This document shows, piece by piece, positions 1 through 64,000 of a stretch of 64,000 nucleotides of DNA. The position numbers were made by a program, and so were the translations under genes. Position 1 is the stretch's first letter. Each line of letters starts with the position of its first letter. The stretch comes from an uncultured Oscillospiraceae bacterium (GTDB lineage Bacteria; Bacillota; Clostridia; Oscillospirales; Acutalibacteraceae): positions 66,766-130,765 of the forward strand of contig USJL01000002.1 of assembly GCA_900555015.1 (NCBI GenBank), written 5' to 3'. Below the pieces are notes generated by a model. The model did not search any database, had not been told where the DNA came from, and was given only the letters and a program-made list of their open reading frames with translations.

Positions 1-1
1 T

Positions 2-1120
2 ATTCTTGTTTTAATTCAAATCGGTGGTATGGGTGTTATAACGTTTGCGGTGTTTTTAATGCGGATTTCAGGCAAAAAAATCGGCATTTTGCAACGTGCC
101 ACCATGCAAGAGGCAATCACCGCCCCTCAAATAGGCGGAATGGTTGAACTTACGGGATTTATTATTAAAACTTCACTTGTTATTGAAACTGCCGGTGCGG
201 CGCTGTTAATGCCTGTTTTTATAAAAAATTTCGGCGTGGGAAAAGGCATTTGGTATTCTGTTTTTCATTCCGTTTCGGCATTTTGTAATGCCGGGTTTGA
301 TTTAATGGGCATAAGGCAGCAGTTTTCTTCGCTTACTTCGTTTTGCAACAATTATTATGTAAGCGCAGTTATTGCATTGCTTATAATAATCGGCGGAATC
401 GGATTTTTAACTTGGGATGATATTCGTAAAAATGGCTTGCATGTTAAAAGATATAAAATGCAAAGCAAAGTTGTTTTTGCCGTTACGGCTGTTTTGCTTG
501 TTTTGCCTTTTATTTATTTTTTGTTTGTGGAATTTTCAAAAGGCACATTTGCCGATATGAGCGTTTTAGAAAAAATTAACGCCGCAGCATTTCAGGCTGT
601 AACTCCCAGAACTGCCGGGTTTAATTCGGTTGATTTAAATATGTTTACGGAATCAGGCAAGTTTTTAATGATAATTTTAATGCTTATCGGCGGCAGTTCA
701 GGTTCTACGGCAGGCGGTATGAAGGTAACAACCGTTGGCGTTTTGTATGCGGCAACCGCTTCTGTTTTTAAAAAGAAAACAAATTTGCAGCTTTTTAAAA
801 GAAGAATAGGCAATGAAACCGTAAAAGTTGCTTTGTCTATACTTGTTATGTATATTTCGTTGTTTACATTTGGCGGCGTATTTATCAGCTTGGTTGAAAA
901 TTTGCCGCTTGTTACATGTTTGTTTGAGTCTGCGTCCGCCGTGGGAACTGTTGGGCTTACGTTGGGAATAACAACGTCGCTGTCAAAAATATCCGGCGCA
1001 ATTTTAATTTGCCTTATGTTTTTGGGCAGGGTCGGCGGATTAACGCTTATATATGCGGCATTGCTTAAGAAAAATACAAGCGACGCCGTGTATCCCGTTG
1101 AAAAAATTATGATAGGATAG
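2..1120 (+). CDS. ktrB: KtrB/TrkH-type potassium transporter, 5'-truncated by window edge
   Basis: This is the membrane subunit of a Trk/Ktr potassium importer, missing its N-terminus because the window starts inside it; the frame is open from base 2. Pore-loop sequences of the family are visible: AFCNAGFDLMG, TPRTAGFNSVD, the glycine-rich GGSSGSTAGGMK and SASAVGTVGLTLG, each flanked by hydrophobic helices. The TrkA-type gene that follows starts 9 bases downstream of the stop and its likely start is translationally close, as in ktrBA or ktrAB operons. The pairing with a single-RCK-length partner of 215 residues favours Ktr over Trk. The function is well supported by the family; ion specificity (K+ driven by Na+ or H+) is inferred. 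Confidence 0.92.
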   Translation: MLVLIQIGGMGVITFAVFLMRISGKKIGILQRATMQEAITAPQIGGMVELTGFIIKTSLVIETAGAALLMPVFIKNFGVGKGIWYSVFHSVSAFCNAGFDLMGIRQQFSSLTSFCNNYYVSAVIALLIIIGGIGFLTWDDIRKNGLHVKRYKMQSKVVFAVTAVLLVLPFIYFLFVEFSKGTFADMSVLEKINAAAFQAVTPRTAGFNSVDLNMFTESGKFLMIILMLIGGSSGSTAGGMKVTTVGVLYAATASVFKKKTNLQLFKRRIGNETVKVALSILVMYISLFTFGGVFISLVENLPLVTCLFESASAVGTVGLTLGITTSLSKISGAILICLMFLGRVGGLTLIYAALLKKNTSDAVYPVEKIMIG

Positions 1121-1128
1121 TGAGTAAA

Positions 1129-1776
1129 ATGAAAACTGTTTTATTAATAGGTTTGGGCAGATTCGGAAGGCACGTTGCCAAAAAATTAAATGAATTAAAT
1201 CATCAGGTTATGGCTGTGGATATTAATGAATCAAGGGTAAACAAAGTTTTGCCGTATGTAACAGCCGCACAAATCGGCAACAGCACAAACGAGGATTTTT
1301 TAAAGACCTTGGGTGTTAACGATTATGATGTTTGCATTGTTGCAATAGGTGATAATTTTCAGGATTCTTTGGAAACAACATCATTGTTAAAAGAAATGGG
1401 TGCAAAATATGTTGTTTCACGTGCCGCAAGGGATGTGCATGCAAAGTTTCTTTTAAGAAACGGTGCAGATGAAATTGTTTATCCCGAAAAGCAGCTTGCG
1501 GCGTGGACGGCAATTAAGTGCACAAGCAATCAAGTTTTTGATTATTTTGAACTTGACGATGATTATGCCATTATGGAAGTTTCTGTTCCGAAACAATGGA
1601 TTGGCAGGTCGGTGGGTGAAATTGATATAAGAAAAAAATACGGCATAAATATTGTTGCCGTTAAAAAACCAGATGGGCTGGAGCTTACCGTGTTGCCGGA
1701 AACGGTTCTTAACGAAAATGATATGTTGCTTGTTATAGGCACAAGCAAAAGTGTTCAAAAGTGTTTTCTTATATAA
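1129..1776 (+). CDS. ktrA: KtrA/TrkA-type potassium channel gating subunit
   Basis: A 215-residue cytosolic RCK protein that binds nucleotide and gates the KtrB pore. The N-terminal Rossmann motif GLGRFGRHVA is followed about 20 residues later by the acidic residue that ends strand 2 (VDIN), and a C-terminal TrkA_C-type domain (about residues 135-215) is present. A GTG at 1120 overlaps the ktrB stop, but it lies only a few bases from any Shine-Dalgarno sequence, so the ATG at 1129 is preferred. The gene is intact, in contrast to the trkA copy just downstream. Length and domain order match KtrA rather than the double-domain TrkA. Confidence 0.9.
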   Translation: MKTVLLIGLGRFGRHVAKKLNELNHQVMAVDINESRVNKVLPYVTAAQIGNSTNEDFLKTLGVNDYDVCIVAIGDNFQDSLETTSLLKEMGAKYVVSRAARDVHAKFLLRNGADEIVYPEKQLAAWTAIKCTSNQVFDYFELDDDYAIMEVSVPKQWIGRSVGEIDIRKKYGINIVAVKKPDGLELTVLPETVLNENDMLLVIGTSKSVQKCFLI

Positions 1777-1819
1777 TATTATTGTTTTATTTTTGGTGAA
1801 ATGAGGCTTTGATTTAACT

Positions 1820-3178
1820 ATGAATATTGTTATTTCCGGCTGCGGAAAAATCGGCAGAACTATTCTTGAAGATTTGGTTTCAGAGGGACATGATGTTATT
1901 GCCATTGATACAGATCCTGAAATTATTTAAGAAGTAAATAATGTTTATGACATTATGGCGGTGTGCGGCAACGGTGCCGACTATGCCACTCTTGAAGAGG
2001 CAGAAATTGACAAGGCGGAACTTTTTATAAGTTGTACGGGTTCGGATGAACTTAATATGTTAAGCTGCCTTTTTGCACGCAAAATGGGTGCAAATCACAC
2101 AGTTGCAAGAATAAGAAATCCCGAATACAACGATAACAGTTTGGGCTTTATGCGCCACGAACTTCATCTTTCAATGGCAATAAATCCCGAGCAACTTACT
2201 GCACAAGAGCTTTTCGGAATGTTAAATTTGCCTTCTGCTACAAAAATAGAGCGTTTTTCCGCTCGAAATTTTGCAATGATAGAACAGCGTATAAAGTCTG
2301 GTTCTGCTCTTGACGGAATTACGTTAAGCGAAATCCGTGCTCTTTATAAATCAAATGTGCTTATATGTGCGGTGCAAAGAAATAACGAAACTTTTGTTCC
2401 CGACGGAAATGTAACTCTTCGTGCAGGCGATAAAATCAGCATTGCCGCAAATTTCAGCGAAATTCAAAAATTAATGCGTTCCGTTGGCTCTTATCACAAA
2501 AAAGCAAGAAATATTATGATTTTAGGCGGCAGTAAAACAACGTTTTATCTTGCTAAAATGCTTTTGGCGGCAGGAAATGCCGTTAAAATTATTGAAAAAG
2601 ACCTTAATAAATGCCAGCGTCTTTGCGAAATGTTACCAAAGGCTGTTATTATTCACGGCGACGGTTCAGACCAAGAACTTTTGCAGGAGGAAGGCATCGA
2701 TTCCCTTGACGCTTTTATTGCATTAACGGGTATGGATGAGGAAAATATTCTTATTTCCATGGTTGCTTCTATGCATAAAGTTCCTCAGGTTATAGCAAAG
2801 GTTAACAGTGATGAACTTGGCATTATGGCTGAAAAACTTGGTCTTGATTATCTTGTTTCACCTAAAGCGTCCGCTTCAAACGTAGTTGTTCGTTATGCCC
2901 GTGCTCTTAAAAATTCGGCAGGCAGTAATATGGAAACTCTTTACAGAGTTATGGACGGCACTGCAGAGGCTCTTGAATTTAATGTTACCGAAGAATCAAA
3001 GGTTACAAACAGACCGCTTAAAGAAATTTCATTTAAATCCAATGTGTTAATTGCGGCAATATTCAGAAAAGGTAAAACAATTATTCCTACCGGTGATGAT
3101 TATATTTTAACCGGCGACAGAGTTATTGTTCTTGCTACAAAAAGTCATTTAAATAATTTAACGGATATTCTTAAATAG
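1820..3178 (+). pseudogene. trkA: TrkA-type double-RCK protein with an in-frame stop near the N-terminus
   Basis: The reading frame begins at ATG 1820 with the nucleotide-binding motif SGCGKIGRTI, runs 36 codons, hits TAA at 1928-1930, then continues in the same frame to 3178. Together the two parts make a normal full-length TrkA of about 450 residues: two Rossmann folds (second motif ILGGSKTTFYLA) and two TrkA_C domains. The stop replaces one residue between the first DTDPEII strand and EVNNVYDI. A restart at 1955 would lack the first nucleotide-binding strand. It forms an operon with the broken trkH that starts 14 bases after its stop. Either a true nonsense mutation or a base-call error explains it; homology is clear on both sides. 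Confidence 0.85.
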
Positions 3179-3192
3179 GCGAGGCTTTAATT

Positions 3193-4634
3193 ATGAACAA
3201 AAAAATGGTTTTCCATATAGTGGGCAGAATCATTCAGGTTGAAGCGTTGTTGCTTGTTTTACCTTTGCTTGTTTCTGTTTATTATGGCGAAAAATGTTAT
3301 CTTTCTTTTATAATTTCTATTGCAATAGCAGCCGTTACAGGCACTCTTTTAACTTTGGGTTCAAGAGTTAAAAGTAAAATAATTTATGCAAAAGAAGGCT
3401 TTGTAACTGTTTCTCTGGCGTGGGTTGTAATGTCGGCAATAGGTGCGCTTCCTTTTGTTATAAGCGGTGAAATTCCGTCGTATGTTGACGCTTTTTTGAA
3501 ACTGTTTCCGGTTTTACCACAACGGGTGCTTCAATTCTTACCGATGTAGAGGCATTGATTAAGGGAATTTTGTTTTGGCGCAGTTTTACTCATTGGATAG
3601 GCGGTATGGGCGTTCTTGTTTTTGTTATGGCAATTATTCCGTCAATTACAGACCGCTCTATTCATATTATCCGTGCGGAAATGCCCGGACCTATTGTTGG
3701 CAAAATTGTTCCTAAAGTAAAAAACACGGCAATTATTCTTTACATTATTTATATTGCTTTAACCTTGGCTGAAATTCTGCTTTTAATTGCAGGTAAAATG
3801 CCTGTTTATGAAAGCGTGGTTCATGCATTCGGTACGGCAGGTACCGGCGGCTTTGGCATAAAGGCAGACAGTATAGGCGGCTACAGCCCTTATTTGCAGT
3901 GGGTTATTACCGTGTTTATGTTCCTTTTCGGAATTAATTTTAATTTGTATTATCTTATAATTTTAGGCAAAATCAAATCGGTTTTAAAAAGTGAGGAATT
4001 ATGGGCTTATATCGGAATTGCCACTGCTTCTGCGGCAATTATTGCGGTTAATATTCATTCAATGTATTAAAGTATTTCAGAAACTGTAAGGCATTCCGCT
4101 TTTCAGGTTTCATCAATAATAACAACAAAAGGTTTTGCTACAACGGATTTTGACAAATGGCCCACACTTTCAAAAACAATTTTATTGCTTCTTATGATTG
4201 TCGGTGCCTGTGCCGGTTCAACCGGCGGCGGCTTAAAAGTTTCACGAGTTGTTCTTCTTTTTAAAACAATAAAAAAAGAACTTCGCCACATGCTTCATCC
4301 ACGCTCGGTTAATGTTGTTAAGTTTGAAGAAAAAACGGTAAGTAAAAGCGTAATAACAAATGTTTCCGTTTATTTTGCCGTTTATGTTTTTCTTATTATT
4401 TTAACTTTCTTTTTAATTTCTTTTGATAATTTTGGAATTGAAACAAATTTAACGGCGGCTGTTTCTTGTTTTAACAATATCGGCCCCGGTTTGGCAGAGG
4501 TTGGTCCTACTGCAAGCTACGCAGGTTATAATTGGTTTTCAAAACTTGTGCTTTCGGCTGCAATGTTATTTGGCAGACTTGAAATTTTCCCAATGCTGTT
4601 TTTGTTTTCAAAACCAAGCTGGTCTAAAAATTAA
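3193..4634 (+). pseudogene. trkH: TrkH-type potassium transporter with a frameshift and a nonsense codon
   Basis: Three adjacent open stretches form one TrkH. From ATG 3193 the protein is intact until a T homopolymer near 3493, where one missing T moves the frame; the expected FETVSGFTTTGASIL filter loop reads correctly only after restoring that base. The second stretch (about 3495-4070) carries the FWRSFTHWIGGMGV motif and ends at TAA 4068-4070. The third resumes in the same frame with SISETVRHSAF and includes GACAGSTGGGLK and a fourth filter loop before the stop at 4634. Two independent lesions in one gene, next to a lesion in its partner trkA, argue that this second K+ uptake pair is decaying while ktrBA remains intact. 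Confidence 0.85.
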
Positions 4635-4651
4635 ATTATTTGAATAAAATT

Positions 4652-4695
4652 AAAGCCGTCGGTTATGTTAAAAACATTATCCGGTGGCTTTTTTT
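4652..4695 (+). terminator. Rho-independent terminator after trkH
   Basis: An 11-bp stem (AAAGCCGTCGG with CCGGTGGCTTT, two G-U pairs) encloses an 18-base loop and is followed by a run of seven T. It closes the trk operon on the plus strand. Confidence 0.85.
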
Positions 4696-5037
4696 GAAAG
4701 TAATATTATTGTTTGCGTTTCAAATAATATTATTGCAAGGGATTTTATTTAAAACGAATGTTTGAAACAATTTGTTTTTGTTTTGTAATTTTTTAAAATT
4801 ACGCTGATTAAAAAATTTTTTTAAAATTTCTAAAAATCCTTTATTTTGCCCGTTTTTCGTCATTATTACCATATATCTTGTTGTTTTTTGGCGAAAATAT
4901 ATATTACAAAACTGTATCGAATTATTAAAATGACTTTATTTTTTTATAATTGTTTGTTATAATATGCAGGATAATTTGAATAGATGTTATTTTTGATTTT
5001 TAGTTATACTTAATTTATATATTAAGAGGTAAATATT
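4696..5037 (+). promoter_or_regulatory. AT-rich intergenic region with likely murA promoter
   Basis: No gene is visible in these 340 bases. TATAAT at 4958-4963 is a perfect -10 box about 75 bases ahead of murA, but no good -35 box lies 16-18 bases upstream, so the promoter call is tentative. A short palindromic motif, AATAATATTATT-like, occurs twice at 4701-4711 and 4723-4735. The murA ribosome-binding site AAGAGGT is at 5024-5030. Confidence 0.45.
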
Positions 5038-6324
5038 TTGGAAAATTTTGTTATTGAAGGCGGAAACGAACTTTTCGGTGAAGTTAATATCAGCGGCGCC
5101 AAAAATGCTGCCGTTGCAATTATTCCTGCTGCAATTCTTGCAGATGATGTTGTAAGAATTGAAAACATACCCAATATTTCCGATGTTTCACTCATTATTA
5201 AAATATTGGACAATATGGGAGCCGGTATTAAATTAATTAATAAAGATACTATTGAAATAGATTCCAGAACAATCAGCTACCAAAGCGTGCCTTATGAGCT
5301 TACTTCTCATTTTAGGGCAAGTTACTATCTTATAGGCGCAATGCTTGGCAGATTTAAGCAAACAGAGGTTGCAATGCCGGGCGGCTGTAACTTTGGCGTT
5401 CGTCCTATAGACCAGCATATTAAGGGCTTTGAAATGCTTGGTGCAGATGTGGATGTTGTAAACGGAATGGTTTGCGCAAAGGCAGATAAGCTTGTAGGCT
5501 CGTCAATTTATATGGATGTTGTTTCAGTCGGCGCAACAATTAACGTTATGCTTGCCGCTGTTTTGGCAAGGGGACTTACTGTTATTGAAAATGCCGCAAA
5601 AGAGCCTCATATTGTTGATTTGGCAAACTTCCTTAATTCAATGGGTGCCGACGTCAGAGGGGCAGGTACGGACGTTATTAAAATTCGCGGCGTTGAAAAA
5701 ATGCACGGTTGTTCTTATTCTATTATACCCGACCAAATTGAAGCAGGCACATATATGGTTGCGGCGGCAGCTTGCGGCGGCGATGTGCTTGTTAAAAATG
5801 TAATTCCAAAGCACCTTGAATCTATAAGCGCAAAACTTGAAGAGGCAGGTGCCGAAATTATTGAGTATGATGACGCTGTTCGTGTAACACGTTTTAAACC
5901 GTTAACAAAGTGTAATGTTAAAACAATGCCACATCCCGGTTTTCCAACGGATATGCAGCCCCAAATGGCAGTTTTGCTCTCTGTTGCAAAAGGAACGTCA
6001 ATTCTTTCCGAATCTGTTTGGGATAATCGTTTTCAATATGTAGGTCAGTTAACACGTATGGGTGCCAATATTCAGGTAGACGGTAAAATTGCCGTAATCG
6101 AAGGCGTTAATCAGCTTACAGGCGTTAAAGTAAAGGCAACAGACCTTCGTGCCGGTGCGGCAATGATTATTGCAGGCATGGTAGCACGTGGCGAAACGGT
6201 TGTTGAAGATATTCAGTATATTGACCGTGGATATGAAGATGTGGTTGCTAAGTTTACCGCTTTGGGTGCTAATATTAAGCGTGTTGAAACAGAAGAAAAA
6301 GAAGAAGTAATAAATGCCGGTTAA
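5038..6324 (+). CDS. murA: UDP-N-acetylglucosamine 1-carboxyvinyltransferase MurA
   Basis: A 428-residue enolpyruvyl transferase that catalyses the first committed step of peptidoglycan precursor synthesis in the cytoplasm, adding enolpyruvate from PEP to UDP-GlcNAc. The signature MPGGCNFGVRPIDQH contains the catalytic loop cysteine at residue 117, the residue alkylated by fosfomycin in this family. The N-terminal SGAKNAA motif and the late LRAGAAMIIAG motif are also present, and the length is normal. The start is TTG at 5038, chosen because the protein begins at the usual MurA position and an AAGAGGT site lies 7 bases upstream. It stands alone ahead of a WalJ-like gene and rlmH, all on the plus strand. 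Confidence 0.95.
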   Translation: MENFVIEGGNELFGEVNISGAKNAAVAIIPAAILADDVVRIENIPNISDVSLIIKILDNMGAGIKLINKDTIEIDSRTISYQSVPYELTSHFRASYYLIGAMLGRFKQTEVAMPGGCNFGVRPIDQHIKGFEMLGADVDVVNGMVCAKADKLVGSSIYMDVVSVGATINVMLAAVLARGLTVIENAAKEPHIVDLANFLNSMGADVRGAGTDVIKIRGVEKMHGCSYSIIPDQIEAGTYMVAAAACGGDVLVKNVIPKHLESISAKLEEAGAEIIEYDDAVRVTRFKPLTKCNVKTMPHPGFPTDMQPQMAVLLSVAKGTSILSESVWDNRFQYVGQLTRMGANIQVDGKIAVIEGVNQLTGVKVKATDLRAGAAMIIAGMVARGETVVEDIQYIDRGYEDVVAKFTALGANIKRVETEEKEEVINAG

Positions 6325-6372
6325 TCGGTTTTTGCAGGGTGGCTTTTGCTGCCCTGTTTTTAGGTGAAGTGT

Positions 6373-7164
6373 ATGGCTAAAGCTTGTCAGCTGTTTTCAG
6401 GAAGCAGCGGAAATTCAATTTATATAGGTGATAAAAACGGCGGAGTTCTTGTTGATATAGGCGTTTCTGCCAAAAGGTGCGAAGCGGCTCTTAAGGCTGT
6501 CGGTGTTGAGCCGAAAAATATTAAAGGCGTTTTTGTAACTCACGAGCATAAGGACCATGTGGGCGGTGTTCGTGTGTTTGCGTCAAGATATAATATTCCT
6601 GTTTTTGCACCGCCTGAATGTTTGGAGGAGTTGCGTTTTACAGGTGTGCTTAATAACACGGTTAGCTCTTTTGAAATGAATGGTGTGCTTGATTTTAATT
6701 CCATGATTGTTGAAAGTTTTTACAATTCTCATGATTCCGTTGCTTGCGTGGGTTATAAATTCACAACGGCAGACGGCAGAAGAATTGCCGTTTGCACAGA
6801 TACGGGTTACATAACGGAAAACGCCGAAAAAGCACTTGTGGGTTCGTCGGATATGGTTTTTTTGGAATCAAATCACGAAATATCAATGCTTGAAAACGGC
6901 TGTTACCCATATTCGTTAAAAAAGCGTGTTTTATCCGCTAAAGGTCATTTGTCAAATTATGCCGCAGGCGAATTTGCAAAAAAACTTGTAAACGGCGGCA
7001 CAACCCGTTTGGTTTTAAGCCATTTGAGTAAAGAAAACAATATGCCTGAAATTGCCCGCCAAACAACAGTTTGCGCACTTAATGAAATAGGTGCAAAGGA
7101 TAATAAAGATTACAGGTTGTATGTTTCAAAGCCTGTAAATGACGGAGGGTTGATTGTTTTATGA
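6373..7164 (+). CDS. walJ: WalJ/YycJ-like metallo-beta-lactamase-fold hydrolase
   Basis: A 263-residue MBL-fold protein related to WalJ (YycJ), a 5'-exonuclease-like enzyme often found near cell-wall regulators and rlmH in Firmicutes. The metal-binding motif THEHKDHVGG is at about residues 56-65, CTDTGYIT supplies the later aspartate, and a C-terminal LSHLSKENN histidine completes the site. The ATG at 6373 is preferred over the in-frame GTG at 6364, because that GTG lies within the AGGTGA ribosome-binding site. The gene overlaps rlmH by 4 bases (ATGA), which implies translational coupling. The exact substrate is inferred only from the family. Confidence 0.85.
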   Translation: MAKACQLFSGSSGNSIYIGDKNGGVLVDIGVSAKRCEAALKAVGVEPKNIKGVFVTHEHKDHVGGVRVFASRYNIPVFAPPECLEELRFTGVLNNTVSSFEMNGVLDFNSMIVESFYNSHDSVACVGYKFTTADGRRIAVCTDTGYITENAEKALVGSSDMVFLESNHEISMLENGCYPYSLKKRVLSAKGHLSNYAAGEFAKKLVNGGTTRLVLSHLSKENNMPEIARQTTVCALNEIGAKDNKDYRLYVSKPVNDGGLIVL

Positions 7165-7640
7165 TTGGCGTTACCGTTGTTTGTGTGGGAAAATTAAAAG
7201 AAAAATATTTAAAAGACGGATGCAATGAATATATAAAGCGCCTTTCTGCCTTTTCAAAGGTTAATGTTGTGGAGGTTGCAGAGGAAAAAGCAAGCGATAA
7301 TCCGTCCGCTTCAGAGATTGAAAATATTATTGAAAAAGAGGGCGGCAGAATTATTGCCAAAATTCCAAAAGGCAGTTGCGTAATTCCCATGTGCATTGAG
7401 GGCAGTGAATTTTCATCTCCGGATTTTTCAAAACTCCTTGAAAAAATCAGTTTTGATTATTCAAATGTAACTTTTGTTATCGGCGGCTCGTTCGGCTTGT
7501 CTTCGGCAGTAAAAAATATGGGCAAGGTAAAACTTTCTTTCGGCAAACTTACACTTCCTCATCAGCTTGCCAGAATGGTTTTGCTTGAACAGGTTTACAG
7601 GGCGTTTTCAATTTCAAATAATTCAAAATATCATAAATAA
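7161..7640 (+). CDS. rlmH: 23S rRNA (pseudouridine1915-N3)-methyltransferase RlmH
   Basis: A 159-residue SPOUT methyltransferase that modifies pseudouridine 1915 in helix 69 of 23S rRNA, using SAM and acting on 70S ribosomes. Family features are clear: the glycine loop VIGGSFGLS of the trefoil knot and the C-terminal block PHQLARMVLLEQVYRAF ending in NNSKYHK, where the terminal residues contribute to catalysis. Length is typical. It is coupled to the preceding gene by an ATGA overlap and ends in a strong bidirectional terminator. Confidence 0.96.
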   Translation: MIGVTVVCVGKLKEKYLKDGCNEYIKRLSAFSKVNVVEVAEEKASDNPSASEIENIIEKEGGRIIAKIPKGSCVIPMCIEGSEFSSPDFSKLLEKISFDYSNVTFVIGGSFGLSSAVKNMGKVKLSFGKLTLPHQLARMVLLEQVYRAFSISNNSKYHK

Positions 7641-7670
7641 GGAGCGTTAAAAAACGCTCCTTATTTTTTT
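7635..7670 (+). terminator. Bidirectional terminator between rlmH and asnB
   Basis: A perfect 14-bp stem (AAATAAGGAGCGTT with its complement) and a four-A loop lead into a T run on the plus strand and an A-flanked stem on the minus strand. It lies between converging genes and probably serves both. Confidence 0.9.
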
Positions 7671-9492
7671 AAATTTCAAATTCTACATTGTTGTCTTTTA
7701 TCCAGTAATAAATTTGCACAATGTATGCCAAAACCTGGGGGCCACGCATTAACTGACCGTACCACGGTGCGTTAAGTGCATTGGGATTTTGGGTTAATTC
7801 AATAATTTTATCTTTATTTATCATATCATAAAGAGGGCAGCTTGTATCTTCCAAAACGGTTTTAACCATGTTGCAAACACATTCAAAATATATGGGGTTG
7901 TGTGTTTTTGGGTATGGGCTTTTTTTGCGCCAAACAATCTCATTCGGCAGTTGATTTTCAAAGGCTTTTCGCAAAATTCCTTTTTCTCTGCCGTCAAGAG
8001 ATTTGTATTTCCAAGGCATATTATATGCATATTCCACAAGTCTGTAATCGCAAAACGGCACACGAACTTCCAGGGAGCTTTCCATACTCATAACATCTTT
8101 TCTTACAAGTAATGTTTGCATAAACCAATCCATATTTAAAACAAACATTTCACGCATTCGCTTTTCTTCTTTGTTATCGCTTTCCAAAAAAGATGCTTTT
8201 GAAACGGTTTTAAGGTATTTTTCGTGAGCATAGTCTTCTCCGTTTTCCAAAAAACCGGGTTTTAATATGCTTTTGCGAACGTCTGTGGAACGGCTCCAGG
8301 GAAAAGTTTCTTCAAATAAAATATCTTTGTTATGGTACCATGGGTATCCGCCGAAAATTTCGTCTGCACATTCACCTGACAGGGCAACCGTGTGGCGCTT
8401 TTTTATTTCTTTGCAAAAAAGCAGTAAAGAAGAATCCACATCTGTAAATCCCGGCAAAGTGCGTGCATATGTGCTTTCAATTAAAGCGGCGGCAACATCA
8501 CGGTTATCAAGTATAACATTGTGGTGCGCACTGCCGATGTAATTTGAAATAAGGTTGATATAATCACTGTCTTTGTTCGGCTGGAAAAGACTTGGCGTAA
8601 AATATTTGTCGTTATCTATATAATCAACGGAATATGTTTCAAGGGTTTTGCCGGCACTTTTGTATTCGTCTGCGGCTATTTTACTTATAATTGACGAATC
8701 TAATCCGCCGCTTAAAAATGTGCAAAGGGGTACATCGCACACAAGCTGTCGTTTTATAGAATCTGTTACTAAATATTTTGTGTGCTCAATAGTTTCAGAT
8801 AGGTTTTCACTGTGTTCTGCGGCTTCCAATTTCCAATATTCTTTTATTGTGCTTTTGCCGTTTTTAAAGTGCATATATGTTGCCGGCGGCAGTTCTTTTA
8901 TGTCTTTAAACACTGCGTTTCCTATTGTTTTTGCCGGGCCCAGCATAAATATTTCATTTAGTCCGTTTTCGTCTACTACAGGTTTTATTTGCGGAATAAG
9001 GAGCAAGCTTTTAATTCTGCTTGCAAAGGCAAATAAATGGTTTAGTTGGCTGTAATAAAGGGGCTTAACACCTATTCTGTCTCTGCATAAAAACAGTTCT
9101 TTGTTTTTGCTGTCCCAAATTGCGTAGGCAAAAATACCGTTTAATAATTCAAATGATTTTTCTTTCCATTTGTGAAAAGCTTTTAAAACCACTTCAGTGT
9201 CGCAGTGCGTATCAAAAGAATAGCCGTAATTTATAAGGCTTTGGCGTATTTCTTCTGTGTTGTAAATTTCACCGTTGTAGCATATTGTGTAGTTGCCGAA
9301 GGTCATTGGCTGACTGCCGTTTTCAACGTCAATAACTGCAAGGCGGCGGTGAATTAACACGGCGTTTGGCTCTGTGTATTTTCCTTCTGCGTCAGGACCT
9401 CTCATTTTTAAACTTTCGCCAATGCTTTCAATTAACGGCCTGTTTTTTTCGTTCCCTATGTCCTTAGATAATATTCCTGCTATACCGCACAT
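7669..9492 (-). CDS. asnB: Glutamine-hydrolysing asparagine synthase AsnB
   Basis: A 607-residue enzyme that forms asparagine from aspartate, ATP and glutamine-derived ammonia. After removal of Met1 the protein begins with Cys2 (MCGIAGI), the Ntn-type glutaminase nucleophile. The synthetase half carries the PP-loop motif SGGLDSS near residue 257 and the GECADEIFGGYP motif. The start at 9492 is fixed by the need for the N-terminal cysteine and by AGAGGTGA just upstream; a longer GTG start at 9501 would sit inside that ribosome-binding site. The gene converges on rlmH and diverges from the tRNA operon. Length is typical for bacterial AsnB. Confidence 0.94.
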   Translation of the reverse strand: MCGIAGILSKDIGNEKNRPLIESIGESLKMRGPDAEGKYTEPNAVLIHRRLAVIDVENGSQPMTFGNYTICYNGEIYNTEEIRQSLINYGYSFDTHCDTEVVLKAFHKWKEKSFELLNGIFAYAIWDSKNKELFLCRDRIGVKPLYYSQLNHLFAFASRIKSLLLIPQIKPVVDENGLNEIFMLGPAKTIGNAVFKDIKELPPATYMHFKNGKSTIKEYWKLEAAEHSENLSETIEHTKYLVTDSIKRQLVCDVPLCTFLSGGLDSSIISKIAADEYKSAGKTLETYSVDYIDNDKYFTPSLFQPNKDSDYINLISNYIGSAHHNVILDNRDVAAALIESTYARTLPGFTDVDSSLLLFCKEIKKRHTVALSGECADEIFGGYPWYHNKDILFEETFPWSRSTDVRKSILKPGFLENGEDYAHEKYLKTVSKASFLESDNKEEKRMREMFVLNMDWFMQTLLVRKDVMSMESSLEVRVPFCDYRLVEYAYNMPWKYKSLDGREKGILRKAFENQLPNEIVWRKKSPYPKTHNPIYFECVCNMVKTVLEDTSCPLYDMINKDKIIELTQNPNALNAPWYGQLMRGPQVLAYIVQIYYWIKDNNVEFEI

Positions 9493-9555
9493 TAAAATCA
9501 CCTCTAATTATTATATGCAAATAAAAAATTTAGTTAATAAATTTGTAAAAAGTAC

Positions 9556-9584
9556 TTGACTAACTGTGTGGGTTATGCTATATT
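9556..9584 (+). promoter_or_regulatory. Promoter of the tRNA-Thr/tRNA-Tyr operon
   Basis: TTGACT at 9556-9561 and TATATT at 9579-9584 are separated by 17 bases, with a TGC extended -10 element directly before the -10 box. It lies 19 bases upstream of the first tRNA, as expected for a stable-RNA promoter. Confidence 0.85.
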
Positions 9585-9602
9585 ATTAGGGCGTTGAGAA
9601 AC

Positions 9603-9678
9603 GCTGGTGTAGCTCAGTTGGTAGAGCAGCTGATTTGTAATCAGCAGGTCAGGGGTTCGAGTCCGTTCACCAGCTCCA
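9603..9678 (+). tRNA. tRNA-Thr(TGT)
   Basis: A full cloverleaf is visible: acceptor GCTGGTG/CACCAGC, anticodon stem GCTGA/TCAGC with loop TTTGTAA (anticodon TGT), a TTCGAGT T-loop, discriminator T and an encoded CCA at 9676-9678. A spacer hairpin built on GGGCAATG follows it before the next tRNA. Confidence 0.96.
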
Positions 9679-9712
9679 AAGGGCAATGGCTTCGGTCATT
9701 GCCCAATGTTAT

Positions 9713-9798
9713 GGAAGAGTTCCCGAGCGGCCAAAGGGAACAGACTGTAAATCTGTCGCTATTCAGCTTCGGTGGTTCGAATCCACCCTCTTCCACCA
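9713..9798 (+). tRNA. tRNA-Tyr(GTA)
   Basis: Acceptor GGAAGAG/CTCTTCC, anticodon stem ACAGA/TCTGT with loop CTGTAAA (anticodon GTA), a long variable arm typical of bacterial tRNA-Tyr, a TTCGAAT T-loop and an encoded CCA at 9796-9798. Confidence 0.96.
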
Positions 9799-9838
9799 AA
9801 TAAAAACCAATCACTTTGTGGTTGGTTTTTATTTTTTT
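9799..9838 (+). terminator. Terminator after tRNA-Tyr
   Basis: The stem AATAAAAACCAA pairs with TTGGTTTTTATT around a short loop and runs into seven T. It ends the tRNA operon. Confidence 0.85.
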
Positions 9839-9840
9839 AT

Positions 9841-10005
9841 AAGTGGATTCGAACCACACAATACAAATGCGATGGCTTGCGAAGCAAGCGAACTCTCGAG
9901 CGGAGCTCGAGTCCACCCTCTTCCACCAGTTAAAAGAGTAACCGTTTGGTTACTTTTTGTATAAAACAAAGTTCGATGTGGATTCGAACCATATAATACA
10001 AATGT
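9841..10005 (+). repeat. Decayed tRNA-Tyr-like fragments
   Basis: No gene is seen here. Bases 9906-9928 match the 3' end of tRNA-Tyr (T-arm, acceptor strand and CCA) with two changes near the T-loop. Two inverted T-arm-like pieces with a common tail, GTGGATTCGAACCA followed by AATACAAATG, occur at 9843-9869 and 9979-10004. The arrangement suggests leftovers of duplicated tRNA genes or old tRNA attachment sites. Confidence 0.6.
9932..9958 (+). terminator. Second terminator in the tRNA-derived region
   Basis: AGTAACC pairs with GGTTACT around GTTT, preceded by A-rich and followed by T-rich sequence. It follows the tRNA-Tyr 3'-end copy just as the first terminator follows the intact gene. Confidence 0.7.
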
Positions 10006-10018
10006 TATAAAATATATC

Positions 10019-10052
10019 AAATCCGAACTCGTTTTGTGGGTTCGGATTTTTT
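10019..10052 (+). terminator. Third terminator in the tRNA-derived region
   Basis: AAATCCGAAC pairs with GTTCGGATTT across an 11-base loop, ending in six T. It lies after the second inverted T-arm-like fragment. Confidence 0.75.
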
Positions 10053-10161
10053 GCTTTTTAATATTGAAAAAATTTTTAATAACAAAATAATTTTTTATCA
10101 TACTAAAATAAGAGCGTGTAAATTGTAGGTTGCTGCAATTAATAAATATGGAGGCAATTTT

Positions 10162-11268
10162 ATGAAAACATTGAAAAAATTATTGGCAATTATGCTTGTT
10201 GCGGTTATTGGGGCAGGTTTTTGTGCCTGCGGTTCAGGCAAAAACGGTAATGATTCAAATACATCGGCGGCAAAAGGTGAGGTTTCGGTATTTTATTATA
10301 CTTTCAGCGACGCTTATATTTCAAGCGTGCGCTCCGCAATGGGCAAAATTTTAAAAGACGGCGGTTATAAATATAACGACTATGATGCAAACGGAAATCA
10401 AACAACACAAACAGAACAGGTTCAAACGGCTCTTGCAAAAGGTTCGTCAATGTTGATTGTAAATGTTGTTGATACAGGTTCAAATGATGCGGCACAAAAT
10501 ATTATTAATCTTGCAAAAGCAAAAAATGTGCCGGTTATTTTCTTTAACCGTTCTGTAGAGCAATCGGTTATTGAAAGCTATGAAAAATGTGTGTTTGTAG
10601 GTACGGACTATGAACAGGCAGGTCATATGCAGGGAAAAATGATTGGCGAATATCTTGTAAATAATTACGATAAAACAGATTTAAACGGCGACGGCAAAAT
10701 AAGCTATGTGTTGTTTAAGGGCCAAGAGGGAAATATGGAAGCCATTGCACGCACTCAATATGCTGTTGAGGACGCAAATGCTGTTTTAAAGGAAGCGGGA
10801 AAGCCTGAACTTGCTTTTTATGACTCGGCAAATAAAAATAAATACCTTGTTGACCAAGACGGGCTTTGGTCTTCGGCAGCGGCTACTAATTATATGGGCA
10901 CGGCACTTGCACAATACACTGTTGCAAGGGGAAATATGATTGAACTTGTTATTGCAAATAATGATGAAATGGCGCTTGGCGCAGTTTCTGCTTTACAGTC
11001 TGCCGGATTTAATAAAGACGGCGCAACTGTTATTCCGGTGTTTGGTGTTGATGCCACAGATGCGGCAAAATCTGCAATTAAATCCGGCACAATGTTTGGC
11101 ACAATTAAACAGGATGCAGACGGAATGGCAACCACCATTACACAAATTATGAAAAATTATTTTTCAAACAGTGCAAATGTTTTTGACGGAATAAATAATG
11201 AAAACATTGTGGGCAATTGGCGTGTTAATATTCCTTATTCCGTTTATACGGCAGAAAACGCACAGTAA
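10162..11268 (+). CDS. mglB: Galactose/glucose ABC transporter substrate-binding lipoprotein MglB
   Basis: A 368-residue periplasmic-binding-type lipoprotein of a sugar ABC importer. The N-terminus has a charged start, a hydrophobic stretch and a lipobox-like end at GFCACGSG, with Cys23 the likelier lipidation site. The EF-hand-like calcium loop DLNGDGKISY followed by GQEGNMEA is the hallmark of galactose/glucose-binding proteins, and the late FGVDATDAAKSAI segment is the usual hinge region. The ribosome-binding site GGAGG is about 8 bases before the ATG. It is followed by mglA and mglC on the same strand, so the operon imports D-galactose and D-glucose (family inference). Confidence 0.93.
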   Translation: MKTLKKLLAIMLVAVIGAGFCACGSGKNGNDSNTSAAKGEVSVFYYTFSDAYISSVRSAMGKILKDGGYKYNDYDANGNQTTQTEQVQTALAKGSSMLIVNVVDTGSNDAAQNIINLAKAKNVPVIFFNRSVEQSVIESYEKCVFVGTDYEQAGHMQGKMIGEYLVNNYDKTDLNGDGKISYVLFKGQEGNMEAIARTQYAVEDANAVLKEAGKPELAFYDSANKNKYLVDQDGLWSSAAATNYMGTALAQYTVARGNMIELVIANNDEMALGAVSALQSAGFNKDGATVIPVFGVDATDAAKSAIKSGTMFGTIKQDADGMATTITQIMKNYFSNSANVFDGINNENIVGNWRVNIPYSVYTAENAQ

Positions 11269-11327
11269 TTTTATTGCACAGACAAGGCGATTTTTGGAAG
11301 TGCCTATTATTAAAAGGAGAGATATGT

Positions 11328-12863
11328 GTGCAAAACAGTGTGGCAAAATCTTATGGGGATTTTGATGATAATATATTGCTTGAAATGATTGATATTGAAA
11401 AAAACTTTCCCGGCGTTAAGGCTCTTGATAAAGCAAAGTTGACTGTAAAAAAAGGCACGGTTCACGCGCTTATGGGTGAAAATGGGGCAGGTAAGTCCAC
11501 GCTGATGAAGTGCCTTTTCGGGGTTTACGGAAAAGACGGCGGCAGTATTTATGTTGAGGGTAAAGAAGTTAATTATAAAAACTCCAAGGAAGCCCTTGAA
11601 AACGGTGTTGCCATGGTTCATCAGGAGTTAAATCAGGCGCTGAAACGCAATGTTATGGATAATATGTGGCTTGGCAAATTTCCTACGGTTGCAAAATTTT
11701 TGCCGTTTACAAGCGAAACTAAAATGTACAATGAAACAATGAAAATTTTTAATGATTTGGAAATTAACGTTAACCCAAAAACCGTTATGAGTGCCATGCC
11801 TGTTTCACAACGCCAAATGGTTGAAATTGCAAAGGCGGTTTCATATAATTCAAAAATAATCGTTTTTGACGAACCTACATCGTCCCTTACCGAGGCAGAA
11901 GTAGAGCATTTGTTTAAAATAATTAATATGCTTAAAAGCAGGGGATGCGGAATAATTTATATTTCCCATAAAATGGAAGAAATTTTGCGTATTTCCGATG
12001 AGGTAACAATTATGCGGGACGGCAAGTGGATTGCAACAAAGCCTGCAAGCGAACTTACAATGGATGAAATTATTAAGCTTATGGTTGGCAGAACGCTTAC
12101 AAACCGTTATCCTGAAAAGGATAATAAAGTAGGCGATGTTCTTTTGAAGGTGGAAAATTTAAGCAGTGAGTACACAGGTTTAAAGAACGTTTCATTTTGT
12201 GCCAATCGTGGCGAAATACTGGGTGTGGCAGGGCTTGACGGCTCAGGCAGAACAGAACTTTTGGAACAGCTTTTCGGTATTACAACTCAAAAAAGCGGAA
12301 AAATAACGCTGAACGGTAAAGAGATTAAAAATAAATCTCCAAGGGACGCAATTAAAAACGGATTTGCTCTTTTAACGGAAGAGCGGCGTGCAACGGGTAT
12401 TTTCGGCATTTTAAATATTAGGGAAAACACTGTAATTTCAAGCTTAAAAAAATATCAAACAGGGCCGTTTTTAAGTAAAAGGAAAATGCAGGCAGCAACT
12501 GAAAAATATATTAAATCTTTAAGAGTAAAAACTCCCAATCAAGAGGCGAAAATCGGCTTTCTTTCAGGGGGAAATCAGCAAAAGGTTATTCTTGCCCGTT
12601 GGCTTTTAACAGACCCCACGGTGCTTCTTCTTGATGAGCCTACAAGGGGCATTGACGTTGGGGCAAAATATGAAATTTATCAGTTAATAATCGAGCTTGC
12701 AAAAAAAGGAAAAACCGTTATTATGGTTTCTTCCGAAATGCCGGAACTTTTGGGGGTTTGCGATAAAATTCTTGTAATGTCCGGCGGCAGGCTGTCAGGC
12801 GAGGTAGACGCAAAAACCGCTGACCAGGAACAAATTATGGCTCTTGCGGCAAAATATGTTTAA
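11328..12863 (+). CDS. mglA: Galactose/sugar ABC transporter ATP-binding protein MglA
   Basis: A 511-residue protein with two fused ABC domains, as in MglA, RbsA and XylG. The first Walker A is GENGAGKST and its Walker B is VFDEPTS; the second half has the degenerate GLDGSGRTE P-loop and the signature LSGGNQQKV with Walker B LLLDEPTRGID. The GTG at 11328 is chosen because AAAGGAGAG lies about 6 bases upstream; an overlapping ATG at 11324 is out of frame. It acts at the inner face of the membrane with MglC and draws sugar from MglB. Confidence 0.93.
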   Translation: MQNSVAKSYGDFDDNILLEMIDIEKNFPGVKALDKAKLTVKKGTVHALMGENGAGKSTLMKCLFGVYGKDGGSIYVEGKEVNYKNSKEALENGVAMVHQELNQALKRNVMDNMWLGKFPTVAKFLPFTSETKMYNETMKIFNDLEINVNPKTVMSAMPVSQRQMVEIAKAVSYNSKIIVFDEPTSSLTEAEVEHLFKIINMLKSRGCGIIYISHKMEEILRISDEVTIMRDGKWIATKPASELTMDEIIKLMVGRTLTNRYPEKDNKVGDVLLKVENLSSEYTGLKNVSFCANRGEILGVAGLDGSGRTELLEQLFGITTQKSGKITLNGKEIKNKSPRDAIKNGFALLTEERRATGIFGILNIRENTVISSLKKYQTGPFLSKRKMQAATEKYIKSLRVKTPNQEAKIGFLSGGNQQKVILARWLLTDPTVLLLDEPTRGIDVGAKYEIYQLIIELAKKGKTVIMVSSEMPELLGVCDKILVMSGGRLSGEVDAKTADQEQIMALAAKYV

Positions 12864-12875
12864 GGGGGTAATTTT

Positions 12876-13949
12876 ATGGCAAACAGTGAAAAACATCTTT
12901 CCGCATGGTCAAATAATTTTAAAAGCGGCACACGTGATGACAGAAAAAGATTAGTTTCCGATTTGTTGCTTAATAACGCCATGTATATAATTATTGCCGT
13001 GGCTGTTGTGTTTATAGCAATAAAGGTTCCTGCGTTTTTAAGCACTTCTTCAATAGTTAATATTATTTCTTTAACGGCGGCAAAATTGCCTATTGCTCTT
13101 GGAATTGCAGGATGTATTGTGTTAACGGGAACAGATATTTCGGCAGGCCGCTGTGTTGGTTTAACAGCTTGCGTTGCCGCATCTCTTTTGCAAATGACAG
13201 GCTATGCAAACAAAATGTTTCCAAATTTACAAACGGTGCCGCTGTTTCTTGCTTTTTTGGCAGTAATTGCAATAGGTGCCGCAGTTGGTTTTGTAAATGG
13301 CTTTTTTGTTGCAAAATTTAAACTTCACCCATTTATTGTTACGCTTTCAACCCAGCTTATTGTTTTCGGCACGGTGCTTATGTATTTAATGATAGGCGGA
13401 AATAACGGTCAAACTCTTTCGGGTCTTGATTCATCATACACAAGTTTTATTTCAGGCACATTGTTTACCGTAAACGGTGTTGCCGTGCCTAAATATGTTC
13501 TTTATTCGGTTGTTTTAACTGTGCTTATGTGGATTGTGTGGAATAAAACTAAATTCGGCAAAAATATGTTTGCCGTAGGTTCTAATGAGGAAGCTGCCCG
13601 TGTTTCAGGTGTAAATGTGTTTTTAACGGTTTTGGCTGTGTTTGTTTTGGCAGGTGTAATGTATGGCATAACCGGCTTTATTGAAGGGGCAAGAATTGCG
13701 TCTTGCTCGGCTAATACAGGGCTTAATTATGAGGGTGATGCTATTGCCGCCTGTGTAATCGGCGGTGTGTCTTTCGTTGGCGGCACAGGTAAAATAAGCG
13801 GCATTGTAATCGGTGTTTTGCTTTTGCAAATTATTTTTGCAGGGCTTAATTTTCTTTCTGTTTCAGCCAACATGCTTTATATTATTAAGGGATTAATAAT
13901 TCTTGTTGCTTGCTCTGTTGATATGCGTAAATATTTGGCACGCAAATAA
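12876..13949 (+). CDS. mglC: Galactose/sugar ABC transporter permease MglC
   Basis: A 357-residue integral membrane protein of the BPD_transp_2 family with about nine hydrophobic helices. The family block GSNEEAARVSGVNV (about residues 232-245) is the cytoplasmic loop that contacts the ATPase, and GGVSFVGGTGKISG follows near the C-terminus. The gene starts 12 bases after mglA with GGGGG upstream and completes the mglBAC transporter. Confidence 0.93.
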   Translation: MANSEKHLSAWSNNFKSGTRDDRKRLVSDLLLNNAMYIIIAVAVVFIAIKVPAFLSTSSIVNIISLTAAKLPIALGIAGCIVLTGTDISAGRCVGLTACVAASLLQMTGYANKMFPNLQTVPLFLAFLAVIAIGAAVGFVNGFFVAKFKLHPFIVTLSTQLIVFGTVLMYLMIGGNNGQTLSGLDSSYTSFISGTLFTVNGVAVPKYVLYSVVLTVLMWIVWNKTKFGKNMFAVGSNEEAARVSGVNVFLTVLAVFVLAGVMYGITGFIEGARIASCSANTGLNYEGDAIAACVIGGVSFVGGTGKISGIVIGVLLLQIIFAGLNFLSVSANMLYIIKGLIILVACSVDMRKYLARK

Positions 13950-13981
13950 CTTTTGTAAGTAAAGATTGCTAAGGTGAATAT

Positions 13982-14134
13982 ATGAAAAAATCGAATGATT
14001 CAAATAATTTAAATAGTAGGTCCGGCGGACTTTATAAAAATGTAAATATGTCTTTAAAATCGGCAAACAGGCTTGTTTTGGCAGGCATTGCCGCCCTTGC
14101 CCTCTGCCTTGCGTTTGCCGTTGGCAATGCTTAG
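13982..14134 (+). CDS. Small membrane protein downstream of mglC
   Basis: A 50-codon frame starts at ATG 13982, with AAGGTGA four bases upstream, and ends at TAG 14132-14134, just before the terminator that closes the operon. The product has a polar, Asn/Ser-rich first half and one hydrophobic helix (LVLAGIAALALCLAFAVG) near the C-terminus. Codon choice resembles the mgl genes. I do not recognise a family; a transporter accessory or stress peptide is possible but is only inferred from position. Confidence 0.6.
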   Translation: MKKSNDSNNLNSRSGGLYKNVNMSLKSANRLVLAGIAALALCLAFAVGNA

Positions 14135-14158
14135 TTTTGTGGCAAAAACAGTCTAAAT

Positions 14159-14202
14159 AAAAAAGTTGAATTTTTTTCAAAAACGAAAAAATTCAACTTT
14201 TT
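14159..14202 (+). terminator. Bidirectional terminator after the mgl operon
   Basis: A long A/T-flanked stem built on AAAGTTGAATTTTTT and its complement around an 8-base loop sits between convergent operons and has T tracts on both strands. Confidence 0.85.
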
Positions 14203-14210
14203 GTTTTCCT

Positions 14211-14909
14211 CTATTTCGATAATTTACATTTTTTATTTCTGTCATTTACAAGAATAATCAATTCATTGCCAAGGGTTTTGGCGAGAGGGTTATTATCCTC
14301 CATCACTGCATTTGAAAACTCGTTGAATTTAACCGTAATTTGAGATTCGACAGATGAGAGTGTCTCGTTTGACATAGGGTCGCTGTAACGGATTGCCTCA
14401 TAAACCTTTTTGGCTATTGCTTTTGTTTCGTCAGATTTGGCACGAGATAAAAGAGTTTCTGCATCAACTGTAAGCGATTTAATAAAAAATGTTTGCGTTT
14501 TAACTTTTTTATCAATATTTTCTATTGTATCTGCCGCCGCTTTTGATGAAATAATTGCGATTGCATAAAAAGCGACTATCAAAATATCAAGAATAATGCC
14601 CACCCAATAAGGCACAAACGGTACAGCCATTGCAACAGCACCGACAATGATTGATATAAGAAGTGCCGTATAGCTCAAGTTGATAACAGGAATATTAAGA
14701 AATCTTTTTTCTTTAGTGTCTTGCTTAAAAAATAAAATACTGCAAGCAAGCTGAGCGATAAACATAATCGTTATAAATGCGTAGCCTATCCAAAACGATG
14801 GTGTGAATTTATTAACATTAACCGTAATTGGTACTGCGAATGTGATTACATTAAATACTGCAAGTTCGATTGCCCAACAGGGAGCATAAAATTTAATACC
14901 TTTTTTCAT
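14211..14909 (-). CDS. Four-helix membrane protein of the TIR/SPFH operon
   Basis: A 232-residue protein with four strong hydrophobic helices in the first 130 residues, followed by a cytosolic helical domain of about 100 residues. GGAGGAGAAAA precedes the ATG, and the gene starts 10 bases after the SPFH gene ends, so the two are co-transcribed. No enzymatic motif is seen and I do not recognise the family by name. As the last gene of an operon with an SPFH scaffold and a TIR protein, it may anchor the complex in the membrane; that role is inferred. Confidence 0.75.
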   Translation of the reverse strand: MKKGIKFYAPCWAIELAVFNVITFAVPITVNVNKFTPSFWIGYAFITIMFIAQLACSILFFKQDTKEKRFLNIPVINLSYTALLISIIVGAVAMAVPFVPYWVGIILDILIVAFYAIAIISSKAAADTIENIDKKVKTQTFFIKSLTVDAETLLSRAKSDETKAIAKKVYEAIRYSDPMSNETLSSVESQITVKFNEFSNAVMEDNNPLAKTLGNELIILVNDRNKKCKLSK

Positions 14910-14919
14910 TTTTCTCCTC

Positions 14920-16053
14920 CTACATAATAGATGACAGAAGTTGTTGCTTCATATTTGCAAATTCTTTATCTGTTAATATTCCCGAATCTTTCATCATTTG
15001 AAGCTTTTGGATTTTTGCTTGGAACTGTGCCATATCATCTTGAGGTTGCGCCGTCTGTTGCGGTTGATTTGCACTGTCAAGAGCGTTACTTACGGCATTA
15101 CTGACTACTCCGCCGACTGCGCCGCCTACACCTGCCATAGTGCCGAAACCTACGCCCATATTGGTAAACTGACCGACTGCCTCGTTTTTCGCCACATCCT
15201 GTGCAACATCAAAGCCACGCTCCTGCTGATAGGTATAGCCTTCTTGCTGACGCTTGGTTGCCATAGCCTGCGACTCAATAACGGTACGCTGTGCCTGTGT
15301 TTCGGCGTCAATAACCGCCGTTTGCTGACGAATTTTAGCTTCGGCAATATCGGCGTACTGCCTGAAATGAAGCGATTTGAATTTTTCGTAAGTTGATTCA
15401 CCGTCAGGCTTAACAATGGTAGTTACAAAAAATCTTTCAAGCGAAATGCCGTAGTCCTCAAAATCGGGCTTTAACATTTTCAAAAGAGCGGCGGACATAT
15501 CGTTAATGTGCTCATCAATTTCAAAAATGCTGATTTTTTGCTCACGGATAACCTGTGCAATGTATGACTTAACCCTTGTCATAAGAAATGCACGGAAATA
15601 CCTGACGAGATTATCCTGACCCAAAAAGTTTTTTGTGCCCACAAGTTTAATGAGCAATTTTCTTGAATCTTCTGCACGCAAGCTCATTTCACCGCTTGCA
15701 CCGATAGAAATAGGAAAATTATATGTAGGCTCCATAAACTGAACCTTGCTGTCCGTGCCCCATTTGATTGCCATTTGCTCGGTTTTGTTGATGAAATATA
15801 CCTTGCAGTGGAACGGCGTTTTGTCGCCCGTAGTCTTGTTTATGTACTTTGAAATGAGCGGAATATTCTGCGTTTCAAGTGTGTATCTGCCCGGACCGAA
15901 CAAATCAAGAGCTTGTCCGTTCATCATAAATATTGCTTCCTGCGACTCATGAACAATGAGTTGAGTTAATGAATTGAAATCTTCAAGCGGGTGCTTCCAA
16001 ATGAATGTGCTGTTGTCACCCTCGTGTTTAATTACTTCTGCTATTTTTGACAT
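14920..16053 (-). CDS. SPFH/Band 7 protein with C-terminal SHOCT domain (YdjI-like)
   Basis: A 377-residue protein of the YdjI or 'virion core protein' type. The SPFH fold occupies about residues 20-250, including the FGPGRYTLET strand pair and an Ala/Glu/Gln-rich helical stalk (IRQQTAVIDAETQAQRTVI). A Gly-rich linker follows, and the last 35 residues match the SHOCT short helical domain (MKDSGILTDKEFANMKQQLL). SPFH proteins oligomerise at membranes and form microdomains. The gene lies between a TIR protein and a four-helix membrane protein, which suggests a membrane-linked complex. The specific function is unknown. Confidence 0.85.
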   Translation of the reverse strand: MSKIAEVIKHEGDNSTFIWKHPLEDFNSLTQLIVHESQEAIFMMNGQALDLFGPGRYTLETQNIPLISKYINKTTGDKTPFHCKVYFINKTEQMAIKWGTDSKVQFMEPTYNFPISIGASGEMSLRAEDSRKLLIKLVGTKNFLGQDNLVRYFRAFLMTRVKSYIAQVIREQKISIFEIDEHINDMSAALLKMLKPDFEDYGISLERFFVTTIVKPDGESTYEKFKSLHFRQYADIAEAKIRQQTAVIDAETQAQRTVIESQAMATKRQQEGYTYQQERGFDVAQDVAKNEAVGQFTNMGVGFGTMAGVGGAVGGVVSNAVSNALDSANQPQQTAQPQDDMAQFQAKIQKLQMMKDSGILTDKEFANMKQQLLSSIM

Positions 16054-16082
16054 TATGCTATCCCCTTTTTTATTTATTCATA

Positions 16083-16157
16083 TTAGTTACTGATATTATT
16101 TTTACTGCCGTTTTCTTTATTATCATTGTCTATACCTAAAATATTTCTTATATTCAT
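16083..16157 (-). CDS. Possible 24-residue ORF coupled to the TIR gene's alternative end
   Basis: A short frame begins at ATG 16157 and overlaps, by the sequence ATGA, the stop codon that ends the shifted reading frame of the upstream TIR gene. It ends at TAA 16083-16085. The peptide is polar and Asn-rich, with no recognisable domain. The ATGA overlap is the main reason to list it; it also supports 16154 as the ancestral end of the TIR gene. Confidence 0.35.
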   Translation of the reverse strand: MNIRNILGIDNDNKENGSKNNISN

Positions 16158-17817
16158 ACTGATTTTTTTAGCATACATTGATAAAAAAATAAGGCGGCAA
16201 TAATTATTAATAAAATCAGCGAAATACAGCAGATTGATAATATCTTCTTTCTTTTTTTTTCAAATATGCTGCTTCTTGTTGTATTTCTAATTCTTTTAAC
16301 TTTTCTTCAGATAATCGAATTTTATCATTAGCATCTTTATAGTCGACTATTTTATTAAATTCTTCAACAGATTTTTTAATTTCAGTAACAGAATCACTAT
16401 TATATAATTTAATTGCATTGAGATAGATTGATTCTTTTCTTGCTTTTTCTGCTTTATCTCTGCACTCAACTGCTAATTTTTTTGAATCTTTAAAATTTTC
16501 CAATAATTCAAAACTTTCTGCAAGATTAATAAAATCTTCTTCTGTCTTAGCTGCTGCCATTAAATCCATAGATATTTTATACATTTCTTCATCAGCGTTA
16601 TAGAGAATTATATTTAAATATGAATTTAATTTGCCGCAAAGTTTTTCATCTGCATAACGGATTGCTTTTTTATAATTATCATTTTCGTCAAATGGCGTTT
16701 CTAATTTTGCTAAATCATCCTGTTTGTTAACTTTAAGTTGAGCCATTAATTTACCGAGATATGCTTGTGCATTTTCAGGGTCAATGTCAAGCACTCTTTC
16801 ACAATATTCATCAGCGTCTTTCCAATTACCGTCTTCAAGGAAAATGAAAGCTCGTTTCAAAAGCGGTGCAATATCTGTATTATTTGATTCTACGACTACT
16901 GTATTAGTAGGCTGTTCCTTTGCCGGTGCGATGAGTTTTTTAATGCCTCTGACAATATCGTTAATGAAACCGATTTTGCTCATATCCTGTGCTTGAAGGT
17001 GTGAAAACTCATCGGGCAAATCATAAGCGTCCATATCACGGAAGCACGGAATAAGAGTTTTTGAACGGTCATTACTCATAAGCTTCAAGTATCTTGACCA
17101 TTCATTTTTAACCCAAACAGCATTAAAGTTTTCAGGTTTTGTACCGACAACAAGCATAACCTTTGCGGAATTTAAAGCAGCAAAAATATACGGCTCATAT
17201 TCCTGACCGAGTTTGTTTTCAAGCGTAATTGCGGCATAAAACACCTTTAAGCCCTCTTGCGTAAGCTGATAATAAATATCATTGGCAAGCACGCTGTCAA
17301 CTGTTCTTTTTCCGTTTTCATCTGTTTCTTTATAGCAAATAAACACATCAAACGGCTTTTCATTATGAACGATTGAAAGAATATCCTTTTGCAGTTTGTC
17401 GATTTCCTTAGCCTCTTGCTCATAAATCAACTTTTGGTTAGAATCTGCATTCTCCATGGCTGAAAGATAATCAACATCTGTCAAAACAGATTCAAGTTGA
17501 GTACGGTGACAGGTAGGCACTCTTTTATATGTATCAGGGTCTTCGACATATTCTATACCGTATTTACAAAGAACAATGCCCCAATAAGCCTCCGCTTCAT
17601 TAGGATTTTTTGCAACGATTTTTTCGTAAATTTCCTGCGCCTTATCAAACTCGCATTTAATGCGAAGATTATTGGCACGGTTATACAGATTGGTTATAAC
17701 TTCATCATCGGTTGCGGAAACTGTTTGCTTTGTTCCGCAGTATTCACATTCGCAAATTGTTTGACTTTTTTCTACCTCAAGGTTTCCGCCGCACATTTTA
17801 CATTTAAAAATTGACAT
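16154..17817 (-). CDS. Zinc-ribbon/TIR/TPR protein with a poly-A frameshift before a membrane tail
   Basis: The conceptual product has a zinc ribbon (C6, C9, C24, C27), a short TPR-like segment, a TIR domain at about residues 155-250 (FDVFICYKETD, then FYAAITLENKLG with the expected catalytic-type glutamate in GQEYEPYI), and further TPR-like and coiled repeats to the end. The unshifted frame stops at 16216 after 533 residues. At a run of nine A (minus strand, 16252-16260), a shift of one base opens a second frame that reads KKKRKKILSICCISLILL and continues as a clean membrane helix to TGA 16154-16156. The listed span includes this tail. TIR enzymes usually cleave NAD+; that activity is inferred. 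Confidence 0.85.
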
Positions 17818-17867
17818 AAATCTTTTCTCCGTTTTTCAATAAATAAGTATAATAATTTGTTTTATTG

Positions 17868-17936
17868 CACTACTAATAACGGTATAAATCAAGAATAATT
17901 ACTAATTTAATCGTTATTATACCGCTGAAATTAGTG
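17868..17936. promoter_or_regulatory. Dyad-symmetric operator region between TIR operon and XRE regulator
   Basis: Two nested inverted half-sites lie in the divergent promoter region: CACTA at 17868 with TAGTG at 17932, and CGGTATAA at 17880 with TTATACCG at 17917. Their symmetric placement about a single centre suggests a binding site, possibly looped, for the adjacent XRE regulator acting on both directions. Confidence 0.55.
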
Positions 17937-17961
17937 TAATATTTAGAAAAGGAGGGATATT

Positions 17962-18276
17962 ATGAATGAAGATTTTATAAGAAAAAGAATTACTCAATTA
18001 CGTATTCAAAAAAATGTTTCCGAATATAAAATGAGCTTCGATTTGGGTCACAGTAAAAGTTACATTCAAAGTATATCCTCCGGCAGAGCATTGCCTTCAT
18101 TACCTGAATTGCTGTATATTTGTGATTATTTTGGCATAACTCCGGCAGAATTTTTTAAAGAAGACGAAGAAAATGTTTTGGCAGTAAAAAAGTTAAATGA
18201 AACTGTTAAAAATTTAAATAAAGAAGACATTGAGTTATTAACAAAGTTTGCAGAAAGACTGTCTGTTGATGATTAA
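17962..18276 (+). CDS. XRE-family HTH regulator divergent from the TIR operon
   Basis: A 104-residue protein with a lambda-repressor-like helix-turn-helix in the first 65 residues (RITQLRIQKNVSEYKMSFDLGHSKSYIQSIS) and a short helical C-terminus. AAAAGGAGGG precedes the ATG. It is transcribed away from the TIR/SPFH operon across a 144-base gap containing a dyad, so control of that operon is a reasonable inference. The ligand is unknown. Confidence 0.85.
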   Translation: MNEDFIRKRITQLRIQKNVSEYKMSFDLGHSKSYIQSISSGRALPSLPELLYICDYFGITPAEFFKEDEENVLAVKKLNETVKNLNKEDIELLTKFAERLSVDD

Positions 18277-18397
18277 TTTGTGTTATTTATGTAATATTTT
18301 AAATTGTATATTGTAAAAAATAATTTGTTATGTTATGATGAAATAGCAAGAATATGCTGATTTTTGCGAAAAATTTTTACTCGGCGGGGTGTGGCAA

Positions 18398-19303
18398 ATG
18401 TTTAAATCCGGCTTAATAAAGGCAAATTTAGCCTTTTTATGCTTTGTGATTTTTCTTGCCGCACCCCTTAATGTTTTTGCTTATGACAGCAATTATTTAA
18501 ACAGTCTTGAATATTGGCAGTCTAACGAAAACGCAGCCGTTTATCAGATTGAAGATGAGCGTGCCGGCGGATTTTTTCAAACATTTACCGATTACGATAA
18601 CAGCGTTGTTTATGTTCATTTATCTCACAGCGCACCTGTGGATGAAGGCGTTTTTGTTTGCTTTATTTTAAATGACGACGGCAGCAGAATTGATTTTTCC
18701 GAAGGTGAAACAAAAATCGGTAATATAACCGTTAACGCTCAATATTTTAACGCAGGCAGTGAAATTTGCTTTTGTGTTGATTTAAAAAAGGCGGCTAAAA
18801 CTTTTGAAAATGACACTTTTGGGCTGTATATTTCATCCGGTGATGACTTATACACCGTTTCTTCAGAGGTTGAAACGGGAATATTGAAAAACCGTGCAGA
18901 AAACACTAAAACTACTACGCAAAAATCATCAAAAACCACAAAAAGTTCAAAATCTTCAACTAAAAAGGCAACAACTAAAAAGCAAACTACAAAAAGCCAA
19001 ACCGGCAAAACAACAAAATATAAGTATAACGCCGGCGAAAAAACAACTTCCGTCAAAGAAACAACCACGCTTGCAGAGGGCGAAAACACAAAAAATACGG
19101 TGCTTTTAACGGAAAATAGCAGCGAAGATTCCTCAACTTATCCTTTTGTTTCAAAGGTGCTTATTATGGCGGCATTTGTTTTGTTTGCCTGTGGTATGTT
19201 GTTAATAACCATTTATTTGCTTAAAAAGCAAAATGCAGCTAATCAGGCAGAAAAAGAAAATGAAAATACACCGTCTTCAGATAATTTTAACGATGAAGAG
19301 TAA
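18398..19303 (+). CDS. Secreted, membrane-anchored protein with Thr/Lys-rich stalk
   Basis: A 301-residue protein with a signal peptide (hydrophobic core LAFLCFVIFLAAPLNV, likely cleavage after VFA), an extracellular domain of about 150 residues, a Thr/Ser/Lys-rich low-complexity stalk (about residues 165-230) and a C-terminal membrane helix followed by a charged cytosolic tail. No catalytic or binding family is recognised. ATG 18398 is used; an in-frame GTG at 18389 is possible. The design is that of a surface protein whose folded part is held away from the membrane. Confidence 0.8.
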   Translation: MFKSGLIKANLAFLCFVIFLAAPLNVFAYDSNYLNSLEYWQSNENAAVYQIEDERAGGFFQTFTDYDNSVVYVHLSHSAPVDEGVFVCFILNDDGSRIDFSEGETKIGNITVNAQYFNAGSEICFCVDLKKAAKTFENDTFGLYISSGDDLYTVSSEVETGILKNRAENTKTTTQKSSKTTKSSKSSTKKATTKKQTTKSQTGKTTKYKYNAGEKTTSVKETTTLAEGENTKNTVLLTENSSEDSSTYPFVSKVLIMAAFVLFACGMLLITIYLLKKQNAANQAEKENENTPSSDNFNDEE

Positions 19304-19337
19304 ATAAAAAAGCCGATGTTTTGCATCGACCGAAATT

Positions 19338-19371
19338 AAAGCAACCCAGTGCGAATTGGGTTGCTTTTTTT
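19338..19371 (+). terminator. Bidirectional terminator beside the SASP 3' end
   Basis: AAAGCAACCCA pairs with TGGGTTGCTTT around a short loop, with seven T on the plus strand. It lies between the secreted protein gene and the 3' end of the minus-strand SASP gene and can serve both. Confidence 0.85.
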
Positions 19372-19376
19372 GTATG

Positions 19377-19399
19377 TAAAAGCACGGCAAGCCGTGCCT
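19377..19399 (-). terminator. Compact hairpin downstream of the SASP C-terminal piece
   Basis: GCACGGC and GCCGTGC form a perfect stem with a two-base loop; on the minus strand it is followed by TTTTA. It lies 25 bases after the SASP stop codon and fits the native terminator of that gene. Confidence 0.65.
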
Positions 19400-19424
19400 T
19401 GGATTACTTTTTAGCAATCATAGC

Positions 19425-19464
19425 TTATTTCATAGATTCTTCATAAGCCTTAATCATTTTCTTA
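19425..19464 (-). pseudogene. C-terminal piece of the split SASP gene
   Basis: These bases encode KKMIKAYEESMK and the stop codon, the typical C-terminus of alpha/beta-type small acid-soluble spore proteins, where GGQMV is followed by KKMI. The piece is now the 3' end of the E1 recombinase frame. The matching middle piece ends at 42384 and the N-terminal piece is at 55542-55619. Confidence 0.8.
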
Positions 19465-21098
19465 CTATTGCTACCTGCACGGCTCGTAAGATTTTGGAGG
19501 GTTTTAGTGACTGTTGTTCCGGCTTTTAGATGTATCTCAAAGCGTGTTATTTCCTCGTCGGGATATACCGTAATATCGCTTATATATCGGTCAATAAATG
19601 CTCTGTCTATTTCCTCACCGTCAATGTGCTTTTCCGCCGCTTTCAGTATGGCTTTGATTTCGGCAAGCTCTTTTTTCATCTCTCGTTCGGTTTTTGATGT
19701 TTTGTTCAGGGCGTTTATTTTTTTCTCAATGTCCTTGATTTCGTTATCGCAGTCGGCAGTCATTCGTATGAATTCGCTGTCGTCCATTCTTCCGTCAGCG
19801 TTGTATTGTAATAACTTCGCTTTCATTTTTTGCCGTGTGATAAGTTCTTGATTCAGCCTGTTAAGCTCATCCTTGTTTTCGTTTGTGTCAAGGACTTCTG
19901 ACACAAGCTTCAGCACACACGCCGAGAGTTCCTCAATATGCTGTTGCCCCGATTTGAAAATATCTTCGATAATCGGCTTGATTTCACTTTCGTAAATCGC
20001 TCGGCTCGGACAGCTTGACGCACCGTGTTTTATCTTGCCCGAGCATACCCACTTTGAGATTTTCTCTCCGCCCTTGCTTACTGCGTCCTTGCGATAGTAG
20101 GGCATACCGCAGTGCGCACATATCAGTTTGCCTGTCAGCAGGTTTTGATGCACCGTCTTGTGCTGTGCCGTGATTACATCCTGGCTTCGCATATACAACA
20201 CTTCGTTTGCCTTGTCCCACAATTCCTCGCTGACGATTGCAGGTACTGTTTCACCCGTTTCATCTTTATACATAACCCATTCTTCCTCAGGCAAAAACTT
20301 TTGTTTTTTGGTGAACAGGTCAGTAATTCGCACCTTGTTTCCTGCATAGTAGCCTTTGTATTTCGGGTTGCGTATGATGTTGCTCATCGTTGAGTGAGAG
20401 AGCATTTTACCCTTAGAATTTCGTATTCCTTTTTGGTGAAAATGTTTTTCCATTTGCTTCATACTGAATTTTCCCGTGGCGTACATTTCAAACAGTTCTC
20501 GCACAAAGTCGGCTTGCGTTTCGTCAATCATCAGCTTGCCGTCTTTTTTGATGTAGCCGTACATATTGTTCGTGCCGAGTACAGTACCTTTTTTGATAGC
20601 CTGTTGATGACCGAACCGCACACGATTAGAGATTTTTCTCGACTCGTCTTGCGCCATAGATGACATAATCGTCAGCCTTAATTCGCTGTCCTCGTCAAGG
20701 GTGTTTATGTTGTCATTTTGAAAATACACAGCCACTCCGCTTGATAAAAGTTCACGGGTAAAGCGAATACTGTCCAGCGTGTTACGGGCAAATCTTGACA
20801 CCTCTTTGGTTACAATCAGGTCAAACATTCCTGCCTTTGCGTCCTCAATCATCTCGTTGAATCGCTCACGCTTTGCAGTCGATACGCCCGATATGCCCTC
20901 GTCAACATAGCCGTCAACATATTCCCAATTCGGATTTTTCCTGATGAAATCGGTGTAATATGTTATTTGGTTATCAAGTGAATTTAACTGAACATTAAAA
21001 TCCGTGCTGACACGAGCGTAAAATGTCACTCGCAAAGGCAGGTTCATAAAGTTAATATTTTCTTTTCTTATTCTCTCACGAGTTGAATATATATCCAT
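19425..21098 (-). CDS. Large serine recombinase of element E1, C-terminally fused to the SASP tail
   Basis: A 557-residue large serine recombinase: resolvase domain with catalytic serine in FYARVSTD, recombinase domain, zinc ribbon (CAHCGMPYYRK and CPSRA) and a coiled-coil region, as in integrases of clostridial elements. MDIYS at 21098 is the start, because AAAGGAG lies just upstream and the longer TTG frame begins inside that site. The last 13 codons (KKMIKAYEESMK and stop) are not recombinase sequence: they are the C-terminus of an alpha/beta SASP, joined in frame at the E1 crossover. In the excised circle, the frame would instead read into an open tail encoded at 42284-42386. Confidence 0.88.
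   Translation of the reverse strand: MDIYSTRERIRKENINFMNLPLRVTFYARVSTDFNVQLNSLDNQITYYTDFIRKNPNWEYVDGYVDEGISGVSTAKRERFNEMIEDAKAGMFDLIVTKEVSRFARNTLDSIRFTRELLSSGVAVYFQNDNINTLDEDSELRLTIMSSMAQDESRKISNRVRFGHQQAIKKGTVLGTNNMYGYIKKDGKLMIDETQADFVRELFEMYATGKFSMKQMEKHFHQKGIRNSKGKMLSHSTMSNIIRNPKYKGYYAGNKVRITDLFTKKQKFLPEEEWVMYKDETGETVPAIVSEELWDKANEVLYMRSQDVITAQHKTVHQNLLTGKLICAHCGMPYYRKDAVSKGGEKISKWVCSGKIKHGASSCPSRAIYESEIKPIIEDIFKSGQQHIEELSACVLKLVSEVLDTNENKDELNRLNQELITRQKMKAKLLQYNADGRMDDSEFIRMTADCDNEIKDIEKKINALNKTSKTEREMKKELAEIKAILKAAEKHIDGEEIDRAFIDRYISDITVYPDEEITRFEIHLKAGTTVTKTLQNLTSRAGSNSKKMIKAYEESMK
19462..19464. other. E1 left attachment junction
   Basis: Comparison with 42384-42386 shows a shared TAA (minus strand) at the boundary between recombinase and SASP coding sequence; the codon phase is the same on both sides. 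The identity is too short to place the crossover to the base, and a nearby partial match (AATG) leaves a few bases of uncertainty. Confidence 0.65.
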
Positions 21099-21225
21099 AT
21101 TTTTACTCCTTTCCAAGCAGACAATATCACAAATAATTTCTATTATCCAGCTTTATTTTACAGTATTTCACCCCTGCGTTCATTAGGGGATTGATACCTG
21201 TTTTGGTAATGTTTTACAGAGCTTT

Positions 21226-21465
21226 TCAGTTTATTTTTCCGTATCTGCGATTGACTTCCACGCTGATTTTTCCCATCAATTTGCGATAGGTTTTGTCGTC
21301 AATCGCATTTTGATTCAGCAGCGTATTTGCAAAATGCTGCATCCAAAGCTCCGTGCTGATTCTCTCATCGGCAATGTTTTGTGTATTGATTTTCGGATCA
21401 CTCCCGCTTGATTTTTCAATACTATTATTGCCTGATGCTTTAGAATTTATTTCCTTTGCTGCCAT
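21226..21465 (-). CDS. Small accessory protein upstream of the E1 recombinase
   Basis: A 79-residue protein with a polar N-terminus and two predicted helices (LWMQHFANTLLNQNAI and KTYRKLMGKISVEVNRRYG). It sits directly before the recombinase, the same position as the 69-residue gene in E2, and both start codons are embedded in the same GTTGCC-type hairpin. The function is unknown; a recombination directionality or regulatory role is a positional inference. Confidence 0.7.
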   Translation of the reverse strand: MAAKEINSKASGNNSIEKSSGSDPKINTQNIADERISTELWMQHFANTLLNQNAIDDKTYRKLMGKISVEVNRRYGKIN

Positions 21466-21483
21466 AAGGCAACACGCTAACTA
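21458..21483 (-). promoter_or_regulatory. Start-codon hairpin conserved between E1 and E2
   Basis: On the minus strand GTTGCC TTAT GGCAGC spans the ATG of the accessory gene, preceded by TAGTTAGCGT. The E2 counterpart at 44450-44475 has the same layout, which suggests translational control of the gene before the recombinase. Confidence 0.55.
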
Positions 21484-21570
21484 TGATTTTATATCTGCCT
21501 CCTTTAATTAGATTTGCCTTTCGTTGTAAATTTGTATTTCATATTAACCTCCTATTTTGCTCACAGGCTT

Positions 21571-21678
21571 TCATAAATCGCCTATCATAAATTCGTATGG
21601 CGAAAAGTTTTCATCAAAGATTTTGTTTGGCATATAGTAAACCTTGCCGTCGGTTTTGTAGTTTTTGTTTGCGTGCAT
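21571..21678 (-). pseudogene. N-terminal remnant of a replication-initiator-like HTH protein
   Basis: A 35-residue frame (start ATG 21678, stop 21571) contains KVYYMPNKIFDENFSPYEF, which aligns with FFLSPNKIFDEGLKPREF at the start of the E2 protein at 45049-45345. The winged-helix part that should follow is missing. It is most likely a truncated copy of that gene family. Confidence 0.6.
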
Positions 21679-21683
21679 AATTT

Positions 21684-21887
21684 TTATCCTTTCTTAATTT
21701 GTTTTTGAATCCACAACTTGAATTCATCTTTCGGTACAACAATTCTTGTGCCGATTTTTATTTTTGGAAAACCTTTTTCATTGACATGCTCGTATGACCT
21801 TGTGCGAGATATTCCAAGCACCTTTGCAACCTGCGACACCGATAACATCATCGGTAGCTCATCAAAACTTTTGTAGCTTTCTTTCAT
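21684..21887 (-). CDS. Excisionase-family HTH protein of E1
   Basis: A 67-residue MerR/excisionase-type DNA-binding protein: MLSVSQVAKVLGISRTRSYE forms the helix-turn-helix and KIGTRIVVPKDEFKLWI the wing. The ATG at 21887 is preceded by AAAGGAGG. It is likely the directionality or regulatory factor of E1. Two 24-base direct repeats lie upstream. Confidence 0.8.
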   Translation of the reverse strand: MKESYKSFDELPMMLSVSQVAKVLGISRTRSYEHVNEKGFPKIKIGTRIVVPKDEFKLWIQKQIKKG

Positions 21888-21981
21888 TGTGCCGCCTCCT
21901 TTCGTATTATTCGAGAGATACTTTTTCAAAAAGAAAAAAGTATAAGTAAATTTGAAAACAAAAATTCACTTATAAAAAAGT

Positions 21982-22102
21982 CCCTCTACTATACGGAGAA
22001 AAATTGCGATTTTGTTCGGGTGTTTTTCATAATTCTTTACACCTTGTTTACATTTGATTTCACCATAGCAAAAAATACCCCTCTATAATACGGAGAAAAA
22101 TT
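21982..22102. repeat. Pair of direct repeats upstream of the E1 excisionase gene
   Basis: CCCTCTACTATACGGAGAAA (21982 on) recurs as CCCTCTATAATACGGAGAAA at 22079, 97 bases away; the match covers 22 of 24 bases and weaker similarity continues through a TTTTGTT block. The spacing and position suggest binding sites for the excisionase-like protein or promoter elements. Confidence 0.65.
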
Positions 22103-22202
22103 TAAGTTTTGTTGATGTGTTTTGAGAAAAAATTTTGACTTAGTACTAAAATTTACTTGCTTGTCAATTGCGATGTTGTTTGCAAAATAGAATTATGATA
22201 TA

Positions 22203-22376
22203 ATGATTATATTAAGAGTTTTACTAACTCGTGCAAGGTCGGGTATGGTGATTTGCGTGCCGTATGGTAATGGCAATAAAACATCTACCGGCTTTGGGGA
22301 GGACAGCACACGGCTGCCGAAGTATTACAATGGAACTTATGAATATTTGAAAAGTTTGGGAATTGAAGAAATTTGA
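22203..22376 (+). CDS. Short ORF, probably the 3' end of a truncated gene
   Basis: A 57-residue frame ends in PKYYNGTYEYLKSLGIEEI and has a hydrophobic start (MIILRVLLT). It has no clear ribosome-binding site and lies at the left edge of the MBL/VOC cargo, 36 bases before the next gene. It looks like the C-terminus of a longer protein cut by rearrangement. I do not recognise the family. Confidence 0.4.
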   Translation: MIILRVLLTRARSGMVICVPYGNGNKTSTGFGEDSTRLPKYYNGTYEYLKSLGIEEI

Positions 22377-22412
22377 CGGTTGCTTAAAATTCCGAATTTG
22401 CAGAGGTGGATT

Positions 22413-23099
22413 ATGAAAATAACATACATTAACCACAGTGGATTTTTGGTTGAAACCGAGGAATGCTATTATGTTTTTGATTATTACAAAGGCGAGATGC
22501 CGAGCCTTGATAAAAGCAAGGAAGTTGTCGTCTTTTGCAGCCATTTTCATCAAGATCATTTCAACCCGAAAATCTTTGAAATTCTTGATGATATGGGTAT
22601 GAATTATCAGGCTGTTTTGGCGAAAGACATCAGCAAAAAGAAGTATCCTGCCGGTGTGAAAGTTACGACGGCTTATCACGATCAAACCTATATTCTTGAC
22701 AACGGCACACAGGTTACTACGCTTCTTTCAACCGACAGCGGTGTCGCTTTTATTGTCGAGACAAGCGAGGGCAAGATTTATCACGCGGGTGATTTGAATG
22801 ATTGGCATTGGGAGGGGGAGACGGAAGCCGATAACCGCCATATGGCCTCCATGTACCGTGCCGAGATTGATAAAATCAAGGACGCTCATTTTGATGCCGC
22901 ATTCGTTCCCCTTGATCCAAGGCAGGAGGAACATTATGCCGACGGTATGCTTTATTTTTTGAAATACGTCGATTGCAACGCCGTTTTTCCTATGCATTAT
23001 TGGAACGAGCCAAGCGTGATTGATAGGTTTATCACCGAATATCCGCAGTATAAATCACGAATAAAAAACACAGAATCAGCAAAAGGAGAAGAAATATGA
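22413..23099 (+). CDS. Metallo-beta-lactamase-fold hydrolase (UlaG-like)
   Basis: A 228-residue MBL-fold protein. The zinc motif SHFHQDHF is at about residues 50-57, YHAGDLNDWHW provides later metal ligands, and FPMHYWNEP the last histidine, as in the UlaG/lactonase-like branch. ATG 22413 follows AGAGGTGG and is preferred over a longer TTG start. Its stop overlaps the start of a glyoxalase-family gene by ATGA, so the two are translationally coupled and may act on one substrate, which is unknown. Confidence 0.8.
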   Translation: MKITYINHSGFLVETEECYYVFDYYKGEMPSLDKSKEVVVFCSHFHQDHFNPKIFEILDDMGMNYQAVLAKDISKKKYPAGVKVTTAYHDQTYILDNGTQVTTLLSTDSGVAFIVETSEGKIYHAGDLNDWHWEGETEADNRHMASMYRAEIDKIKDAHFDAAFVPLDPRQEEHYADGMLYFLKYVDCNAVFPMHYWNEPSVIDRFITEYPQYKSRIKNTESAKGEEI

Positions 23100-23452
23100 G
23101 CTTTAGAATGATTCACGAAAACTATAATGTTTCCGATTTGGATAGGTCGATTAAATTTTATGGCGATGCGCTTGATTTGCACGAGGTCAGACGAAAAACG
23201 ACCGACGATTTTATTATTGTTTATTTGAGCAATGATTCAAGCGATTTTGAGCTTGAACTTACTTGGCTTAAAGAACATCCGCAGCCGTACGATTTGGGTG
23301 AATGTGAATTTCATTTAGCATTTAAGGCAGATGATTTTGACTTGGCGCATAAAAAGCACGAAGAAATGGGCTGTATCTGTTTTGAAAATCCTGAAATGGG
23401 TATCTATTTCATCGAGGACCCGGACGGCTATTGGCTCGAAATTTTACCGTGA
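23096..23452 (+). CDS. VOC/glyoxalase-family protein
   Basis: A 118-residue vicinal-oxygen-chelate protein resembling lactoylglutathione lyase: beta-alpha-beta-beta-beta modules with FRMIHENYNVSDLDRSIKFY at the start and GIYFIEDPDGYWLEIL at the end, the latter holding the conserved metal-binding glutamate. It is coupled to the preceding MBL gene. A near-identical 3' fragment of the same gene type occurs in E2 at 49961-50033. Detoxification of an aldehyde or drug is plausible but unproven. Confidence 0.85.
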   Translation: MSFRMIHENYNVSDLDRSIKFYGDALDLHEVRRKTTDDFIIVYLSNDSSDFELELTWLKEHPQPYDLGECEFHLAFKADDFDLAHKKHEEMGCICFENPEMGIYFIEDPDGYWLEILP

Positions 23453-23470
23453 TTAAGTTACACTATAATA

Positions 23471-23508
23471 AAAAGAGTTGAGAAACACAATTTCTCAACT
23501 CTTTTATG
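23471..23508 (+). terminator. Terminator after the MBL/VOC pair
   Basis: AAAGAGTTGAGAAA pairs with TTTCTCAACTCTTT around a four-base loop and is T-flanked. Confidence 0.8.
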
Positions 23509-23509
23509 T

Positions 23510-23650
23510 TTATGCAAGCAGTTCATTTAATTTTGAAACTATTTTTTCTTTTTTATCACTTCCTGTTGTGAACAACCTCATTAGTGGTAAGTCATACTTT
23601 GCGAAAATGCCGTCTTTTAAAATATCCCTTTGATAAGATTATACCAAGGT
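23510..23650 (-). pseudogene. C-terminal remnant of a DUF2726-type helicase/nuclease protein
   Basis: The minus strand is open for about 45 codons and reads DILKDGIFAKYDLPLMRL followed by a lysine/glutamate-rich helix and a stop at 23510. This block is the characteristic end of DUF2726 domains and resembles the end of the intact helicase in E2 (DKHNFQLIRV). Upstream the frame is closed, so only the tail survives. The interval to 23747 holds another short open tail on the plus strand and nothing else convincing. Confidence 0.55.
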
Positions 23651-23747
23651 TTTAGGAATCATAATAAGAAACTTTGGAGTTTGAAGAGTGGCTTGAGAGT
23701 AGTTTTCCGAATAGAATCAAGAAAAACAAATATTTATAATTAATCTT

Positions 23748-23784
23748 ACGGAGCCGTTCGAGTAACAGCTCCGTTTTGTTTTGA
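23748..23784 (+). terminator. Hairpin terminator in the remnant region
   Basis: ACGGAGC pairs with GCTCCGT around a 13-base loop, followed by a T-rich tract. It isolates the defence cargo that begins at 23894 from upstream transcription. Confidence 0.6.
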
Positions 23785-23893
23785 TTTTTTCTTGCTTTTC
23801 CCTTATAAATCCGCAATAATCATTGCTTTTAAGCGTTCTGCGTGATATAATAAACTTGTATAATTGTAACTATCTGAAAGCGAGGAAAATCTA

Positions 23894-24082
23894 ATGGATT
23901 CTAACATCGAGCGCTGGTACTCAATGAAAGAAATATGCGAATATCTTGGCGTCAGCCGTGATACCGTACTTGATTGGATAGAAAGAAGAAATATGCCCGC
24001 AGCAAAAATCGGACGCCTTTGGAAATTCAAAGTCAGCGAAATTGACGCTTGGATGAAATCCGGTATTGCAGCGGATAAATAA
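23894..24082 (+). CDS. Excisionase-type HTH protein heading the defence operon
   Basis: A 62-residue HTH_17/excisionase-family DNA-binding protein (WYSMKEICEYLGVSRDTVLDWI, then KIGRLWKFKVSEIDAWM). It starts the long plus-strand cargo cluster that runs to hamB. Such genes commonly precede restriction and toxin loci and may regulate them; that is inferred from context. Confidence 0.8.
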   Translation: MDSNIERWYSMKEICEYLGVSRDTVLDWIERRNMPAAKIGRLWKFKVSEIDAWMKSGIAADK

Positions 24083-24097
24083 TTTTAGGGGGCATAT

Positions 24098-24583
24098 ATG
24101 AGTTTTATTGAATCTTACAAGCATCTTGATAAAATATGCGGAGAAATGTTTGAAACTAAATATTGAGTATCCGCCTATATAGAGGAAATGCTAAACAATC
24201 CCCATGGTTCTTTTCTTGTCAGAGGATGGGAAAATGATTTAAAACAACTAAAGCACTATCGTTGGATTAGAAATCAAATAGTACACGAACCCGATTGCTA
24301 CGAAGAAACTATGTGCGAAGCCGGAGACGATGAATGGCTTGATGATTTTTATGAAAGAATAATAAATCAAACTGATCCGCTTGCAATGTATTTTCAAGCA
24401 ACAAAACCACATCCTGTTGCAAAATCCGCACAAAATCATGAACCGGCTCAACTGCAATATACATATTCTAAACAGCCTAGCCAACCAAAACATAAATCAA
24501 AAAAGGTCGTAAGATGGATTGTGTTTTCAATTATCGTGGCTATTGTTCTACTGTACTTAGTACTTAAATACTTTATCAATTGA
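24098..24583 (+). pseudogene. Small membrane-tailed protein interrupted by an in-frame TGA
   Basis: The frame starts at ATG 24098 (GGGGG upstream), reads MSFIESYKHLDKICGEMF, meets TGA at 24164-24166 and continues in the same frame to 24583. The restored protein has about 160 residues: a helical domain with LKQLKHYRWIRNQIVHEPD, a Pro/Gln/Lys linker and a C-terminal membrane helix. A CGA to TGA change would explain the stop. The RNxxxH-like segment recalls HEPN proteins, but this is weak. Confidence 0.65.
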
Positions 24584-24599
24584 TTTTGGAGGTGCAAAT

Positions 24600-25682
24600 A
24601 TGCCGGATAAGAATTGGCAATTTGAACTTGAAGAATATATAAAGCAAGGCGAACCCGACAAGGCTGAAAAAAGCGAAGCGTGGCAAACTGCCATCGGTTT
24701 GCAGGCTGTTGACGGGCTGAATACTTCTGACTATTTGTTAGACACCGCCAAAGAGCATATTGAAGGTAAAATCACCATTGACGAAGCTCAAAAGCGTATT
24801 CACAGTTACTATGAGCAGCGTACTGTACGCACCGAAACGGAAAATGAAACCAAAGAAGCGGACATTGTTTCGGCAAGAATTGCAAAGTTGTTGGGAGAAA
24901 AGGCGTTTCAATTTTCCCCTGCCGAGTGGCTTTCGATTCATCGCAGATTGTTCGAGGGCGTGTTCGGTCACGCAGGACAAATCAGGCAGTATAATATCAC
25001 AAAGAAAGAGTGGGTTCTGAACGGCGATACCGTTACCTATGCGGATTGGAACAGTATTAAGGAAACTTTGGATTATGATTTTTCCACCGAAAAACAGTTT
25101 TCTTATGAGGGTTTGTCCGTAGATGAAGCTGTAAAGCATTTGGCAAAATTTGCTTCCGATATTTGGCAAATTCACCCGTTCAGCGAGGGAAACACCCGTG
25201 CTACTGCCGTATTTATGATAAAATATATGAAAACATTCGGCTTTAGCGTAAATAACGATGCATTCGAGAAAAATTCTTGGTATTTTCGCAATGCGTTGGT
25301 TCGTGCTAATTATAATAACCTGCAAAAAGGCGTCCATTCCACAACTAAGTTTTTGGAAATGTTCTTTTCAAATCTTTTGTTAGATACGCATTATGAACTG
25401 AAAAACAGATATATGCACATTGATTATGTGGACGAAAGCAATTTCCAAAGTATCAGCCAAAAAGTTTCAAAGTATCAATTTGATACTTTAGACTGCACTT
25501 TAGAGGAACTTGCAGTTTTAGAATTAGTGGCAAAGAACCCGACAATGAAACAGCAAGAACTTGTAGAAGCAACCGGAAAATCGATTGCAACCATAAAGCG
25601 AATTATGAAATCCCTGCAGGATAAAAACTATATCCGCCGAGGAAACGGAAAAAGATACGGTAAGTGGGAAGTTTTGGTTTGA
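24600..25682 (+). CDS. fic: Fic-domain protein with N-terminal inhibitory region
   Basis: A 360-residue Fic protein. The core motif HPFSEGNTRATA lies near residues 192-203 and matches the HPFxEGNTR subclass, in which asparagine and threonine follow the glycine. The N-terminal 75 residues are a helical antitoxin/VbhA-like region (LQAVDGLNTSDYLLDTAKEH), and the C-terminal 60 residues form a winged helix (KQQELVEATGKSIATIKRI). Fic enzymes usually transfer AMP to target proteins. It lies in a defence cluster, directly before an Mrr-type nuclease. Confidence 0.88.
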   Translation: MPDKNWQFELEEYIKQGEPDKAEKSEAWQTAIGLQAVDGLNTSDYLLDTAKEHIEGKITIDEAQKRIHSYYEQRTVRTETENETKEADIVSARIAKLLGEKAFQFSPAEWLSIHRRLFEGVFGHAGQIRQYNITKKEWVLNGDTVTYADWNSIKETLDYDFSTEKQFSYEGLSVDEAVKHLAKFASDIWQIHPFSEGNTRATAVFMIKYMKTFGFSVNNDAFEKNSWYFRNALVRANYNNLQKGVHSTTKFLEMFFSNLLLDTHYELKNRYMHIDYVDESNFQSISQKVSKYQFDTLDCTLEELAVLELVAKNPTMKQQELVEATGKSIATIKRIMKSLQDKNYIRRGNGKRYGKWEVLV

Positions 25683-25706
25683 AATATAAGAATTGAGGTA
25701 TTAATT

Positions 25707-26612
25707 ATGAACTTAAAGACACTATCTTCGGAAGGTAAAATAGCATATTTAATTAAGCCGATATTAAAAGTGTTACAAGAAGCCGGCGGTCAATTAGAGC
25801 GCTCCGAAATAAAGGAACGCATTTCCGACTTGGATGACCAGATTGCAGAATATGCCGAGACAGAAAAGAAATCGAAGAAAACGGGTAATGTATATAAAGA
25901 ATTTAATTTCAAATTCAATTTTGCTATAAAAGATTTGTATTTTGCTGAATTATTAACATTTACAAACTCTTCTCCGATTACCTTGACCGAAAAAGGATTA
26001 TATCTTGATATTGACAGCTTGAATGTTGAAAAAGATATTATCGAAGTTTCGGCAAAATATTGGAACGAATTAAGCGAAAAGAACAGAAAAAACAAAGAAT
26101 CCGATTCAACAGAAAACGAGGAAGAACCGGAAGCGGAAGAAAAAATAAAGGACGATTTTAAGGAAAAACTTCTTGTCGCCATTTCTAAAATGTCACCTAA
26201 AAAATTCGAGGCTTTTTCAAGAGCTTTGCTTAATCGTATGGGTGTTGAATTTACCGAAAAAGGTGTTCAAATCAGCAACGACGGCGGAATAGACGGTTAC
26301 GGCTACCATACAGATGCAAACGATTTCAGAACAACCAGAGTTGTCATTCAATGCAAGAGATATAATGTTGCTCCGGTAAGAGAGCCCGAAATTAATCAAT
26401 TTTTAGGTGCAATGAATAAGTATCAAGCCGATTACGGAGTGTTTATCACAAACGGAAGATTTACAAATTCCGCAAGACAGGCGGCACGCGAAGGCTCACC
26501 CATTACATTGATTGATGGCAATGAATTAGTAAGATTAGTTATTAGATATGAACTGTACATTACACCTGTTAAAACATATGTGTTGGATGAGTTTTACAAT
26601 ACGGAGGAATAG
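25707..26612 (+). CDS. Mrr-family restriction endonuclease
   Basis: A 301-residue protein with an N-terminal winged-helix (Mrr_N, about residues 1-95), an acidic linker and a C-terminal PD-(D/E)xK nuclease. The catalytic block reads DGGIDGYGY then VVIQCKRY, giving the aspartate and QxK residues of Mrr enzymes. These cleave modified foreign DNA and can act as stand-alone type IV restriction. It is packed between fic and a HEPN/Abi gene, with spacings of 24 and 2 bases. Confidence 0.88.
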   Translation: MNLKTLSSEGKIAYLIKPILKVLQEAGGQLERSEIKERISDLDDQIAEYAETEKKSKKTGNVYKEFNFKFNFAIKDLYFAELLTFTNSSPITLTEKGLYLDIDSLNVEKDIIEVSAKYWNELSEKNRKNKESDSTENEEEPEAEEKIKDDFKEKLLVAISKMSPKKFEAFSRALLNRMGVEFTEKGVQISNDGGIDGYGYHTDANDFRTTRVVIQCKRYNVAPVREPEINQFLGAMNKYQADYGVFITNGRFTNSARQAAREGSPITLIDGNELVRLVIRYELYITPVKTYVLDEFYNTEE

Positions 26613-26614
26613 TT

Positions 26615-27475
26615 TTGAGTGTACTTTCATTTATCGAAAAGCAAACGATTTGCCGATTGTTTGGAATAAGTGATGGGTTTATATTTAAATACTGGAGCGA
26701 CAAGGGAGCCCACAACAAAAGCACAACTAAAGAGTTGATTTATGACTCTTGTGGGATAAACATTTTTGAAGATGCGGGTTACAAGGGCTTATCACAACAA
26801 AAATGTATACAGAAGATTTGGGATGAGTGTAGTCCGCAAATCATTGCAAAACTCTTAAAAACGTTATCAGATTATTTCTGCTTTAAGATGGGAACAGATT
26901 GGTGGTCTGATGAGGATAATTATGATTATCAACAAATTCAACATATTATAGAGCGATTGCAAACTCTCCAAACAGTTGAACTTCCAAAAGAAGAGAACAT
27001 TAAAAATCTCAAACTTCTTTTAGAAGATATTGAAGAAAATATTAAAAACGACAAGCCAGAATTGGCTGTTGACCGACTTCATACATTTGCATCAGAATAT
27101 TTGCGCAATTTGTGCCATACTCACTCAATTGAAACAACCGACTCTAAAGGTAACGAGTATCCGCTTCATTCACTCGCCGGAATGCTCAAAAAATGGTATG
27201 TTGATAATGCTTATTTTGATTCCGAATTTGCAGTTGTAGCTATTCAAAATTCCATTAACTTGTTTGATAAATTTAATGGTATACGAAATGACAATAGTGC
27301 TGCACATCCTAATGATTTGCTTTCAAAAGCAGAGGCAGAATATGCTGTTAGAATCATTGCGAATACATTAACTTTTATTGATAAATGTGAAAAAAGTAAA
27401 ATTAAAAAAGTTCAAACGCTTCCTTGGGGTGGCGGCATATTATACATAGTGCCCGACGAAGAATTACCTTTCTAA
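26615..27475 (+). CDS. Abi-C/HEPN-type abortive infection protein
   Basis: A 286-residue protein whose C-terminal half resembles the Abi_C family. It contains RNDNSAAH, an arginine followed six residues later by histidine as in HEPN ribonucleases, within a helical bundle (SKAEAEYAVRIIANTLTFID). The start overlaps the end region of the mrr gene, with TTG at 26615. HEPN toxins usually cleave RNA on infection; the activity here is inferred from the motif and the neighbours. Confidence 0.7.
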   Translation: MSVLSFIEKQTICRLFGISDGFIFKYWSDKGAHNKSTTKELIYDSCGINIFEDAGYKGLSQQKCIQKIWDECSPQIIAKLLKTLSDYFCFKMGTDWWSDEDNYDYQQIQHIIERLQTLQTVELPKEENIKNLKLLLEDIEENIKNDKPELAVDRLHTFASEYLRNLCHTHSIETTDSKGNEYPLHSLAGMLKKWYVDNAYFDSEFAVVAIQNSINLFDKFNGIRNDNSAAHPNDLLSKAEAEYAVRIIANTLTFIDKCEKSKIKKVQTLPWGGGILYIVPDEELPF

Positions 27476-27496
27476 TTGTGCTGGAGGATAAAGAAT

Positions 27497-27577
27497 ATGG
27501 CAGGAAGCACAAGTTTAGGAGCTGATAGAGTTGTAAAGGAAGATGGGCTATATACTCAGCTTACAGATGAGGTCTAA
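27497..27577 (+). CDS. 26-codon ORF between defence genes
   Basis: ATG 27497 follows CTGGAGGA by about 10 bases and opens a frame of 26 codons (MAGSTSLGADRVVKEDGLY and onward) ending at 27577. The good ribosome-binding site suggests a real small gene or the intact start of a deleted one. No function is recognised. The interval to 27733 otherwise holds only a hairpin. Confidence 0.4.
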   Translation: MAGSTSLGADRVVKEDGLYTQLTDEV

Positions 27578-27663
27578 TAAATTATATAGACCAAAATTAT
27601 TACTATGAGGGATTTGCAACTTTTAATATGGAGAATTTGTAAAATTCCAAAGTGTCATTATAG

Positions 27664-27690
27664 AGTTTCAAAGTGCCAATTTGGCACTTT
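27664..27690 (+). terminator. Hairpin upstream of the type III R-M operon
   Basis: AAAGTGCC pairs with GGCACTTT around AATT, extended by weak pairing. It has no strong T tract, so it may be an attenuator or protein site rather than a full terminator. Confidence 0.45.
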
Positions 27691-27733
27691 GGATAAGCAA
27701 AAACAAAAGAAAAGTTGATAACAGGAGGATAAA

Positions 27734-28231
27734 ATGGAAACGAAGGATGTATTAAATTTATTAGCTATTATAATAATTCCAATAGCTGCTGTGATAATTG
27801 GACAGTATTTACAAGATAGAGCAGAAATAAGAAAAGACAAAATGCATATCTTCAAGGTGCTTATGACTTCACGAATATATGGCTGGACAGTTGATAGCGT
27901 TCACGCTCTTAATCTTATTGATGTCGTTTTCGCAAAAGATAAAGCTGTACGTGCTGCCTGGAAAGAACTTTATGAAGCATATTCTTCAACAGAGCAATCA
28001 GATTTAATGGCAAATAAAAGAAAAAATCTGATGTATAAACTTTTGGAAGAAATTGCTAATAATATCGGGTATAAAAAAGAAATCACCTGGGAAACAATAC
28101 AAAATCCATATATTCCCCAGGGTATGGTCGAAAAATGGCAAGAGCAAGCAGCATCTCAGCAGGCATATAATACTTTGTTAAATTCAATGGCTAATATTAT
28201 ACCAAAAGAGCAGAAAAATACGGAGAAATAA
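27734..28231 (+). CDS. Membrane-anchored helical protein (DUF6680-like) preceding mod
   Basis: A 165-residue protein with one N-terminal membrane helix (LLAIIIIPIAAVIIGQYL) and a cytosolic helical domain containing HALNLIDVVFAKDKAVRAAW. This resembles the DUF6680 family often found next to restriction-modification genes; I recall the family by pattern only. It starts the mod-res operon, one base before mod. Confidence 0.65.
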   Translation: METKDVLNLLAIIIIPIAAVIIGQYLQDRAEIRKDKMHIFKVLMTSRIYGWTVDSVHALNLIDVVFAKDKAVRAAWKELYEAYSSTEQSDLMANKRKNLMYKLLEEIANNIGYKKEITWETIQNPYIPQGMVEKWQEQAASQQAYNTLLNSMANIIPKEQKNTEK

Positions 28232-28232
28232 A

Positions 28233-29921
28233 ATGAGCACTAACATATCAAAGCAAAAGCGTGAGGATTTACTTGCTAAAATCAAGGAAATTCGCACTTT
28301 TATATCCAATGCGCCGCAGGACGAAAACACAGGCAATCTGCTTTCATATCTTTCCGACCTTGAAAAAGATGTCAACGGTAAAAAATACGGACTTGTTTTT
28401 GAGGAACACCGTGAGGAAATTGACGAGGTGCTTGATACGCATACGCCTGTTTTGACGGAAGACAGGGACTTGTTCATTGATAACGGCGGACAGATGAATT
28501 TTCTCATTGAGGGCGACAACCTTGCTTCGCTCAAATTGCTTGAAAAGACTCACAAAGGCAAAATTGACCTTATCTACATAGATCCGCCGTATAATACAGG
28601 AAATAAGGATTTTATATATGATGATTGCTATGTGGATAAAGTTGATTCATTCAAGCACAGTAAGTGGTTGTCATTTATGAGAAAACGATTGTATATCGCG
28701 AAATCGTTATTGTCTGAGAATGGAGCAATTTTTATCAATATTGACGATAAGGAGCATTCTCAACTAAAGTTATTATGCGATGACATATTTGGAGAATCTA
28801 ACTTTATGACAAGTATTCCTTGGCATAATCGCACCTCTATGCAAAATGATACAGATATTAGCGTTAATCACGAATATATATTGGTTTATGCAAAATACAA
28901 ACGTCAAGATAATAGAAGATTGAAAGACAGTAATAAGGAAATTTGGAATAATTTAAAAGGATTTACATTTATCCCGAAAGAGACAGATAAAAGTAAATTT
29001 TCAAATCCAGATAATGATCCTCGTGGATTATGGAAAGCAGATCCTTTTGATGCTCCAAATATCCGTCCTAATTTAACATACCCAATTACTAATCCAGTGA
29101 CAGGTGAACAATACCTTCCTCCAAGAGGAAGACACTGGCGAATTTCAAAAGAAAAATTTGCCGATGCCTATGCGAACAACCGTATAGTTTTCGGTAAAAA
29201 CGGAACAGGTAGACCTCAAATGAAAATCTTTTACAATGAGGTCAATTACAAAGGGAGTGTACCTGACACTTGGTTCGATGCACACATCTTCAGTACATCA
29301 ACACAAGGGAAAAAAGAGTTGTTAAAAATACTACCAAATACAAAGCAAATTTTCAGTACACCAAAGCCCATCGGTTTGTATGTTGAATTGCTAAAATTGA
29401 CTGCAAAATCAAATGCTACTATATTGGACTTCTTCGCAGGCTCCGGTACAACAGGTCACGCTGTTATGAAGTTGAATGCAGAGGACGGCGGCAACCGCAA
29501 ATTTATTCTTTGCACCAATAACGAAAACAATATTTGTCATGATGTTACCTATGAACGCATTAAGCGTGTGATTGATAAGGAAAATTATTCAGCAAGTCTG
29601 AAATACTACAAGGTGGACTATATTCCGATTTCAGACCGTATGTATTACGAATACGCCGATGAACTACTTTTACATATTCGTGAACTTGTTGAGCTTGAAA
29701 ATGGTGTAAACTTTACGGATAACGCTGAAATTGGCATTGTTCTGACCGAAGAAGAATTGGATGAATTTATTGAAAATACCGACTCTTTTGTAAAATGCCG
29801 CAAGCTGTATATGGGGCACGATGTTTTACCAACAGAAGAGCAAGAGAAAAAGTTGCAAGCACACAATATTGAAATCAGCATTATCCCCGATTATTATTAT
29901 CGTGACTTACAGGAGGATTAA
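28233..29921 (+). CDS. mod: Type III restriction-modification methyltransferase subunit Mod
   Basis: A 562-residue beta-class N6-adenine methyltransferase. Motif IV IDPPYNTG is at about residues 116-123 and the SAM-binding motif I DFFAGSGTTGHAV follows near residue 400, the order expected for type III Mod and EcoP15I-like enzymes. The central region (about 190-380) would hold the target recognition domain. It methylates one strand of an asymmetric site and delivers specificity to Res. The gene lies 2 bases after the DUF6680-like gene and shares an operon with res. Confidence 0.92.
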   Translation: MSTNISKQKREDLLAKIKEIRTFISNAPQDENTGNLLSYLSDLEKDVNGKKYGLVFEEHREEIDEVLDTHTPVLTEDRDLFIDNGGQMNFLIEGDNLASLKLLEKTHKGKIDLIYIDPPYNTGNKDFIYDDCYVDKVDSFKHSKWLSFMRKRLYIAKSLLSENGAIFINIDDKEHSQLKLLCDDIFGESNFMTSIPWHNRTSMQNDTDISVNHEYILVYAKYKRQDNRRLKDSNKEIWNNLKGFTFIPKETDKSKFSNPDNDPRGLWKADPFDAPNIRPNLTYPITNPVTGEQYLPPRGRHWRISKEKFADAYANNRIVFGKNGTGRPQMKIFYNEVNYKGSVPDTWFDAHIFSTSTQGKKELLKILPNTKQIFSTPKPIGLYVELLKLTAKSNATILDFFAGSGTTGHAVMKLNAEDGGNRKFILCTNNENNICHDVTYERIKRVIDKENYSASLKYYKVDYIPISDRMYYEYADELLLHIRELVELENGVNFTDNAEIGIVLTEEELDEFIENTDSFVKCRKLYMGHDVLPTEEQEKKLQAHNIEISIIPDYYYRDLQED

Positions 29922-29923
29922 AT

Positions 29924-30301
29924 ATGGATTTTATAAAAACATTGTTAATTTCATGTATCCCGGCAATTATTACCGGAGCAGTTACATATTTAGTAGCCTA
30001 TAAAAACGCAACTGCTCAAATTAAGGTTGTTGAGGAACAAAATAAACACGATTTAGATAAACTAATGGAGCAACATAAGATAGATATTGATTCATTAAAC
30101 AAGAAACATCAGCAAGAACTTGAAAAAATGGAAGTTGAACATAAACATAAATTAGAATTAGTTGAAAAAGAAAATGAGAACAATTTCAATCAAAATTTCT
30201 TTAACGGAATGATGAGCGAAATAATTAAAATGCCAGAAATAAAAACGGAAATTGCAAAAGGCATAAAACAGTCTTCTAACAAAAAAGGAGGCAAACGATA
30301 A
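29924..30301 (+). CDS. Membrane-anchored coiled-coil protein between mod and res
   Basis: A 125-residue protein with an N-terminal membrane helix (ISCIPAIITGAVTYLVAY) and a long charged coiled coil (residues about 35-90, rich in E, K and Q) before a basic tail. It is inserted between mod and res with a one-base overlap with res. Mod and res are normally adjacent, so a third protein here is unusual. It may tether the R-M complex at the membrane or be a hitch-hiking gene. Confidence 0.7.
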   Translation: MDFIKTLLISCIPAIITGAVTYLVAYKNATAQIKVVEEQNKHDLDKLMEQHKIDIDSLNKKHQQELEKMEVEHKHKLELVEKENENNFNQNFFNGMMSEIIKMPEIKTEIAKGIKQSSNKKGGKR

Positions 30302-32484
30302 TGGAATTAAAAGAGTTCCAGTTAAATGCGGTAAAATCGCTGTTTGAAGCAATGGAAACTCCTGCCCGTGATATTATCCTCAAAAGTCCTACTGGTAGCG
30401 GTAAAACCATCATTCTGACCTATTTTATGCACCAATACATACAGTCTTTTCCAAAAACCGTCTTTGTATGGCTTACGCCCGGTAAAGGCAACCTTGAAGA
30501 ACAGAGCAAGGAAAAAATGGATAAGTACATCCACGCTTCGCAGACGAAACTCCTATCCGATGTGATGACGGCAGGTTTTGAGGAAAACGACAGTTGTTTT
30601 ATAAATTGGGAGAAACTGACAAAAAAAGGCAATAACGCCCTTAAAGACAGTGAACGCACCAACTTTTTAGAGCATATTCAGCACGCTCTCAATGACGGTA
30701 TTCGTTTTGTGATAATTGTGGACGAGAGCCACCAAAATAATACAGTAAAAGCGGATGAGATAATTCAGTATTTTCACACGGATAAAATTATTCGTTGTTC
30801 TGCAACTCCGAAGGGTATCGCAAAAGCAGAAATAATAGAAATTCCCGAAGAAGAAGTTATCGCTGCCGGACTTATCAAGAAAACGCTTGTTATCAATCAA
30901 GATTTTCCTCAAACCGTAGAAACAGAAAATCAAACTTCTTATCTTCTTGAAAAAGCACTGTTAAAGCAGCGTGAAATTCGTGCTGCATTTTTACAGAAAG
31001 ATGCGAATATCAATCCTTTAATTGTTGTTCAGATACCTAATAAATCCGAAACGATGCAAGATAGTGTCGAACAATATCTTGAAACACAAGGAATAACCTG
31101 TGAAAACGGTCAACTTGCAGTATGGCTTTCTGATAGGCACGAAAATTTAGATGGAATAGAAGAATCTGATGCAACATCTTCAGTTGTTATTATCAAACAG
31201 GCCGTTGCAACAGGTTGGGATTGTCCTAGAGCACAGATCCTTGTCAAACTTCGTGATAACATGGATGAAACTTTTGAGATACAAACCATAGGTCGTATTC
31301 GCCGTATGCCTGAAGCAAAGCACTATGATGACGATCTGCTTGACAGTTGCTATCTTTACACTTTTGATGAAAAGTTTACTGCAGGTGTTAAAATGGCACT
31401 TGATAAAGGTGCATTAAATGCTTGTACATTGTTTTTGAAAAACGAGTATAAGACTATTGCTCTTACATCTCAGCAACGAACAATGGTCACATCAACTCGT
31501 AATCCTCAAAAAGCTTTACAGGCGATTGCAATGTACGCAGAAAAAGAATACAGCGTCGGTGGAAACAAGACCATAAACAAGACACGTTTACAGGCAGAAG
31601 GATATATATTTAGCGAAGATATTATTAGACACACCGTTTCCGGAGAGACATCCACACTCGAATTTAATTCTTCGGATATGAATTCAATTTCCGTTAATGA
31701 AAAATTTAATACGAAAAAGCACGGACGAGATTATCATCAGAAGATAGGTAAAATCGGATTAGAAATTGGCATGACTTATTCCTTTATGAATACTATTATC
31801 CGTAAACTATTTGATAAAAACTTCAATTACAGCCGCAAAATCCTTGCGTTGGAACCGAGAGAAGTCTATGCTTTTGTACTTAATAACGCTGATCGCTTGA
31901 AACACTTTATTCGTGAAGCCATGGCATATGAACTTGCACAATTCAAATTAGATGTTAAATCCATATCCGAAAACGAATTTCGAATTCCACAGTCTTGTCT
32001 GTTTACTTATAATGGTGATCTGAAAACACAGATTGAATACAAAAAGAATGTTTATCAAGGATATTTATCATCTGCCGCACCTCGATCAACTCCGGAACTT
32101 AAATTTGAAAAATTCTGTGAACGTTCCGAAAAGGTCGAATGGTGGTATAAAAACGGTGATAAAGGTAACGAGTATCTTTCTATTGTTTATGTCGATAACT
32201 CCGAAAAGCAAAAATTGTTTTATCCTGACTATATTATTTGTGTAGGTGGAAAAATATGGATAATCGAAACTAAAGGCGGATTTGATCGTAGCGGCAATAG
32301 CCAAGATATCGATAAATATACTGCAAAGAAATTCACCGTACTTAAATCATACCTCGAGAAGTATGGCTTAAAGGGCGGAATCGTTCGTAACGATGACAGT
32401 ACAGATGAGCTTTGTATTTGCATGGAAAATTATTCTGACAATATACAAAGTGATGATTGGAATATCTTATCAAATGTAATATAA
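30301..32484 (+). CDS. res: Type III restriction enzyme helicase/nuclease subunit Res
   Basis: A 727-residue SF2 helicase-nuclease. Walker A is SPTGSGKT (about residues 29-36), the DEAH-type box reads VDESH, and QTIGRIRRMPEA is motif VI. The C-terminal nuclease shows FYPDYIICVGG then WIIETKGG, the PD and ExK residues of type III Res proteins. It is shorter than EcoP1I Res but complete by motif. It overlaps the preceding gene by one base. Confidence 0.92.
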   Translation: MELKEFQLNAVKSLFEAMETPARDIILKSPTGSGKTIILTYFMHQYIQSFPKTVFVWLTPGKGNLEEQSKEKMDKYIHASQTKLLSDVMTAGFEENDSCFINWEKLTKKGNNALKDSERTNFLEHIQHALNDGIRFVIIVDESHQNNTVKADEIIQYFHTDKIIRCSATPKGIAKAEIIEIPEEEVIAAGLIKKTLVINQDFPQTVETENQTSYLLEKALLKQREIRAAFLQKDANINPLIVVQIPNKSETMQDSVEQYLETQGITCENGQLAVWLSDRHENLDGIEESDATSSVVIIKQAVATGWDCPRAQILVKLRDNMDETFEIQTIGRIRRMPEAKHYDDDLLDSCYLYTFDEKFTAGVKMALDKGALNACTLFLKNEYKTIALTSQQRTMVTSTRNPQKALQAIAMYAEKEYSVGGNKTINKTRLQAEGYIFSEDIIRHTVSGETSTLEFNSSDMNSISVNEKFNTKKHGRDYHQKIGKIGLEIGMTYSFMNTIIRKLFDKNFNYSRKILALEPREVYAFVLNNADRLKHFIREAMAYELAQFKLDVKSISENEFRIPQSCLFTYNGDLKTQIEYKKNVYQGYLSSAAPRSTPELKFEKFCERSEKVEWWYKNGDKGNEYLSIVYVDNSEKQKLFYPDYIICVGGKIWIIETKGGFDRSGNSQDIDKYTAKKFTVLKSYLEKYGLKGGIVRNDDSTDELCICMENYSDNIQSDDWNILSNVI

Positions 32485-32501
32485 GCGGGTGAGTTGAAAA
32501 A

Positions 32502-33437
32502 ATGGGAGTGAAAAAACAAACTTTTAATGATTTCGAGGTGTATTCTTCTGATGAATATACCAGTTTTGTTCATATCAATATAACAAACTCAAAATTATTT
32601 TATTCACAAATGTTCGAATATTTTTTTGATGAAAATAGACTTTTAAGATACATAGAGAACAAGGCTTCCATCTCTTTTGAGCCTACCCCTGCTAACTATG
32701 CAGCTTTATATAAAAAGCTTAAAATATTTATTGATAAAGAAAACCATGTTGAATTACCAAAAAGTATTGAAAAAGATTTGTTAAGCATCATTTCTGCAGA
32801 ACATACTCTTATAGAACAAAACGGTATAAAGAAAATAAGACTTGACAAAATAGGGAAAATAGGTGAATACATATTTAGTAATATTTTATCGGAGTACTTT
32901 GGATATCAGTGTATCATACCAAAACTTAATATATTGACTGATTATAATATGAGTATTTTTGGTATTGATACACTTTTCTATTCTCATGAAGACAAGTTGC
33001 TTTTGTTAGGAGAATCAAAAGTTAGCAAAAGTATCGAAAACGGTATTGCTTTAATTAATAAATCGCTATCTTCTTATCAATCCCAAGTGGATGATGAGTT
33101 TGAATTAATACTGAGTCAAAGATGGCTCAAAGATAAAATGGGATATTTTGTAGATGATTTTGGAGATAAAATTGAGGTCTCTATTGGTATGTCAGACTTT
33201 ATAAAAAAAGCATCAGTTGAAAAAATAGGGATACCTATTTTTATAGCTCATGGCGGAAATGAAACAACTGAAGAAATATTCAAAAAACTAAGAAAAATCA
33301 AAAAAGTTACGCTATATGATCTTAAGACAGAATATATTGTTATTTCACTTCCTCTCATTGATAAAGATGAGTTTGTAAAAGCATTTACTTTAGCAATTGC
33401 TGAAAGGAGAGCTATGTATGAGTCAAATGTACAGTAA
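32502..33437 (+). CDS. hamA: Hachiman nuclease subunit HamA (DUF1837)
   Basis: A 311-residue DUF1837 protein. The central block reads RLDKIGKIGEYIFSNILSEY, then FGIDTLFY and LLLGESKVSKS: the G-E, D and ExK pattern of a PD-(D/E)xK-like fold, as described for HamA. It overlaps the hamB start by 20 bases. In Hachiman systems HamA and HamB form a complex that senses damaged or foreign DNA and degrades DNA; activity here is inferred. Confidence 0.85.
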   Translation: MGVKKQTFNDFEVYSSDEYTSFVHINITNSKLFYSQMFEYFFDENRLLRYIENKASISFEPTPANYAALYKKLKIFIDKENHVELPKSIEKDLLSIISAEHTLIEQNGIKKIRLDKIGKIGEYIFSNILSEYFGYQCIIPKLNILTDYNMSIFGIDTLFYSHEDKLLLLGESKVSKSIENGIALINKSLSSYQSQVDDEFELILSQRWLKDKMGYFVDDFGDKIEVSIGMSDFIKKASVEKIGIPIFIAHGGNETTEEIFKKLRKIKKVTLYDLKTEYIVISLPLIDKDEFVKAFTLAIAERRAMYESNVQ

Positions 33438-35490
33438 TCCTGATCCACAAAAGATTAGAGATCAATGTATTGATTATTTGGCAAAAGCTGACGATTCTAC
33501 AGAAGCTGCCAAAACGATTGCGGATAAGTTGTTTGCTTTAGATCTTACAGTTTATTCAAACGATTATACTCTTGATTCTCTTTTGTATAATGCATTTGCA
33601 CAGTCGGAACTAGACGATAGCATAGCCATGCATCCCGAACAAATCCAAATATTAAACGAGATTAAGTCACACGATGCAATAATCGTTAGTGCTCCTACAA
33701 GTTTTGGTAAAACTTTTTGCGTTTTTGAGTATATTGCAAGAACACAACCTCAAAATATTGTACTAATTGTGCCAACGTTGGCGTTGGTCGATGAATATAT
33801 AAAAAAGATTATTAAAAAATACACCTTGTGTTTTAATTCTTACAAAGTACATACACAATTGGATGCTAATGGAGAGTATGATTTTTCCTCAAAGAATATA
33901 TTTATTTTAACACATGATAGAGTAGTACAGGATGAATTATATACATTGATAAAAAATATAGACTTGTTGGTAATAGACGAGGTCTATAAATTAGAGACTG
34001 ATGCGACAGATGATCGTGTTCTTGTATTGAACATGGCATATTACCACCTATCTCGTGTAGCAAGAAAATACATTTTGCTTGCTCCTTTCATAAAGGCAAT
34101 AGCTGATATTGAGTTATTAGACAAGAAACCATATTTTTATAATACCGAATATTCTCCAGTAGTAAACAATGTTATTACGGAAGAATTATTAAATGCAAAT
34201 GACAGATATCCTCAGTGTCAAAAGTTATTAAACAGAATAGATAATAAAGAGCAAACTTTAGTATATTTCCCTACGGTAACTGGCATGTATCGATATGTTA
34301 GCAATTTTATTTCTAAAGAACCTGTTTTAAACGAAATTGATGAAAATATAAAATCATTCATTAATTGGGCAAAAGACGAAATACATGAAGAATGGAGTGT
34401 CGTTAAAGCTTTAGAACGTGGATATGCAATTCATAATGGTCAAATGCCATTGGGTATTCGTCTTTATCAATTAAATTTGTATGAAAATCATCCACAATAT
34501 AATAGGTTGCTATGTACTTCCACACTATTGGAAGGTGTGAATACAAGTGCCAAAAATATTGTAATTACAAAGCCTTCCAGGAGAAGCGAAAAAAACATAT
34601 CTGATGATAATTTCTCAGCATTTGATTTTTTTAATCTTGTTGGTAGAACTGGACGATTAAATCAACACTATATAGGGGATGCCTATTATTTAAAAGCTCC
34701 ATCTGATCCTCCATACAAAAAAATTGATGCCATTAGAACCATAAAATTTGAATTAACAGATAACAGTAAGGATATTGATATTCAAAGAGGCAAAATTGAA
34801 GAACACGATGATTATTTAGCATTTTTGAAGCACCTTGGTATTACACATGAAGAATACATAAAAAACATAGGCAGCCATTTTAGATTTGACACAATAAAGA
34901 ATTTGTATTTGAATTATTGTAATCGTAGATCTGAAATTATTACCGAATTACAAAAGTTATCTGACGAGGAGCTCTATGGTCGAGGTCAATTAGTAAGAAT
35001 TCTTTATGCTGTTTGTGAAGGTAGAGAAGATAGTTTTAAAGCAAACATGCTTAATAGGCTTATAAACCGAAATCGCCCGAAGATAAGAACGGTTGTCAAC
35101 GACGCAATGCGTTACTATTCTTCAAGAGGTATTGACACTGTTATATCAACGGCAATCAAGCTTAAATCCAGCTATATTGAACATCAGTTTTACGCCAAGA
35201 TAATAATCATAAAGTATTTTATGAATTTAGAGAAGGTTTCACAAACATATTTGGAAACTCTCGATAGCAGAATTGTTGGCGCTATAGAGCAATTATACTT
35301 TTCTTCTTCAAAGCAAAAGAAAATGCTTTTAGATATTGGTATCTATGAAAGGGATGTTGATATTATCATATCGATTATCGGTAATGATTTTGATGATGCC
35401 TTTGAACTAAAAAAAAGATTAATATCAAAATCAACTCTATTATCAGGTAAAGTAAGTTATATTTCAAATTTTATAATAAAAAATCTATAG
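33418..35490 (+). CDS. hamB: Hachiman helicase subunit HamB
   Basis: A 690-residue SF2 helicase of the HamB type. Motif I is SAPTSFGKTF (about residues 91-100), motif II VIDEVYK, and motif VI NLVGRTGRLNQ; a long helical C-terminus follows. ATG 33418 is chosen because GGAGAG lies 6 bases upstream and the overlap with hamA suits translational coupling. Together with hamA it makes a complete Hachiman anti-phage system in E1. Confidence 0.86.
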   Translation: MSQMYSNPDPQKIRDQCIDYLAKADDSTEAAKTIADKLFALDLTVYSNDYTLDSLLYNAFAQSELDDSIAMHPEQIQILNEIKSHDAIIVSAPTSFGKTFCVFEYIARTQPQNIVLIVPTLALVDEYIKKIIKKYTLCFNSYKVHTQLDANGEYDFSSKNIFILTHDRVVQDELYTLIKNIDLLVIDEVYKLETDATDDRVLVLNMAYYHLSRVARKYILLAPFIKAIADIELLDKKPYFYNTEYSPVVNNVITEELLNANDRYPQCQKLLNRIDNKEQTLVYFPTVTGMYRYVSNFISKEPVLNEIDENIKSFINWAKDEIHEEWSVVKALERGYAIHNGQMPLGIRLYQLNLYENHPQYNRLLCTSTLLEGVNTSAKNIVITKPSRRSEKNISDDNFSAFDFFNLVGRTGRLNQHYIGDAYYLKAPSDPPYKKIDAIRTIKFELTDNSKDIDIQRGKIEEHDDYLAFLKHLGITHEEYIKNIGSHFRFDTIKNLYLNYCNRRSEIITELQKLSDEELYGRGQLVRILYAVCEGREDSFKANMLNRLINRNRPKIRTVVNDAMRYYSSRGIDTVISTAIKLKSSYIEHQFYAKIIIIKYFMNLEKVSQTYLETLDSRIVGAIEQLYFSSSKQKKMLLDIGIYERDVDIIISIIGNDFDDAFELKKRLISKSTLLSGKVSYISNFIIKNL

Positions 35491-35499
35491 TGTTATAGT

Positions 35500-35900
35500 G
35501 AAATATCAAATGCAGAGCACAATTCCCATCACATTTGAATGTGGCACAGTTTATGGAATATCTCAATGAAAAAAGCAATTTGATGATATTTGAACAACAC
35601 GCAAATTTAAAGTATAAGTATGTCGAACTAAAGTTTTGGTGTCGAGGATACTATGTTGATACAGTCGCTCGAAACAAAAAGGGTGATCGCAGAATATACA
35701 AAAAATCAATTAGAAGAAGATTTTGCGAACAATCAAAGAATATGTAGACCCGTTTACAGTTGCCAAGAATAAGCAAGCAAAAATAAACAGTCCCTACAAA
35801 AGGGACTGTTTTAAAAAGTAATGCAATACCAAACTTTAAGTTTCAACTTCGTGTCGGAGAGTCAGTCGACAAACTTTTGGAAACTGTGTAAACTACCAGT
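35500..35900 (+). mobile_element. Decayed IS200-type element, copy 1
   Basis: About 250 bases encode a frameshifted 3' half of an IS200 transposase (LMIFEQHANLKYKY, RGYYVDTVARNKK) matching the intact copy at 37723-38193. The right-end region follows, with hairpin AACAGTCCC/GGGACTGTT at 35789-35813 and a conserved AAAAAGTAATGCAAT tract. The 5' half and left end are missing. Confidence 0.75.
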
Positions 35901-35911
35901 TCGACCTTTGG

Positions 35912-36922
35912 CTATGATTGCCATATATTTAGGGCATTTTTTTCTTGCACAATTTCTTTTAAATAAGTGATCTGCTCGGTTTTGATTTCGTCAAATGTTT
36001 TTGATGGCTCAATTTTTATGGATTGCTCAATAACTAAAATGTATTTCTTAGTTGCGCTTCTTACGAGTCCTCGCAGTTCATCAACTGATGCGTGCGAGAT
36101 TTGCATTATACTACCCTCGTGAATCGCCTCACTTCGATCACGATAGTGGGATTTTACATTATCATATATAGACTTCATTTCGCAATCGGAACAACCAAGA
36201 AATACCGCCATACGCTTTGCGAGCATTTCTTTTTTGTCACCATAGTCATTTTTCAAAAACATGACTTCAAGTGGTGTTATCATGTTTTTGTAGTTAGTCG
36301 CATCATCTAAAGTGTGGTACGTATATTCCAATTCATCAATTACAATTGGTTTCAAAATTTGATACGCCCTTTCATGATTATAAAGCAGATCGTTTAATAA
36401 AGGTACTTCTGTAGGTTCAATTATCAATGGATATTGGATGAGTGTGATAATATCCTCTATATAACTGTCTATTGTGCGATTTTCAATACAAATTCCTGTT
36501 TGTGTACTATACAAGTAAAAAGAGTGCTTTCGAGCAATTTCCCCTTCTTTAAATAAATGGAGTAAAGAAAAGAAACGAAATACAGTCGTTTCAATTTCAT
36601 CATGAATTGGTTCAATTAATTTATCAAAGTCTGAACCATTGAAAAAAGATGCAGTATTTGCAGGCTTATCATGCTTTACGGTCTGGATATCTGTCATTTC
36701 CATGCATATTACATATGGCTTTTCGTCTAAGTGAATAGCACTACGATATTCAGGCATTACCTCTCCACGACTATCAGTAATTCTATTTCTATATATGTAC
36801 TCGTCTATGGGAATTTTTTTAAACACAAATCCTGCTGGTGGTTGTGCCAACATAATAGACGAATCACCAATAATTGGAATTGACACAGAAATGTTAATTG
36901 AAATATCAAAAAAAGCATCCAT
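35912..36922 (-). CDS. ApeA-like HEPN-domain protein
   Basis: A 336-residue protein with a beta-rich N-terminal region and a C-terminal HEPN domain: the block SHYRDRSEAIHEG has the arginine-x4-histidine HEPN motif within a helical bundle, as in ApeA-like proteins. ATG 36922 follows GAGG by 7 bases; a longer TTG start is less likely. It is encoded against the direction of the defence operon and sits between two decayed IS200 copies, so it was probably acquired separately. HEPN nucleases cut RNA, often tRNA, in anti-phage defence. Confidence 0.72.
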   Translation of the reverse strand: MDAFFDISINISVSIPIIGDSSIMLAQPPAGFVFKKIPIDEYIYRNRITDSRGEVMPEYRSAIHLDEKPYVICMEMTDIQTVKHDKPANTASFFNGSDFDKLIEPIHDEIETTVFRFFSLLHLFKEGEIARKHSFYLYSTQTGICIENRTIDSYIEDIITLIQYPLIIEPTEVPLLNDLLYNHERAYQILKPIVIDELEYTYHTLDDATNYKNMITPLEVMFLKNDYGDKKEMLAKRMAVFLGCSDCEMKSIYDNVKSHYRDRSEAIHEGSIMQISHASVDELRGLVRSATKKYILVIEQSIKIEPSKTFDEIKTEQITYLKEIVQEKNALNIWQS

Positions 36923-37013
36923 AAACAAACCTCGTAAAATTTTATCTCACCAATTACAATGTGAATTATAACATATTTGAACCGGGTTGTACAGCTTTTA
37001 GGTGAACACAAAA

Positions 37014-37210
37014 GCGAGGAGAGAGTTGGCAAAAAATAAAAACCTTGTCACATTCAACCTACAGATGTCAGTACCATATAGTGTTTGCACCGAAGTATTG
37101 AAGAAAAGCAAAAATAAACAGCCCCACGAGAGGAGCTGCTTTAAAAAGTAATGCGATGTCAAACTTTTCAGTGTCGACTTGTAGTCAGCGAGCCAGTAGG
37201 CGACCCTTTT
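37014..37210 (+). mobile_element. Internally deleted IS200-type element, copy 2
   Basis: Only the two ends remain. The left end GCGAGGAGAGAGTTGGCAAA and about 15 transposase codons (RCQYHIVFAPKY, then a stop) join directly to the right-end hairpin and tract (AACAGCCCC/GGAGCTG; AAAAAGTAATGCGATGTCAA). The structure is that of a miniature derivative lacking the transposase body. Confidence 0.7.
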
Positions 37211-37252
37211 AGTATATGTACCGCCGAATTGTTCAAATAATGTGTTATTCAT
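37205..37252 (-). pseudogene. N-terminal fragment of a TnpV-like transposon protein
   Basis: MNNTLFEQFGGTYT, preceded by AAAGGAGGTTTTACT, matches the start of TnpV-type proteins of clostridial transposons. After about 14 residues the frame runs into the right end of IS200 copy 2, so the gene is truncated by that insertion. Confidence 0.5.
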
Positions 37253-37255
37253 AGT

Positions 37256-37296
37256 AAAACCTCCTTTGATACTCAAATTGTACCAAAGGAGGTTTT
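37256..37296. promoter_or_regulatory. Inverted repeat enclosing the tnpV ribosome-binding site
   Basis: AAAACCTCCTTTG at 37256-37268 and its exact complement at 37284-37296 form a 13-bp stem. On the minus strand the downstream arm contains the AAAGGAGG ribosome-binding site of the TnpV-like fragment, so the hairpin would hide it. On the plus strand it is followed by a T-rich tract and could act as a terminator. Confidence 0.55.
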
Positions 37297-37514
37297 CTTT
37301 TGCGAATGTGCGATTTATAAATTTACAAGTTTAGTTCGTGCCAAAAATTACAACGAACTTTTGCAATCTGTGCCACTTTTAACGGCGAATAATGTGTATT
37401 CCAAATTTATTTGTTATGTTCGTTATATTCGTTATATTTACTTTTTCATTTACCACTAATTTCGTTTAAATATGAAATAGATTTGTCGGGATTGAGTTTT
37501 ACCGAAAATAATAA

Positions 37515-37587
37515 TTGATGCAAATTATGATATGCAATTAAAAAAGCGTTGGAGATTTGATTTCTCCAACGCTTTCGTTTTGTTTGT
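37515..37587 (+). repeat. Repeat copy A with terminator-like hairpin
   Basis: About 60 bases (TTGATGCAAATTATGA and onward) including the stem GCGTTGGAGA/TCTCCAACGC are nearly repeated at 39698-39763. The hairpin with its T-rich flank may terminate transcription. The interval 37297-37514 contains no convincing gene. Confidence 0.6.
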
Positions 37588-37596
37588 AACAAAGAC

Positions 37597-38333
37597 AACC
37601 ACCTGCTATGCAGGTGGGAAAGGAAAAGCTTTAGCGAGGAGAGAAGTGACAAAATAAAAACACCTTGATATATTAGAAGTAGGTTTGCCGACCAAAACTA
37701 AAATATCAAGGAGGTCTTAATCGTGAAAGAGAAAGACATAAACAGTTTAGACCATACGAGGTGGAGATGTCAATACCATGTGGTGTTTGCACCAAAGTAC
37801 AGAAGAATGGCAATTTACGGAGAAATCAAGATAGATATAGGGAAAATATTGAGACAATTATGCAAGCAGAAAGGAATAGAGATAATAGAAGCAGAGTTGT
37901 GTCAAGACCATGTACATATGCTGATAAGCATACCACCAAAATATAGTGTGTCACAAATAATGGGATACCTAAAAGGAAAAAGTAGTCTTATGATTTTCGA
38001 CCGACATGCAAATTTAAAGTATAAGTACGGAAATCGACATTTTTGGGCAAGAGGATATTTCGTAGATACAGTGGGACGAAACAAAAAGCAAATACAAGAG
38101 TACATACGAAATCAATTGACAGAAGATAAAATAGCAGACCAAATAGAATTGAAAGAGTTTGTGGACCCGTTTACGGGTAGCGTGAACAAGTAGGCAAAAA
38201 AATAACCCCCTTTAGGGGAAGCCTGAAAAAGCAATGCGGTCGACAAACTTTTCAGTGCCCCTTTAGGGGTTACGTCCGTAAAAAGCCCTTCTAGGGCTTA
38301 CTCAAGCCTCCGGCTTAGCCGGAGGTCTTGACT
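37597..38333 (+). mobile_element. Intact IS200/IS605-type insertion sequence
   Basis: The element carries tnpA alone. The left subterminal hairpin CCACCTG/CAGGTGG is at 37599-37617 and the right hairpin CCTCCGGCT/AGCCGGAGG at 38307-38325, as in single-strand transposons, which have no inverted repeats or target duplications. The exact ends are estimated from the hairpins. Confidence 0.8.
37723..38193 (+). CDS. tnpA: IS200-family HUH transposase TnpA
   Basis: A 156-residue Y1 transposase. The HUH motif is H63-V-H65 in CQDHVHMLISIP, and the nucleophilic tyrosine is Y127 in QIQEYIRN. Length and the opening TRWRCQYHVVFAPKYRR are typical. It cuts and rejoins single-stranded DNA at the end hairpins. 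GGAGG lies 10 bases before the GTG start at 37723. The protein appears intact, so it may still mobilise the two decayed relatives nearby. Confidence 0.93.
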   Translation: MKEKDINSLDHTRWRCQYHVVFAPKYRRMAIYGEIKIDIGKILRQLCKQKGIEIIEAELCQDHVHMLISIPPKYSVSQIMGYLKGKSSLMIFDRHANLKYKYGNRHFWARGYFVDTVGRNKKQIQEYIRNQLTEDKIADQIELKEFVDPFTGSVNK

Positions 38334-38425
38334 ATATTTTCTTCATAAAAATATTATCGATATACTCACAACCTTTCGGCTCTGTTTTAGGCTTGCTCGA
38401 ACGATATTTAATATAAAAATTTGTA

Positions 38426-39466
38426 TTAATTCGATTCTTTCTTTGCAGTTTTTTCTATTTGCTTAATAGTCTGCAAATACGCTTCTTCTACGGGCGAAAG
38501 ATTTTGATTCACATATTTTTTGTATTCCTCGTTTGCTTTTTCAAGTGCTTGCTTGTGGCTGATTTTTCCTGCATTCTCAAGCACTTTTCCGCCTGTTACT
38601 TGAATTAAATTATCAAGTTGGTCAACGTAATCACTCATGTATACGGGATTGTGTCGCATAGCTTGAATTTCCGCAAAATCGAAATAACCTGAAACAATGT
38701 TATTGAGCACTTTTAATTCATCTTCATTAAGATAATTTTTAGCAACACAAATGTCTTTGGCAGTTGGAAAATCGCCGTCAAAAGCATTCATTCCCATAAA
38801 CGGTTTATTTGCATCTGCACGCTCGTAAATAACTTCGGCGGCAGTATGACCGTGTGCCGCATAATGCAATTTGTTTTGAACCATTTTGAAAAAAGCAACA
38901 GTTTCGCTGCTTTTTGGATTATAGTCAACACTTGTCGCATAAAGGTCAAGGACCTGACGATACATAACTTTTTCGGAAGAACGAATATCTCTGATTCTGT
39001 CTAAGAGTTCTTTCCAATAATTTCCACCACCGAGATTTTTAAGCCTTTCATCATCCATGGTGAAACCTTTTATCATATATTCCTTTAAGCGTTCGGTTGC
39101 CCAACGACGAAATTGAGTAGCAGTGATTGATTTGATTCGGTAACCAAGCGAAATAATCATATCAAGATTGTAATGTAATTGCTCTCTTGTGACAATTCTC
39201 TCGCCTTCATTTTGAACTGTTCGGAATTTCCGAACAGTTGAATTTTCTTCAAGCTCGCCCTCTTCAAAAATATTTTTAATATGCTCACTTACATTTGATT
39301 TGCTCGTTTGGTAAAGTTCACATAATTGTGCTTGCGTCAACCATACCGTTTCATCAACAAATCGAACATCAATTTTTGTATCACCATCATCAGTTTTATA
39401 AATAACTATTTCGCCTTGATTATTATCTTTATTCATTTCTTTAAGATCGGTTTTTTGTTCTTTCAT
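38426..39466 (-). CDS. rhuM: RhuM-family protein
   Basis: A 346-residue RhuM (virulence RhuM) protein: N-terminal winged-helix-like segment (VWLTQAQLCELYQTSKSNVSEHI) and C-terminal Fic/Doc-like helical domain (EVIYERADANKPFMGM). The family is common in phage and pathogenicity islands; its biochemical role is not established. The start at 39466 with GGAGG upstream is shared, together with about 100 bases of leader and the first 11 codons, with the neighbouring gene at 40761. The interval 38334-38425 shows only the tail of an unidentified frame. Confidence 0.85.
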   Translation of the reverse strand: MKEQKTDLKEMNKDNNQGEIVIYKTDDGDTKIDVRFVDETVWLTQAQLCELYQTSKSNVSEHIKNIFEEGELEENSTVRKFRTVQNEGERIVTREQLHYNLDMIISLGYRIKSITATQFRRWATERLKEYMIKGFTMDDERLKNLGGGNYWKELLDRIRDIRSSEKVMYRQVLDLYATSVDYNPKSSETVAFFKMVQNKLHYAAHGHTAAEVIYERADANKPFMGMNAFDGDFPTAKDICVAKNYLNEDELKVLNNIVSGYFDFAEIQAMRHNPVYMSDYVDQLDNLIQVTGGKVLENAGKISHKQALEKANEEYKKYVNQNLSPVEEAYLQTIKQIEKTAKKESN

Positions 39467-39526
39467 AGCAATTTATCCTCCTTTTATCATAGTACCATAA
39501 TTGGCTTTTATATACAACATTTTCTT
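39425..39526 (-). repeat. Duplicated leader and gene start, copy 1
   Basis: This 102-base stretch covers the first codons of rhuM (MKEQKTDLKEMNK), its GGAGG site and about 60 upstream bases. It is nearly identical to 40720-40821, which serves the next minus-strand gene. It probably includes a promoter, since both genes depend on it. Confidence 0.75.
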
Positions 39527-39697
39527 GTCTGCACAATTTGGAGCTGTTCAGGTACCTCATGGCTCGTTTTTGTGAATTTCGTTATAATATTTTTGACAAG
39601 TGCTTATATAATGATTTTTCATATCAAGTCATAAGTGCAAATAATAATGCAAAATAACTCCTTGTAGGTGTAAATATCTCTTGAAATTTCTTGATGA

Positions 39698-39763
39698 TTG
39701 ATACAAATTATGATGCACAATTAAAAAAGCGTTGGAGATTGATTTCTCCAACGCCTTTTTTGT
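39698..39763 (+). repeat. Repeat copy B with terminator-like hairpin
   Basis: The second copy of the 37515-37574 repeat, with stem GCGTTGGAGA/TCTCCAACGC followed by TTTTTT. It lies between rhuM and the unknown gene and would terminate transcription on either strand. Confidence 0.65.
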
Positions 39764-39792
39764 GATAATTAAATTGTGGCGCTTAATGTTGA

Positions 39793-40761
39793 TTAAAAAT
39801 CAATTTCATATTCTAAATAACGCCTTGCTTCGTTTTTTGCTTCGCTTTGTACAGTGGTATTCCCTGCAAAGCGCATTCCTTTTAAAATTGCATCAATTTT
39901 TATTGCGTCATTTTCTTTTAAACCTGAAGAATTGCTCAATTTAATCATAAGCTTTTGATGAGTTAATGCGGAATCTTCATTTAATCTCATAGTGATTAAA
40001 TTTTGTATACTTGGATCTCTAAGCAAATATTTTAATGTTGGTTTTATCGGCGCTTTGCCCGGAAAATCATTCTCTGCAGCTATTTCTATTTTAGAATACT
40101 TTTCATTTTCTTTATTACTTGTAATATCTAAAGAATCTGCGCTTGTAATTTTTCCGTGAGCATTAATTTTTCTGTCAGAGTATGATGACTTTTCTTCGAC
40201 AAAAGTCACTTTGAAATGCTTTGCTCCGAGGTCCTGAGCTATTCTTTGTAATTCGCTGATTCTTTCTGCTTTAAGATAATTAAAATAATCATCAAGTGCT
40301 ATATATCTGTCCCTATCACTCGGGTCAACATAATAGAACTCGCTTCTGCTGTCGGGATAAAACGACAATCCAAAAAAATCTATGCTGTCTCTAAAAATAT
40401 TTAACAAGCGAATTCCTTTTGTGGATGTAAAATATCCTATTGAACCTTTGCAGACTTCACTTTCAGAACGCTTTTTATCTCGGTCAGCAACCCTTATAAA
40501 CTTTTGAATTAAGAAATCACCATCATCTATATCGGCAGGGAAGATAGGCTGTAATTTCTTTTTTTCTATTTCTTTGGCTTTTTCGTCAATGTTTGTTTTT
40601 ATGGTATTTGTGACTTTAATTATATCTTCTTTATCAAATTTTCCGTCATCATTTTGATCGGCGATTTTGGTTAATGATTTTTTTGTTTTATTTATAATAT
40701 TTATTGCTTTTTGCTTATTCTCTTTATTTATTTCTTTAAGATCAATTTTTTGTTCTTTCAT
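39793..40761 (-). CDS. Unknown protein with an EF-hand-like loop
   Basis: A 322-residue protein that I cannot assign to a family. The N-terminus repeats the RhuM leader peptide (MKEQKIDLKEINKEN); next come a basic helical segment and a canonical calcium-loop pattern DQNDDGKFDKED at about residues 36-47. The remaining 240 residues look alpha/beta without a membrane helix. It sits next to a zinc-ribbon membrane protein in the same direction. A calcium- or stress-gated effector is conceivable, but nothing in the sequence proves it. Confidence 0.65.
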   Translation of the reverse strand: MKEQKIDLKEINKENKQKAINIINKTKKSLTKIADQNDDGKFDKEDIIKVTNTIKTNIDEKAKEIEKKKLQPIFPADIDDGDFLIQKFIRVADRDKKRSESEVCKGSIGYFTSTKGIRLLNIFRDSIDFFGLSFYPDSRSEFYYVDPSDRDRYIALDDYFNYLKAERISELQRIAQDLGAKHFKVTFVEEKSSYSDRKINAHGKITSADSLDITSNKENEKYSKIEIAAENDFPGKAPIKPTLKYLLRDPSIQNLITMRLNEDSALTHQKLMIKLSNSSGLKENDAIKIDAILKGMRFAGNTTVQSEAKNEARRYLEYEIDF

Positions 40762-40821
40762 AGCGATTTATCCTCCTTTTATCATAGTACCATAATTGGC
40801 TTTTATATACAACATTTTCTT
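40720..40821 (-). repeat. Duplicated leader and gene start, copy 2
   Basis: The counterpart of 39425-39526. It includes the GGAGG site and the first codons of the unknown EF-hand-like gene. Confidence 0.75.
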
Positions 40822-40878
40822 TTCAGCCGATATTATAACAAACAACCCTCTGCTCTATTTTAAAGCAGAGGGCATAAA

Positions 40879-41718
40879 TTATTTTTTGTAGATATTATCG
40901 TATTTGGATTTTATATCTTCTTTTCCGTCGTATAATTCTTCCAAAACATCTTGATAAAAATCATATAAATCGGAATACGCATCTTCGTAAGTGTCATACA
41001 TATTTGAATATGCGTCTTCGTAGGCATCATACATATCACTGTACGCCGAGGAAACTTCATCGTAGCTTGCTTCATCGTAAGCTTTTGTAATTATATCGTC
41101 AAGCTCTTTAAATGTTGATTCATATATTCGACTCCAGGCTTTGTAGTAATCTTCGGTTTCTCGTTGCCATATTTTGTAGCCGTCTTCCATACTTCTTGTC
41201 CAAGTGGTATAGTCGCTTTTGTTATCGGCTACATTTTTGTAGTATGAATAGCAGTACTGTGATACCGTAACATAATAGTTTTTTGCTTCGCTTTCGCAGA
41301 AAGAATACCATTCATTAACTTTTTCGGCATTCTTTTTGTAGCCTTTGTATGTACCACCTATGTCGTTTGACAATTCTGTGTACTTATCCTGCATGTTTTT
41401 AATTGATTTTTCCAATTCGGATTTTAATTTTTCTTGAAATTCGGAATTGTCATTTAATGAAACGCTATTGTTTTCAGTCGTTTCCTGAACAGTGGATGAA
41501 ATTGTCGATTGCGTATCATTTTTTTTGCTTTCTTTTTTGCCGGTCAAAGCAACCGCAGTAACAATTAACGCAATTATTACAACAATGCTTATAATAATCA
41601 CGGGGATTATCCACTTCTTGCTGTCTGATTTGTTTTTTAGCTTGTATCCGCAATGCGGACAGATTTTTGTTGAATCGGAAATTTCTTTGCCACATTCCGG
41701 GCAGTTAATTAATGCCAT
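40879..41718 (-). CDS. Zinc-ribbon, single-pass membrane protein with coiled C-terminus
   Basis: A 279-residue protein: zinc ribbon at the N-terminus (CPECGKEI and CPHCGYKL), a membrane helix at about residues 35-58 (IIPVIIISIVVIIALIVTAV), a Ser/Thr linker, then a long helical region. The last 70 residues hold an imperfect repeat with the unit AYSDMYDAYEDAYSNMYDTY. The zinc ribbon faces the cytosol and the Tyr/Asp-rich helices lie outside. The function is not recognised. Confidence 0.75.
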   Translation of the reverse strand: MALINCPECGKEISDSTKICPHCGYKLKNKSDSKKWIIPVIIISIVVIIALIVTAVALTGKKESKKNDTQSTISSTVQETTENNSVSLNDNSEFQEKLKSELEKSIKNMQDKYTELSNDIGGTYKGYKKNAEKVNEWYSFCESEAKNYYVTVSQYCYSYYKNVADNKSDYTTWTRSMEDGYKIWQRETEDYYKAWSRIYESTFKELDDIITKAYDEASYDEVSSAYSDMYDAYEDAYSNMYDTYEDAYSDLYDFYQDVLEELYDGKEDIKSKYDNIYKK

Positions 41719-41775
41719 AGTATTTTACTCCTCTTTTAGTTTTTTGTTTGCTTTATGGAAATATAAAGTTTAATT

Positions 41776-42069
41776 TCACCCCGCTTTGTCTTTGTGCTCT
41801 TTAATCATTTTTCTGATCCATTTTTCACTGTAGCCGTATTTTGTGGCAAGTTGACGAATGTTTTTACCGTCATATTCTGCTACAATTCTTGATGCGATAA
41901 ATTCTGTTGTGAAAAAGTTTACCGGAAAAGTGATTTGCTGACCTCGGTATGTAGAATATATCGTTATTGCCGCCTCTATGCCAAGCGTGTTGGCAATTTC
42001 GTTATACACACCGTTTAAGTATTCGCTTTCAATTTCATTTGGGTTCATATTTATATAAACCTCTTTCAT
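41776..42069 (-). CDS. Mor-family transcription regulator
   Basis: A 97-residue protein resembling the C-terminal DNA-binding part of Mor activators: YRGQQITFPVNFF then IVAEYDGKNIRQLATKYGYS with a helix-turn-helix near the end. AGGAGG precedes the start. It is the rightmost gene of E1 and may control island genes. In Mu-like phages Mor drives middle genes; here only the fold is inferred. Confidence 0.75.
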   Translation of the reverse strand: MKEVYINMNPNEIESEYLNGVYNEIANTLGIEAAITIYSTYRGQQITFPVNFFTTEFIASRIVAEYDGKNIRQLATKYGYSEKWIRKMIKEHKDKAG

Positions 42070-42203
42070 CTTTACTGCCTCCTATTATGTTATATCTGTG
42101 TGAATTTGTATAGAGCGACAGTTCATAGGAACATTTCCTTGTAAAGTTCCTTAAACTTAATTTTCACTCATAATAGGACTTGTAAATTTTGCGAGGCAAA
42201 ATA

Positions 42204-42232
42204 AAAACACCACCTGACATCAGTTGGTGTTC
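42204..42232 (-). terminator. Hairpin near the right end of E1
   Basis: AACACCA pairs with TGGTGTT, with a CTGA/TCAG inner stem. It lies between the Mor-family gene and the reading frame at the right end of E1. The interval 42070-42283 shows no other feature. Confidence 0.5.
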
Positions 42233-42283
42233 ATTGTATTTATTATTTGTAGCTTTTGTATGCTTTTATTGTGAACGGAGTTT

Positions 42284-42386
42284 TTATACCGCTATGCAAA
42301 ATTCGTATGTAATCGGCTGAAGTTGGTTATTTTTAGTCCAATTTGTACGCTGAAATTGCACAGTTCGTACAGGACACATTACATTA
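42284..42386 (-). other. In-frame alternative C-terminal tail for the E1 recombinase
   Basis: Reading leftward from the E1 right junction, the minus strand is open for 34 codons (NVMCPVRTVQFQR and onward to FCIAV) and ends at TAA 42284-42286. Its phase matches both the SASP middle piece now and the recombinase after circularisation. In the excised form it would replace the SASP-derived tail of the recombinase. It could equally be chance read-through of an SASP frame. Confidence 0.5.
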
Positions 42387-42467
42387 ACCATTTGACCACC
42401 GACTGAACCGGCCTGCTTAGAAGTAAGGTCGCCGTTGTAGCCTTGTTTAAGGTTAACACCAACCTCT
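42384..42467 (-). pseudogene. Middle piece of the split SASP gene
   Basis: The minus strand encodes EVGVNLKQGYNGDLTSKQ followed by AGSVGGQMV, the core DNA-binding signature of alpha/beta-type SASPs. It has no start codon and no native end. Its 5' boundary is the E2 core at 42455-42467 and its 3' boundary the E1 junction at 42384-42386. Confidence 0.88.
42455..42467. other. E2 left attachment core
   Basis: AACACCAACCTCT is identical to 55542-55554, with no further identity on either side. It lies inside SASP coding sequence and 52 bases from the end of the E2 recombinase gene. Confidence 0.88.
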
Positions 42468-42501
42468 CAGTGCGTTTTTTTACATATTAAAATGCACTGA
42501 T
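42468..42501. promoter_or_regulatory. Inverted repeat abutting the E2 core
   Basis: CAGTGC at 42468-42473 and GCACTG at 42496-42501 flank an AT-rich centre directly beside the attachment core. It may be the recombinase-binding arm of the site, the terminator of the recombinase gene, or both. Confidence 0.5.
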
Positions 42502-42518
42502 TTTTGCAAGATATTCAA

Positions 42519-44180
42519 CTAACTTGCCATATCCTGTCTATTAACGACATTTTCCTGAATATTACCGATAAATCGATAATATATGGTGATTTTTTGCGTG
42601 TAGGGTACATTTTTGCCTGCGATTTGCTTGTTCTCGGGCAGTACCTTTTCCTCGATTTCAATTCTTTCTATGAAGGTGCGAACGATTTCTTCCGTCAGCT
42701 CATCAATATGCTCATACTGTTTTACGAGTGCAAAGAATTTTTCATAATTGTTTGTTATCTCGTTTCCGTTTGACTGCTTGCGTTCAATTTCGGATAATTG
42801 CTTTTTCAGCCTCGCAACCTCATCTGACATTTTTGAAGCAGTGCCGTTTAGCACATCCTCGGAAATTGTTCCGGCGGCATAGTCGTTGTAGAGCTTCATA
42901 ATGATTTTATCAATCGTTTCAATTCTACTCTCAATAGCAGCTTTATTGTCCTCGGGGTTTTCATAAATATTAACTTGTCCCGACCTTTTTAGCGCTTGAT
43001 TTGTTATCTCCTTTATATCCTTATCGGACAGAGATATCAGCTGATTTATGTCGGCTTTGATAATTTCAAGCAGGTCAGCGTATTTTATTCTTGCTCCGTG
43101 GTCACAATGCTTGGCAGAACGATTTGGGATATTGTTACACGATAGATACCAATATTTTAACCGTTCGCCCTTATACACCGTTCCCGATGAGCACATCGCT
43201 CCGCCGCAGTGAGCACAGAATGTAATTCCATTAAAGATGCTTGAGCGACATTTTTCATAGTTATGCCAGTTCTTTGTGTTCATACCCATGAATTTTTCTG
43301 CCTGTTCAAATTGCTCCTTCGTTACCAAAGGCTCGTGGGTATTTTCTGTGATGAACCAATCCTCCTCGGGAACTGCAAGCTTTTTCTTTGATTTAAGGCT
43401 TGCCTTTTTTGTCTTACCGAGTATTGTGTGCCCAAGGTAAACGGGATTTTTCAGTATTCGCTTTACCGTTGTGTAATTCCATTCATCAACAGCTCTTGCT
43501 GCTCCTCGCTCGCCGAAGTTGTCACGATACAGCACACGATATTTCAGCGGTGTTATGTCGCCGTTTTCGGTTAGTGCGATTGCAATAGCACGGGCAGATT
43601 TTCCTGCGTGCGCCATTGCAAATATTTTTTGTACTATCGGAGCAGTCATTGGGTCAGGCACGAGTGCCGTTCCGTCCTTGTTTTTCATATATCCGAACGG
43701 AGGACAGGCACAGTATTCGCCCTTTGTTCTTTTTTGGTTTATAACCTGCTTGATTTTCCTTGAGGTGTCCCGAAGGTAAACATCGTTCATTGCAAATTGG
43801 AACGGAGCCATAATGTTGACCTCGTTGGAGTCAAAGTTATCACTGATTGCAATGTAATGAATTTGGTTTTCGGGGAAATATGTTTCAGCGTAGTAGCTGG
43901 ATTCGGTCATATCTCTGCCGAGTCTTGACAGGTCCTTTGTAATAACCATATTTGCACGACCTTGATTAAGGTGAGCAATCATTTGGTTGAAGCCGGGTCT
44001 GTCAAAGTTCGAGCCTGAGAAACCGTCGTCAACAAATTCATTTACGATTGTGATACCGTTGTCCTCACAATATTGTCTGACAATACTCCTTTGGTTTGTA
44101 ATACTCGATGATTCACCCTCATTGGCTTCCTCAACGGATAATCTGTAATATGCATCGGCTAATTTCAAGTTTGTTTTCAT
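42519..44180 (-). CDS. Large serine recombinase of element E2
   Basis: A 553-residue recombinase: catalytic serine in AYYRLSVEEAN (residue 15), resolvase domain with DDGFSGSNFDRPGF and ITKDLSRLGRD, recombinase domain, zinc ribbon (CAHCGGAMCSSG, CDHG) and a C-terminal coiled coil. AAGGAGG precedes the ATG. It is clearly different from the E1 enzyme, which explains the different core. Its stop lies 52 bases from the E2 core, so its frame, unlike that of E1, does not cross the junction. Confidence 0.94.
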   Translation of the reverse strand: MKTNLKLADAYYRLSVEEANEGESSSITNQRSIVRQYCEDNGITIVNEFVDDGFSGSNFDRPGFNQMIAHLNQGRANMVITKDLSRLGRDMTESSYYAETYFPENQIHYIAISDNFDSNEVNIMAPFQFAMNDVYLRDTSRKIKQVINQKRTKGEYCACPPFGYMKNKDGTALVPDPMTAPIVQKIFAMAHAGKSARAIAIALTENGDITPLKYRVLYRDNFGERGAARAVDEWNYTTVKRILKNPVYLGHTILGKTKKASLKSKKKLAVPEEDWFITENTHEPLVTKEQFEQAEKFMGMNTKNWHNYEKCRSSIFNGITFCAHCGGAMCSSGTVYKGERLKYWYLSCNNIPNRSAKHCDHGARIKYADLLEIIKADINQLISLSDKDIKEITNQALKRSGQVNIYENPEDNKAAIESRIETIDKIIMKLYNDYAAGTISEDVLNGTASKMSDEVARLKKQLSEIERKQSNGNEITNNYEKFFALVKQYEHIDELTEEIVRTFIERIEIEEKVLPENKQIAGKNVPYTQKITIYYRFIGNIQENVVNRQDMAS

Positions 44181-44247
44181 TGGTGAAACCTCCTTGAAAA
44201 TTGCGACTCATATCCAACACGGAGTATATCACAAGAAGGATTTAATA

Positions 44248-44457
44248 TCAATTAAAAACCTCCTTATTCTTAGTAGAAATATTTTCCTCTATCAAGGATT
44301 TAACATCTCTGCTTTTGTCAAATACTCGAACCACCTCATAATGACTGTTGTTGATGTCGTATGATGTTGTCTGCATCATTTTAGAATTATCTTCCATTGA
44401 CGCACCTCCAACAGTATTATTGCCGATATTCAGTTGTTTATTTTTGTTTGTTGCCAT
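44248..44457 (-). CDS. Small accessory protein upstream of the E2 recombinase
   Basis: A 69-residue polar protein (MATNKNKQLNIGNNTVGGAS and onward) containing a HYEVVRVFDKSRDVKSLIEE helix. Its place directly before the recombinase and its start-codon hairpin match the 79-residue gene of E1. The function is unknown. Confidence 0.65.
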   Translation of the reverse strand: MATNKNKQLNIGNNTVGGASMEDNSKMMQTTSYDINNSHYEVVRVFDKSRDVKSLIEENISTKNKEVFN

Positions 44458-44475
44458 CGGGCAACACCCTAACTA
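44450..44475 (-). promoter_or_regulatory. Start-codon hairpin conserved between E2 and E1
   Basis: On the minus strand GTTGCC CGAT GGCAAC is a perfect 6-bp stem that includes the ATG, after TAGTTAGGGT. It parallels 21458-21483. Confidence 0.6.
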
Positions 44476-44479
44476 ATAT

Positions 44480-45048
44480 TTTTCCAAGCAACACTCCCTT
44501 CTTAAGCCTCAGCCAACGCCGAAGCCTTTACTGAAATATTTTTTGTTGTCATAATTAAATTTCCTTTCTGCCCGGTCGGTATCTCAACCAACCGGGACTT
44601 TTTGTTATCCTTTTTGTATTCTTACTGCACTGTCAAACTCCGAATTCTTTTTTTCTACTCATAATAGTCTCCTTTTTTGGTCGTCAGTGTGATCGACAGT
44701 AAAACATCCCTAAAATTCGGTAAATAATGGATGCACTGTCGTAAACACTAACAGTTTTCGAAATAACTGACGGTCATTGAAAAGCCGACAGGCACTGCCA
44801 GACGGCGTTTTTTGGGATGTCGAGGGCTCTGCACTGACAGTCCTTTATCCTGCATCTTTTTCCACCCTGTATTTTGAGGCAGAAATGCCTGTGTATTTCC
44901 GTTATTCAGTTGTCTTTTAACCCCTCATATCAGGCTTACAAATTGCCTACAATCGAGTTTTATACTTTCGCCGATTACTTTGCTTATTCTCAATATTCAA
45001 TTTTCAAGGTGCTTTTATATTCTTTTTGTCAGGTATCCTGACGAGCCC
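44480..45048. other. Non-coding region with dispersed GACAGT/ACTGTC motifs
   Basis: No convincing gene is seen in 570 bases. A hairpin (CCCGGT/ACCGGG near 44575-44601) resembles a minus-strand terminator. GACAGT at 44695, ACTGTC at 44735, GACAG at 44787 and ACTGACAGT at 44833 recur, beside a replication-initiator-like gene. This suggests operator or origin-like repeats. Confidence 0.45.
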
Positions 45049-45345
45049 TTACCAAGTTTTTTCGACTGTGTACAGGTGCGATAGGTGATTACCGTTTGAT
45101 GGATCGTTTCTGTGGGTGATAGAAATGAATCCACTCGCCTCAAGATTTTTAAGTGCAATGTCAACCGTGGGAATTGATATTGAACATTTTTTAGCAATGT
45201 CTTTTCGTGAAGGAAACGATTGCCTTTTTGCATCTCCACATCGTAACAGATAACTGTACACAATAAACTCTCTTGGCTTTAATCCTTCATCGAATATTTT
45301 ATTCGGTGACAGAAAGAAACAGCCTTTGCGATATTCAGTTTTCAT
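45049..45345 (-). CDS. Replication-initiator-like winged-helix protein
   Basis: A 98-residue HTH protein: FFLSPNKIFDEGLKPREFIVYSYL is the N-terminal block shared with plasmid and transposon initiators, followed by a winged helix (SRKDIAKKCSISIPTVDIALKNLE). AAAGGAG precedes the ATG. It is shorter than plasmid RepA proteins and may be only a regulator. A truncated relative is present in E1 at 21571-21678. Confidence 0.75.
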   Translation of the reverse strand: MKTEYRKGCFFLSPNKIFDEGLKPREFIVYSYLLRCGDAKRQSFPSRKDIAKKCSISIPTVDIALKNLEASGFISITHRNDPSNGNHLSHLYTVEKTW

Positions 45346-45619
45346 TTTTTACTCCTTTCGTAATATTGAAAGAGAAATCTCTTTCTGTTATGATAGTAAT
45401 ACAGTAAATAACAAATCACTATGCTTTAGTGAAAAACGATTTTTTTAAGAAAGATTGATTATGGACAAAGATAGGTCTTTTTTCAGAAAAACATAAGTAT
45501 TTGAGAGAATATATTTGGAACAATTCGTAAAGGAGCATACAGAACATAGTTTTAAGTCCTGTTTTGTGTACTGTGAAGACGGGTAATATTTACAATCAAA
45601 TAAATTTGTGATACGATAA

Positions 45620-45726
45620 AACCACCATAAAGAGTGCGTGAGGGACAAGCCCGGTGACCGCACAGCAACCTGCTTTTGTAAGGTGCTAATGCTTGAACGA
45701 TGGTGTAACTCATATCACTCTTATGG
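45620..45726 (+). ncRNA. S-box (SAM-I-type) riboswitch candidate
   Basis: The core of the SAM aptamer is recognisable: P2 strand GTGCG (45634-45638), GAGGGAC then GCCCGGTGAC, P2 partner CGCAC (45659-45663), the conserved CAGCAACC and, after a short P3, AGGTGCTAA (45681-45689). A P1 helix can form from AAGAG (near 45629) and CTCTT (45718-45722). A second ACTCT at 45730 and the AAAGGAG of the next gene follow within 15 bases, so translational control is likely. P3 and P4 are short compared with classic S-boxes. Confidence 0.75.
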
Positions 45727-45749
45727 AATAACTCTAAAGGAGATTGATT

Positions 45750-46088
45750 ATGAGAACAATCACAAATTTGTACAACGAGGGCGATACGGTATTTATTCGC
45801 TTTGAGAACGAAGCTATCGGCAAAAGGTTTTTGCAGGATGCCGAAAACGAAGGCTTTTTGATATACGGTAAAAAGCCACCTACAAAGGGCAGTCCCAACG
45901 AGATTTATATGCTCGACGAGAATTTTGGTATTCATCCGATTTCAGGTTTCGCAATGTATATGTTTTATTACAGTGGAATTAAGATGAATGACGGAAAGAG
46001 CGTTGTGCGAATCAACTATGGCAAGTATATAAACGGTACTGATGATTATATCATCAAGGGTAAACCAAAACCGAGAGTTAAAGATTGA
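45750..46088 (+). CDS. Unknown protein controlled by the SAM riboswitch
   Basis: A 112-residue protein of unknown family (MRTITNLYNEGDTVFIRFEN and onward), apparently alpha/beta with no membrane helix or catalytic motif that I recognise. AAAGGAG lies 7 bases before the ATG and immediately after the riboswitch. It is not a known methionine or SAM pathway gene, which makes the regulation striking. It is co-transcribed with the next gene. Confidence 0.75.
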   Translation: MRTITNLYNEGDTVFIRFENEAIGKRFLQDAENEGFLIYGKKPPTKGSPNEIYMLDENFGIHPISGFAMYMFYYSGIKMNDGKSVVRINYGKYINGTDDYIIKGKPKPRVKD

Positions 46089-46102
46089 ACGGAGGTTATG
46101 TT

Positions 46103-46603
46103 ATGAAAAATGATAGCTTTTTTCATCCGTTTTCAACACCGATAGACAGTTGCTTTGACAGTAATAACGACGGCGAATTAACAGGCTGCGAAACTGCTTT
46201 TCGTGATGCTACGTTATTTGAAATGTATGACAAGGCAACAACTGACAGTAGCCCAAGCAACAGTTATTCGTCACATCAAAAGAGCTACAAGGCTTATACG
46301 CCAAGCAATACGCCAACCGATAGCGAACAGTACGATGCTCCGAGTGACAGCATGGTTTTATGGTCGAGTATCGGAGTAATAGCTATTATCATCGGTGCAT
46401 TCGCAATCATTCTCAGGCAGGAAACGCGTGACGATTTATTAAATGCTATTGTAATGTTCTTTTCCGTTGCATTAAGCGTTGGCTTGCTGAAAATCACAGG
46501 CGTTATGTCATCAAAGAAAAAGGCAAACAAGCAGGATGATACATCCTATTATGACGCAGTGAATAATTGCTTTAATTATGAGAGTGATGATAGGAATGAG
46601 TAG
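46103..46603 (+). CDS. Unknown membrane protein with EF-hand-like loop
   Basis: A 166-residue protein: a polar N-terminus with a DSNNDGELTGCE calcium-loop-like motif at about residues 19-30, a Ser/Thr/Tyr-rich linker, two membrane helices (SIGVIAIIIGAFAIIL and IVMFFSVALSVGLL) and a polar tail. ATG 46103 is 7 bases after GGAGG. It ends the riboswitch operon. The function is not known. Confidence 0.7.
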   Translation: MKNDSFFHPFSTPIDSCFDSNNDGELTGCETAFRDATLFEMYDKATTDSSPSNSYSSHQKSYKAYTPSNTPTDSEQYDAPSDSMVLWSSIGVIAIIIGAFAIILRQETRDDLLNAIVMFFSVALSVGLLKITGVMSSKKKANKQDDTSYYDAVNNCFNYESDDRNE

Positions 46604-46610
46604 ATAAAAA

Positions 46611-46645
46611 TTCAAGCCGAGAGGGGCGTCCTCTCGGCTTGAGTT
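46611..46645 (+). terminator. Terminator after the riboswitch operon
   Basis: CAAGCCGAGAGG pairs with CCTCTCGGCTTG around GGCGT, followed by a T run. A close copy ends the helicase gene at 55384-55418. Confidence 0.85.
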
Positions 46646-46689
46646 TTTTGTGTAACTGAATTTATTAACTGCATACAAGTTAATTATTG

Positions 46690-48351
46690 TTATTCAAAGT
46701 AATACACTCTTGTTTCATACGGGCGGAGCATAAAGCCGTTGCCCTGAACAGTGGGATTATCGTAATTACAAAGCATAGGTGTTCCCTTTTTCAAATCAAA
46801 GCCTTTAGGTGCTTCAAATGGTACCCGTTCATCACTAAAGGAATTAATTACAAGCAATCGCTTGCCCTTATAATTTCTTTCATAAACATATAGCTTTGAG
46901 GAGTTTTTGTAATGCTCCTTGTAATCGCCGTAAATTGCCACCTCATTTTCACGCTTAAATCTAATTAGCTTCTTATAGTGATTTAAGATTGAGTTTGGAT
47001 TTTTCTCTTCGTTTTCGGCGTTAATTTCGGTATAATTTTTGTTTACGGGAAACCAGGGCTTGCCTGTTGTAAAGCCTGCGTTTTCCTCGGAATTCCACTG
47101 AACAGGTGTTCTTGAGTTATCTCTTGTTGACTTAACTGCCCACTGCCAGCATTTTTCCTCGTTAAGATGCACCTTGTTTCGTGCGACATTGTAATTATTC
47201 TTTACGAAGCAATCCTCGTATTCGTCGAGAGAATCAAGCTCGGTATTGAGCATGCCTATTTCCTGCCCCTGATAAACAAAGGCTGTTCCTTGCTGAAGCA
47301 TATACATATTGGCAAGCATTTTGCCTGACTCTGTTCTGTATTTTTCACTGCCGTAGCGCGATATAATGCGCGGGTGGTCATGATTTTCGATATAAAGGGT
47401 ATTCCACGCTCTGCCGTTGATTTTTCTTTGCCAATCGGAAAAGGCTCTTTTCATTTTTCGCAAATCGAACTTCGTTTGAATATAATCAACCATAAAGCAA
47501 TCTGCCTCGATATGCTGAAAATGAAACATTAAGTCAAGCTCCTTATGGCGTTCGTCAATATAATTGAGCGCCTTTGCAGGAGTCATCATAGGAGCTTCAC
47601 CAACGGTAAAGCAGTCGTACATATCAGTTACCTTGCGGTATTCCTGAAGATACTGATGAATATTAGGCCCATCCATATAGTGCTCAATTCCGCAGGCGGC
47701 AGGAATAGGAAAGCCGTTTGGCAGACCCGGTCGCTTTGATATAAAGGTTATAACATCCTCACGGAAGCCGTCAACACCCATATCAAGCCAAAAGCGCATA
47801 ATATCCTTAACCTCCTCCCTTACCTTTGGGTTATCGTGGTTAAGGTCCGGCTGCTTCTTGGCAAACACATGAAGATAGTATTCGCCCGATTTTTCGTCCT
47901 GCTCCCATGCTCCGCCCTCAAAGCAAGAAAGCCAGTTATTCGGCGGACGCTTGCCGTTTTTCTTTCCCTTGCGCCAAATATAATAATCGTGATACGGAGA
48001 TTTTGGATCCTTTGAATTAATAAACCACTGATGCTCGTCGGAGGTATGATTAACAACAAGGTCCATAATAACCTTAATTCCTCTCTTGTGAGCTTCGTCT
48101 AAAACTCTTTTGAAAAGGTCGAGGTCGCCGTATTCGGGATTTATATTTTTATAGTCGGCAATATCGTAGCCGTAGTCGGCATTGGGCGAGGGATAAAGAG
48201 GAGAAAACCATATACAGTTACAGCCTAAATCCTTTATGTAGTCAAGCTTTGAGAGAACGCCCTGCAAATCGCCTATGCCGTCGCCGTTTCCGTCGCAGAA
48301 GGAGCGAGGCCAAATTTGATAAACAACTAATTCCTTGTACCAATCTTTCAT
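46690..48351 (-). CDS. GH13 alpha-glucosidase (oligo-1,6-glucosidase type)
   Basis: A 553-residue GH13 enzyme. The four conserved regions are visible: DLVVNHTS, GFREDVI with nucleophile D199, the acid glutamate in FTVGEAPM and the ENHDHPR block. The order and length match oligo-1,6-glucosidases, which hydrolyse isomalto-oligosaccharides and sucrose-like substrates in the cytosol. It forms an operon with the GPH symporter upstream on the minus strand (18 bases apart). It is cargo of E2. Confidence 0.9.
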   Translation of the reverse strand: MKDWYKELVVYQIWPRSFCDGNGDGIGDLQGVLSKLDYIKDLGCNCIWFSPLYPSPNADYGYDIADYKNINPEYGDLDLFKRVLDEAHKRGIKVIMDLVVNHTSDEHQWFINSKDPKSPYHDYYIWRKGKKNGKRPPNNWLSCFEGGAWEQDEKSGEYYLHVFAKKQPDLNHDNPKVREEVKDIMRFWLDMGVDGFREDVITFISKRPGLPNGFPIPAACGIEHYMDGPNIHQYLQEYRKVTDMYDCFTVGEAPMMTPAKALNYIDERHKELDLMFHFQHIEADCFMVDYIQTKFDLRKMKRAFSDWQRKINGRAWNTLYIENHDHPRIISRYGSEKYRTESGKMLANMYMLQQGTAFVYQGQEIGMLNTELDSLDEYEDCFVKNNYNVARNKVHLNEEKCWQWAVKSTRDNSRTPVQWNSEENAGFTTGKPWFPVNKNYTEINAENEEKNPNSILNHYKKLIRFKRENEVAIYGDYKEHYKNSSKLYVYERNYKGKRLLVINSFSDERVPFEAPKGFDLKKGTPMLCNYDNPTVQGNGFMLRPYETRVYYFE

Positions 48352-48369
48352 AATAAATTATATATCCTT

Positions 48370-49866
48370 TCAGTCTTTTTGTCTGTTTTCAGCATAGGGT
48401 GATTCCCCTGACTCTGCCAAGCCGTTTCTGCGAGCGTTAAGGTCACTTTCCACAAGTGCTCTTTTTTCCTTTGTATAGTTAACAAACAGAAGCGGAATTA
48501 TAAACAAAACGCTTGCAACGGCAGGTGTAAGAACTACAAGAGGCCAAATCCAGCTATCAAAGGCGTCTGTTTGAGTGCCTAAATAATTTGCCGCATTATC
48601 AATAGCCTTATAGCCGAGAAGATGAAGTGCAAGGGTTGCAAGTCCCGATGTTATGCCGCTTGAAATCTTTGTAAAGGAGGTTTGCATAGAAAAGGTAATG
48701 CCCTCTGTTCTCTTGCCTGTTTTCCACTCCATATAGTCAATACTGTCGCAAAAGATTGATGTTTGCGCTATTGACGACGCACCCGACGGAATACTGCCTA
48801 TGCCGATTATTATCATTGAAATCCACAGCCTTTTTCCCTCAAAGCCAACGAAAAATGCAATTGCTCTTGCAACGATATTAAACACCTGAATAAGTATAAG
48901 AACATTAACATATCCGCCAAGTCTTTTTTTCATCCAATCGGCAAACAACATTCCGATAAAGCTCGGCAAGCCGGTAATGATAAAGTAAATAGTTGTAAGT
49001 CCCAGCGCGCCGATAATTCCGTTTCCGAGAAAATCCGACGGAATTTCATACTTAAAGAAATATGTAACAAGCGAAATGCCAAATCCAAGCGAGCCGAAAA
49101 GATTTGAAAGCGTTACAAGCAAAAGCATTTTGTTTTTGAACAAAAGCAGAAAGCTTTCACGCAGAGTTTCCTGCTGCTCGTCCTTGTTGACGGCAATTCT
49201 TTCCCGGGCATATGAGCAACGGTAGCTGAGCATTGAGCCGCCTAAGCCGAATATAATCGCAAACACCAAGGTAACAAGCGACATACTCATTCCCTTTGCA
49301 TTGGCAATCATTTCAAGTGCCATAGGAATAACGGTACTGAAGGCACCGTAAACCATACTGCCGATAGTTCTTGACCACTGAACAAATCTGTCTCTCTCGG
49401 AGGAATTAGGCGATACTGCGGCGGTAATTCCCCACACGGAAACATCCTGAACGGTATATGCCAAATCCCAACAGATATACATTATGATGAAATACGATAC
49501 CCGAAGCCAAAGCAAATTCTCGTTTGTGCTGAACACAAGAAACAGCAAAACGGTAAACACACCGACGGGAAGCGGTGTGTATTTCAAAAACGGTCGCAGC
49601 TTTTCACCGTTTTTAAAGGTATGGCGGTCAATAAATGAGCCTACAATAGGGTCGTTAATACCGTCCCACACCTTCATAACAATAAGCAAAACAGAAACAG
49701 TAAGTGCAGGGAAAAGAGCAATATCCGTCATAAAATATGTAAAAAACGATCCGCCAATCAGCGAATAAACAAGATTTTGCCCCGAAAGACCTGCAAGAAA
49801 ATTTACAAGCTCTTTTTTAGAAACATACTTTTTTTCGGCATTTTTTTCAGATATACAATCTGCCAT
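48370..49866 (-). CDS. GPH-family sugar:cation symporter
   Basis: A 498-residue membrane transporter with about twelve helices. Family blocks include WDGINDPIVGSFIDRHTF near residue 70 and GIGSIPSGASSIAQTSIFCDSIDYMEW, as in MelB-type glycoside-pentoside-hexuronide symporters. It imports a disaccharide or oligosaccharide with Na+ or H+, presumably supplying the adjacent alpha-glucosidase. No regulator is adjacent. Confidence 0.88.
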   Translation of the reverse strand: MADCISEKNAEKKYVSKKELVNFLAGLSGQNLVYSLIGGSFFTYFMTDIALFPALTVSVLLIVMKVWDGINDPIVGSFIDRHTFKNGEKLRPFLKYTPLPVGVFTVLLFLVFSTNENLLWLRVSYFIIMYICWDLAYTVQDVSVWGITAAVSPNSSERDRFVQWSRTIGSMVYGAFSTVIPMALEMIANAKGMSMSLVTLVFAIIFGLGGSMLSYRCSYARERIAVNKDEQQETLRESFLLLFKNKMLLLVTLSNLFGSLGFGISLVTYFFKYEIPSDFLGNGIIGALGLTTIYFIITGLPSFIGMLFADWMKKRLGGYVNVLILIQVFNIVARAIAFFVGFEGKRLWISMIIIGIGSIPSGASSIAQTSIFCDSIDYMEWKTGKRTEGITFSMQTSFTKISSGITSGLATLALHLLGYKAIDNAANYLGTQTDAFDSWIWPLVVLTPAVASVLFIIPLLFVNYTKEKRALVESDLNARRNGLAESGESPYAENRQKD

Positions 49867-49960
49867 AGCTAAAACCTCCGTACAATCTTTATTACTATTA
49901 TACTATAATCATCTTTAAAAATAAAGTTTTTTTAGATATTTTTCACAAATAATAAAACCG

Positions 49961-50033
49961 ATGTGAAAATCACGAAATGGGAATTTATTTCATCGAAGAT
50001 CCCGACGGCTATTGGCTCGAAATTTTATCGTAA
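49961..50033 (+). pseudogene. 3' fragment of a VOC/glyoxalase gene
   Basis: The frame reads EMGIYFIEDPDGYWLEIL and a stop, almost identical at DNA level to the end of the intact VOC gene in E1 (23391-23452). No start or upstream part remains. The region 49867-49960 holds only the symporter promoter side, and 50034-50180 shows no gene. Confidence 0.85.
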
Positions 50034-50180
50034 TTCTTGATATATATTCTCAAATAATTAACTCCCTTGTAGCACAAAAATACACTACAAAGGAGTTTTA
50101 ATATCCGGACTAAATATTTATTTTAATGTTAAGGTTGGCAGATAACTAAAATATCGTGACAACTTTCAAAGCTATAATAG

Positions 50181-50582
50181 TCAGTATTTCTTACTAACAA
50201 TCAAATAGCAAATGTAATACAAAACAAGCATTACACAAATTATGCCGGCTGCTATTTGCATATAGGTCACTTTTGACATAATTAGGCAAATAATTGTAAT
50301 CGCCGCACAAATCATTATAAATGAATACGCAGCCCATGACCACGCCTTCATAGATATGAAACGATTTCTTTCATCGTTTGTCTTGGTATCAACCATTTCC
50401 TTGTACTCGCTATTAGTTTTGTATTTTATAGCTCTTATTAATTGAACCACACCAACACCTAACAAGCCACCACCAAAGCCAGCAAACAAGCTATTCACTT
50501 CGTTCATAAACACTAAAACAATTAAAACTATTCCAAGTATTATATATAGTGTATTGATAATTATATTTTTATATTCTTTCAT
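50181..50582 (-). CDS. Four-helix membrane protein paired with XRE regulator
   Basis: A 133-residue protein with four membrane helices and a cytosolic loop (YKEMVDTKTNDERNRFISMK) between helices two and three. Its start overlaps the stop of the XRE gene by one base, the usual arrangement of small XRE/membrane-protein pairs in clostridia. The function is not established. Confidence 0.75.
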   Translation of the reverse strand: MKEYKNIIINTLYIILGIVLIVLVFMNEVNSLFAGFGGGLLGVGVVQLIRAIKYKTNSEYKEMVDTKTNDERNRFISMKAWSWAAYSFIMICAAITIICLIMSKVTYMQIAAGIICVMLVLYYICYLIVSKKY

Positions 50583-50782
50583 TATAATTCCTCCTCAAAG
50601 CAGAACAAATCTTCAATTGATAAATGAAAATATTTTGCAATTTTATACGCAAGCAAAATTGATGGATTATATTTTCCATTTTCTAATGAAATAATAGTTT
50701 GTCTTGAAACGCCCATAGCACTTGCAAGTTCTTCTTGGCTTATGCTATTAGCACTTCGTAATTCTTTGATTTTGTTTTTCAA
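50582..50782 (-). CDS. XRE-family HTH regulator
   Basis: A 66-residue protein consisting of one helix-turn-helix (ISQEELASAMGVSRQTIISLENGKYNPSI is interrupted only by loop residues) and a short acidic tail. TTG 50782 is chosen because AGGAGTG lies 6 bases upstream. It is coupled to the four-helix membrane protein. Confidence 0.85.
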   Translation of the reverse strand: MKNKIKELRSANSISQEELASAMGVSRQTIISLENGKYNPSILLAYKIAKYFHLSIEDLFCFEEEL

Positions 50783-50993
50783 AAAAATCACTCCTAATTA
50801 TTATTTATTCTTCGAAGAAAATGTAAAGCGTCCTTTACAATCACAATATAGCATATAAATCCACAAATGTCAAGCATACTTTACATTTTTTGTTTACAAA
50901 TGTTGTCGTGATACCAAAATTATCTGCCAACTTTGTTTGCTAATGTTATATAAAAATGCATTTGAAATATTAATCGTGAATTGATAAACAATA

Positions 50994-51030
50994 AAACCGA
51001 GAGCGACTGAATCACTCTCGGTTATTTTTT
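50994..51030 (-). terminator. Bidirectional terminator between iron-sulfur and XRE genes
   Basis: AACCGAGAG pairs with CTCTCGGTT around a 9-base loop with T runs on both strands. It serves the minus-strand iron-sulfur gene that ends at 51045. Confidence 0.8.
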
Positions 51031-51044
51031 GATTGTCCCTTAAT

Positions 51045-51734
51045 CTACGATAATATTTTTCCGTCGGTTGAGATTGTTACAACCTGCCACGGAATGAATT
51101 TTCCACTGTTTTGAAGTGCTGTTTTAACTGCGTGTTCAATACCTCCGCAGCAAGGCACCTCCATTCTTACAACTGTTACGTTTTTGATATTATTATTTGC
51201 AATAATTGCAGTTAATTTGTCTGCATAATCAACATCATCAAGCTTTGGGCAACCTATTAAGGTAATCTTGTTTTTGATGAAATCGTTGTGGAAATTGCCG
51301 TAGGCATAAGCGGAGCAATCAGCAGCAACGAGGAGGTTTGCACCGTCAAAATACGGAGCATTTACAGGCACAAGCTTAATCTGCACAGGCCATTGTGAAA
51401 GCTGACTTGATACCGAAATATCGGCATTATCCACTTTCTTTTCGTGATTTATACTCATTGAGCGTGAACCCGGACAGCCTGAATGTGCGTGTTGCTTTGC
51501 TTTTTGACTTGCTTTAACCGCCGCCTCGTCATAAGCCGGAGCCTCTCGCATTTCAAAGGAAATTGCATCAACAGGACAGGCGGGCAGGCAATCTCCCAAG
51601 CCATCGCAATAGTCCTCTCTTGTGAGAACGGCTTTGCCATCTATCATACCTATTGCACCCTCGTGGCAGGCAGATACACATGCACCGCAGCCATTACATT
51701 TTTCTTTATCTATCTTAATGATTTTTCTAATCAT
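51045..51734 (-). CDS. 4Fe-4S ferredoxin-domain protein
   Basis: A 229-residue protein with two 4Fe-4S motifs at the N-terminus (CNGCGACVSACHEGA and CDGLGDCLPACPVDA), followed by a domain of about 150 residues containing CSAYAYGNFHND, IGCPKLDD and PCCGGIEHAV, with additional cysteines. ATG 51734 follows GGAAGAT. Such proteins are found in Firmicutes near hydrogen or corrinoid metabolism; the exact electron partner is unknown. Confidence 0.82.
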   Translation of the reverse strand: MIRKIIKIDKEKCNGCGACVSACHEGAIGMIDGKAVLTREDYCDGLGDCLPACPVDAISFEMREAPAYDEAAVKASQKAKQHAHSGCPGSRSMSINHEKKVDNADISVSSQLSQWPVQIKLVPVNAPYFDGANLLVAADCSAYAYGNFHNDFIKNKITLIGCPKLDDVDYADKLTAIIANNNIKNVTVVRMEVPCCGGIEHAVKTALQNSGKFIPWQVVTISTDGKILS

Positions 51735-51900
51735 AGGTATCTTCCTTTCATAATTTAGTGACCTCATTATACTATAAATCGTACTAAAATTCCACAGTTT
51801 TTCTATAAAAAACACGAGGTATGTTATGGAAAGAAAGCAACATAAAATAAGTATTTTGAAGCTAATAAATGCTTACAAAAAAGTAAAATTAATGAATAAA

Positions 51901-52023
51901 TCACTCAATTATTTCGCTTGCAGTTGCGTAAAATCTAATGCCGTTACTATACGCCTCAACAGTTATATATAAGTTATCATTTTTAATTTTCAGTATATCA
52001 TTTTCCTGCTTAATATTGTTCAT
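51901..52023 (-). CDS. 40-residue ORF divergent from the helicase gene
   Basis: ATG 52023, preceded by GAGGTAG, opens 40 codons (MNNIKQENDILKIKNDNLYI and onward to ASEIIE). The product is polar with alternating hydrophobic residues. It diverges from the helicase gene across 250 AT-rich bases that contain repeated GTAATNTTA-like tracts (52135-52225). It could be a regulator or antitoxin of the helicase locus, but this is unproven. Confidence 0.45.
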   Translation of the reverse strand: MNNIKQENDILKIKNDNLYITVEAYSNGIRFYATASEIIE

Positions 52024-52277
52024 TTTACTACCTCGATGCTCATTTCATTAGTGTAAACTTTCAATCTTTACACTATTGTATATTACATATAATTGCTTGT
52101 CAATTTATAATATAAGATTTGGTATTTAATTATTCAAACGATGTAATCTTATATTGAAAAGTGTAATATTACACATTGTAATCTAATATAGAGTTAGATA
52201 CTTGATTTATTATTATATTTAATGTAAACTTTAATTGGAATAATATGTAAAAAATCTATTTTGGTGGTGAGAGAGTT

Positions 52278-55200
52278 ATGAACAAAGTTTCAAGAGATAT
52301 TTTTAAAGCCATTCATGAAGGCAAATGGATTGCAATAGAATACAGAAATCAGCAAGGAAATACCACCAATTACTGGATAGGGATTAAAAATATTGAACCC
52401 TACTACAAGAAACTAATTGTCGATGGACTTAATGTTGCAACATCACAAATGGCAGAACTTAATTTGTTTTTTGACTCTATAGTTAACACAAATCTAATAG
52501 ACGGATCGTATTATCCTATAAACAAAAAGTTACTTGCCGATATAGAAGAACATTCATCAAGATATACTTTTATCTTTCATAATGTTACAAATCTAAAATT
52601 ACTTGATTATTACAGCGAATGCAATAAGCTTGACAGTACTCCGTACAGGAAAGAATACAAACTAATTGAAGAGCTTGATATTGATGTTATAGGAGACGGT
52701 GATTATCACTTAAACGAAAAACAGTTTGAAAAAATTGTAAAAACCTATAACATGAATGCCAAGAATTCAGGCAAAAATAAGATACCACGAGTAGTATCTT
52801 TGTGTATGAATTTATGCAGTATTCATACCAAAAAGGGACTTTATGTTCTTGCATATAAAAAGTTACTTTTCGATGTAAAAAATCATACTTTAACACAAGA
52901 CGATGAAGTTACTATTTGCAGAGAATTTACAGTTGATGGAGTTAAAATCAGTGCTCATTATTTCCTTGATGCTGATGAAATCCAATTACTTGACAATTAC
53001 GAGGAAAATGCAGAGCTGATAAAGGATTTGATTACAAAAAACAATCCTGAATACCGTGGCGTAGATGATATGCCGTATGTTATGGCACTTTCCAGAGACT
53101 TTACAATTAATCTTGATACGGAATATGAGGCTATTTTGGATATGTATGAAAATAACGAAGTTACATATCCCATCAAAGCATTTTTCGGAGATTTAACGGC
53201 AAAGCCGAGAAGAATTAAGGATTATCCGCTTGCACTGTATAATGACAAGGTAAATCTCGATCAATTACTTGCAATTCACAATGGCTTGAAATATCCTGTA
53301 CTTTATGTTCAAGGGCCTCCTGGAAGCGGTAAAACAAATACAATATTGAATACCGTTGTAACTGCATTTTTTAATAATAAGAGTGTTCTTATATCATCAT
53401 ATAATAATCACCCGATTGATGAAATATATGATAAGCTTTCTAACTTAAAATACAATGGTAAAACCATTCCGTTTCCTATAATACGACTTGGAAACGGCGA
53501 CAAGGTAAAAGAAGCAATAAAGCAAATTAGAAAATTATATGAGCAAACTCATAATATGAAGGTGTTTGATGCATCGCTTTCAAAAAAGAAAAATGATGAG
53601 GAACACAGAACAAAGGCTCTTAGCAATTTACTTCATCGATATGAAGAAAAGCTTGATATGAGTGAGCGAAGAGAGATGATTAAAACAATGCTTTCTTCTT
53701 CAAACAACTTGACTTTTCTTACGAATTTGCAGGGTGAACAGCTTAATAAAGTTAATAATGAACTTAAAGAAATCGGCAATATTACAGATGACGATGTTAA
53801 GCCATTAATCTCACAGGATAGATACGAACTTCTTAAATACCTTAATTTTACATCTGCAAAGTTCATTAAGCATATATCAGAGCCGAAATATGAAGAACTG
53901 GCAGACATTATTTTTAACAAAAATATTGATGAAGCCGCAAAGGATTTTAATGAATACATTTCTAATGATGAAAATTTCCAGAAGTTTATTAGAATTTTTC
54001 CTGTTGTTGCCACAACAAATATATCGGCACACAAATTGGGAGAGCCAAAACAGTATTTTGATATGGTAATAATGGACGAGGCAAGTCAATGTAATACTGC
54101 TGTTGCACTTGTACCTATTTTGCGTGGTAAACAGTTAATGCTCGTGGGCGATCCACAACAGCTAAAGCCGGTCATTTTGTTAGATGAAAAAAATAATTGT
54201 ATTCTAAAAAAACGATATAATGTTACAGATGAATATGATTATAGAAATAAATCTGTTTATCAAACCTTTCTTTCAGCGGATGCTGTCAGTGATGAGGTTT
54301 TGCTCAGTTTCCATTATCGCTGCCATCCTAAAATTATCGAGTTTAATAATAAAAAATATTATAATAACAAACTTAATGTTAAGTCTTCTTCTAAAGAGGA
54401 ACATCCCCTCGAATTCATTGATTGCAACAGTGACAATGTAATGATAAAAAACACTAATGAAAGTGAAGCAAGGGAGATTGTTCATTATGTAAAAACGCAT
54501 CCTGATAAAACGATTGCTGTAATTACACCTTTTGTTAATCAGCGAAATAAAATTCAAGAAGAGCTTAACCAAAACGGAATTACCAATGTTGAGTGTGGAA
54601 CTGTTCATGCTTTTCAGGGAGACGAAAAACAGGAAATTATTTTTTCTCTCGCATTATCAAGCAAAACAGGTGAAAAAACATATAACTGGCTTAAGAATAA
54701 TAAAGAGCTTATAAATGTAGCAACCTCAAGAGCACAAGAAAAGCTTGTTATAACAGGTGATAAAAATCAGCTTAATCGACTTCATAAACCGGGTGAAGAT
54801 GATGATTTGTTTGAACTTTGTAACTATGTTCGTTCAAACGGAAGAACAACTGTAACACAACGCGAACCCGAATCTCGTGCACTTGGTATAAAACCTTACA
54901 GCACAGAAACAGAAACTGTATTTCTTGAAACGCTGAATCATGCAATAAATGCGACGATGATAACAAGGTCAAGATATGTTGTTAAAAAAGAGGTGCCTAT
55001 CGCACAAGTGTTTTCTTCAACTGATGAAGTAAACGATTTGTTCTATACAGGGCGATTTGACTACATAGTTTATGAACGAGAGGGAAATGCACTTTTGCCT
55101 GTGTTTGCTATTGAACTTGACGGTAATGAGCATACTAATGACGGCAAAGTTATTGAGAGGGATAAGAAAAAACAGGAAATTTGCGATAAACACAATTTTC

Positions 55201-55289
55201 AACTTATTCGTGTGCCAAATAACTACGCTAGAAGATATAATTATGTAAAAGACATTTTATCAACCTTCTTTGAAAATGCAAGAAAATAA
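52278..55289 (+). CDS. SF1 (Upf1-like) helicase with C-terminal DUF2726-type nuclease-like domain
   Basis: A 1003-residue protein. The N-terminal 330 residues are unassigned. The SF1 helicase follows: motif I VQGPPGSGKTN (about 348-358), motif II VIMDEASQCN, LVGDPQQLKP, SFHYRCHPKI, VHAFQGDEKQE and NVATSRAQEKLVITGD. The last 120 residues match DUF2726 (RFDYIVYE, then AIELDGNEH and FQLIRVP), a PD-(D/E)xK-like fold. Such fusions occur as single-gene candidate defence systems. GGTGGTGAGAG precedes the ATG. It is isolated, with its own terminator, at the right end of E2. Confidence 0.87.
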   Translation: MNKVSRDIFKAIHEGKWIAIEYRNQQGNTTNYWIGIKNIEPYYKKLIVDGLNVATSQMAELNLFFDSIVNTNLIDGSYYPINKKLLADIEEHSSRYTFIFHNVTNLKLLDYYSECNKLDSTPYRKEYKLIEELDIDVIGDGDYHLNEKQFEKIVKTYNMNAKNSGKNKIPRVVSLCMNLCSIHTKKGLYVLAYKKLLFDVKNHTLTQDDEVTICREFTVDGVKISAHYFLDADEIQLLDNYEENAELIKDLITKNNPEYRGVDDMPYVMALSRDFTINLDTEYEAILDMYENNEVTYPIKAFFGDLTAKPRRIKDYPLALYNDKVNLDQLLAIHNGLKYPVLYVQGPPGSGKTNTILNTVVTAFFNNKSVLISSYNNHPIDEIYDKLSNLKYNGKTIPFPIIRLGNGDKVKEAIKQIRKLYEQTHNMKVFDASLSKKKNDEEHRTKALSNLLHRYEEKLDMSERREMIKTMLSSSNNLTFLTNLQGEQLNKVNNELKEIGNITDDDVKPLISQDRYELLKYLNFTSAKFIKHISEPKYEELADIIFNKNIDEAAKDFNEYISNDENFQKFIRIFPVVATTNISAHKLGEPKQYFDMVIMDEASQCNTAVALVPILRGKQLMLVGDPQQLKPVILLDEKNNCILKKRYNVTDEYDYRNKSVYQTFLSADAVSDEVLLSFHYRCHPKIIEFNNKKYYNNKLNVKSSSKEEHPLEFIDCNSDNVMIKNTNESEAREIVHYVKTHPDKTIAVITPFVNQRNKIQEELNQNGITNVECGTVHAFQGDEKQEIIFSLALSSKTGEKTYNWLKNNKELINVATSRAQEKLVITGDKNQLNRLHKPGEDDDLFELCNYVRSNGRTTVTQREPESRALGIKPYSTETETVFLETLNHAINATMITRSRYVVKKEVPIAQVFSSTDEVNDLFYTGRFDYIVYEREGNALLPVFAIELDGNEHTNDGKVIERDKKKQEICDKHNFQLIRVPNNYARRYNYVKDILSTFFENARK

Positions 55290-55383
55290 AAAGCTGTGGT
55301 TCAACTGATACTAATTGATATCAATATGTATCAGTTTATGATAAAATGAGTGTAGTAATTGCTTTTGAAAAAGTAAAAAATCG

Positions 55384-55418
55384 AGCCGAGAGGGGTGTCC
55401 TCTCGGCTCAAATTTTTG
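55384..55418 (+). terminator. Terminator after the helicase gene
   Basis: GAGCCGAGAGG pairs with CCTCTCGGCTC around GGTGT, with a T-rich tail. The sequence is a near copy of the one at 46611-46645. Confidence 0.85.
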
Positions 55419-55529
55419 CGGATATGTAGTGCAATTTTCGTTAATTTTATGTTTTTAATGTAAATAGGCGCCCACTATTCTGTTTTTTCGAGTCCCGAAA
55501 GTGGCTTAAATAGGGCGTTTTGAAATTTT

Positions 55530-55619
55530 TTAATGCAAAAAAACACCAACCTCTGCGGCAGCTTCCATCTTAAATCTGTTAAGAGCTTCTTTAGCTTCAG
55601 GTACTGTGTTTTTAGCCAT
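55530..55619 (-). pseudogene. N-terminal piece of the split SASP gene
   Basis: ATG 55619, preceded by GAGGTG, encodes MAKNTVPEAKEALNRFKM then EAAAEVGV, the N-terminus of an alpha/beta-type SASP. At the E2 core the frame passes into element sequence and stops after three more codons (FLH). The truncated 29-residue product lacks the whole DNA-binding core. The interval 55620-55774 should hold the SASP promoter but no box is clear enough to mark. Confidence 0.9.
55542..55554. other. E2 right attachment core
   Basis: AACACCAACCTCT, identical to 42455-42467. The distance between the two cores is 13087 bases. Confidence 0.88.
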
Positions 55620-55774
55620 TACAAATACACCTCTTTTTCTTAATTTACTGGCAAAATCAAAAATTAATTTGCCTTGCAAAACGCAATTTACAAAATAAAT
55701 TTTGACCTTGCAAATATAGTTTATGAAGCGTATTCGTTTTTACAAATGAAAAATTTTTACAATTATTTAATAGT

Positions 55775-56056
55775 TCACTTAATATTAAAATTTAATATAA
55801 AAATTAAATAAACGATATGTCTTTTTAAACAGAATTTACCCTTTGCCATATTTACCGTGCGGATTTCTCCGGCAAAGTCGTAAATATCCTCAAAGAGGTA
55901 CTTATGAATTGCATGCAATGTTGCAAATTTACCTGTTGGAAGAGTATCGAGTAAGCCTGTTTCAAAAAGCTCAACAGCCCTTTTCTTGCTGATGCGTTCC
56001 TCTTCACGGGCAAGGTCGGCAGAGCTTGTCAAACCTAATTTATTTCCAAGTGCCAT
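55775..56056 (-). pseudogene. Truncated Fic-family protein
   Basis: The first 75 residues (MALGNKLGLTSSADLAREEE through YDFAGEIRTVNMAKGKF) match the N-terminus of Fic proteins of the single-domain type. The catalytic HPFxxGNGR motif should follow but is missing; the frame instead runs into a short hydrophobic tail. The break is a deletion, not a point change. Confidence 0.78.
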
Positions 56057-56118
56057 ATTGCACCTCCATTATAATTGCCATTAGCATTTCACACCGGACT
56101 TTAACCATACAGAAATAG

Positions 56119-57298
56119 CTATGCTATTGTAGAAATATAAAGATTTTCTTTATCTACTAATAGTTGAACCGGCTTATTACATAGCTCATTTACGGTGTCA
56201 ATATTTTCGATAAACGGTCTTATAGAATTACTTTGATGTTCAATTAAGGAACTCATCTGTTTTCTCAACTTACCGGCATTTAATTCGTCTAATTTGTCGC
56301 CTGCCGCAATCAATGCTTCATCAGCTTGACCTTTACTGATAACCGGAATTTTCTCTACAAACTTGCCAACAGATGTACTTGCTTTAGCAATGCCTTTCAG
56401 CATTGATGACTGCACAGATGTTGATGAATAACTTTCTATTTCATCATAACACTTCGTATATAATTCTCTGTAATTTAGAGAATATTTTTCCAATTTATCC
56501 GAAATTCCTGTTAAATAATTTGCGTCAAAGTTTCCTAAGAGCATTACTTCTAAGAATGATGAGAAACCAAGTAAGTATAAAGAAAGCTGATAATCCTTGA
56601 ATTGGTCTTGAACTGCCTGTAATTGCTTATTAACTGTTTGGTCGCTATGAATGAAAGATTTCTTGTTAACCTTTGCAATTATTTGCTCACGGTAAAAAGC
56701 AATTTTCTTTTCTGCTTCTTGCCTTATGTCAAGAACCTTTATATGGTTACTGTTCTTATACATTTCATTGTTCCAGTTGTATTTGTAATTATTAAACACA
56801 TCAAACAGGAAATTCAAATTACCTTTCAAGTCTGCTTTCTCTTTTTGAACAAGAAAGTCCATCATTTCTTTCTGCATATCTTGAATAGTGTCGAGTTTTT
56901 TATCAATGTTTGCTAATGCTGCAGCCATAAATATCATTGTCGGGTCGCAAGCAAGAGGTGTCATTTGTGCCTGACCGCCACCAACCATACCGGCAGAAGT
57001 CTGCAATGAACCAATAAATTTATTAGTACCTTTCATTTGGAACATTGTTTTTCCGGCAGTATTTACATAATATATTCCGCTTCCTCCGGCTCCGTTTACA
57101 GCTGTTTGAATGGCTGTTGCAAGTGGCTGAAATGCTGTGCCATATGCGGTAAGCCTTGAAAGCGGCAATGGTGTATAGTTTGATACAACAACCACATTAT
57201 TGCAACATAGGATATATTGAAGTGTTGTTCATCATTTGCAATATTTCAGTATCTTTATTTTCTTGCATTTTATTATTTAGAGTAATTATATCACCCAT
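56119..57298 (-). pseudogene. Unknown helical protein with a frameshift near its start
   Basis: A good start (ATG 57298 after AAGGTGA) reads 33 codons and stops at 57197-57199. A one-base shift joins it to a 358-residue frame beginning VVVVSNYTPLPLS. The protein has a Gly/Ala-rich N-terminal part and a long helical body (residues about 95-330) without a membrane helix. I do not recognise the family. If the shift is real, a GTG at 57195 could still give a nearly complete product. Confidence 0.6.
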
Positions 57299-57359
57299 AA
57301 TAGTCACCTTTTATATAATCTAAAAATTTTAACGGTCGATTGAGTAAACCTATTGTAAA

Positions 57360-57776
57360 TTACTGTTTCTGATTATGGATTTCTTTCAAGTCCTCGATAG
57401 CGAGAACAGGATCCATTGTGTGAAAAATCATATAGTTGCGTTTCATAGTCAGGGCAGGGGCTTGCTTATAAATTTTTGCACTGTCCTCACCGTTATAATA
57501 ATGCCAATAACGGTAGATATATCCTATCTAGTACAGCATATCGGCAGAGAATATTTCTCCATTGCTTGTAAGCATTTCGCCTGCACCGGCGGCGACCTCT
57601 TCAAGCAAATATTCTTCTCCTGCCCATTGCATACGGTTGTAAGTCGAATCAAGTTCCTTTGCAACATCAGACATCATAAATGCCTTGATAAAAGCGACGC
57701 TGTCATATTTTTTCTCGGCAGATAATTCAAATAATCTCCCTTGAATATCACAGAGTTTTAACTGAATTTCGTTCAT
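57360..57776 (-). pseudogene. Small partner protein of the DUF3990 locus with an in-frame TAG
   Basis: The frame starts at ATG 57776 (MNEIQLKLCDIQGRLFELSA), stops at TAG 57528-57530 after DMLY, then continues in frame with IGYIYRYWHYYNG to TAA at 57360. Reading tryptophan (TGG) at the amber codon restores a protein of 138 residues. It overlaps the DUF3990-type gene by 4 bases and is probably its cognate partner. Confidence 0.7.
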
Positions 57777-58645
57777 CGTTTTCCTCCGCTCTTAGCCCCG
57801 TCGAGTATTTCATCAAAGTACATACCTTCACGGCGATAATTCTTGCAAATATCGTTGGCAAGAGAAATGCCTCTCGCACGGTTTTCTTCGGCTATTTCTT
57901 TTATAAACTGTCTTTCAAGGTAAGAAAGTTCAACCTCCGCTTCAATGCGAACGGCGTCACAACCTTTTTGTGAAATAATCACATACTGCTTGCCGAGTTG
58001 AAGGGCAGAAAGACTGTTAACAAGAGCCATATCGGTAACATTGCCGACAAAAAAGTTGTCGATAACGAAAAACATACGGTCGTTGGCGATATTGCCGATA
58101 ACAAGGTCCTTGCCTTGTGTCATATCACGGTACTTATTGTAAAAAGACGTACCGTTTATTTTTTCCATTTTCCCTCTGTGATATGCGACAAGCATTGCCC
58201 AATCAATATTTGCCGGCACTTCAATTTGTGCAAGATTATCCGTACTTACGGAAACAATGTAGAACTTAGATTTCTCATAGTCGCAAATCAAAGTAAGTGC
58301 CTGACCGGGGTCGGTTCCCATATAGAAACCTTTGCCGAAATCACATTGCTTTCGGCTCTTTGGCTCAATAATACCGTCAATGCCGGATTTAGAACCGTGA
58401 TAAAGAAGAACTCGGTTTGAGTCAAGTTTAATTGCTTTTGATTCATCTGCAATTTTTTTCAAAATCATATCATAAACAGGTACTTGCTTTTCCATGCATA
58501 AATCAAACATCTTTGACTGTGCCAATTTGTTGGGCAGGGTACGACCGTTTTCCCAACGGTTCACGGTTTGAAAGGTAACATTAAGTTGTTCTGCAAATAA
58601 AGTTTTACGATATGCACATTGTCGTATTGACTGCTCAAAGCCCAA
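57773..58645 (-). CDS. DUF3990-type protein with N-terminal HTH
   Basis: A 290-residue protein. The first 60 residues form a helix-turn-helix (FAEQLNVTFQTVNRWENGRTLP); the rest matches DUF3990, an ADP-ribosyltransferase-like fold with YHGSKSGID and GKGFYMGTD. The start is uncertain: only TTG 58645 is available in this frame, while the upstream gene's frame overlaps it by 85 bases, so a frameshift may have split an original longer gene. A toxin role is inferred from the fold. Confidence 0.65.
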   Translation of the reverse strand: MGFEQSIRQCAYRKTLFAEQLNVTFQTVNRWENGRTLPNKLAQSKMFDLCMEKQVPVYDMILKKIADESKAIKLDSNRVLLYHGSKSGIDGIIEPKSRKQCDFGKGFYMGTDPGQALTLICDYEKSKFYIVSVSTDNLAQIEVPANIDWAMLVAYHRGKMEKINGTSFYNKYRDMTQGKDLVIGNIANDRMFFVIDNFFVGNVTDMALVNSLSALQLGKQYVIISQKGCDAVRIEAEVELSYLERQFIKEIAEENRARGISLANDICKNYRREGMYFDEILDGAKSGGKR

Positions 58646-58752
58646 AAACTGTCAGGCACACGGTTTACGGTGCATAGGATATATTCGTTCTCGTAAAACG
58701 GTCTGTCTTTTATGGTAGCGTTTTCAATTTCTTTCCACAGTTTTTTTGTCAA
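58561..58752 (-). CDS. Short protein of the DUF3990 locus, possibly frameshifted
   Basis: A 63-residue frame (MTKKLWKEIENATIKDRPFY and onward) overlapping the start of the DUF3990 gene in another phase. Its first 45 residues look like normal coding sequence with a WALSSQYDNVHIVKL strand; the last part reads the HTH region of the next gene out of frame. It may be a complete small gene or the 5' part of a frameshifted one. Confidence 0.5.
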   Translation of the reverse strand: MTKKLWKEIENATIKDRPFYENEYILCTVNRVPDSFWALSSQYDNVHIVKLYLQNNLMLPFKP

Positions 58753-58976
58753 TCTACCTCCAGGAGTTGTATCGTAATAGGCATATAACGTTCGTTTTTC
58801 TCATAGGCAAAATCAAAGGTTATATTTTCGATTTTAACATTGTGATAACTTGAATCTTCGGCGTTAATATAGTCTGATGATAAAAAAATAAGATTTTCAC
58901 TTGTGGTACACTTTTTCGTACGCATGTATTTCAATCTGTTAATTAATTTGATTTTGACATATGATACCAAAATCAA
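58749..58976 (-). CDS. Short unknown protein heading the DUF3990 locus
   Basis: A frame of 75 codons that ends with a 4-base overlap (ATGA) on the next gene. An internal ATG at 58925 (MRTKKCTTSENLIFL) is the more likely start, giving 58 residues. It is beta-rich and polar. The family is not recognised. Confidence 0.45.
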   Translation of the reverse strand: MILVSYVKIKLINRLKYMRTKKCTTSENLIFLSSDYINAEDSSYHNVKIENITFDFAYEKNERYMPITIQLLEVD

Positions 58977-59083
58977 TGATTAAAGTTAATGATATTGTTT
59001 TGTCAAATAGATATGCTTAAATTAAGAAACTTCTTTTACGTCAATGATAAAGCAGTTTGAAATTGACGGGGACGGGTAAGATA

Positions 59084-59120
59084 AAAAGCGTTGAAGAATT
59101 TAAACTTCAACGCTTTTGTT
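59084..59120 (-). terminator. Terminator between the DUF3990 locus and the phosphatase gene
   Basis: AAAGCGTTGAAG pairs with CTTCAACGCTTT around AATTTAAA, T-flanked on both strands. On the minus strand it lies directly after the phosphatase gene. Confidence 0.75.
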
Positions 59121-59131
59121 ATGTGCTTATA

Positions 59132-59593
59132 TTAAATTAATGTTTTCAGAAGTGCTTCGCAGCCTTTGTAAATATCGTTGTAACACTTTTCAAAATTTCG
59201 TGTATACCAAGGGTCGGATACATCGGCGGTGCTGCCTGTGTATTCCATCAATTTGTGTATTTTGCACTTGCTGTCGCTGTCGAAAATACGCTTCATATTT
59301 TTAATGTTTGCACTGTCCATGCCTATAAATAAATCGTATTTGTCATAGTCGCTTTTTTTTAATTGAACGGCTTGCTTGCCGGCAGGGTTAATTCTGTGGC
59401 GTTCAAGCACATTTTTTGCAGGCGGGTAAACAGGGTTGCCGATTCCGTTCCAAATTTCCTCTGTGCTGGTAGCGCTTGAACATATAATGAAATTATTTTG
59501 CAAATTTTGCCGCTTTACCATATCTTTTAATATAAATTCAGCCATCGGCGAGCGGCAAATGTTGCCGTGGCACACAAACATAATTTTAATCAT
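59132..59593 (-). CDS. Low-molecular-weight protein tyrosine phosphatase
   Basis: A 153-residue phosphatase. The P-loop VCHGNICRS gives catalytic C8 and R14, and the late DPWYTRNF supplies the general-acid aspartate. Members dephosphorylate phosphotyrosine on cytosolic or surface-polysaccharide regulatory proteins. Length and motif are typical. Confidence 0.93.
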   Translation of the reverse strand: MIKIMFVCHGNICRSPMAEFILKDMVKRQNLQNNFIICSSATSTEEIWNGIGNPVYPPAKNVLERHRINPAGKQAVQLKKSDYDKYDLFIGMDSANIKNMKRIFDSDSKCKIHKLMEYTGSTADVSDPWYTRNFEKCYNDIYKGCEALLKTLI

Positions 59594-59707
59594 ATTTTTA
59601 TAATAATTTATGTAAACATTTTTGTCAATTAAACTTTTATGCCGTTGGCATTGAAATAGGATGTGAAATATTGTATAATTTTTTAAGTAATTATTTTGGA
59701 GTGCATT

Positions 59708-60220
59708 ATGGGCAGAGCGTCAACAAAAAATAATAAAAACATTTATCAAATAGCCAGGGAAAATAATAATTTAACATTGCAGGATGCGGAAGATTGTTTA
59801 AACGGTATTTCAAAGGAACGCCTTCACCGCATTGAATACGAAACAACTCAGCCCAGACCTGATGAAATTTTGGAAATGGCTGATAAATACAAGGAACCGG
59901 CAATTTGCAACTATTATTGCTCTCACGATTGTGAAATAGGCAAAAAATATGTGCCGGAAATCAAAACAAATGACTTATCGGAAATTGTGCTTAAAATGCT
60001 GGCTTCGCTTAATTCAACTCAAGACAGGCAAAAGCGATTAATTGAAATTACGGCAGACGGTAAGATTGAAAAAGATGAAATTAAAGATTTTATTGCAATT
60101 CAAAAGGATTTAGAGCAAATTTCTCAAACTGTAGAGGCTCTTCAGCTTTGGGTGGAAAAGAAATTGCACGACGGTGGAATTGATTTTGACGAATATGTAA
60201 AACAACTTGATAATAAATGA
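59708..60220 (+). CDS. HTH regulator with helical C-terminus
   Basis: A 170-residue protein with an XRE-like N-terminal domain (IYQIARENNNLTLQDAEDCL then ISKERLHRIEYETTQPRPDE) and a helical second half (about residues 95-170) including a cysteine-containing linker CNYYCSHDC. ATG 59708 follows GGAG. Targets are unknown; it diverges from the phosphatase gene. Confidence 0.8.
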   Translation: MGRASTKNNKNIYQIARENNNLTLQDAEDCLNGISKERLHRIEYETTQPRPDEILEMADKYKEPAICNYYCSHDCEIGKKYVPEIKTNDLSEIVLKMLASLNSTQDRQKRLIEITADGKIEKDEIKDFIAIQKDLEQISQTVEALQLWVEKKLHDGGIDFDEYVKQLDNK

Positions 60221-60225
60221 TTTAA

Positions 60226-60262
60226 ATGCTTTGAAATTTTGCGTTTCAAAGCATTTTGTTTT
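60226..60262 (+). terminator. Terminator after the HTH regulator
   Basis: AATGCTTTGAAA pairs with TTTCAAAGCATT around a 7-base loop, followed by a T-rich tract. Confidence 0.85.
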
Positions 60263-60334
60263 TGCAAAATAGGGGTGTTTATTTTGCAGATTTTGTTATT
60301 TATTGTTGTTATTAAATTTGATAAAATTTAATTG

Positions 60335-60402
60335 TCAAAGGAAAAGAGCGGTTTTACTCTTTCAATTATATCCCCATAATTTCCGCCGCTCTTTCCTTTG
60401 AA
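60335..60402 (+). ncRNA. Long hairpin leader upstream of the TM2 gene
   Basis: TCAAAGGAAAAGAGCGG and CCGCTCTTTCCTTTGA form a 16-bp stem with one bulged A and a loop of about 34 bases. No T tract follows, so it is not a simple terminator. It lies 34 bases before the TM2 gene and may be a structured leader or protein-binding element. Confidence 0.45.
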
Positions 60403-60435
60403 GTTATTTTAAATGTGCAGAGGTGAAAAGTTTTA

Positions 60436-60663
60436 ATGGCAAATTATGTTACATATACAAGCGATAAAAACAAAATTGTGGCATTGCTTTTGTGTATCTT
60501 TTTAGGCGAAATAGGCGTTCACTATTTTTATGTGGGCAGAATCGGAATGGGCCTTTTGTATCTCTTTACAGGCGGTTTGTTTGGTATCGGCTGGATAGTT
60601 GATATTATAAAAATTGCCACCGGTTCATTTTACGATAACGTGGGCGTTCCGCTTCGTGATTAA
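60436..60663 (+). CDS. TM2-domain membrane protein
   Basis: A 75-residue protein with the TM2 signature: two membrane helices (IVALLLCIFLGEIGVHYFYV and LLYLFTGGLFGIGWIVDII) joined by the GRIGMG turn, with the DRFY-like VHYFYVGR block. GAGGTG precedes the ATG. The biological role of stand-alone TM2 proteins is not settled. Confidence 0.92.
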   Translation: MANYVTYTSDKNKIVALLLCIFLGEIGVHYFYVGRIGMGLLYLFTGGLFGIGWIVDIIKIATGSFYDNVGVPLRD

Positions 60664-60665
60664 TA

Positions 60666-60707
60666 AAAAAACAGCACTTGTTCAAAATTAAACAGGTGCT
60701 GTTTTAC
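60666..60707 (+). terminator. Terminator between the TM2 and sortase genes
   Basis: AAACAGCACTTGTT pairs with AACAGGTGCTGTTT (one G-U pair) and is followed by T-rich sequence. It lies between convergent genes. Confidence 0.85.
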
Positions 60708-60710
60708 TTT

Positions 60711-61412
60711 TTATTCTGTTATTCTTGTGCAATAAACAACATAACGTTGAGTGTTTACACGGTATGGATGGCAGGTGATAAGGGTTATTATGTCTTCGTT
60801 ATCTTTAATTGTAAGCTCGTTTACGTCTGTGGGTTCTATTATTTTAATTTCACTAACTTGGTAAACAAGTATTTCTCTGAAATTTTCAAGGTAAATTTTA
60901 TCGCCCGGTTCCAGCTTTTCAATATGCCTAAACATTGCCGCTTTGCCATATCCTCTGTGTGCCGCCAAAACAGAATTTGTGTTTTCTCCGCCGATAGAGT
61001 AGGAGGTTTGAGTTAAATGCGTTGCACCCTTTTTAAGCGTTTCATCGTTAGAACCTAAAATAACGGGCACGCAAATATCCATTTTGGGCACAGTAAGGTA
61101 GCCAATAACATTGTTGCTTATGCCGTATTGCGTTAAATCAATATCGGGTTGTGAATAAGAAAAAGGGTCTTTTAAATCAGCTTGTTTGTTTTGGTAAAGC
61201 TCTTCGTTTCGTTTTTGCAATTCTGCGTATAGTTTATCAAAATTATCAGTTTGGCAAAATTCTTCAAATTCAGCCTTGGCGCTGTTTGTTTTTGCATTGT
61301 AAACAGTTTGGCTTATTTGAGGAAAAAGCAATACTCCACCGCCGATAAGTATAATAATTATTGCAATGGTAAGAGCGATTTTATTCTTTTTTGGTGTTTT
61401 CTTTTTCGTCAT
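60711..61412 (-). CDS. srtC: Class C sortase, second copy
   Basis: A 233-residue sortase: one N-terminal membrane helix (IALTIAIIIILIGGGVLLF), catalytic histidine in AAHRGYGKAAMF, catalytic cysteine in LITCHPY and arginine in NTQRYVV. Start ATG 61412 lies inside the end of the upstream sortase gene (32-base overlap), so the two are co-translated. Class C sortases polymerise pilin subunits; the neighbouring LPXTG pilin gene is the probable substrate. Confidence 0.88.
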   Translation of the reverse strand: MTKKKTPKKNKIALTIAIIIILIGGGVLLFPQISQTVYNAKTNSAKAEFEEFCQTDNFDKLYAELQKRNEELYQNKQADLKDPFSYSQPDIDLTQYGISNNVIGYLTVPKMDICVPVILGSNDETLKKGATHLTQTSYSIGGENTNSVLAAHRGYGKAAMFRHIEKLEPGDKIYLENFREILVYQVSEIKIIEPTDVNELTIKDNEDIITLITCHPYRVNTQRYVVYCTRITE

Positions 61413-62304
61413 TGTTTTTGTCCTTTTTTGAACGCTTTTTATTGTATAAATATGTAGCAATGCCAATTAAAATAAGAATAGGAAAGCTGATTGCAATTCC
61501 AATAACATAATATTTGTATTTTGCAAAAAATCCGCCGCCGCTGTCTTTTGTAGAAGCCTCTTTTTCAGGGTTGTATTCTGTTCGTTCGCCTTTAACAAGC
61601 AAGCGGTGTGAATTAACACCGTAAGGCGTGCAGGTTACAAGCGTAACTAAATCCCTGCCTTCCTCGGCAGAAAGTTTATCCAAATCTGTTGGTAAAATAA
61701 CATTAATTTCGCAAACTTTGTAAGCCAAAACTTCATTTAAAACGTGAATGTAAAATTCATCTCCCGCTTTAAGTTCTGTTAATCTGGTAAAAAGCTCTGC
61801 CGTAGGTAAGCCTGTATGACCTGTTAAAACAGGGTGGTTGCCTTCTCCGCCTATGGGAAGTGCCGTCGATTCAATATGGCCAACGCCTTTTTCAAGCACC
61901 TCGTCGCTTGTGCCGTGGTATATCGGCAGTTTAACGGAAATTTTTGGAATTTCAATGTAGCCCATAACGCCGTCGCCGGCAGTGTTTAAAACATCGGTGT
62001 AATTATCAGGCAATGCATATCCACTTCCCGGCACAAAGGGGTCGTGCACAGGGTCGCCGGCAAGGTTTTCGTTATAAATAATTGCCTTTTGCATTTCGGC
62101 ATCTAATTCTTCTTCCGTTTTGGCTTTAATGCTTTCATCGTAAGTGTTTATTGCTTGGGTGTGGTTAATGTCTGCCAGCTTGTTGCTTATTACCGGGTAG
62201 CTGAACACACATAAATCGGCAATAACAAGCAAAAAGGAAATTATGTAAATAAGCACACTGCTTTTTTTATTCTTTTTTTGCGTTTTTTCTTTGCTTTTTT
62301 TCAC
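61381..62304 (-). CDS. srtC: Class C (pilin) sortase, first copy
   Basis: A 307-residue sortase with an N-terminal membrane helix, catalytic histidine in TGHTGLPTAELF, cysteine in LVTCTPYGVNSHR, and a second membrane helix near the C-terminus (YYVIGIAISFPILILIGIA), typical of class C. GTG 62304 is chosen because GGTGAT lies 5 bases upstream; the longer ATG frame lacks a site. A lid-like DPF segment (HDPFVPGS) precedes the sortase fold. It lies downstream of the pilin gene. Confidence 0.9.
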   Translation of the reverse strand: MKKSKEKTQKKNKKSSVLIYIISFLLVIADLCVFSYPVISNKLADINHTQAINTYDESIKAKTEEELDAEMQKAIIYNENLAGDPVHDPFVPGSGYALPDNYTDVLNTAGDGVMGYIEIPKISVKLPIYHGTSDEVLEKGVGHIESTALPIGGEGNHPVLTGHTGLPTAELFTRLTELKAGDEFYIHVLNEVLAYKVCEINVILPTDLDKLSAEEGRDLVTLVTCTPYGVNSHRLLVKGERTEYNPEKEASTKDSGGGFFAKYKYYVIGIAISFPILILIGIATYLYNKKRSKKDKNNDEKENTKKE

Positions 62305-62409
62305 GCTTATCACCGTTATGAAGTAAGTAAAAAGCTGCAAATACATTAAAACAATGTATTTAATTTTGCTTTTTACCTTAATTTTGTGGCTTTATTATAT
62401 ACTATACAT

Positions 62410-62447
62410 AAAAAAAATAACAAGGTGCGGTTTTCCACACCTTGTTT
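62410..62447 (-). terminator. Terminator between the pilin and sortase genes
   Basis: On the minus strand AACAAGGTG pairs with CACCTTGTT around a short loop, ending in seven T. It would separate highly expressed pilin from the sortases, allowing partial read-through. Confidence 0.8.
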
Positions 62448-62469
62448 GTTATTTATTTGCTTGCGTTAA

Positions 62470-63888
62470 TTATTCTGCTGCGCCTGCTTTTTTAGAGTTT
62501 TTGCGAATAAGAACAATCATAACTGCGCCAAGAGCAATAAGTGCAATACCGCCAACAGTGAAAAGAATTGTACCCATACCGCCTGTTGTAGGTAATTGGA
62601 ATCCGTTGCTGTTAGGAATTGAAATTGTTACAAGACCGTTTTCAAATCTAGCAGAGTTGTCTGCGTTTTCTGCAACGCCGTCGTTATCTGTATCTTTTAC
62701 TGTAAGTTCAAAAGCATCTCTTGCAATGTTGTAATCAGCAGGAGCTTTTGTTTCTTTAAGGTAATATGTGCCTGCTGCAAGACCTTCTAAAATAAGTTTA
62801 CCGCTTTCATTAACTGCAACTGTTGTAACAGCTTCATCTGTTTGTGTTGCGTCTGCTTTTTTGTAGTTGCCGTTTGTACCTACAAATGAAATTTTGTTTG
62901 TTAACTGTGCATCGCTGTAAACTTCAAATTCAGCGCCTGCAAGAGCATCATTTGTTTTCTTGTCAACTTTTGTTAAATCAAAGCCGAAAGAGTAAACTGT
63001 TGTGCTTGATTCATAGCCTTCCCAAGTTTCAGGGTTTGCATACGGGTCATTGCTGTAATCAAGGTATGCTGTGTTTGCGTTACCTGCTTCGCTAACGCCG
63101 TAAACTTTTGAAATTGCGCCAAATGTTAAACCGTCTGCTGCCTTATCGCTTACAACATATTTTGAGTTAAGTGAAAGTTCAGGATATGTAGGAATATCTG
63201 TTGTGATTTCAAAGTTAACAGTGTCGCCAACAGAAGCGTTTGTTTTTTCAACTTCGCCATCGGCTGTTACAATCTTCTTTTCAATTTTTGTTGATGAAGA
63301 TTTTTCTGTAATTTCAGGATTTTCAAGTTTCTAAACTTTTTCGTCTCTATCGTATGTAGGAACAATGTTTGCAGCGTTTGCTCTGTAAACTTTCTTACCG
63401 CCTTCAATAAGGATTAAGTAGTTACCCATATCAAGGTTTGTGATTTGACCGTTACCTTTAACAGAATCGGCAGCTTCTAATTTAATGTTGCCGTTTCTGA
63501 TTTCGCTTGCAATTTGGTCATATAATGTTGCAGATTTATCAGTGCTTTCTTTAATAGGGTCAAGCACTTCTGTGTTTACACTGCCGTCTGCATTAACAAC
63601 ACCAGGGTATTTTTCGTTTACAAAATCTTTGAGTTGTTGGTTGTTTACCCAATAAAATTCAGGGTTTTTAGGTGCTTTTGCTTTGTAGTCATAATCAACT
63701 GTAATAAGTTGATATGCTGTTGCAGTGGCATCTTCTTCAAGATTTTTTACTTCAATGTAGCCTTTAGCATTTGATGCAGGCATATCTGTTGTTGCGGCAA
63801 AAGCACAAACAGATGTTGTTCCGAACATCATAAGCAAAGCCATTAAAAATGAAGTGATTTTGGTTAATGTGTTTTGTTTTTTCATCAT
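62470..63888 (-). pseudogene. SpaA-type LPXTG pilin with an internal amber codon
   Basis: A pilin gene of 473 codons. The N-terminus has a signal peptide (SFLMALLMMFGTTSVCAFA), followed by repeated beta domains including GAEFEVYSDA and GTYYLKETKAP, which fit SpaA/Cna-B isopeptide domains. It ends in the sorting signal QLPTTGG, a membrane helix and a basic tail (RKNSKK). The frame is broken by TAG at 63331-63333 after residue 185 (DRDEKV), then continues in the same frame as KLENPEITEK. ATG 63888 follows GGGGAGG. Either a nonsense mutation silences the pilus or the call at this base is wrong. Upstream sequence runs off the window. Confidence 0.85.
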
Positions 63889-64000
63889 TTGTTACCTCCC
63901 CAATAACATAATTTTCGTTGGAAACTTTAACCGCACAAAATAATAATATATAACCTTTCCAAATTCAAGCGTTTGTACAACAGTTCTATATTTATGTAGA

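Follow-up and report, generated by a model that had tools for sequence, protein, structure and literature searches.

A 61-codon spore-protein gene split at two recurring sites by large serine recombinase elements in an uncultured Oscillospiraceae bacterium

We analysed a stretch of 64,000 nucleotides of contig USJL01000002.1 (hereafter, the window) from an uncultured Oscillospiraceae bacterium. Translation shows that three minus-strand pieces of this DNA join in frame into a single alpha/beta-type spore protein (SASP) of 61 residues. The pieces are separated by two elements, E1 and E2, each encoding a large serine recombinase (LSR1 and LSR2, respectively), and are arranged together with the crossover sites as follows.

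55542-55619, minus strand: SASP N part, codons 1-26, MAKNTVPEAKEALNRFKMEAAAEVGV (translation and comparison with 26 intact orthologues)
42386-42454, minus strand: SASP middle part, codons 27-49, NLKQGYNGDLTSKQAGSVGGQMV (orthologue comparison)
19428-19463, minus strand: SASP C part, codons 50-61, KKMIKAYEESMK, with the stop at 19425-19427; in frame with the E1 recombinase
55542-55553, minus strand: outer copy of the 12-bp direct repeat of E2, GAGGTTGGTGTT (site 1), read directly
42455-42466, minus strand: inner copy of the same repeat, GAGGTTGGTGTT, read directly
42384-42386, minus strand: TAA core at the right end of E1 (site 2), shared with the left end
19462-19464, minus strand: TAA core at the left end of E1 (site 2), shared with the right end
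42467-55541, no strand: element E2, about 13.1 kb, the span between the two site-1 repeats
19465-42383, no strand: element E1, about 22.9 kb, the span between the two site-2 cores

The median amino-acid identity to the same 26 intact orthologues was 0.92 for the N part, 1.00 for the middle part and 0.917 for the C part (0.95 for the joined protein), and because of these identities the pieces must be regarded as one gene and not as fragments of different SASP paralogues. When the window's own pieces were used as queries against its six frames, the runner-up stretches reached 8/26, 9/23 and 6/12 identities. The ends of E2 form a 12-bp direct repeat, and only TAA is common to the two ends of E1; read through both crossovers, the SASP frame is restored exactly at sites 1 and 2. 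The original prediction had placed the three pieces at these positions and proposed that they form one SASP gene split by two serine recombinase elements, and both the translation and the orthologue comparison, as well as the presence of LSR1 and LSR2, bear this out.

Both recombinases carry Resolvase, Recombinase and zinc-ribbon domains (Pfam). The features of E1 are the following.

19425-21116, minus strand: LSR1, large serine recombinase of 563 aa including 12 SASP residues (Pfam Resolvase, Recombinase and Zn ribbon)
21226-21465, minus strand: 79-aa ORF upstream of LSR1, candidate directionality factor, conserved beside LSR1
24600-27475, plus strand: cargo, Fic, Mrr-type and Abi_C proteins (Pfam and PADLOC; Abi_C by Pfam only)
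28233-32484, plus strand: cargo, type III restriction-modification (MTase_III 1e-121, REase_III 4e-20)
32502-35490, plus strand: cargo, Hachiman-like pair (PADLOC HamA 8e-10, HamB 4e-100)
42284-42385, minus strand: extension of 33 codons and stop, in frame after the SASP middle part, likely the recombinase's own tail (from uncut homologues)

The SASP C part is read through in the LSR1 frame and thus doubles as the end of the recombinase gene; a Y-x-R-V-S motif is invariant across the LSR1-family alignment. At the opposite end of the element, the extension that follows the SASP middle part measures exactly 33 codons in 13 of the 14 site-2 left ends that were read. In database searches, 115 of the best 120 of 7566 matches to a query carrying the SASP end had such an end, and 108 of the best 120 of 7969 matches to a tail-carrying query had a tail of exactly 33 codons, both counts being biased toward such hits because the SASP end and the tail form part of the queries. 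In viral contigs (for example L001/L226) the LSR gene is found uncut, with its native tail. From these uncut homologues we infer that attP of E1 lies inside the recombinase gene, in which case integration would swap the C-termini of the two proteins: SASP would gain a 33-residue recombinase tail and LSR1 would gain the last 12 residues of SASP. The 33-residue extension of SASP is hence likely to be the recombinase's own end. This mutual carrying of ends by the LSR1 and SASP genes did not figure in the original prediction. The predicted fold of the native LSR (mean pLDDT 74, pTM 0.38) says little on the tail, because residues 526-566, which include its start, fall below a pLDDT of 50. Internal stops were seen in two order-level LSR1 homologues, one in G286 and two in G118.

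E2 has a comparable pair of genes next to site 1, with different cargo.

42519-44180, minus strand: LSR2, large serine recombinase of 553 aa with DUF4368 (Pfam)
44248-44457, minus strand: 69-aa ORF upstream of LSR2, candidate directionality factor, with matches in relatives
46690-49866, minus strand: cargo, alpha-amylase and sugar transporter (Pfam)
52278-55289, plus strand: cargo, AAA helicase with DUF2726, partial match to MkoA (Pfam; defence search)

The small ORF of E1 was found in all 12 loci compared, its identity being 99% in G031 and 61-68% at the other 11, each next to an LSR1 orthologue. That of E2 has matches of 86% in G031, 52% in G028 and 38% (partial) in G010; at E 1e-3, G037 and G077 have none beside LSR2. 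A Pfam search with these candidate directionality-factor ORFs gave no credible match.

To place the split gene among its relatives, 98 genomes were compared. The PF00269 model and the joined window protein each matched 83 of them, largely at the same places: 56 genes were intact, 24 cut, 1 frameshifted and 2 unclear. Fifteen of the 98 had no SASP match and 16 had no SpoIVA match. Two further cut genomes (G015 and G023), recognised solely from LSR1 fused to the SASP C part, bring the genomes cut at one or both of the window's two sites to 26 of the 98, or 26 of the 85 with SASP evidence. The prediction was to fail if relatives lacked SASP at this locus; the 83 matches do not refute it, though they lie at no shared locus. 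The empty site flanked by the window's neighbours that it had proposed to look for was not found, and the SASP context is not conserved: 14 proteins of the window's flanks gave one match only in the compared loci (44%, L210), and the protein at 18389-19303 gave one weak match in 118 genomes (29%, G018).

Each SASP site has its own recombinase family, LSR2 at site 1 and LSR1 at site 2. LSR2 is present in 9 genomes and adjoins the SASP 3′ half in 8 of them; an LSR1 homologue is present in 37 genomes, in 32 of which it is in frame with a SASP-type end and in 2 inverted beside SASP. The site-1 cut falls after codon 26 and is followed within a few codons by a stop in the window, G016, G017, G028 and G031. 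The N- or C-half SASP matches of the latter four genomes contain stops, but these belong to the element, as they fall beyond the crossover. Two elements in one SASP gene had been put forward as a new arrangement; the double insertion is real, but it is not unique to the window, since G031 is also cut twice, as probably are G041 and G017.

Codon comparison yielded median dN/dS values of 0.07-0.09 for cut SASP genes versus 0.04-0.06 for intact ones, and no stops were found in the compared SASP part of 16 other cut genes. For the 33-codon tail the pairwise median was 0.43, with values of 0.6 or less in 47 of the 65 pairs that gave an estimate and above 0.6, up to 1.07, in the remaining 18. Between the window and G031, the E1 ends show some 96% identity, even though there are 7 differences in the 69 bases of the SASP middle part. 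The insertions may be recent, so that low dN/dS perhaps reflects only too little time for decay, and its value as proof of function is weakened accordingly. Sporulation genes are retained in the cut genomes (SpoIVA in 24 of 26, SpoVAC in 26 of 26). The suggestion that the elements had merely destroyed a redundant SASP found no support: no second SASP turned up in the 24 cut genomes that gave a SASP match, although these are draft assemblies and its absence from them is not proof that it is missing.

On balance, we are inclined to think that precise excision of the two LSR elements from their recurring SASP sites would restore the gene, most likely at sporulation and in the cell destined to form the spore. 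SASPs in general are made in the forespore and act there. Excision in the mother cell only, as for skin and SP-beta, would be of no help, because SASP coats DNA in the forespore; the forespore lineage is, by this reasoning, where excision would help the spore. Precise removal of E1 and E2 would rejoin the SASP gene. The ORF of 69-79 residues beside each LSR could act as the directionality factor that turns integration into excision, and would be made in sporulation, with excision taking place either just ahead of septation or in the forespore itself. The mother cell dies, so that excision there costs an element nothing; when the gene is needed inside the spore, the element must leave the heritable chromosome. 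It counts against our explanation that forespore excision would tend to eliminate the element from the lineage. The element would in that case need either to be carried in the spore as a circle, with re-insertion at outgrowth, or to be reacquired from neighbours.

We looked for traces of such events. Searches with the window-type attP pattern gave 0 matches in viral_contigs and 0 in 274 loci; a shortened attP pattern, allowing up to 2 mismatches, had 0 matches in 217 genomes, and no circle was found. Of 51 SASP upstream regions extracted, one consisted of two bases only, and none of the 50 usable ones matched a strict sigma-G consensus. Conserved blocks are present upstream of LSR1 in 13 loci and are not assignable to a sigma factor. 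Neither there nor ahead of SASP or the small ORF could a sporulation promoter be recognised.

The absence of a circle and of a sporulation promoter in these searches speaks for an alternative in which ordinary islands or phages simply land in a conserved gene, leaving SASP broken and spores poor or lacking until chance loss of the element, with no developmental timing. This is a possible explanation, and the most serious one to set against ours. It is consistent with the movement of E1 between hosts, with much of its cargo changed, and with the existence of phage-like contigs of the LSR1 family. However, the sporulation genes kept in cut genomes and the stop-free SASP parts of the 16 other cut genes argue against it, as does the retention of the small ORF and the LSR even in the 2.3-kb element of G052. 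Furthermore, 26 of 85 is a common occurrence for a harmful state.

It is improbable that the 33-residue tail stands in for the lost SASP C-terminus, so that the protein works without excision, in the way of elements that reconstitute a target gene's 3′ end. Its constant length and in-frame position speak for this, but the tail resembles the recombinase's own C-terminus, an origin that would by itself explain its conservation, and the last 12 SASP residues that it replaces are conserved in intact genes. Neither could it rescue the window's gene, because E2 at site 1 cuts after codon 26 and a stop follows soon. Finally, excision in the mother cell, with a mother-cell role for the restored gene, has the precedent of SP-beta and the Clostridioides difficile skin (PMC4191935, PMC5025042) but is very hard to reconcile with the forespore expression of the SASP gene sspC under sigma-G in Bacillus subtilis, according to the account used here (PMC8270828).

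Excision on the forespore side, which we favour, can be compared with known intervening elements. E1 and E2 have in common with skin, SP-beta, vfbin, vrin, gin and yin a position inside a sporulation coding sequence, ends that restore the frame and a recombinase of their own. According to the accounts we draw on, those elements for which a compartment is stated lie in mother-cell genes, which is a shared property and not a strict definition. In Bacillus cereus ATCC10987, gin is described as a 28.6-kb non-phage island with serine recombinases within gerE, a sporulation gene of 225 bp; it resembles our elements in splitting a very small sporulation gene with a short overlap at its ends, and is excised by GirC and GirX (PMC5595907). 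It differs in being one element at one site of a mother-cell gene, and its rearrangement has been demonstrated, whereas that of E1 and E2 is predicted; an exchange of coding ends such as that of E1 is not described in the portion of the gin report considered here (PMC5595907). SP-beta in spsM of B. subtilis is likewise an LSR element in a sporulation gene restored by precise excision, but it is reported to be excised in the mother cell only, the prophage being kept in the spore, while SASP is a forespore gene (PMC4191935). Skin in sigK of C. difficile likewise combines a serine recombinase with a small directionality factor, the RDF CD1234, in a mother-cell gene; the small ORFs of E1 and E2 are only candidate RDFs (PMC5025042). 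The element yin in yabG also carries a recombinase and a putative 72-aa RDF, and its circular and integrated states are described as coexisting in one culture; it is reported as unique to one strain, whereas the SASP elements recur over many genomes and at two sites (PMC10747680). For the swapped ends, the parallel is the integration-dependent immunity of Mycobacteriophage BPs, where attP lies in a phage coding sequence and integration alters the C-terminus with the loss of 33 residues; there, by the published description, the repressor is altered and the lost end carries a degradation tag (PMC4557955), whereas in E1 it would be the recombinase that is altered and the host protein that receives the end.

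A fuller scheme, which we hold to be rather doubtful, would make this a reversible skin-like system of the forespore side, with exit from a single SASP gene, spore-borne circles, re-insertion and LSR ends that depend on state. The integrated LSR, with its SASP C-terminus, would be fit for excision and the circular LSR, with its own 33-residue tail, for integration, and the tail-bearing SASP fragment would be disposed of. On this scheme, two such systems would be stacked in a 61-codon gene and spore resistance would depend on two mobile elements. The in-frame C-terminus swap offers a ready test of how an LSR might sense its integration, with many natural attB/attP pairs at hand. The cut state of SASP in 26 of the 85 related gut Clostridia with SASP evidence is relevant to the formation of resistant, transmissible spores by gut bacteria, and also to the persistence of mobile defence islands, given the Hachiman-like and type III restriction genes of E1.

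Contigs that end inside SASP (G019, G029, G042 and G027) were considered as a mixture of excised and integrated states and rejected as such. The two contig ends of G029 share exactly 55 bp, the kind of overlap that assemblers leave where sequence is conserved, and those of G019 differ in sequence; conserved SASP k-mers common to species would explain the breaks.

The original prediction held that two serine-recombinase elements split a single gene for a SASP, a small alpha/beta-type protein that coats spore DNA. This was borne out, since three minus-strand pieces join in frame and translate to a 61-residue alpha/beta-type SASP:

55542-55619, minus strand, SASP N part, translating to MAKNTVPEAKEALNRFKMEAAAEVGV
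42386-42454, minus strand, SASP middle part, translating to NLKQGYNGDLTSKQAGSVGGQMV
19425-19463, minus strand, SASP C part, translating to KKMIKAYEESMK-stop

Median identities to 26 intact orthologues were 0.92, 1.00 and 0.917 for the N, middle and C pieces and 0.95 for the whole joined protein, hence the three pieces represent one gene. The ends of E2, the 13.1-kb element at site 1, are a 12-bp repeat (GAGGTTGGTGTT), while those of E1, the 22.9-kb element at site 2, have a TAA in common; the reading frame is kept across both crossovers. The SASP promoter region is preceded immediately by a 93-residue ORF (55775-56056, minus strand) that by eye resembles a truncated Fic-type protein and gave no Pfam match. 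The SASP leader of many relatives (for example L152, L153 and others of loci L087-L146) contains an inverted repeat of the type TTTGCAGGGCG...CGCCCTGCAAA, possibly a conserved leader hairpin, of which the window's leader (55620-55720) has a weaker form.

We then used the joined SASP as a query against 98 relatives of the Eubacterium sp. RGIG4416 genome (G001), which gave a match in 83, and sorted cut from intact genes by reading the match table and the fetched loci. The gene was intact in 56 genomes, including G065 and G079 at just 53-54% identity. One genome, G045, has a single SASP, free of any element, with what looks like a frameshift in a run of As (G045:C226:8711-8891, locus L130), which is either a sequencing error or a pseudogene. 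The gene was cut at site 1 only, after approximately codon 26, in eight genomes (G001, G010, G016, G028, G037, G042, G059 and G077; in G001, G016 and G059 the N half alone was seen), and at site 2 only, after approximately codon 49 or 52, in 13 (G009, G018, G024, G027, G032, G035, G049, G052, G054, G057, G081, G090 and G096). Three genomes are cut at both sites, G031 and, probably, G041 and G017; a search for LSR2 at E 1e-100 gave no homologue in these last two, whose site-1 cut is read from the N-part junction. In two further cut genomes, G015 and G023, SASP was seen just as a C part joined to LSR1, and two genomes whose contigs end inside the gene (G019 and G029) were left out of both classes. 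The observation in the window thus stands and reaches much further than first described: of the 85 genomes that gave evidence of a SASP, 26 have it cut. In seven genomes a single contig spans the two halves and the intervening element: G037 (12.4 kb), G028 (23 kb), G077 (36 kb), G057 (41.7 kb), G032 (26.8 kb), G081 (30.4 kb) and G052 (2.3 kb).

The Pfam model PF00269 matched 83 of the 98 relatives. In 24 cut genomes every match was a piece of the cut SASP, as far as these draft assemblies go, and seven uncut genomes (G006, G063, G065, G069, G071, G087 and G093) had at least two matches. SpoIVA was found in 82 of the 98 relatives and 24 of the 26 cut genomes (it is absent from the G009 and G023 drafts), and SpoVAC in 94 and in all 26. 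In a wider draw of 394 genomes from the order, 333 had a SASP match, cut and intact pooled. One protein-database entry for an E1-type cut SASP with its tail, P0186, represents 425 contigs of various origins, which makes the cut state a common one in some gut species. An intact SASP-like gene is also carried by a gut phage itself, Ruminococcus phage NatCom_28775 (PV036440.1, 7295-7465; L281); across 57 residues it shares 81% identity with the joined SASP of the window. Such a gene is present also in SPO1-like Bacillus phages.

Each of the two sites goes with a recombinase of its own. Homologues of LSR1, the large serine recombinase (LSR) of E1, occur in 18 of the 98 relatives (E <= 1e-100) and 22 of the 394 genomes of the order (E <= 1e-120), that is, in 37 genomes with three common to both sets. 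In 32 of the 37, LSR1 runs in frame into a SASP-type C-terminus (approximately 12-16 residues, by eye), including G286 with one internal stop and G118 with two. The ends are unrelated in G062 and G446 and masked by Ns in G018. In the remaining two LSR1 lies inverted beside the SASP N part (G081:C32:87163-117618, L209 and L210; G171, L200), and in G081 the SASP C part is present at the far junction too; these opposite-orientation elements at the same SASP site perhaps inserted via a changed or palindromic core. LSR2, the recombinase of E2, has homologues in 5 of the 98 relatives and 6 of 275 genomes, nine genomes in all, and the SASP 3′ half adjoins it in eight; in G185 it was looked for beside LSR2 and not found. 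A 7.1-kb human faecal scaffold labelled bacteriophage (MT837325.1, L279) carries an LSR1 98% identical to the window's, SASP end included.

The reading frame of the SASP N half does not stop at site 2 but runs on into the element. This extension is exactly 33 codons long in 13 of the 14 ends read (window counted; the inverted G081 is the one that differs, and G027, whose contig stops at the site, is outside the count). In the protein database, where the queries contained the SASP end or tail and counts from the best 120 matches favour such sequences, the same length recurs in 108 of the best 120 of 7969 matches to the SASP-plus-tail protein, and among the best 120 of 7566 LSR1 relatives the SASP C-terminus closes 115 and a length of exactly 557 residues is shared by 112. 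The dN/dS of the extension, estimated for 65 of 78 pairs, had a median of 0.43 (range 0.02-1.07; at most 0.6 in 47). An uncut LSR1 homologue on a 100-kb IMG/VR contig (L001, the same as L226) ends in ...RTGHTIKNILPIRNISFTRVNRRVDSHTETYRFSVGVRI, and by eye the window's tail, NVMCPVRTVQFQRTNWTKNNQLQPITYEFCIAV, is of the same type. The likely explanation of the constant extension is an attP, the element's own crossover site, within the LSR gene. Searching with an alignment of 17 LSR1-family sequences yielded 52 viral-contig loci, of which 51, from L224 on, were read and classed by eye: eight LSRs are joined to a SASP-like end (L224, L225, L228, L231-L234 and L242), two are inverted beside SASP (L229 and L230), at least 12 have a native tail (L226, L227, L235-L241, L243, L247 and L274, with duplicates among them), and the remaining loci hold more distant LSRs or could not be read. 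The family includes phages, since a phage-type DNA polymerase is encoded on L001, and tail-fibre-like and ribonucleotide-reductase proteins are encoded on L005 (PHROG scan of 10 proteins, six having no match or a match of unknown function alone).

The window and all 12 LSR1 loci compared with it have an ORF of 77-79 residues directly upstream of LSR1. Identity to the window's ORF is 61-68% at 11 loci and 99% in G031, and the ORF is kept even in the otherwise nearly empty 2.3-kb element of G052. A 69-residue ORF upstream of LSR2 recurs in G031 (86%), G028 (52%) and G010 (38% over 37 residues) and was not found in G037 or G077. Both ORFs start with a similar GNN(S/T) stretch and neither had a credible Pfam match. 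We infer that they are candidate recombination directionality factors (RDFs); those of known elements measure 53 residues (CD1234) and, for the putative RDF of yin, 72 (PMC10747680). Within the E1 of G031, a fragment (L220:5563-6488) matches the E2 small ORF at 92% across 24 aa and the HTH neighbour of that ORF at 49%, and may be a trace of exchange or nesting between the two families.

Given its anatomy, the SASP gene would be restored by precise excision alone, which is plausible because the recombinases are complete, candidate RDFs are present and sporulation genes are kept. For a circular E1, the window-type attP pattern gave no match in viral_contigs and 274 loci, nor did a shortened pattern with up to two mismatches in 217 genomes. 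Being without any SASP can be costly, since loss of both SASPs lowers spore formation of C. difficile 630-delta-erm by 5 log10 (PMC11392383). As the SASP gene sspC is expressed in the forespore under sigma-G (PMC8270828), useful excision would take place in the spore's own lineage.

Judging by structural criteria, E1 and E2 match the intervening elements of sporulation genes. Among the studied cases, the cut genes with a stated compartment (sigK, spsM, spoVFB, spoVR and gerE; PMC4191935, PMC5025042, PMC5595907) act in the mother cell, whereas here a forespore gene is cut; yabG (PMC10747680) is outside that set, and SP-beta leaves the mother-cell chromosome only (PMC4191935). Also described are many LSRs aimed at one site of a single conserved gene, a prolyl isomerase (PMC10083194), and an attP within a phage gene, the BPs repressor (PMC4557955). 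Among the titles and abstract openings listed from open-access literature, none described an element-cut SASP gene. From the sequence, what would be new here is that the target is a forespore gene, that one gene holds elements at two sites, and that recombinase and host gene have swapped ends in frame.

Compared with that of G031, the window's E1 is approximately 96% identical at its ends (4.2 kb and 1.2 kb) and 95% over a 2.2-kb stretch of cargo, most of the remaining cargo having no match over 150 bases. The LSR1 proteins are 99% and the LSR2 proteins 92% identical, and 7 of 69 bases differ in the SASP middle part. E1 has therefore probably moved between hosts and exchanged cargo. In the window its cargo includes genes for defence (Fic-like, Mrr-like, Abi_C, type III restriction-modification, HamA and HamB), and that of E2 includes an amylase, a sugar transporter, a ferredoxin-type protein and a helicase. 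Among the scanned proteins of either element none was clearly a capsid, tail or conjugation protein; E1 has two phage-flavoured matches:

41776-42069, Mor-type activator
40879-41718, tape-measure protein, marginal (24.1 bits vs a cut-off of 23)

As for the host, the window's SPFH gene (14920-16053) shares 82% identity with its counterpart in the metagenome-assembled genome (MAG) Eubacterium sp. RGIG4416 (L006) and 63-85% with those of the other kept loci (80 in all, mostly animal-gut Clostridia MAGs). We take the host to be an uncultured gut bacterium of the class Clostridia. Close to the SPFH gene are an HTH gene and one for a TIR-TPR protein (16216-17817, minus strand), an arrangement that recurs in many of the 80 loci.
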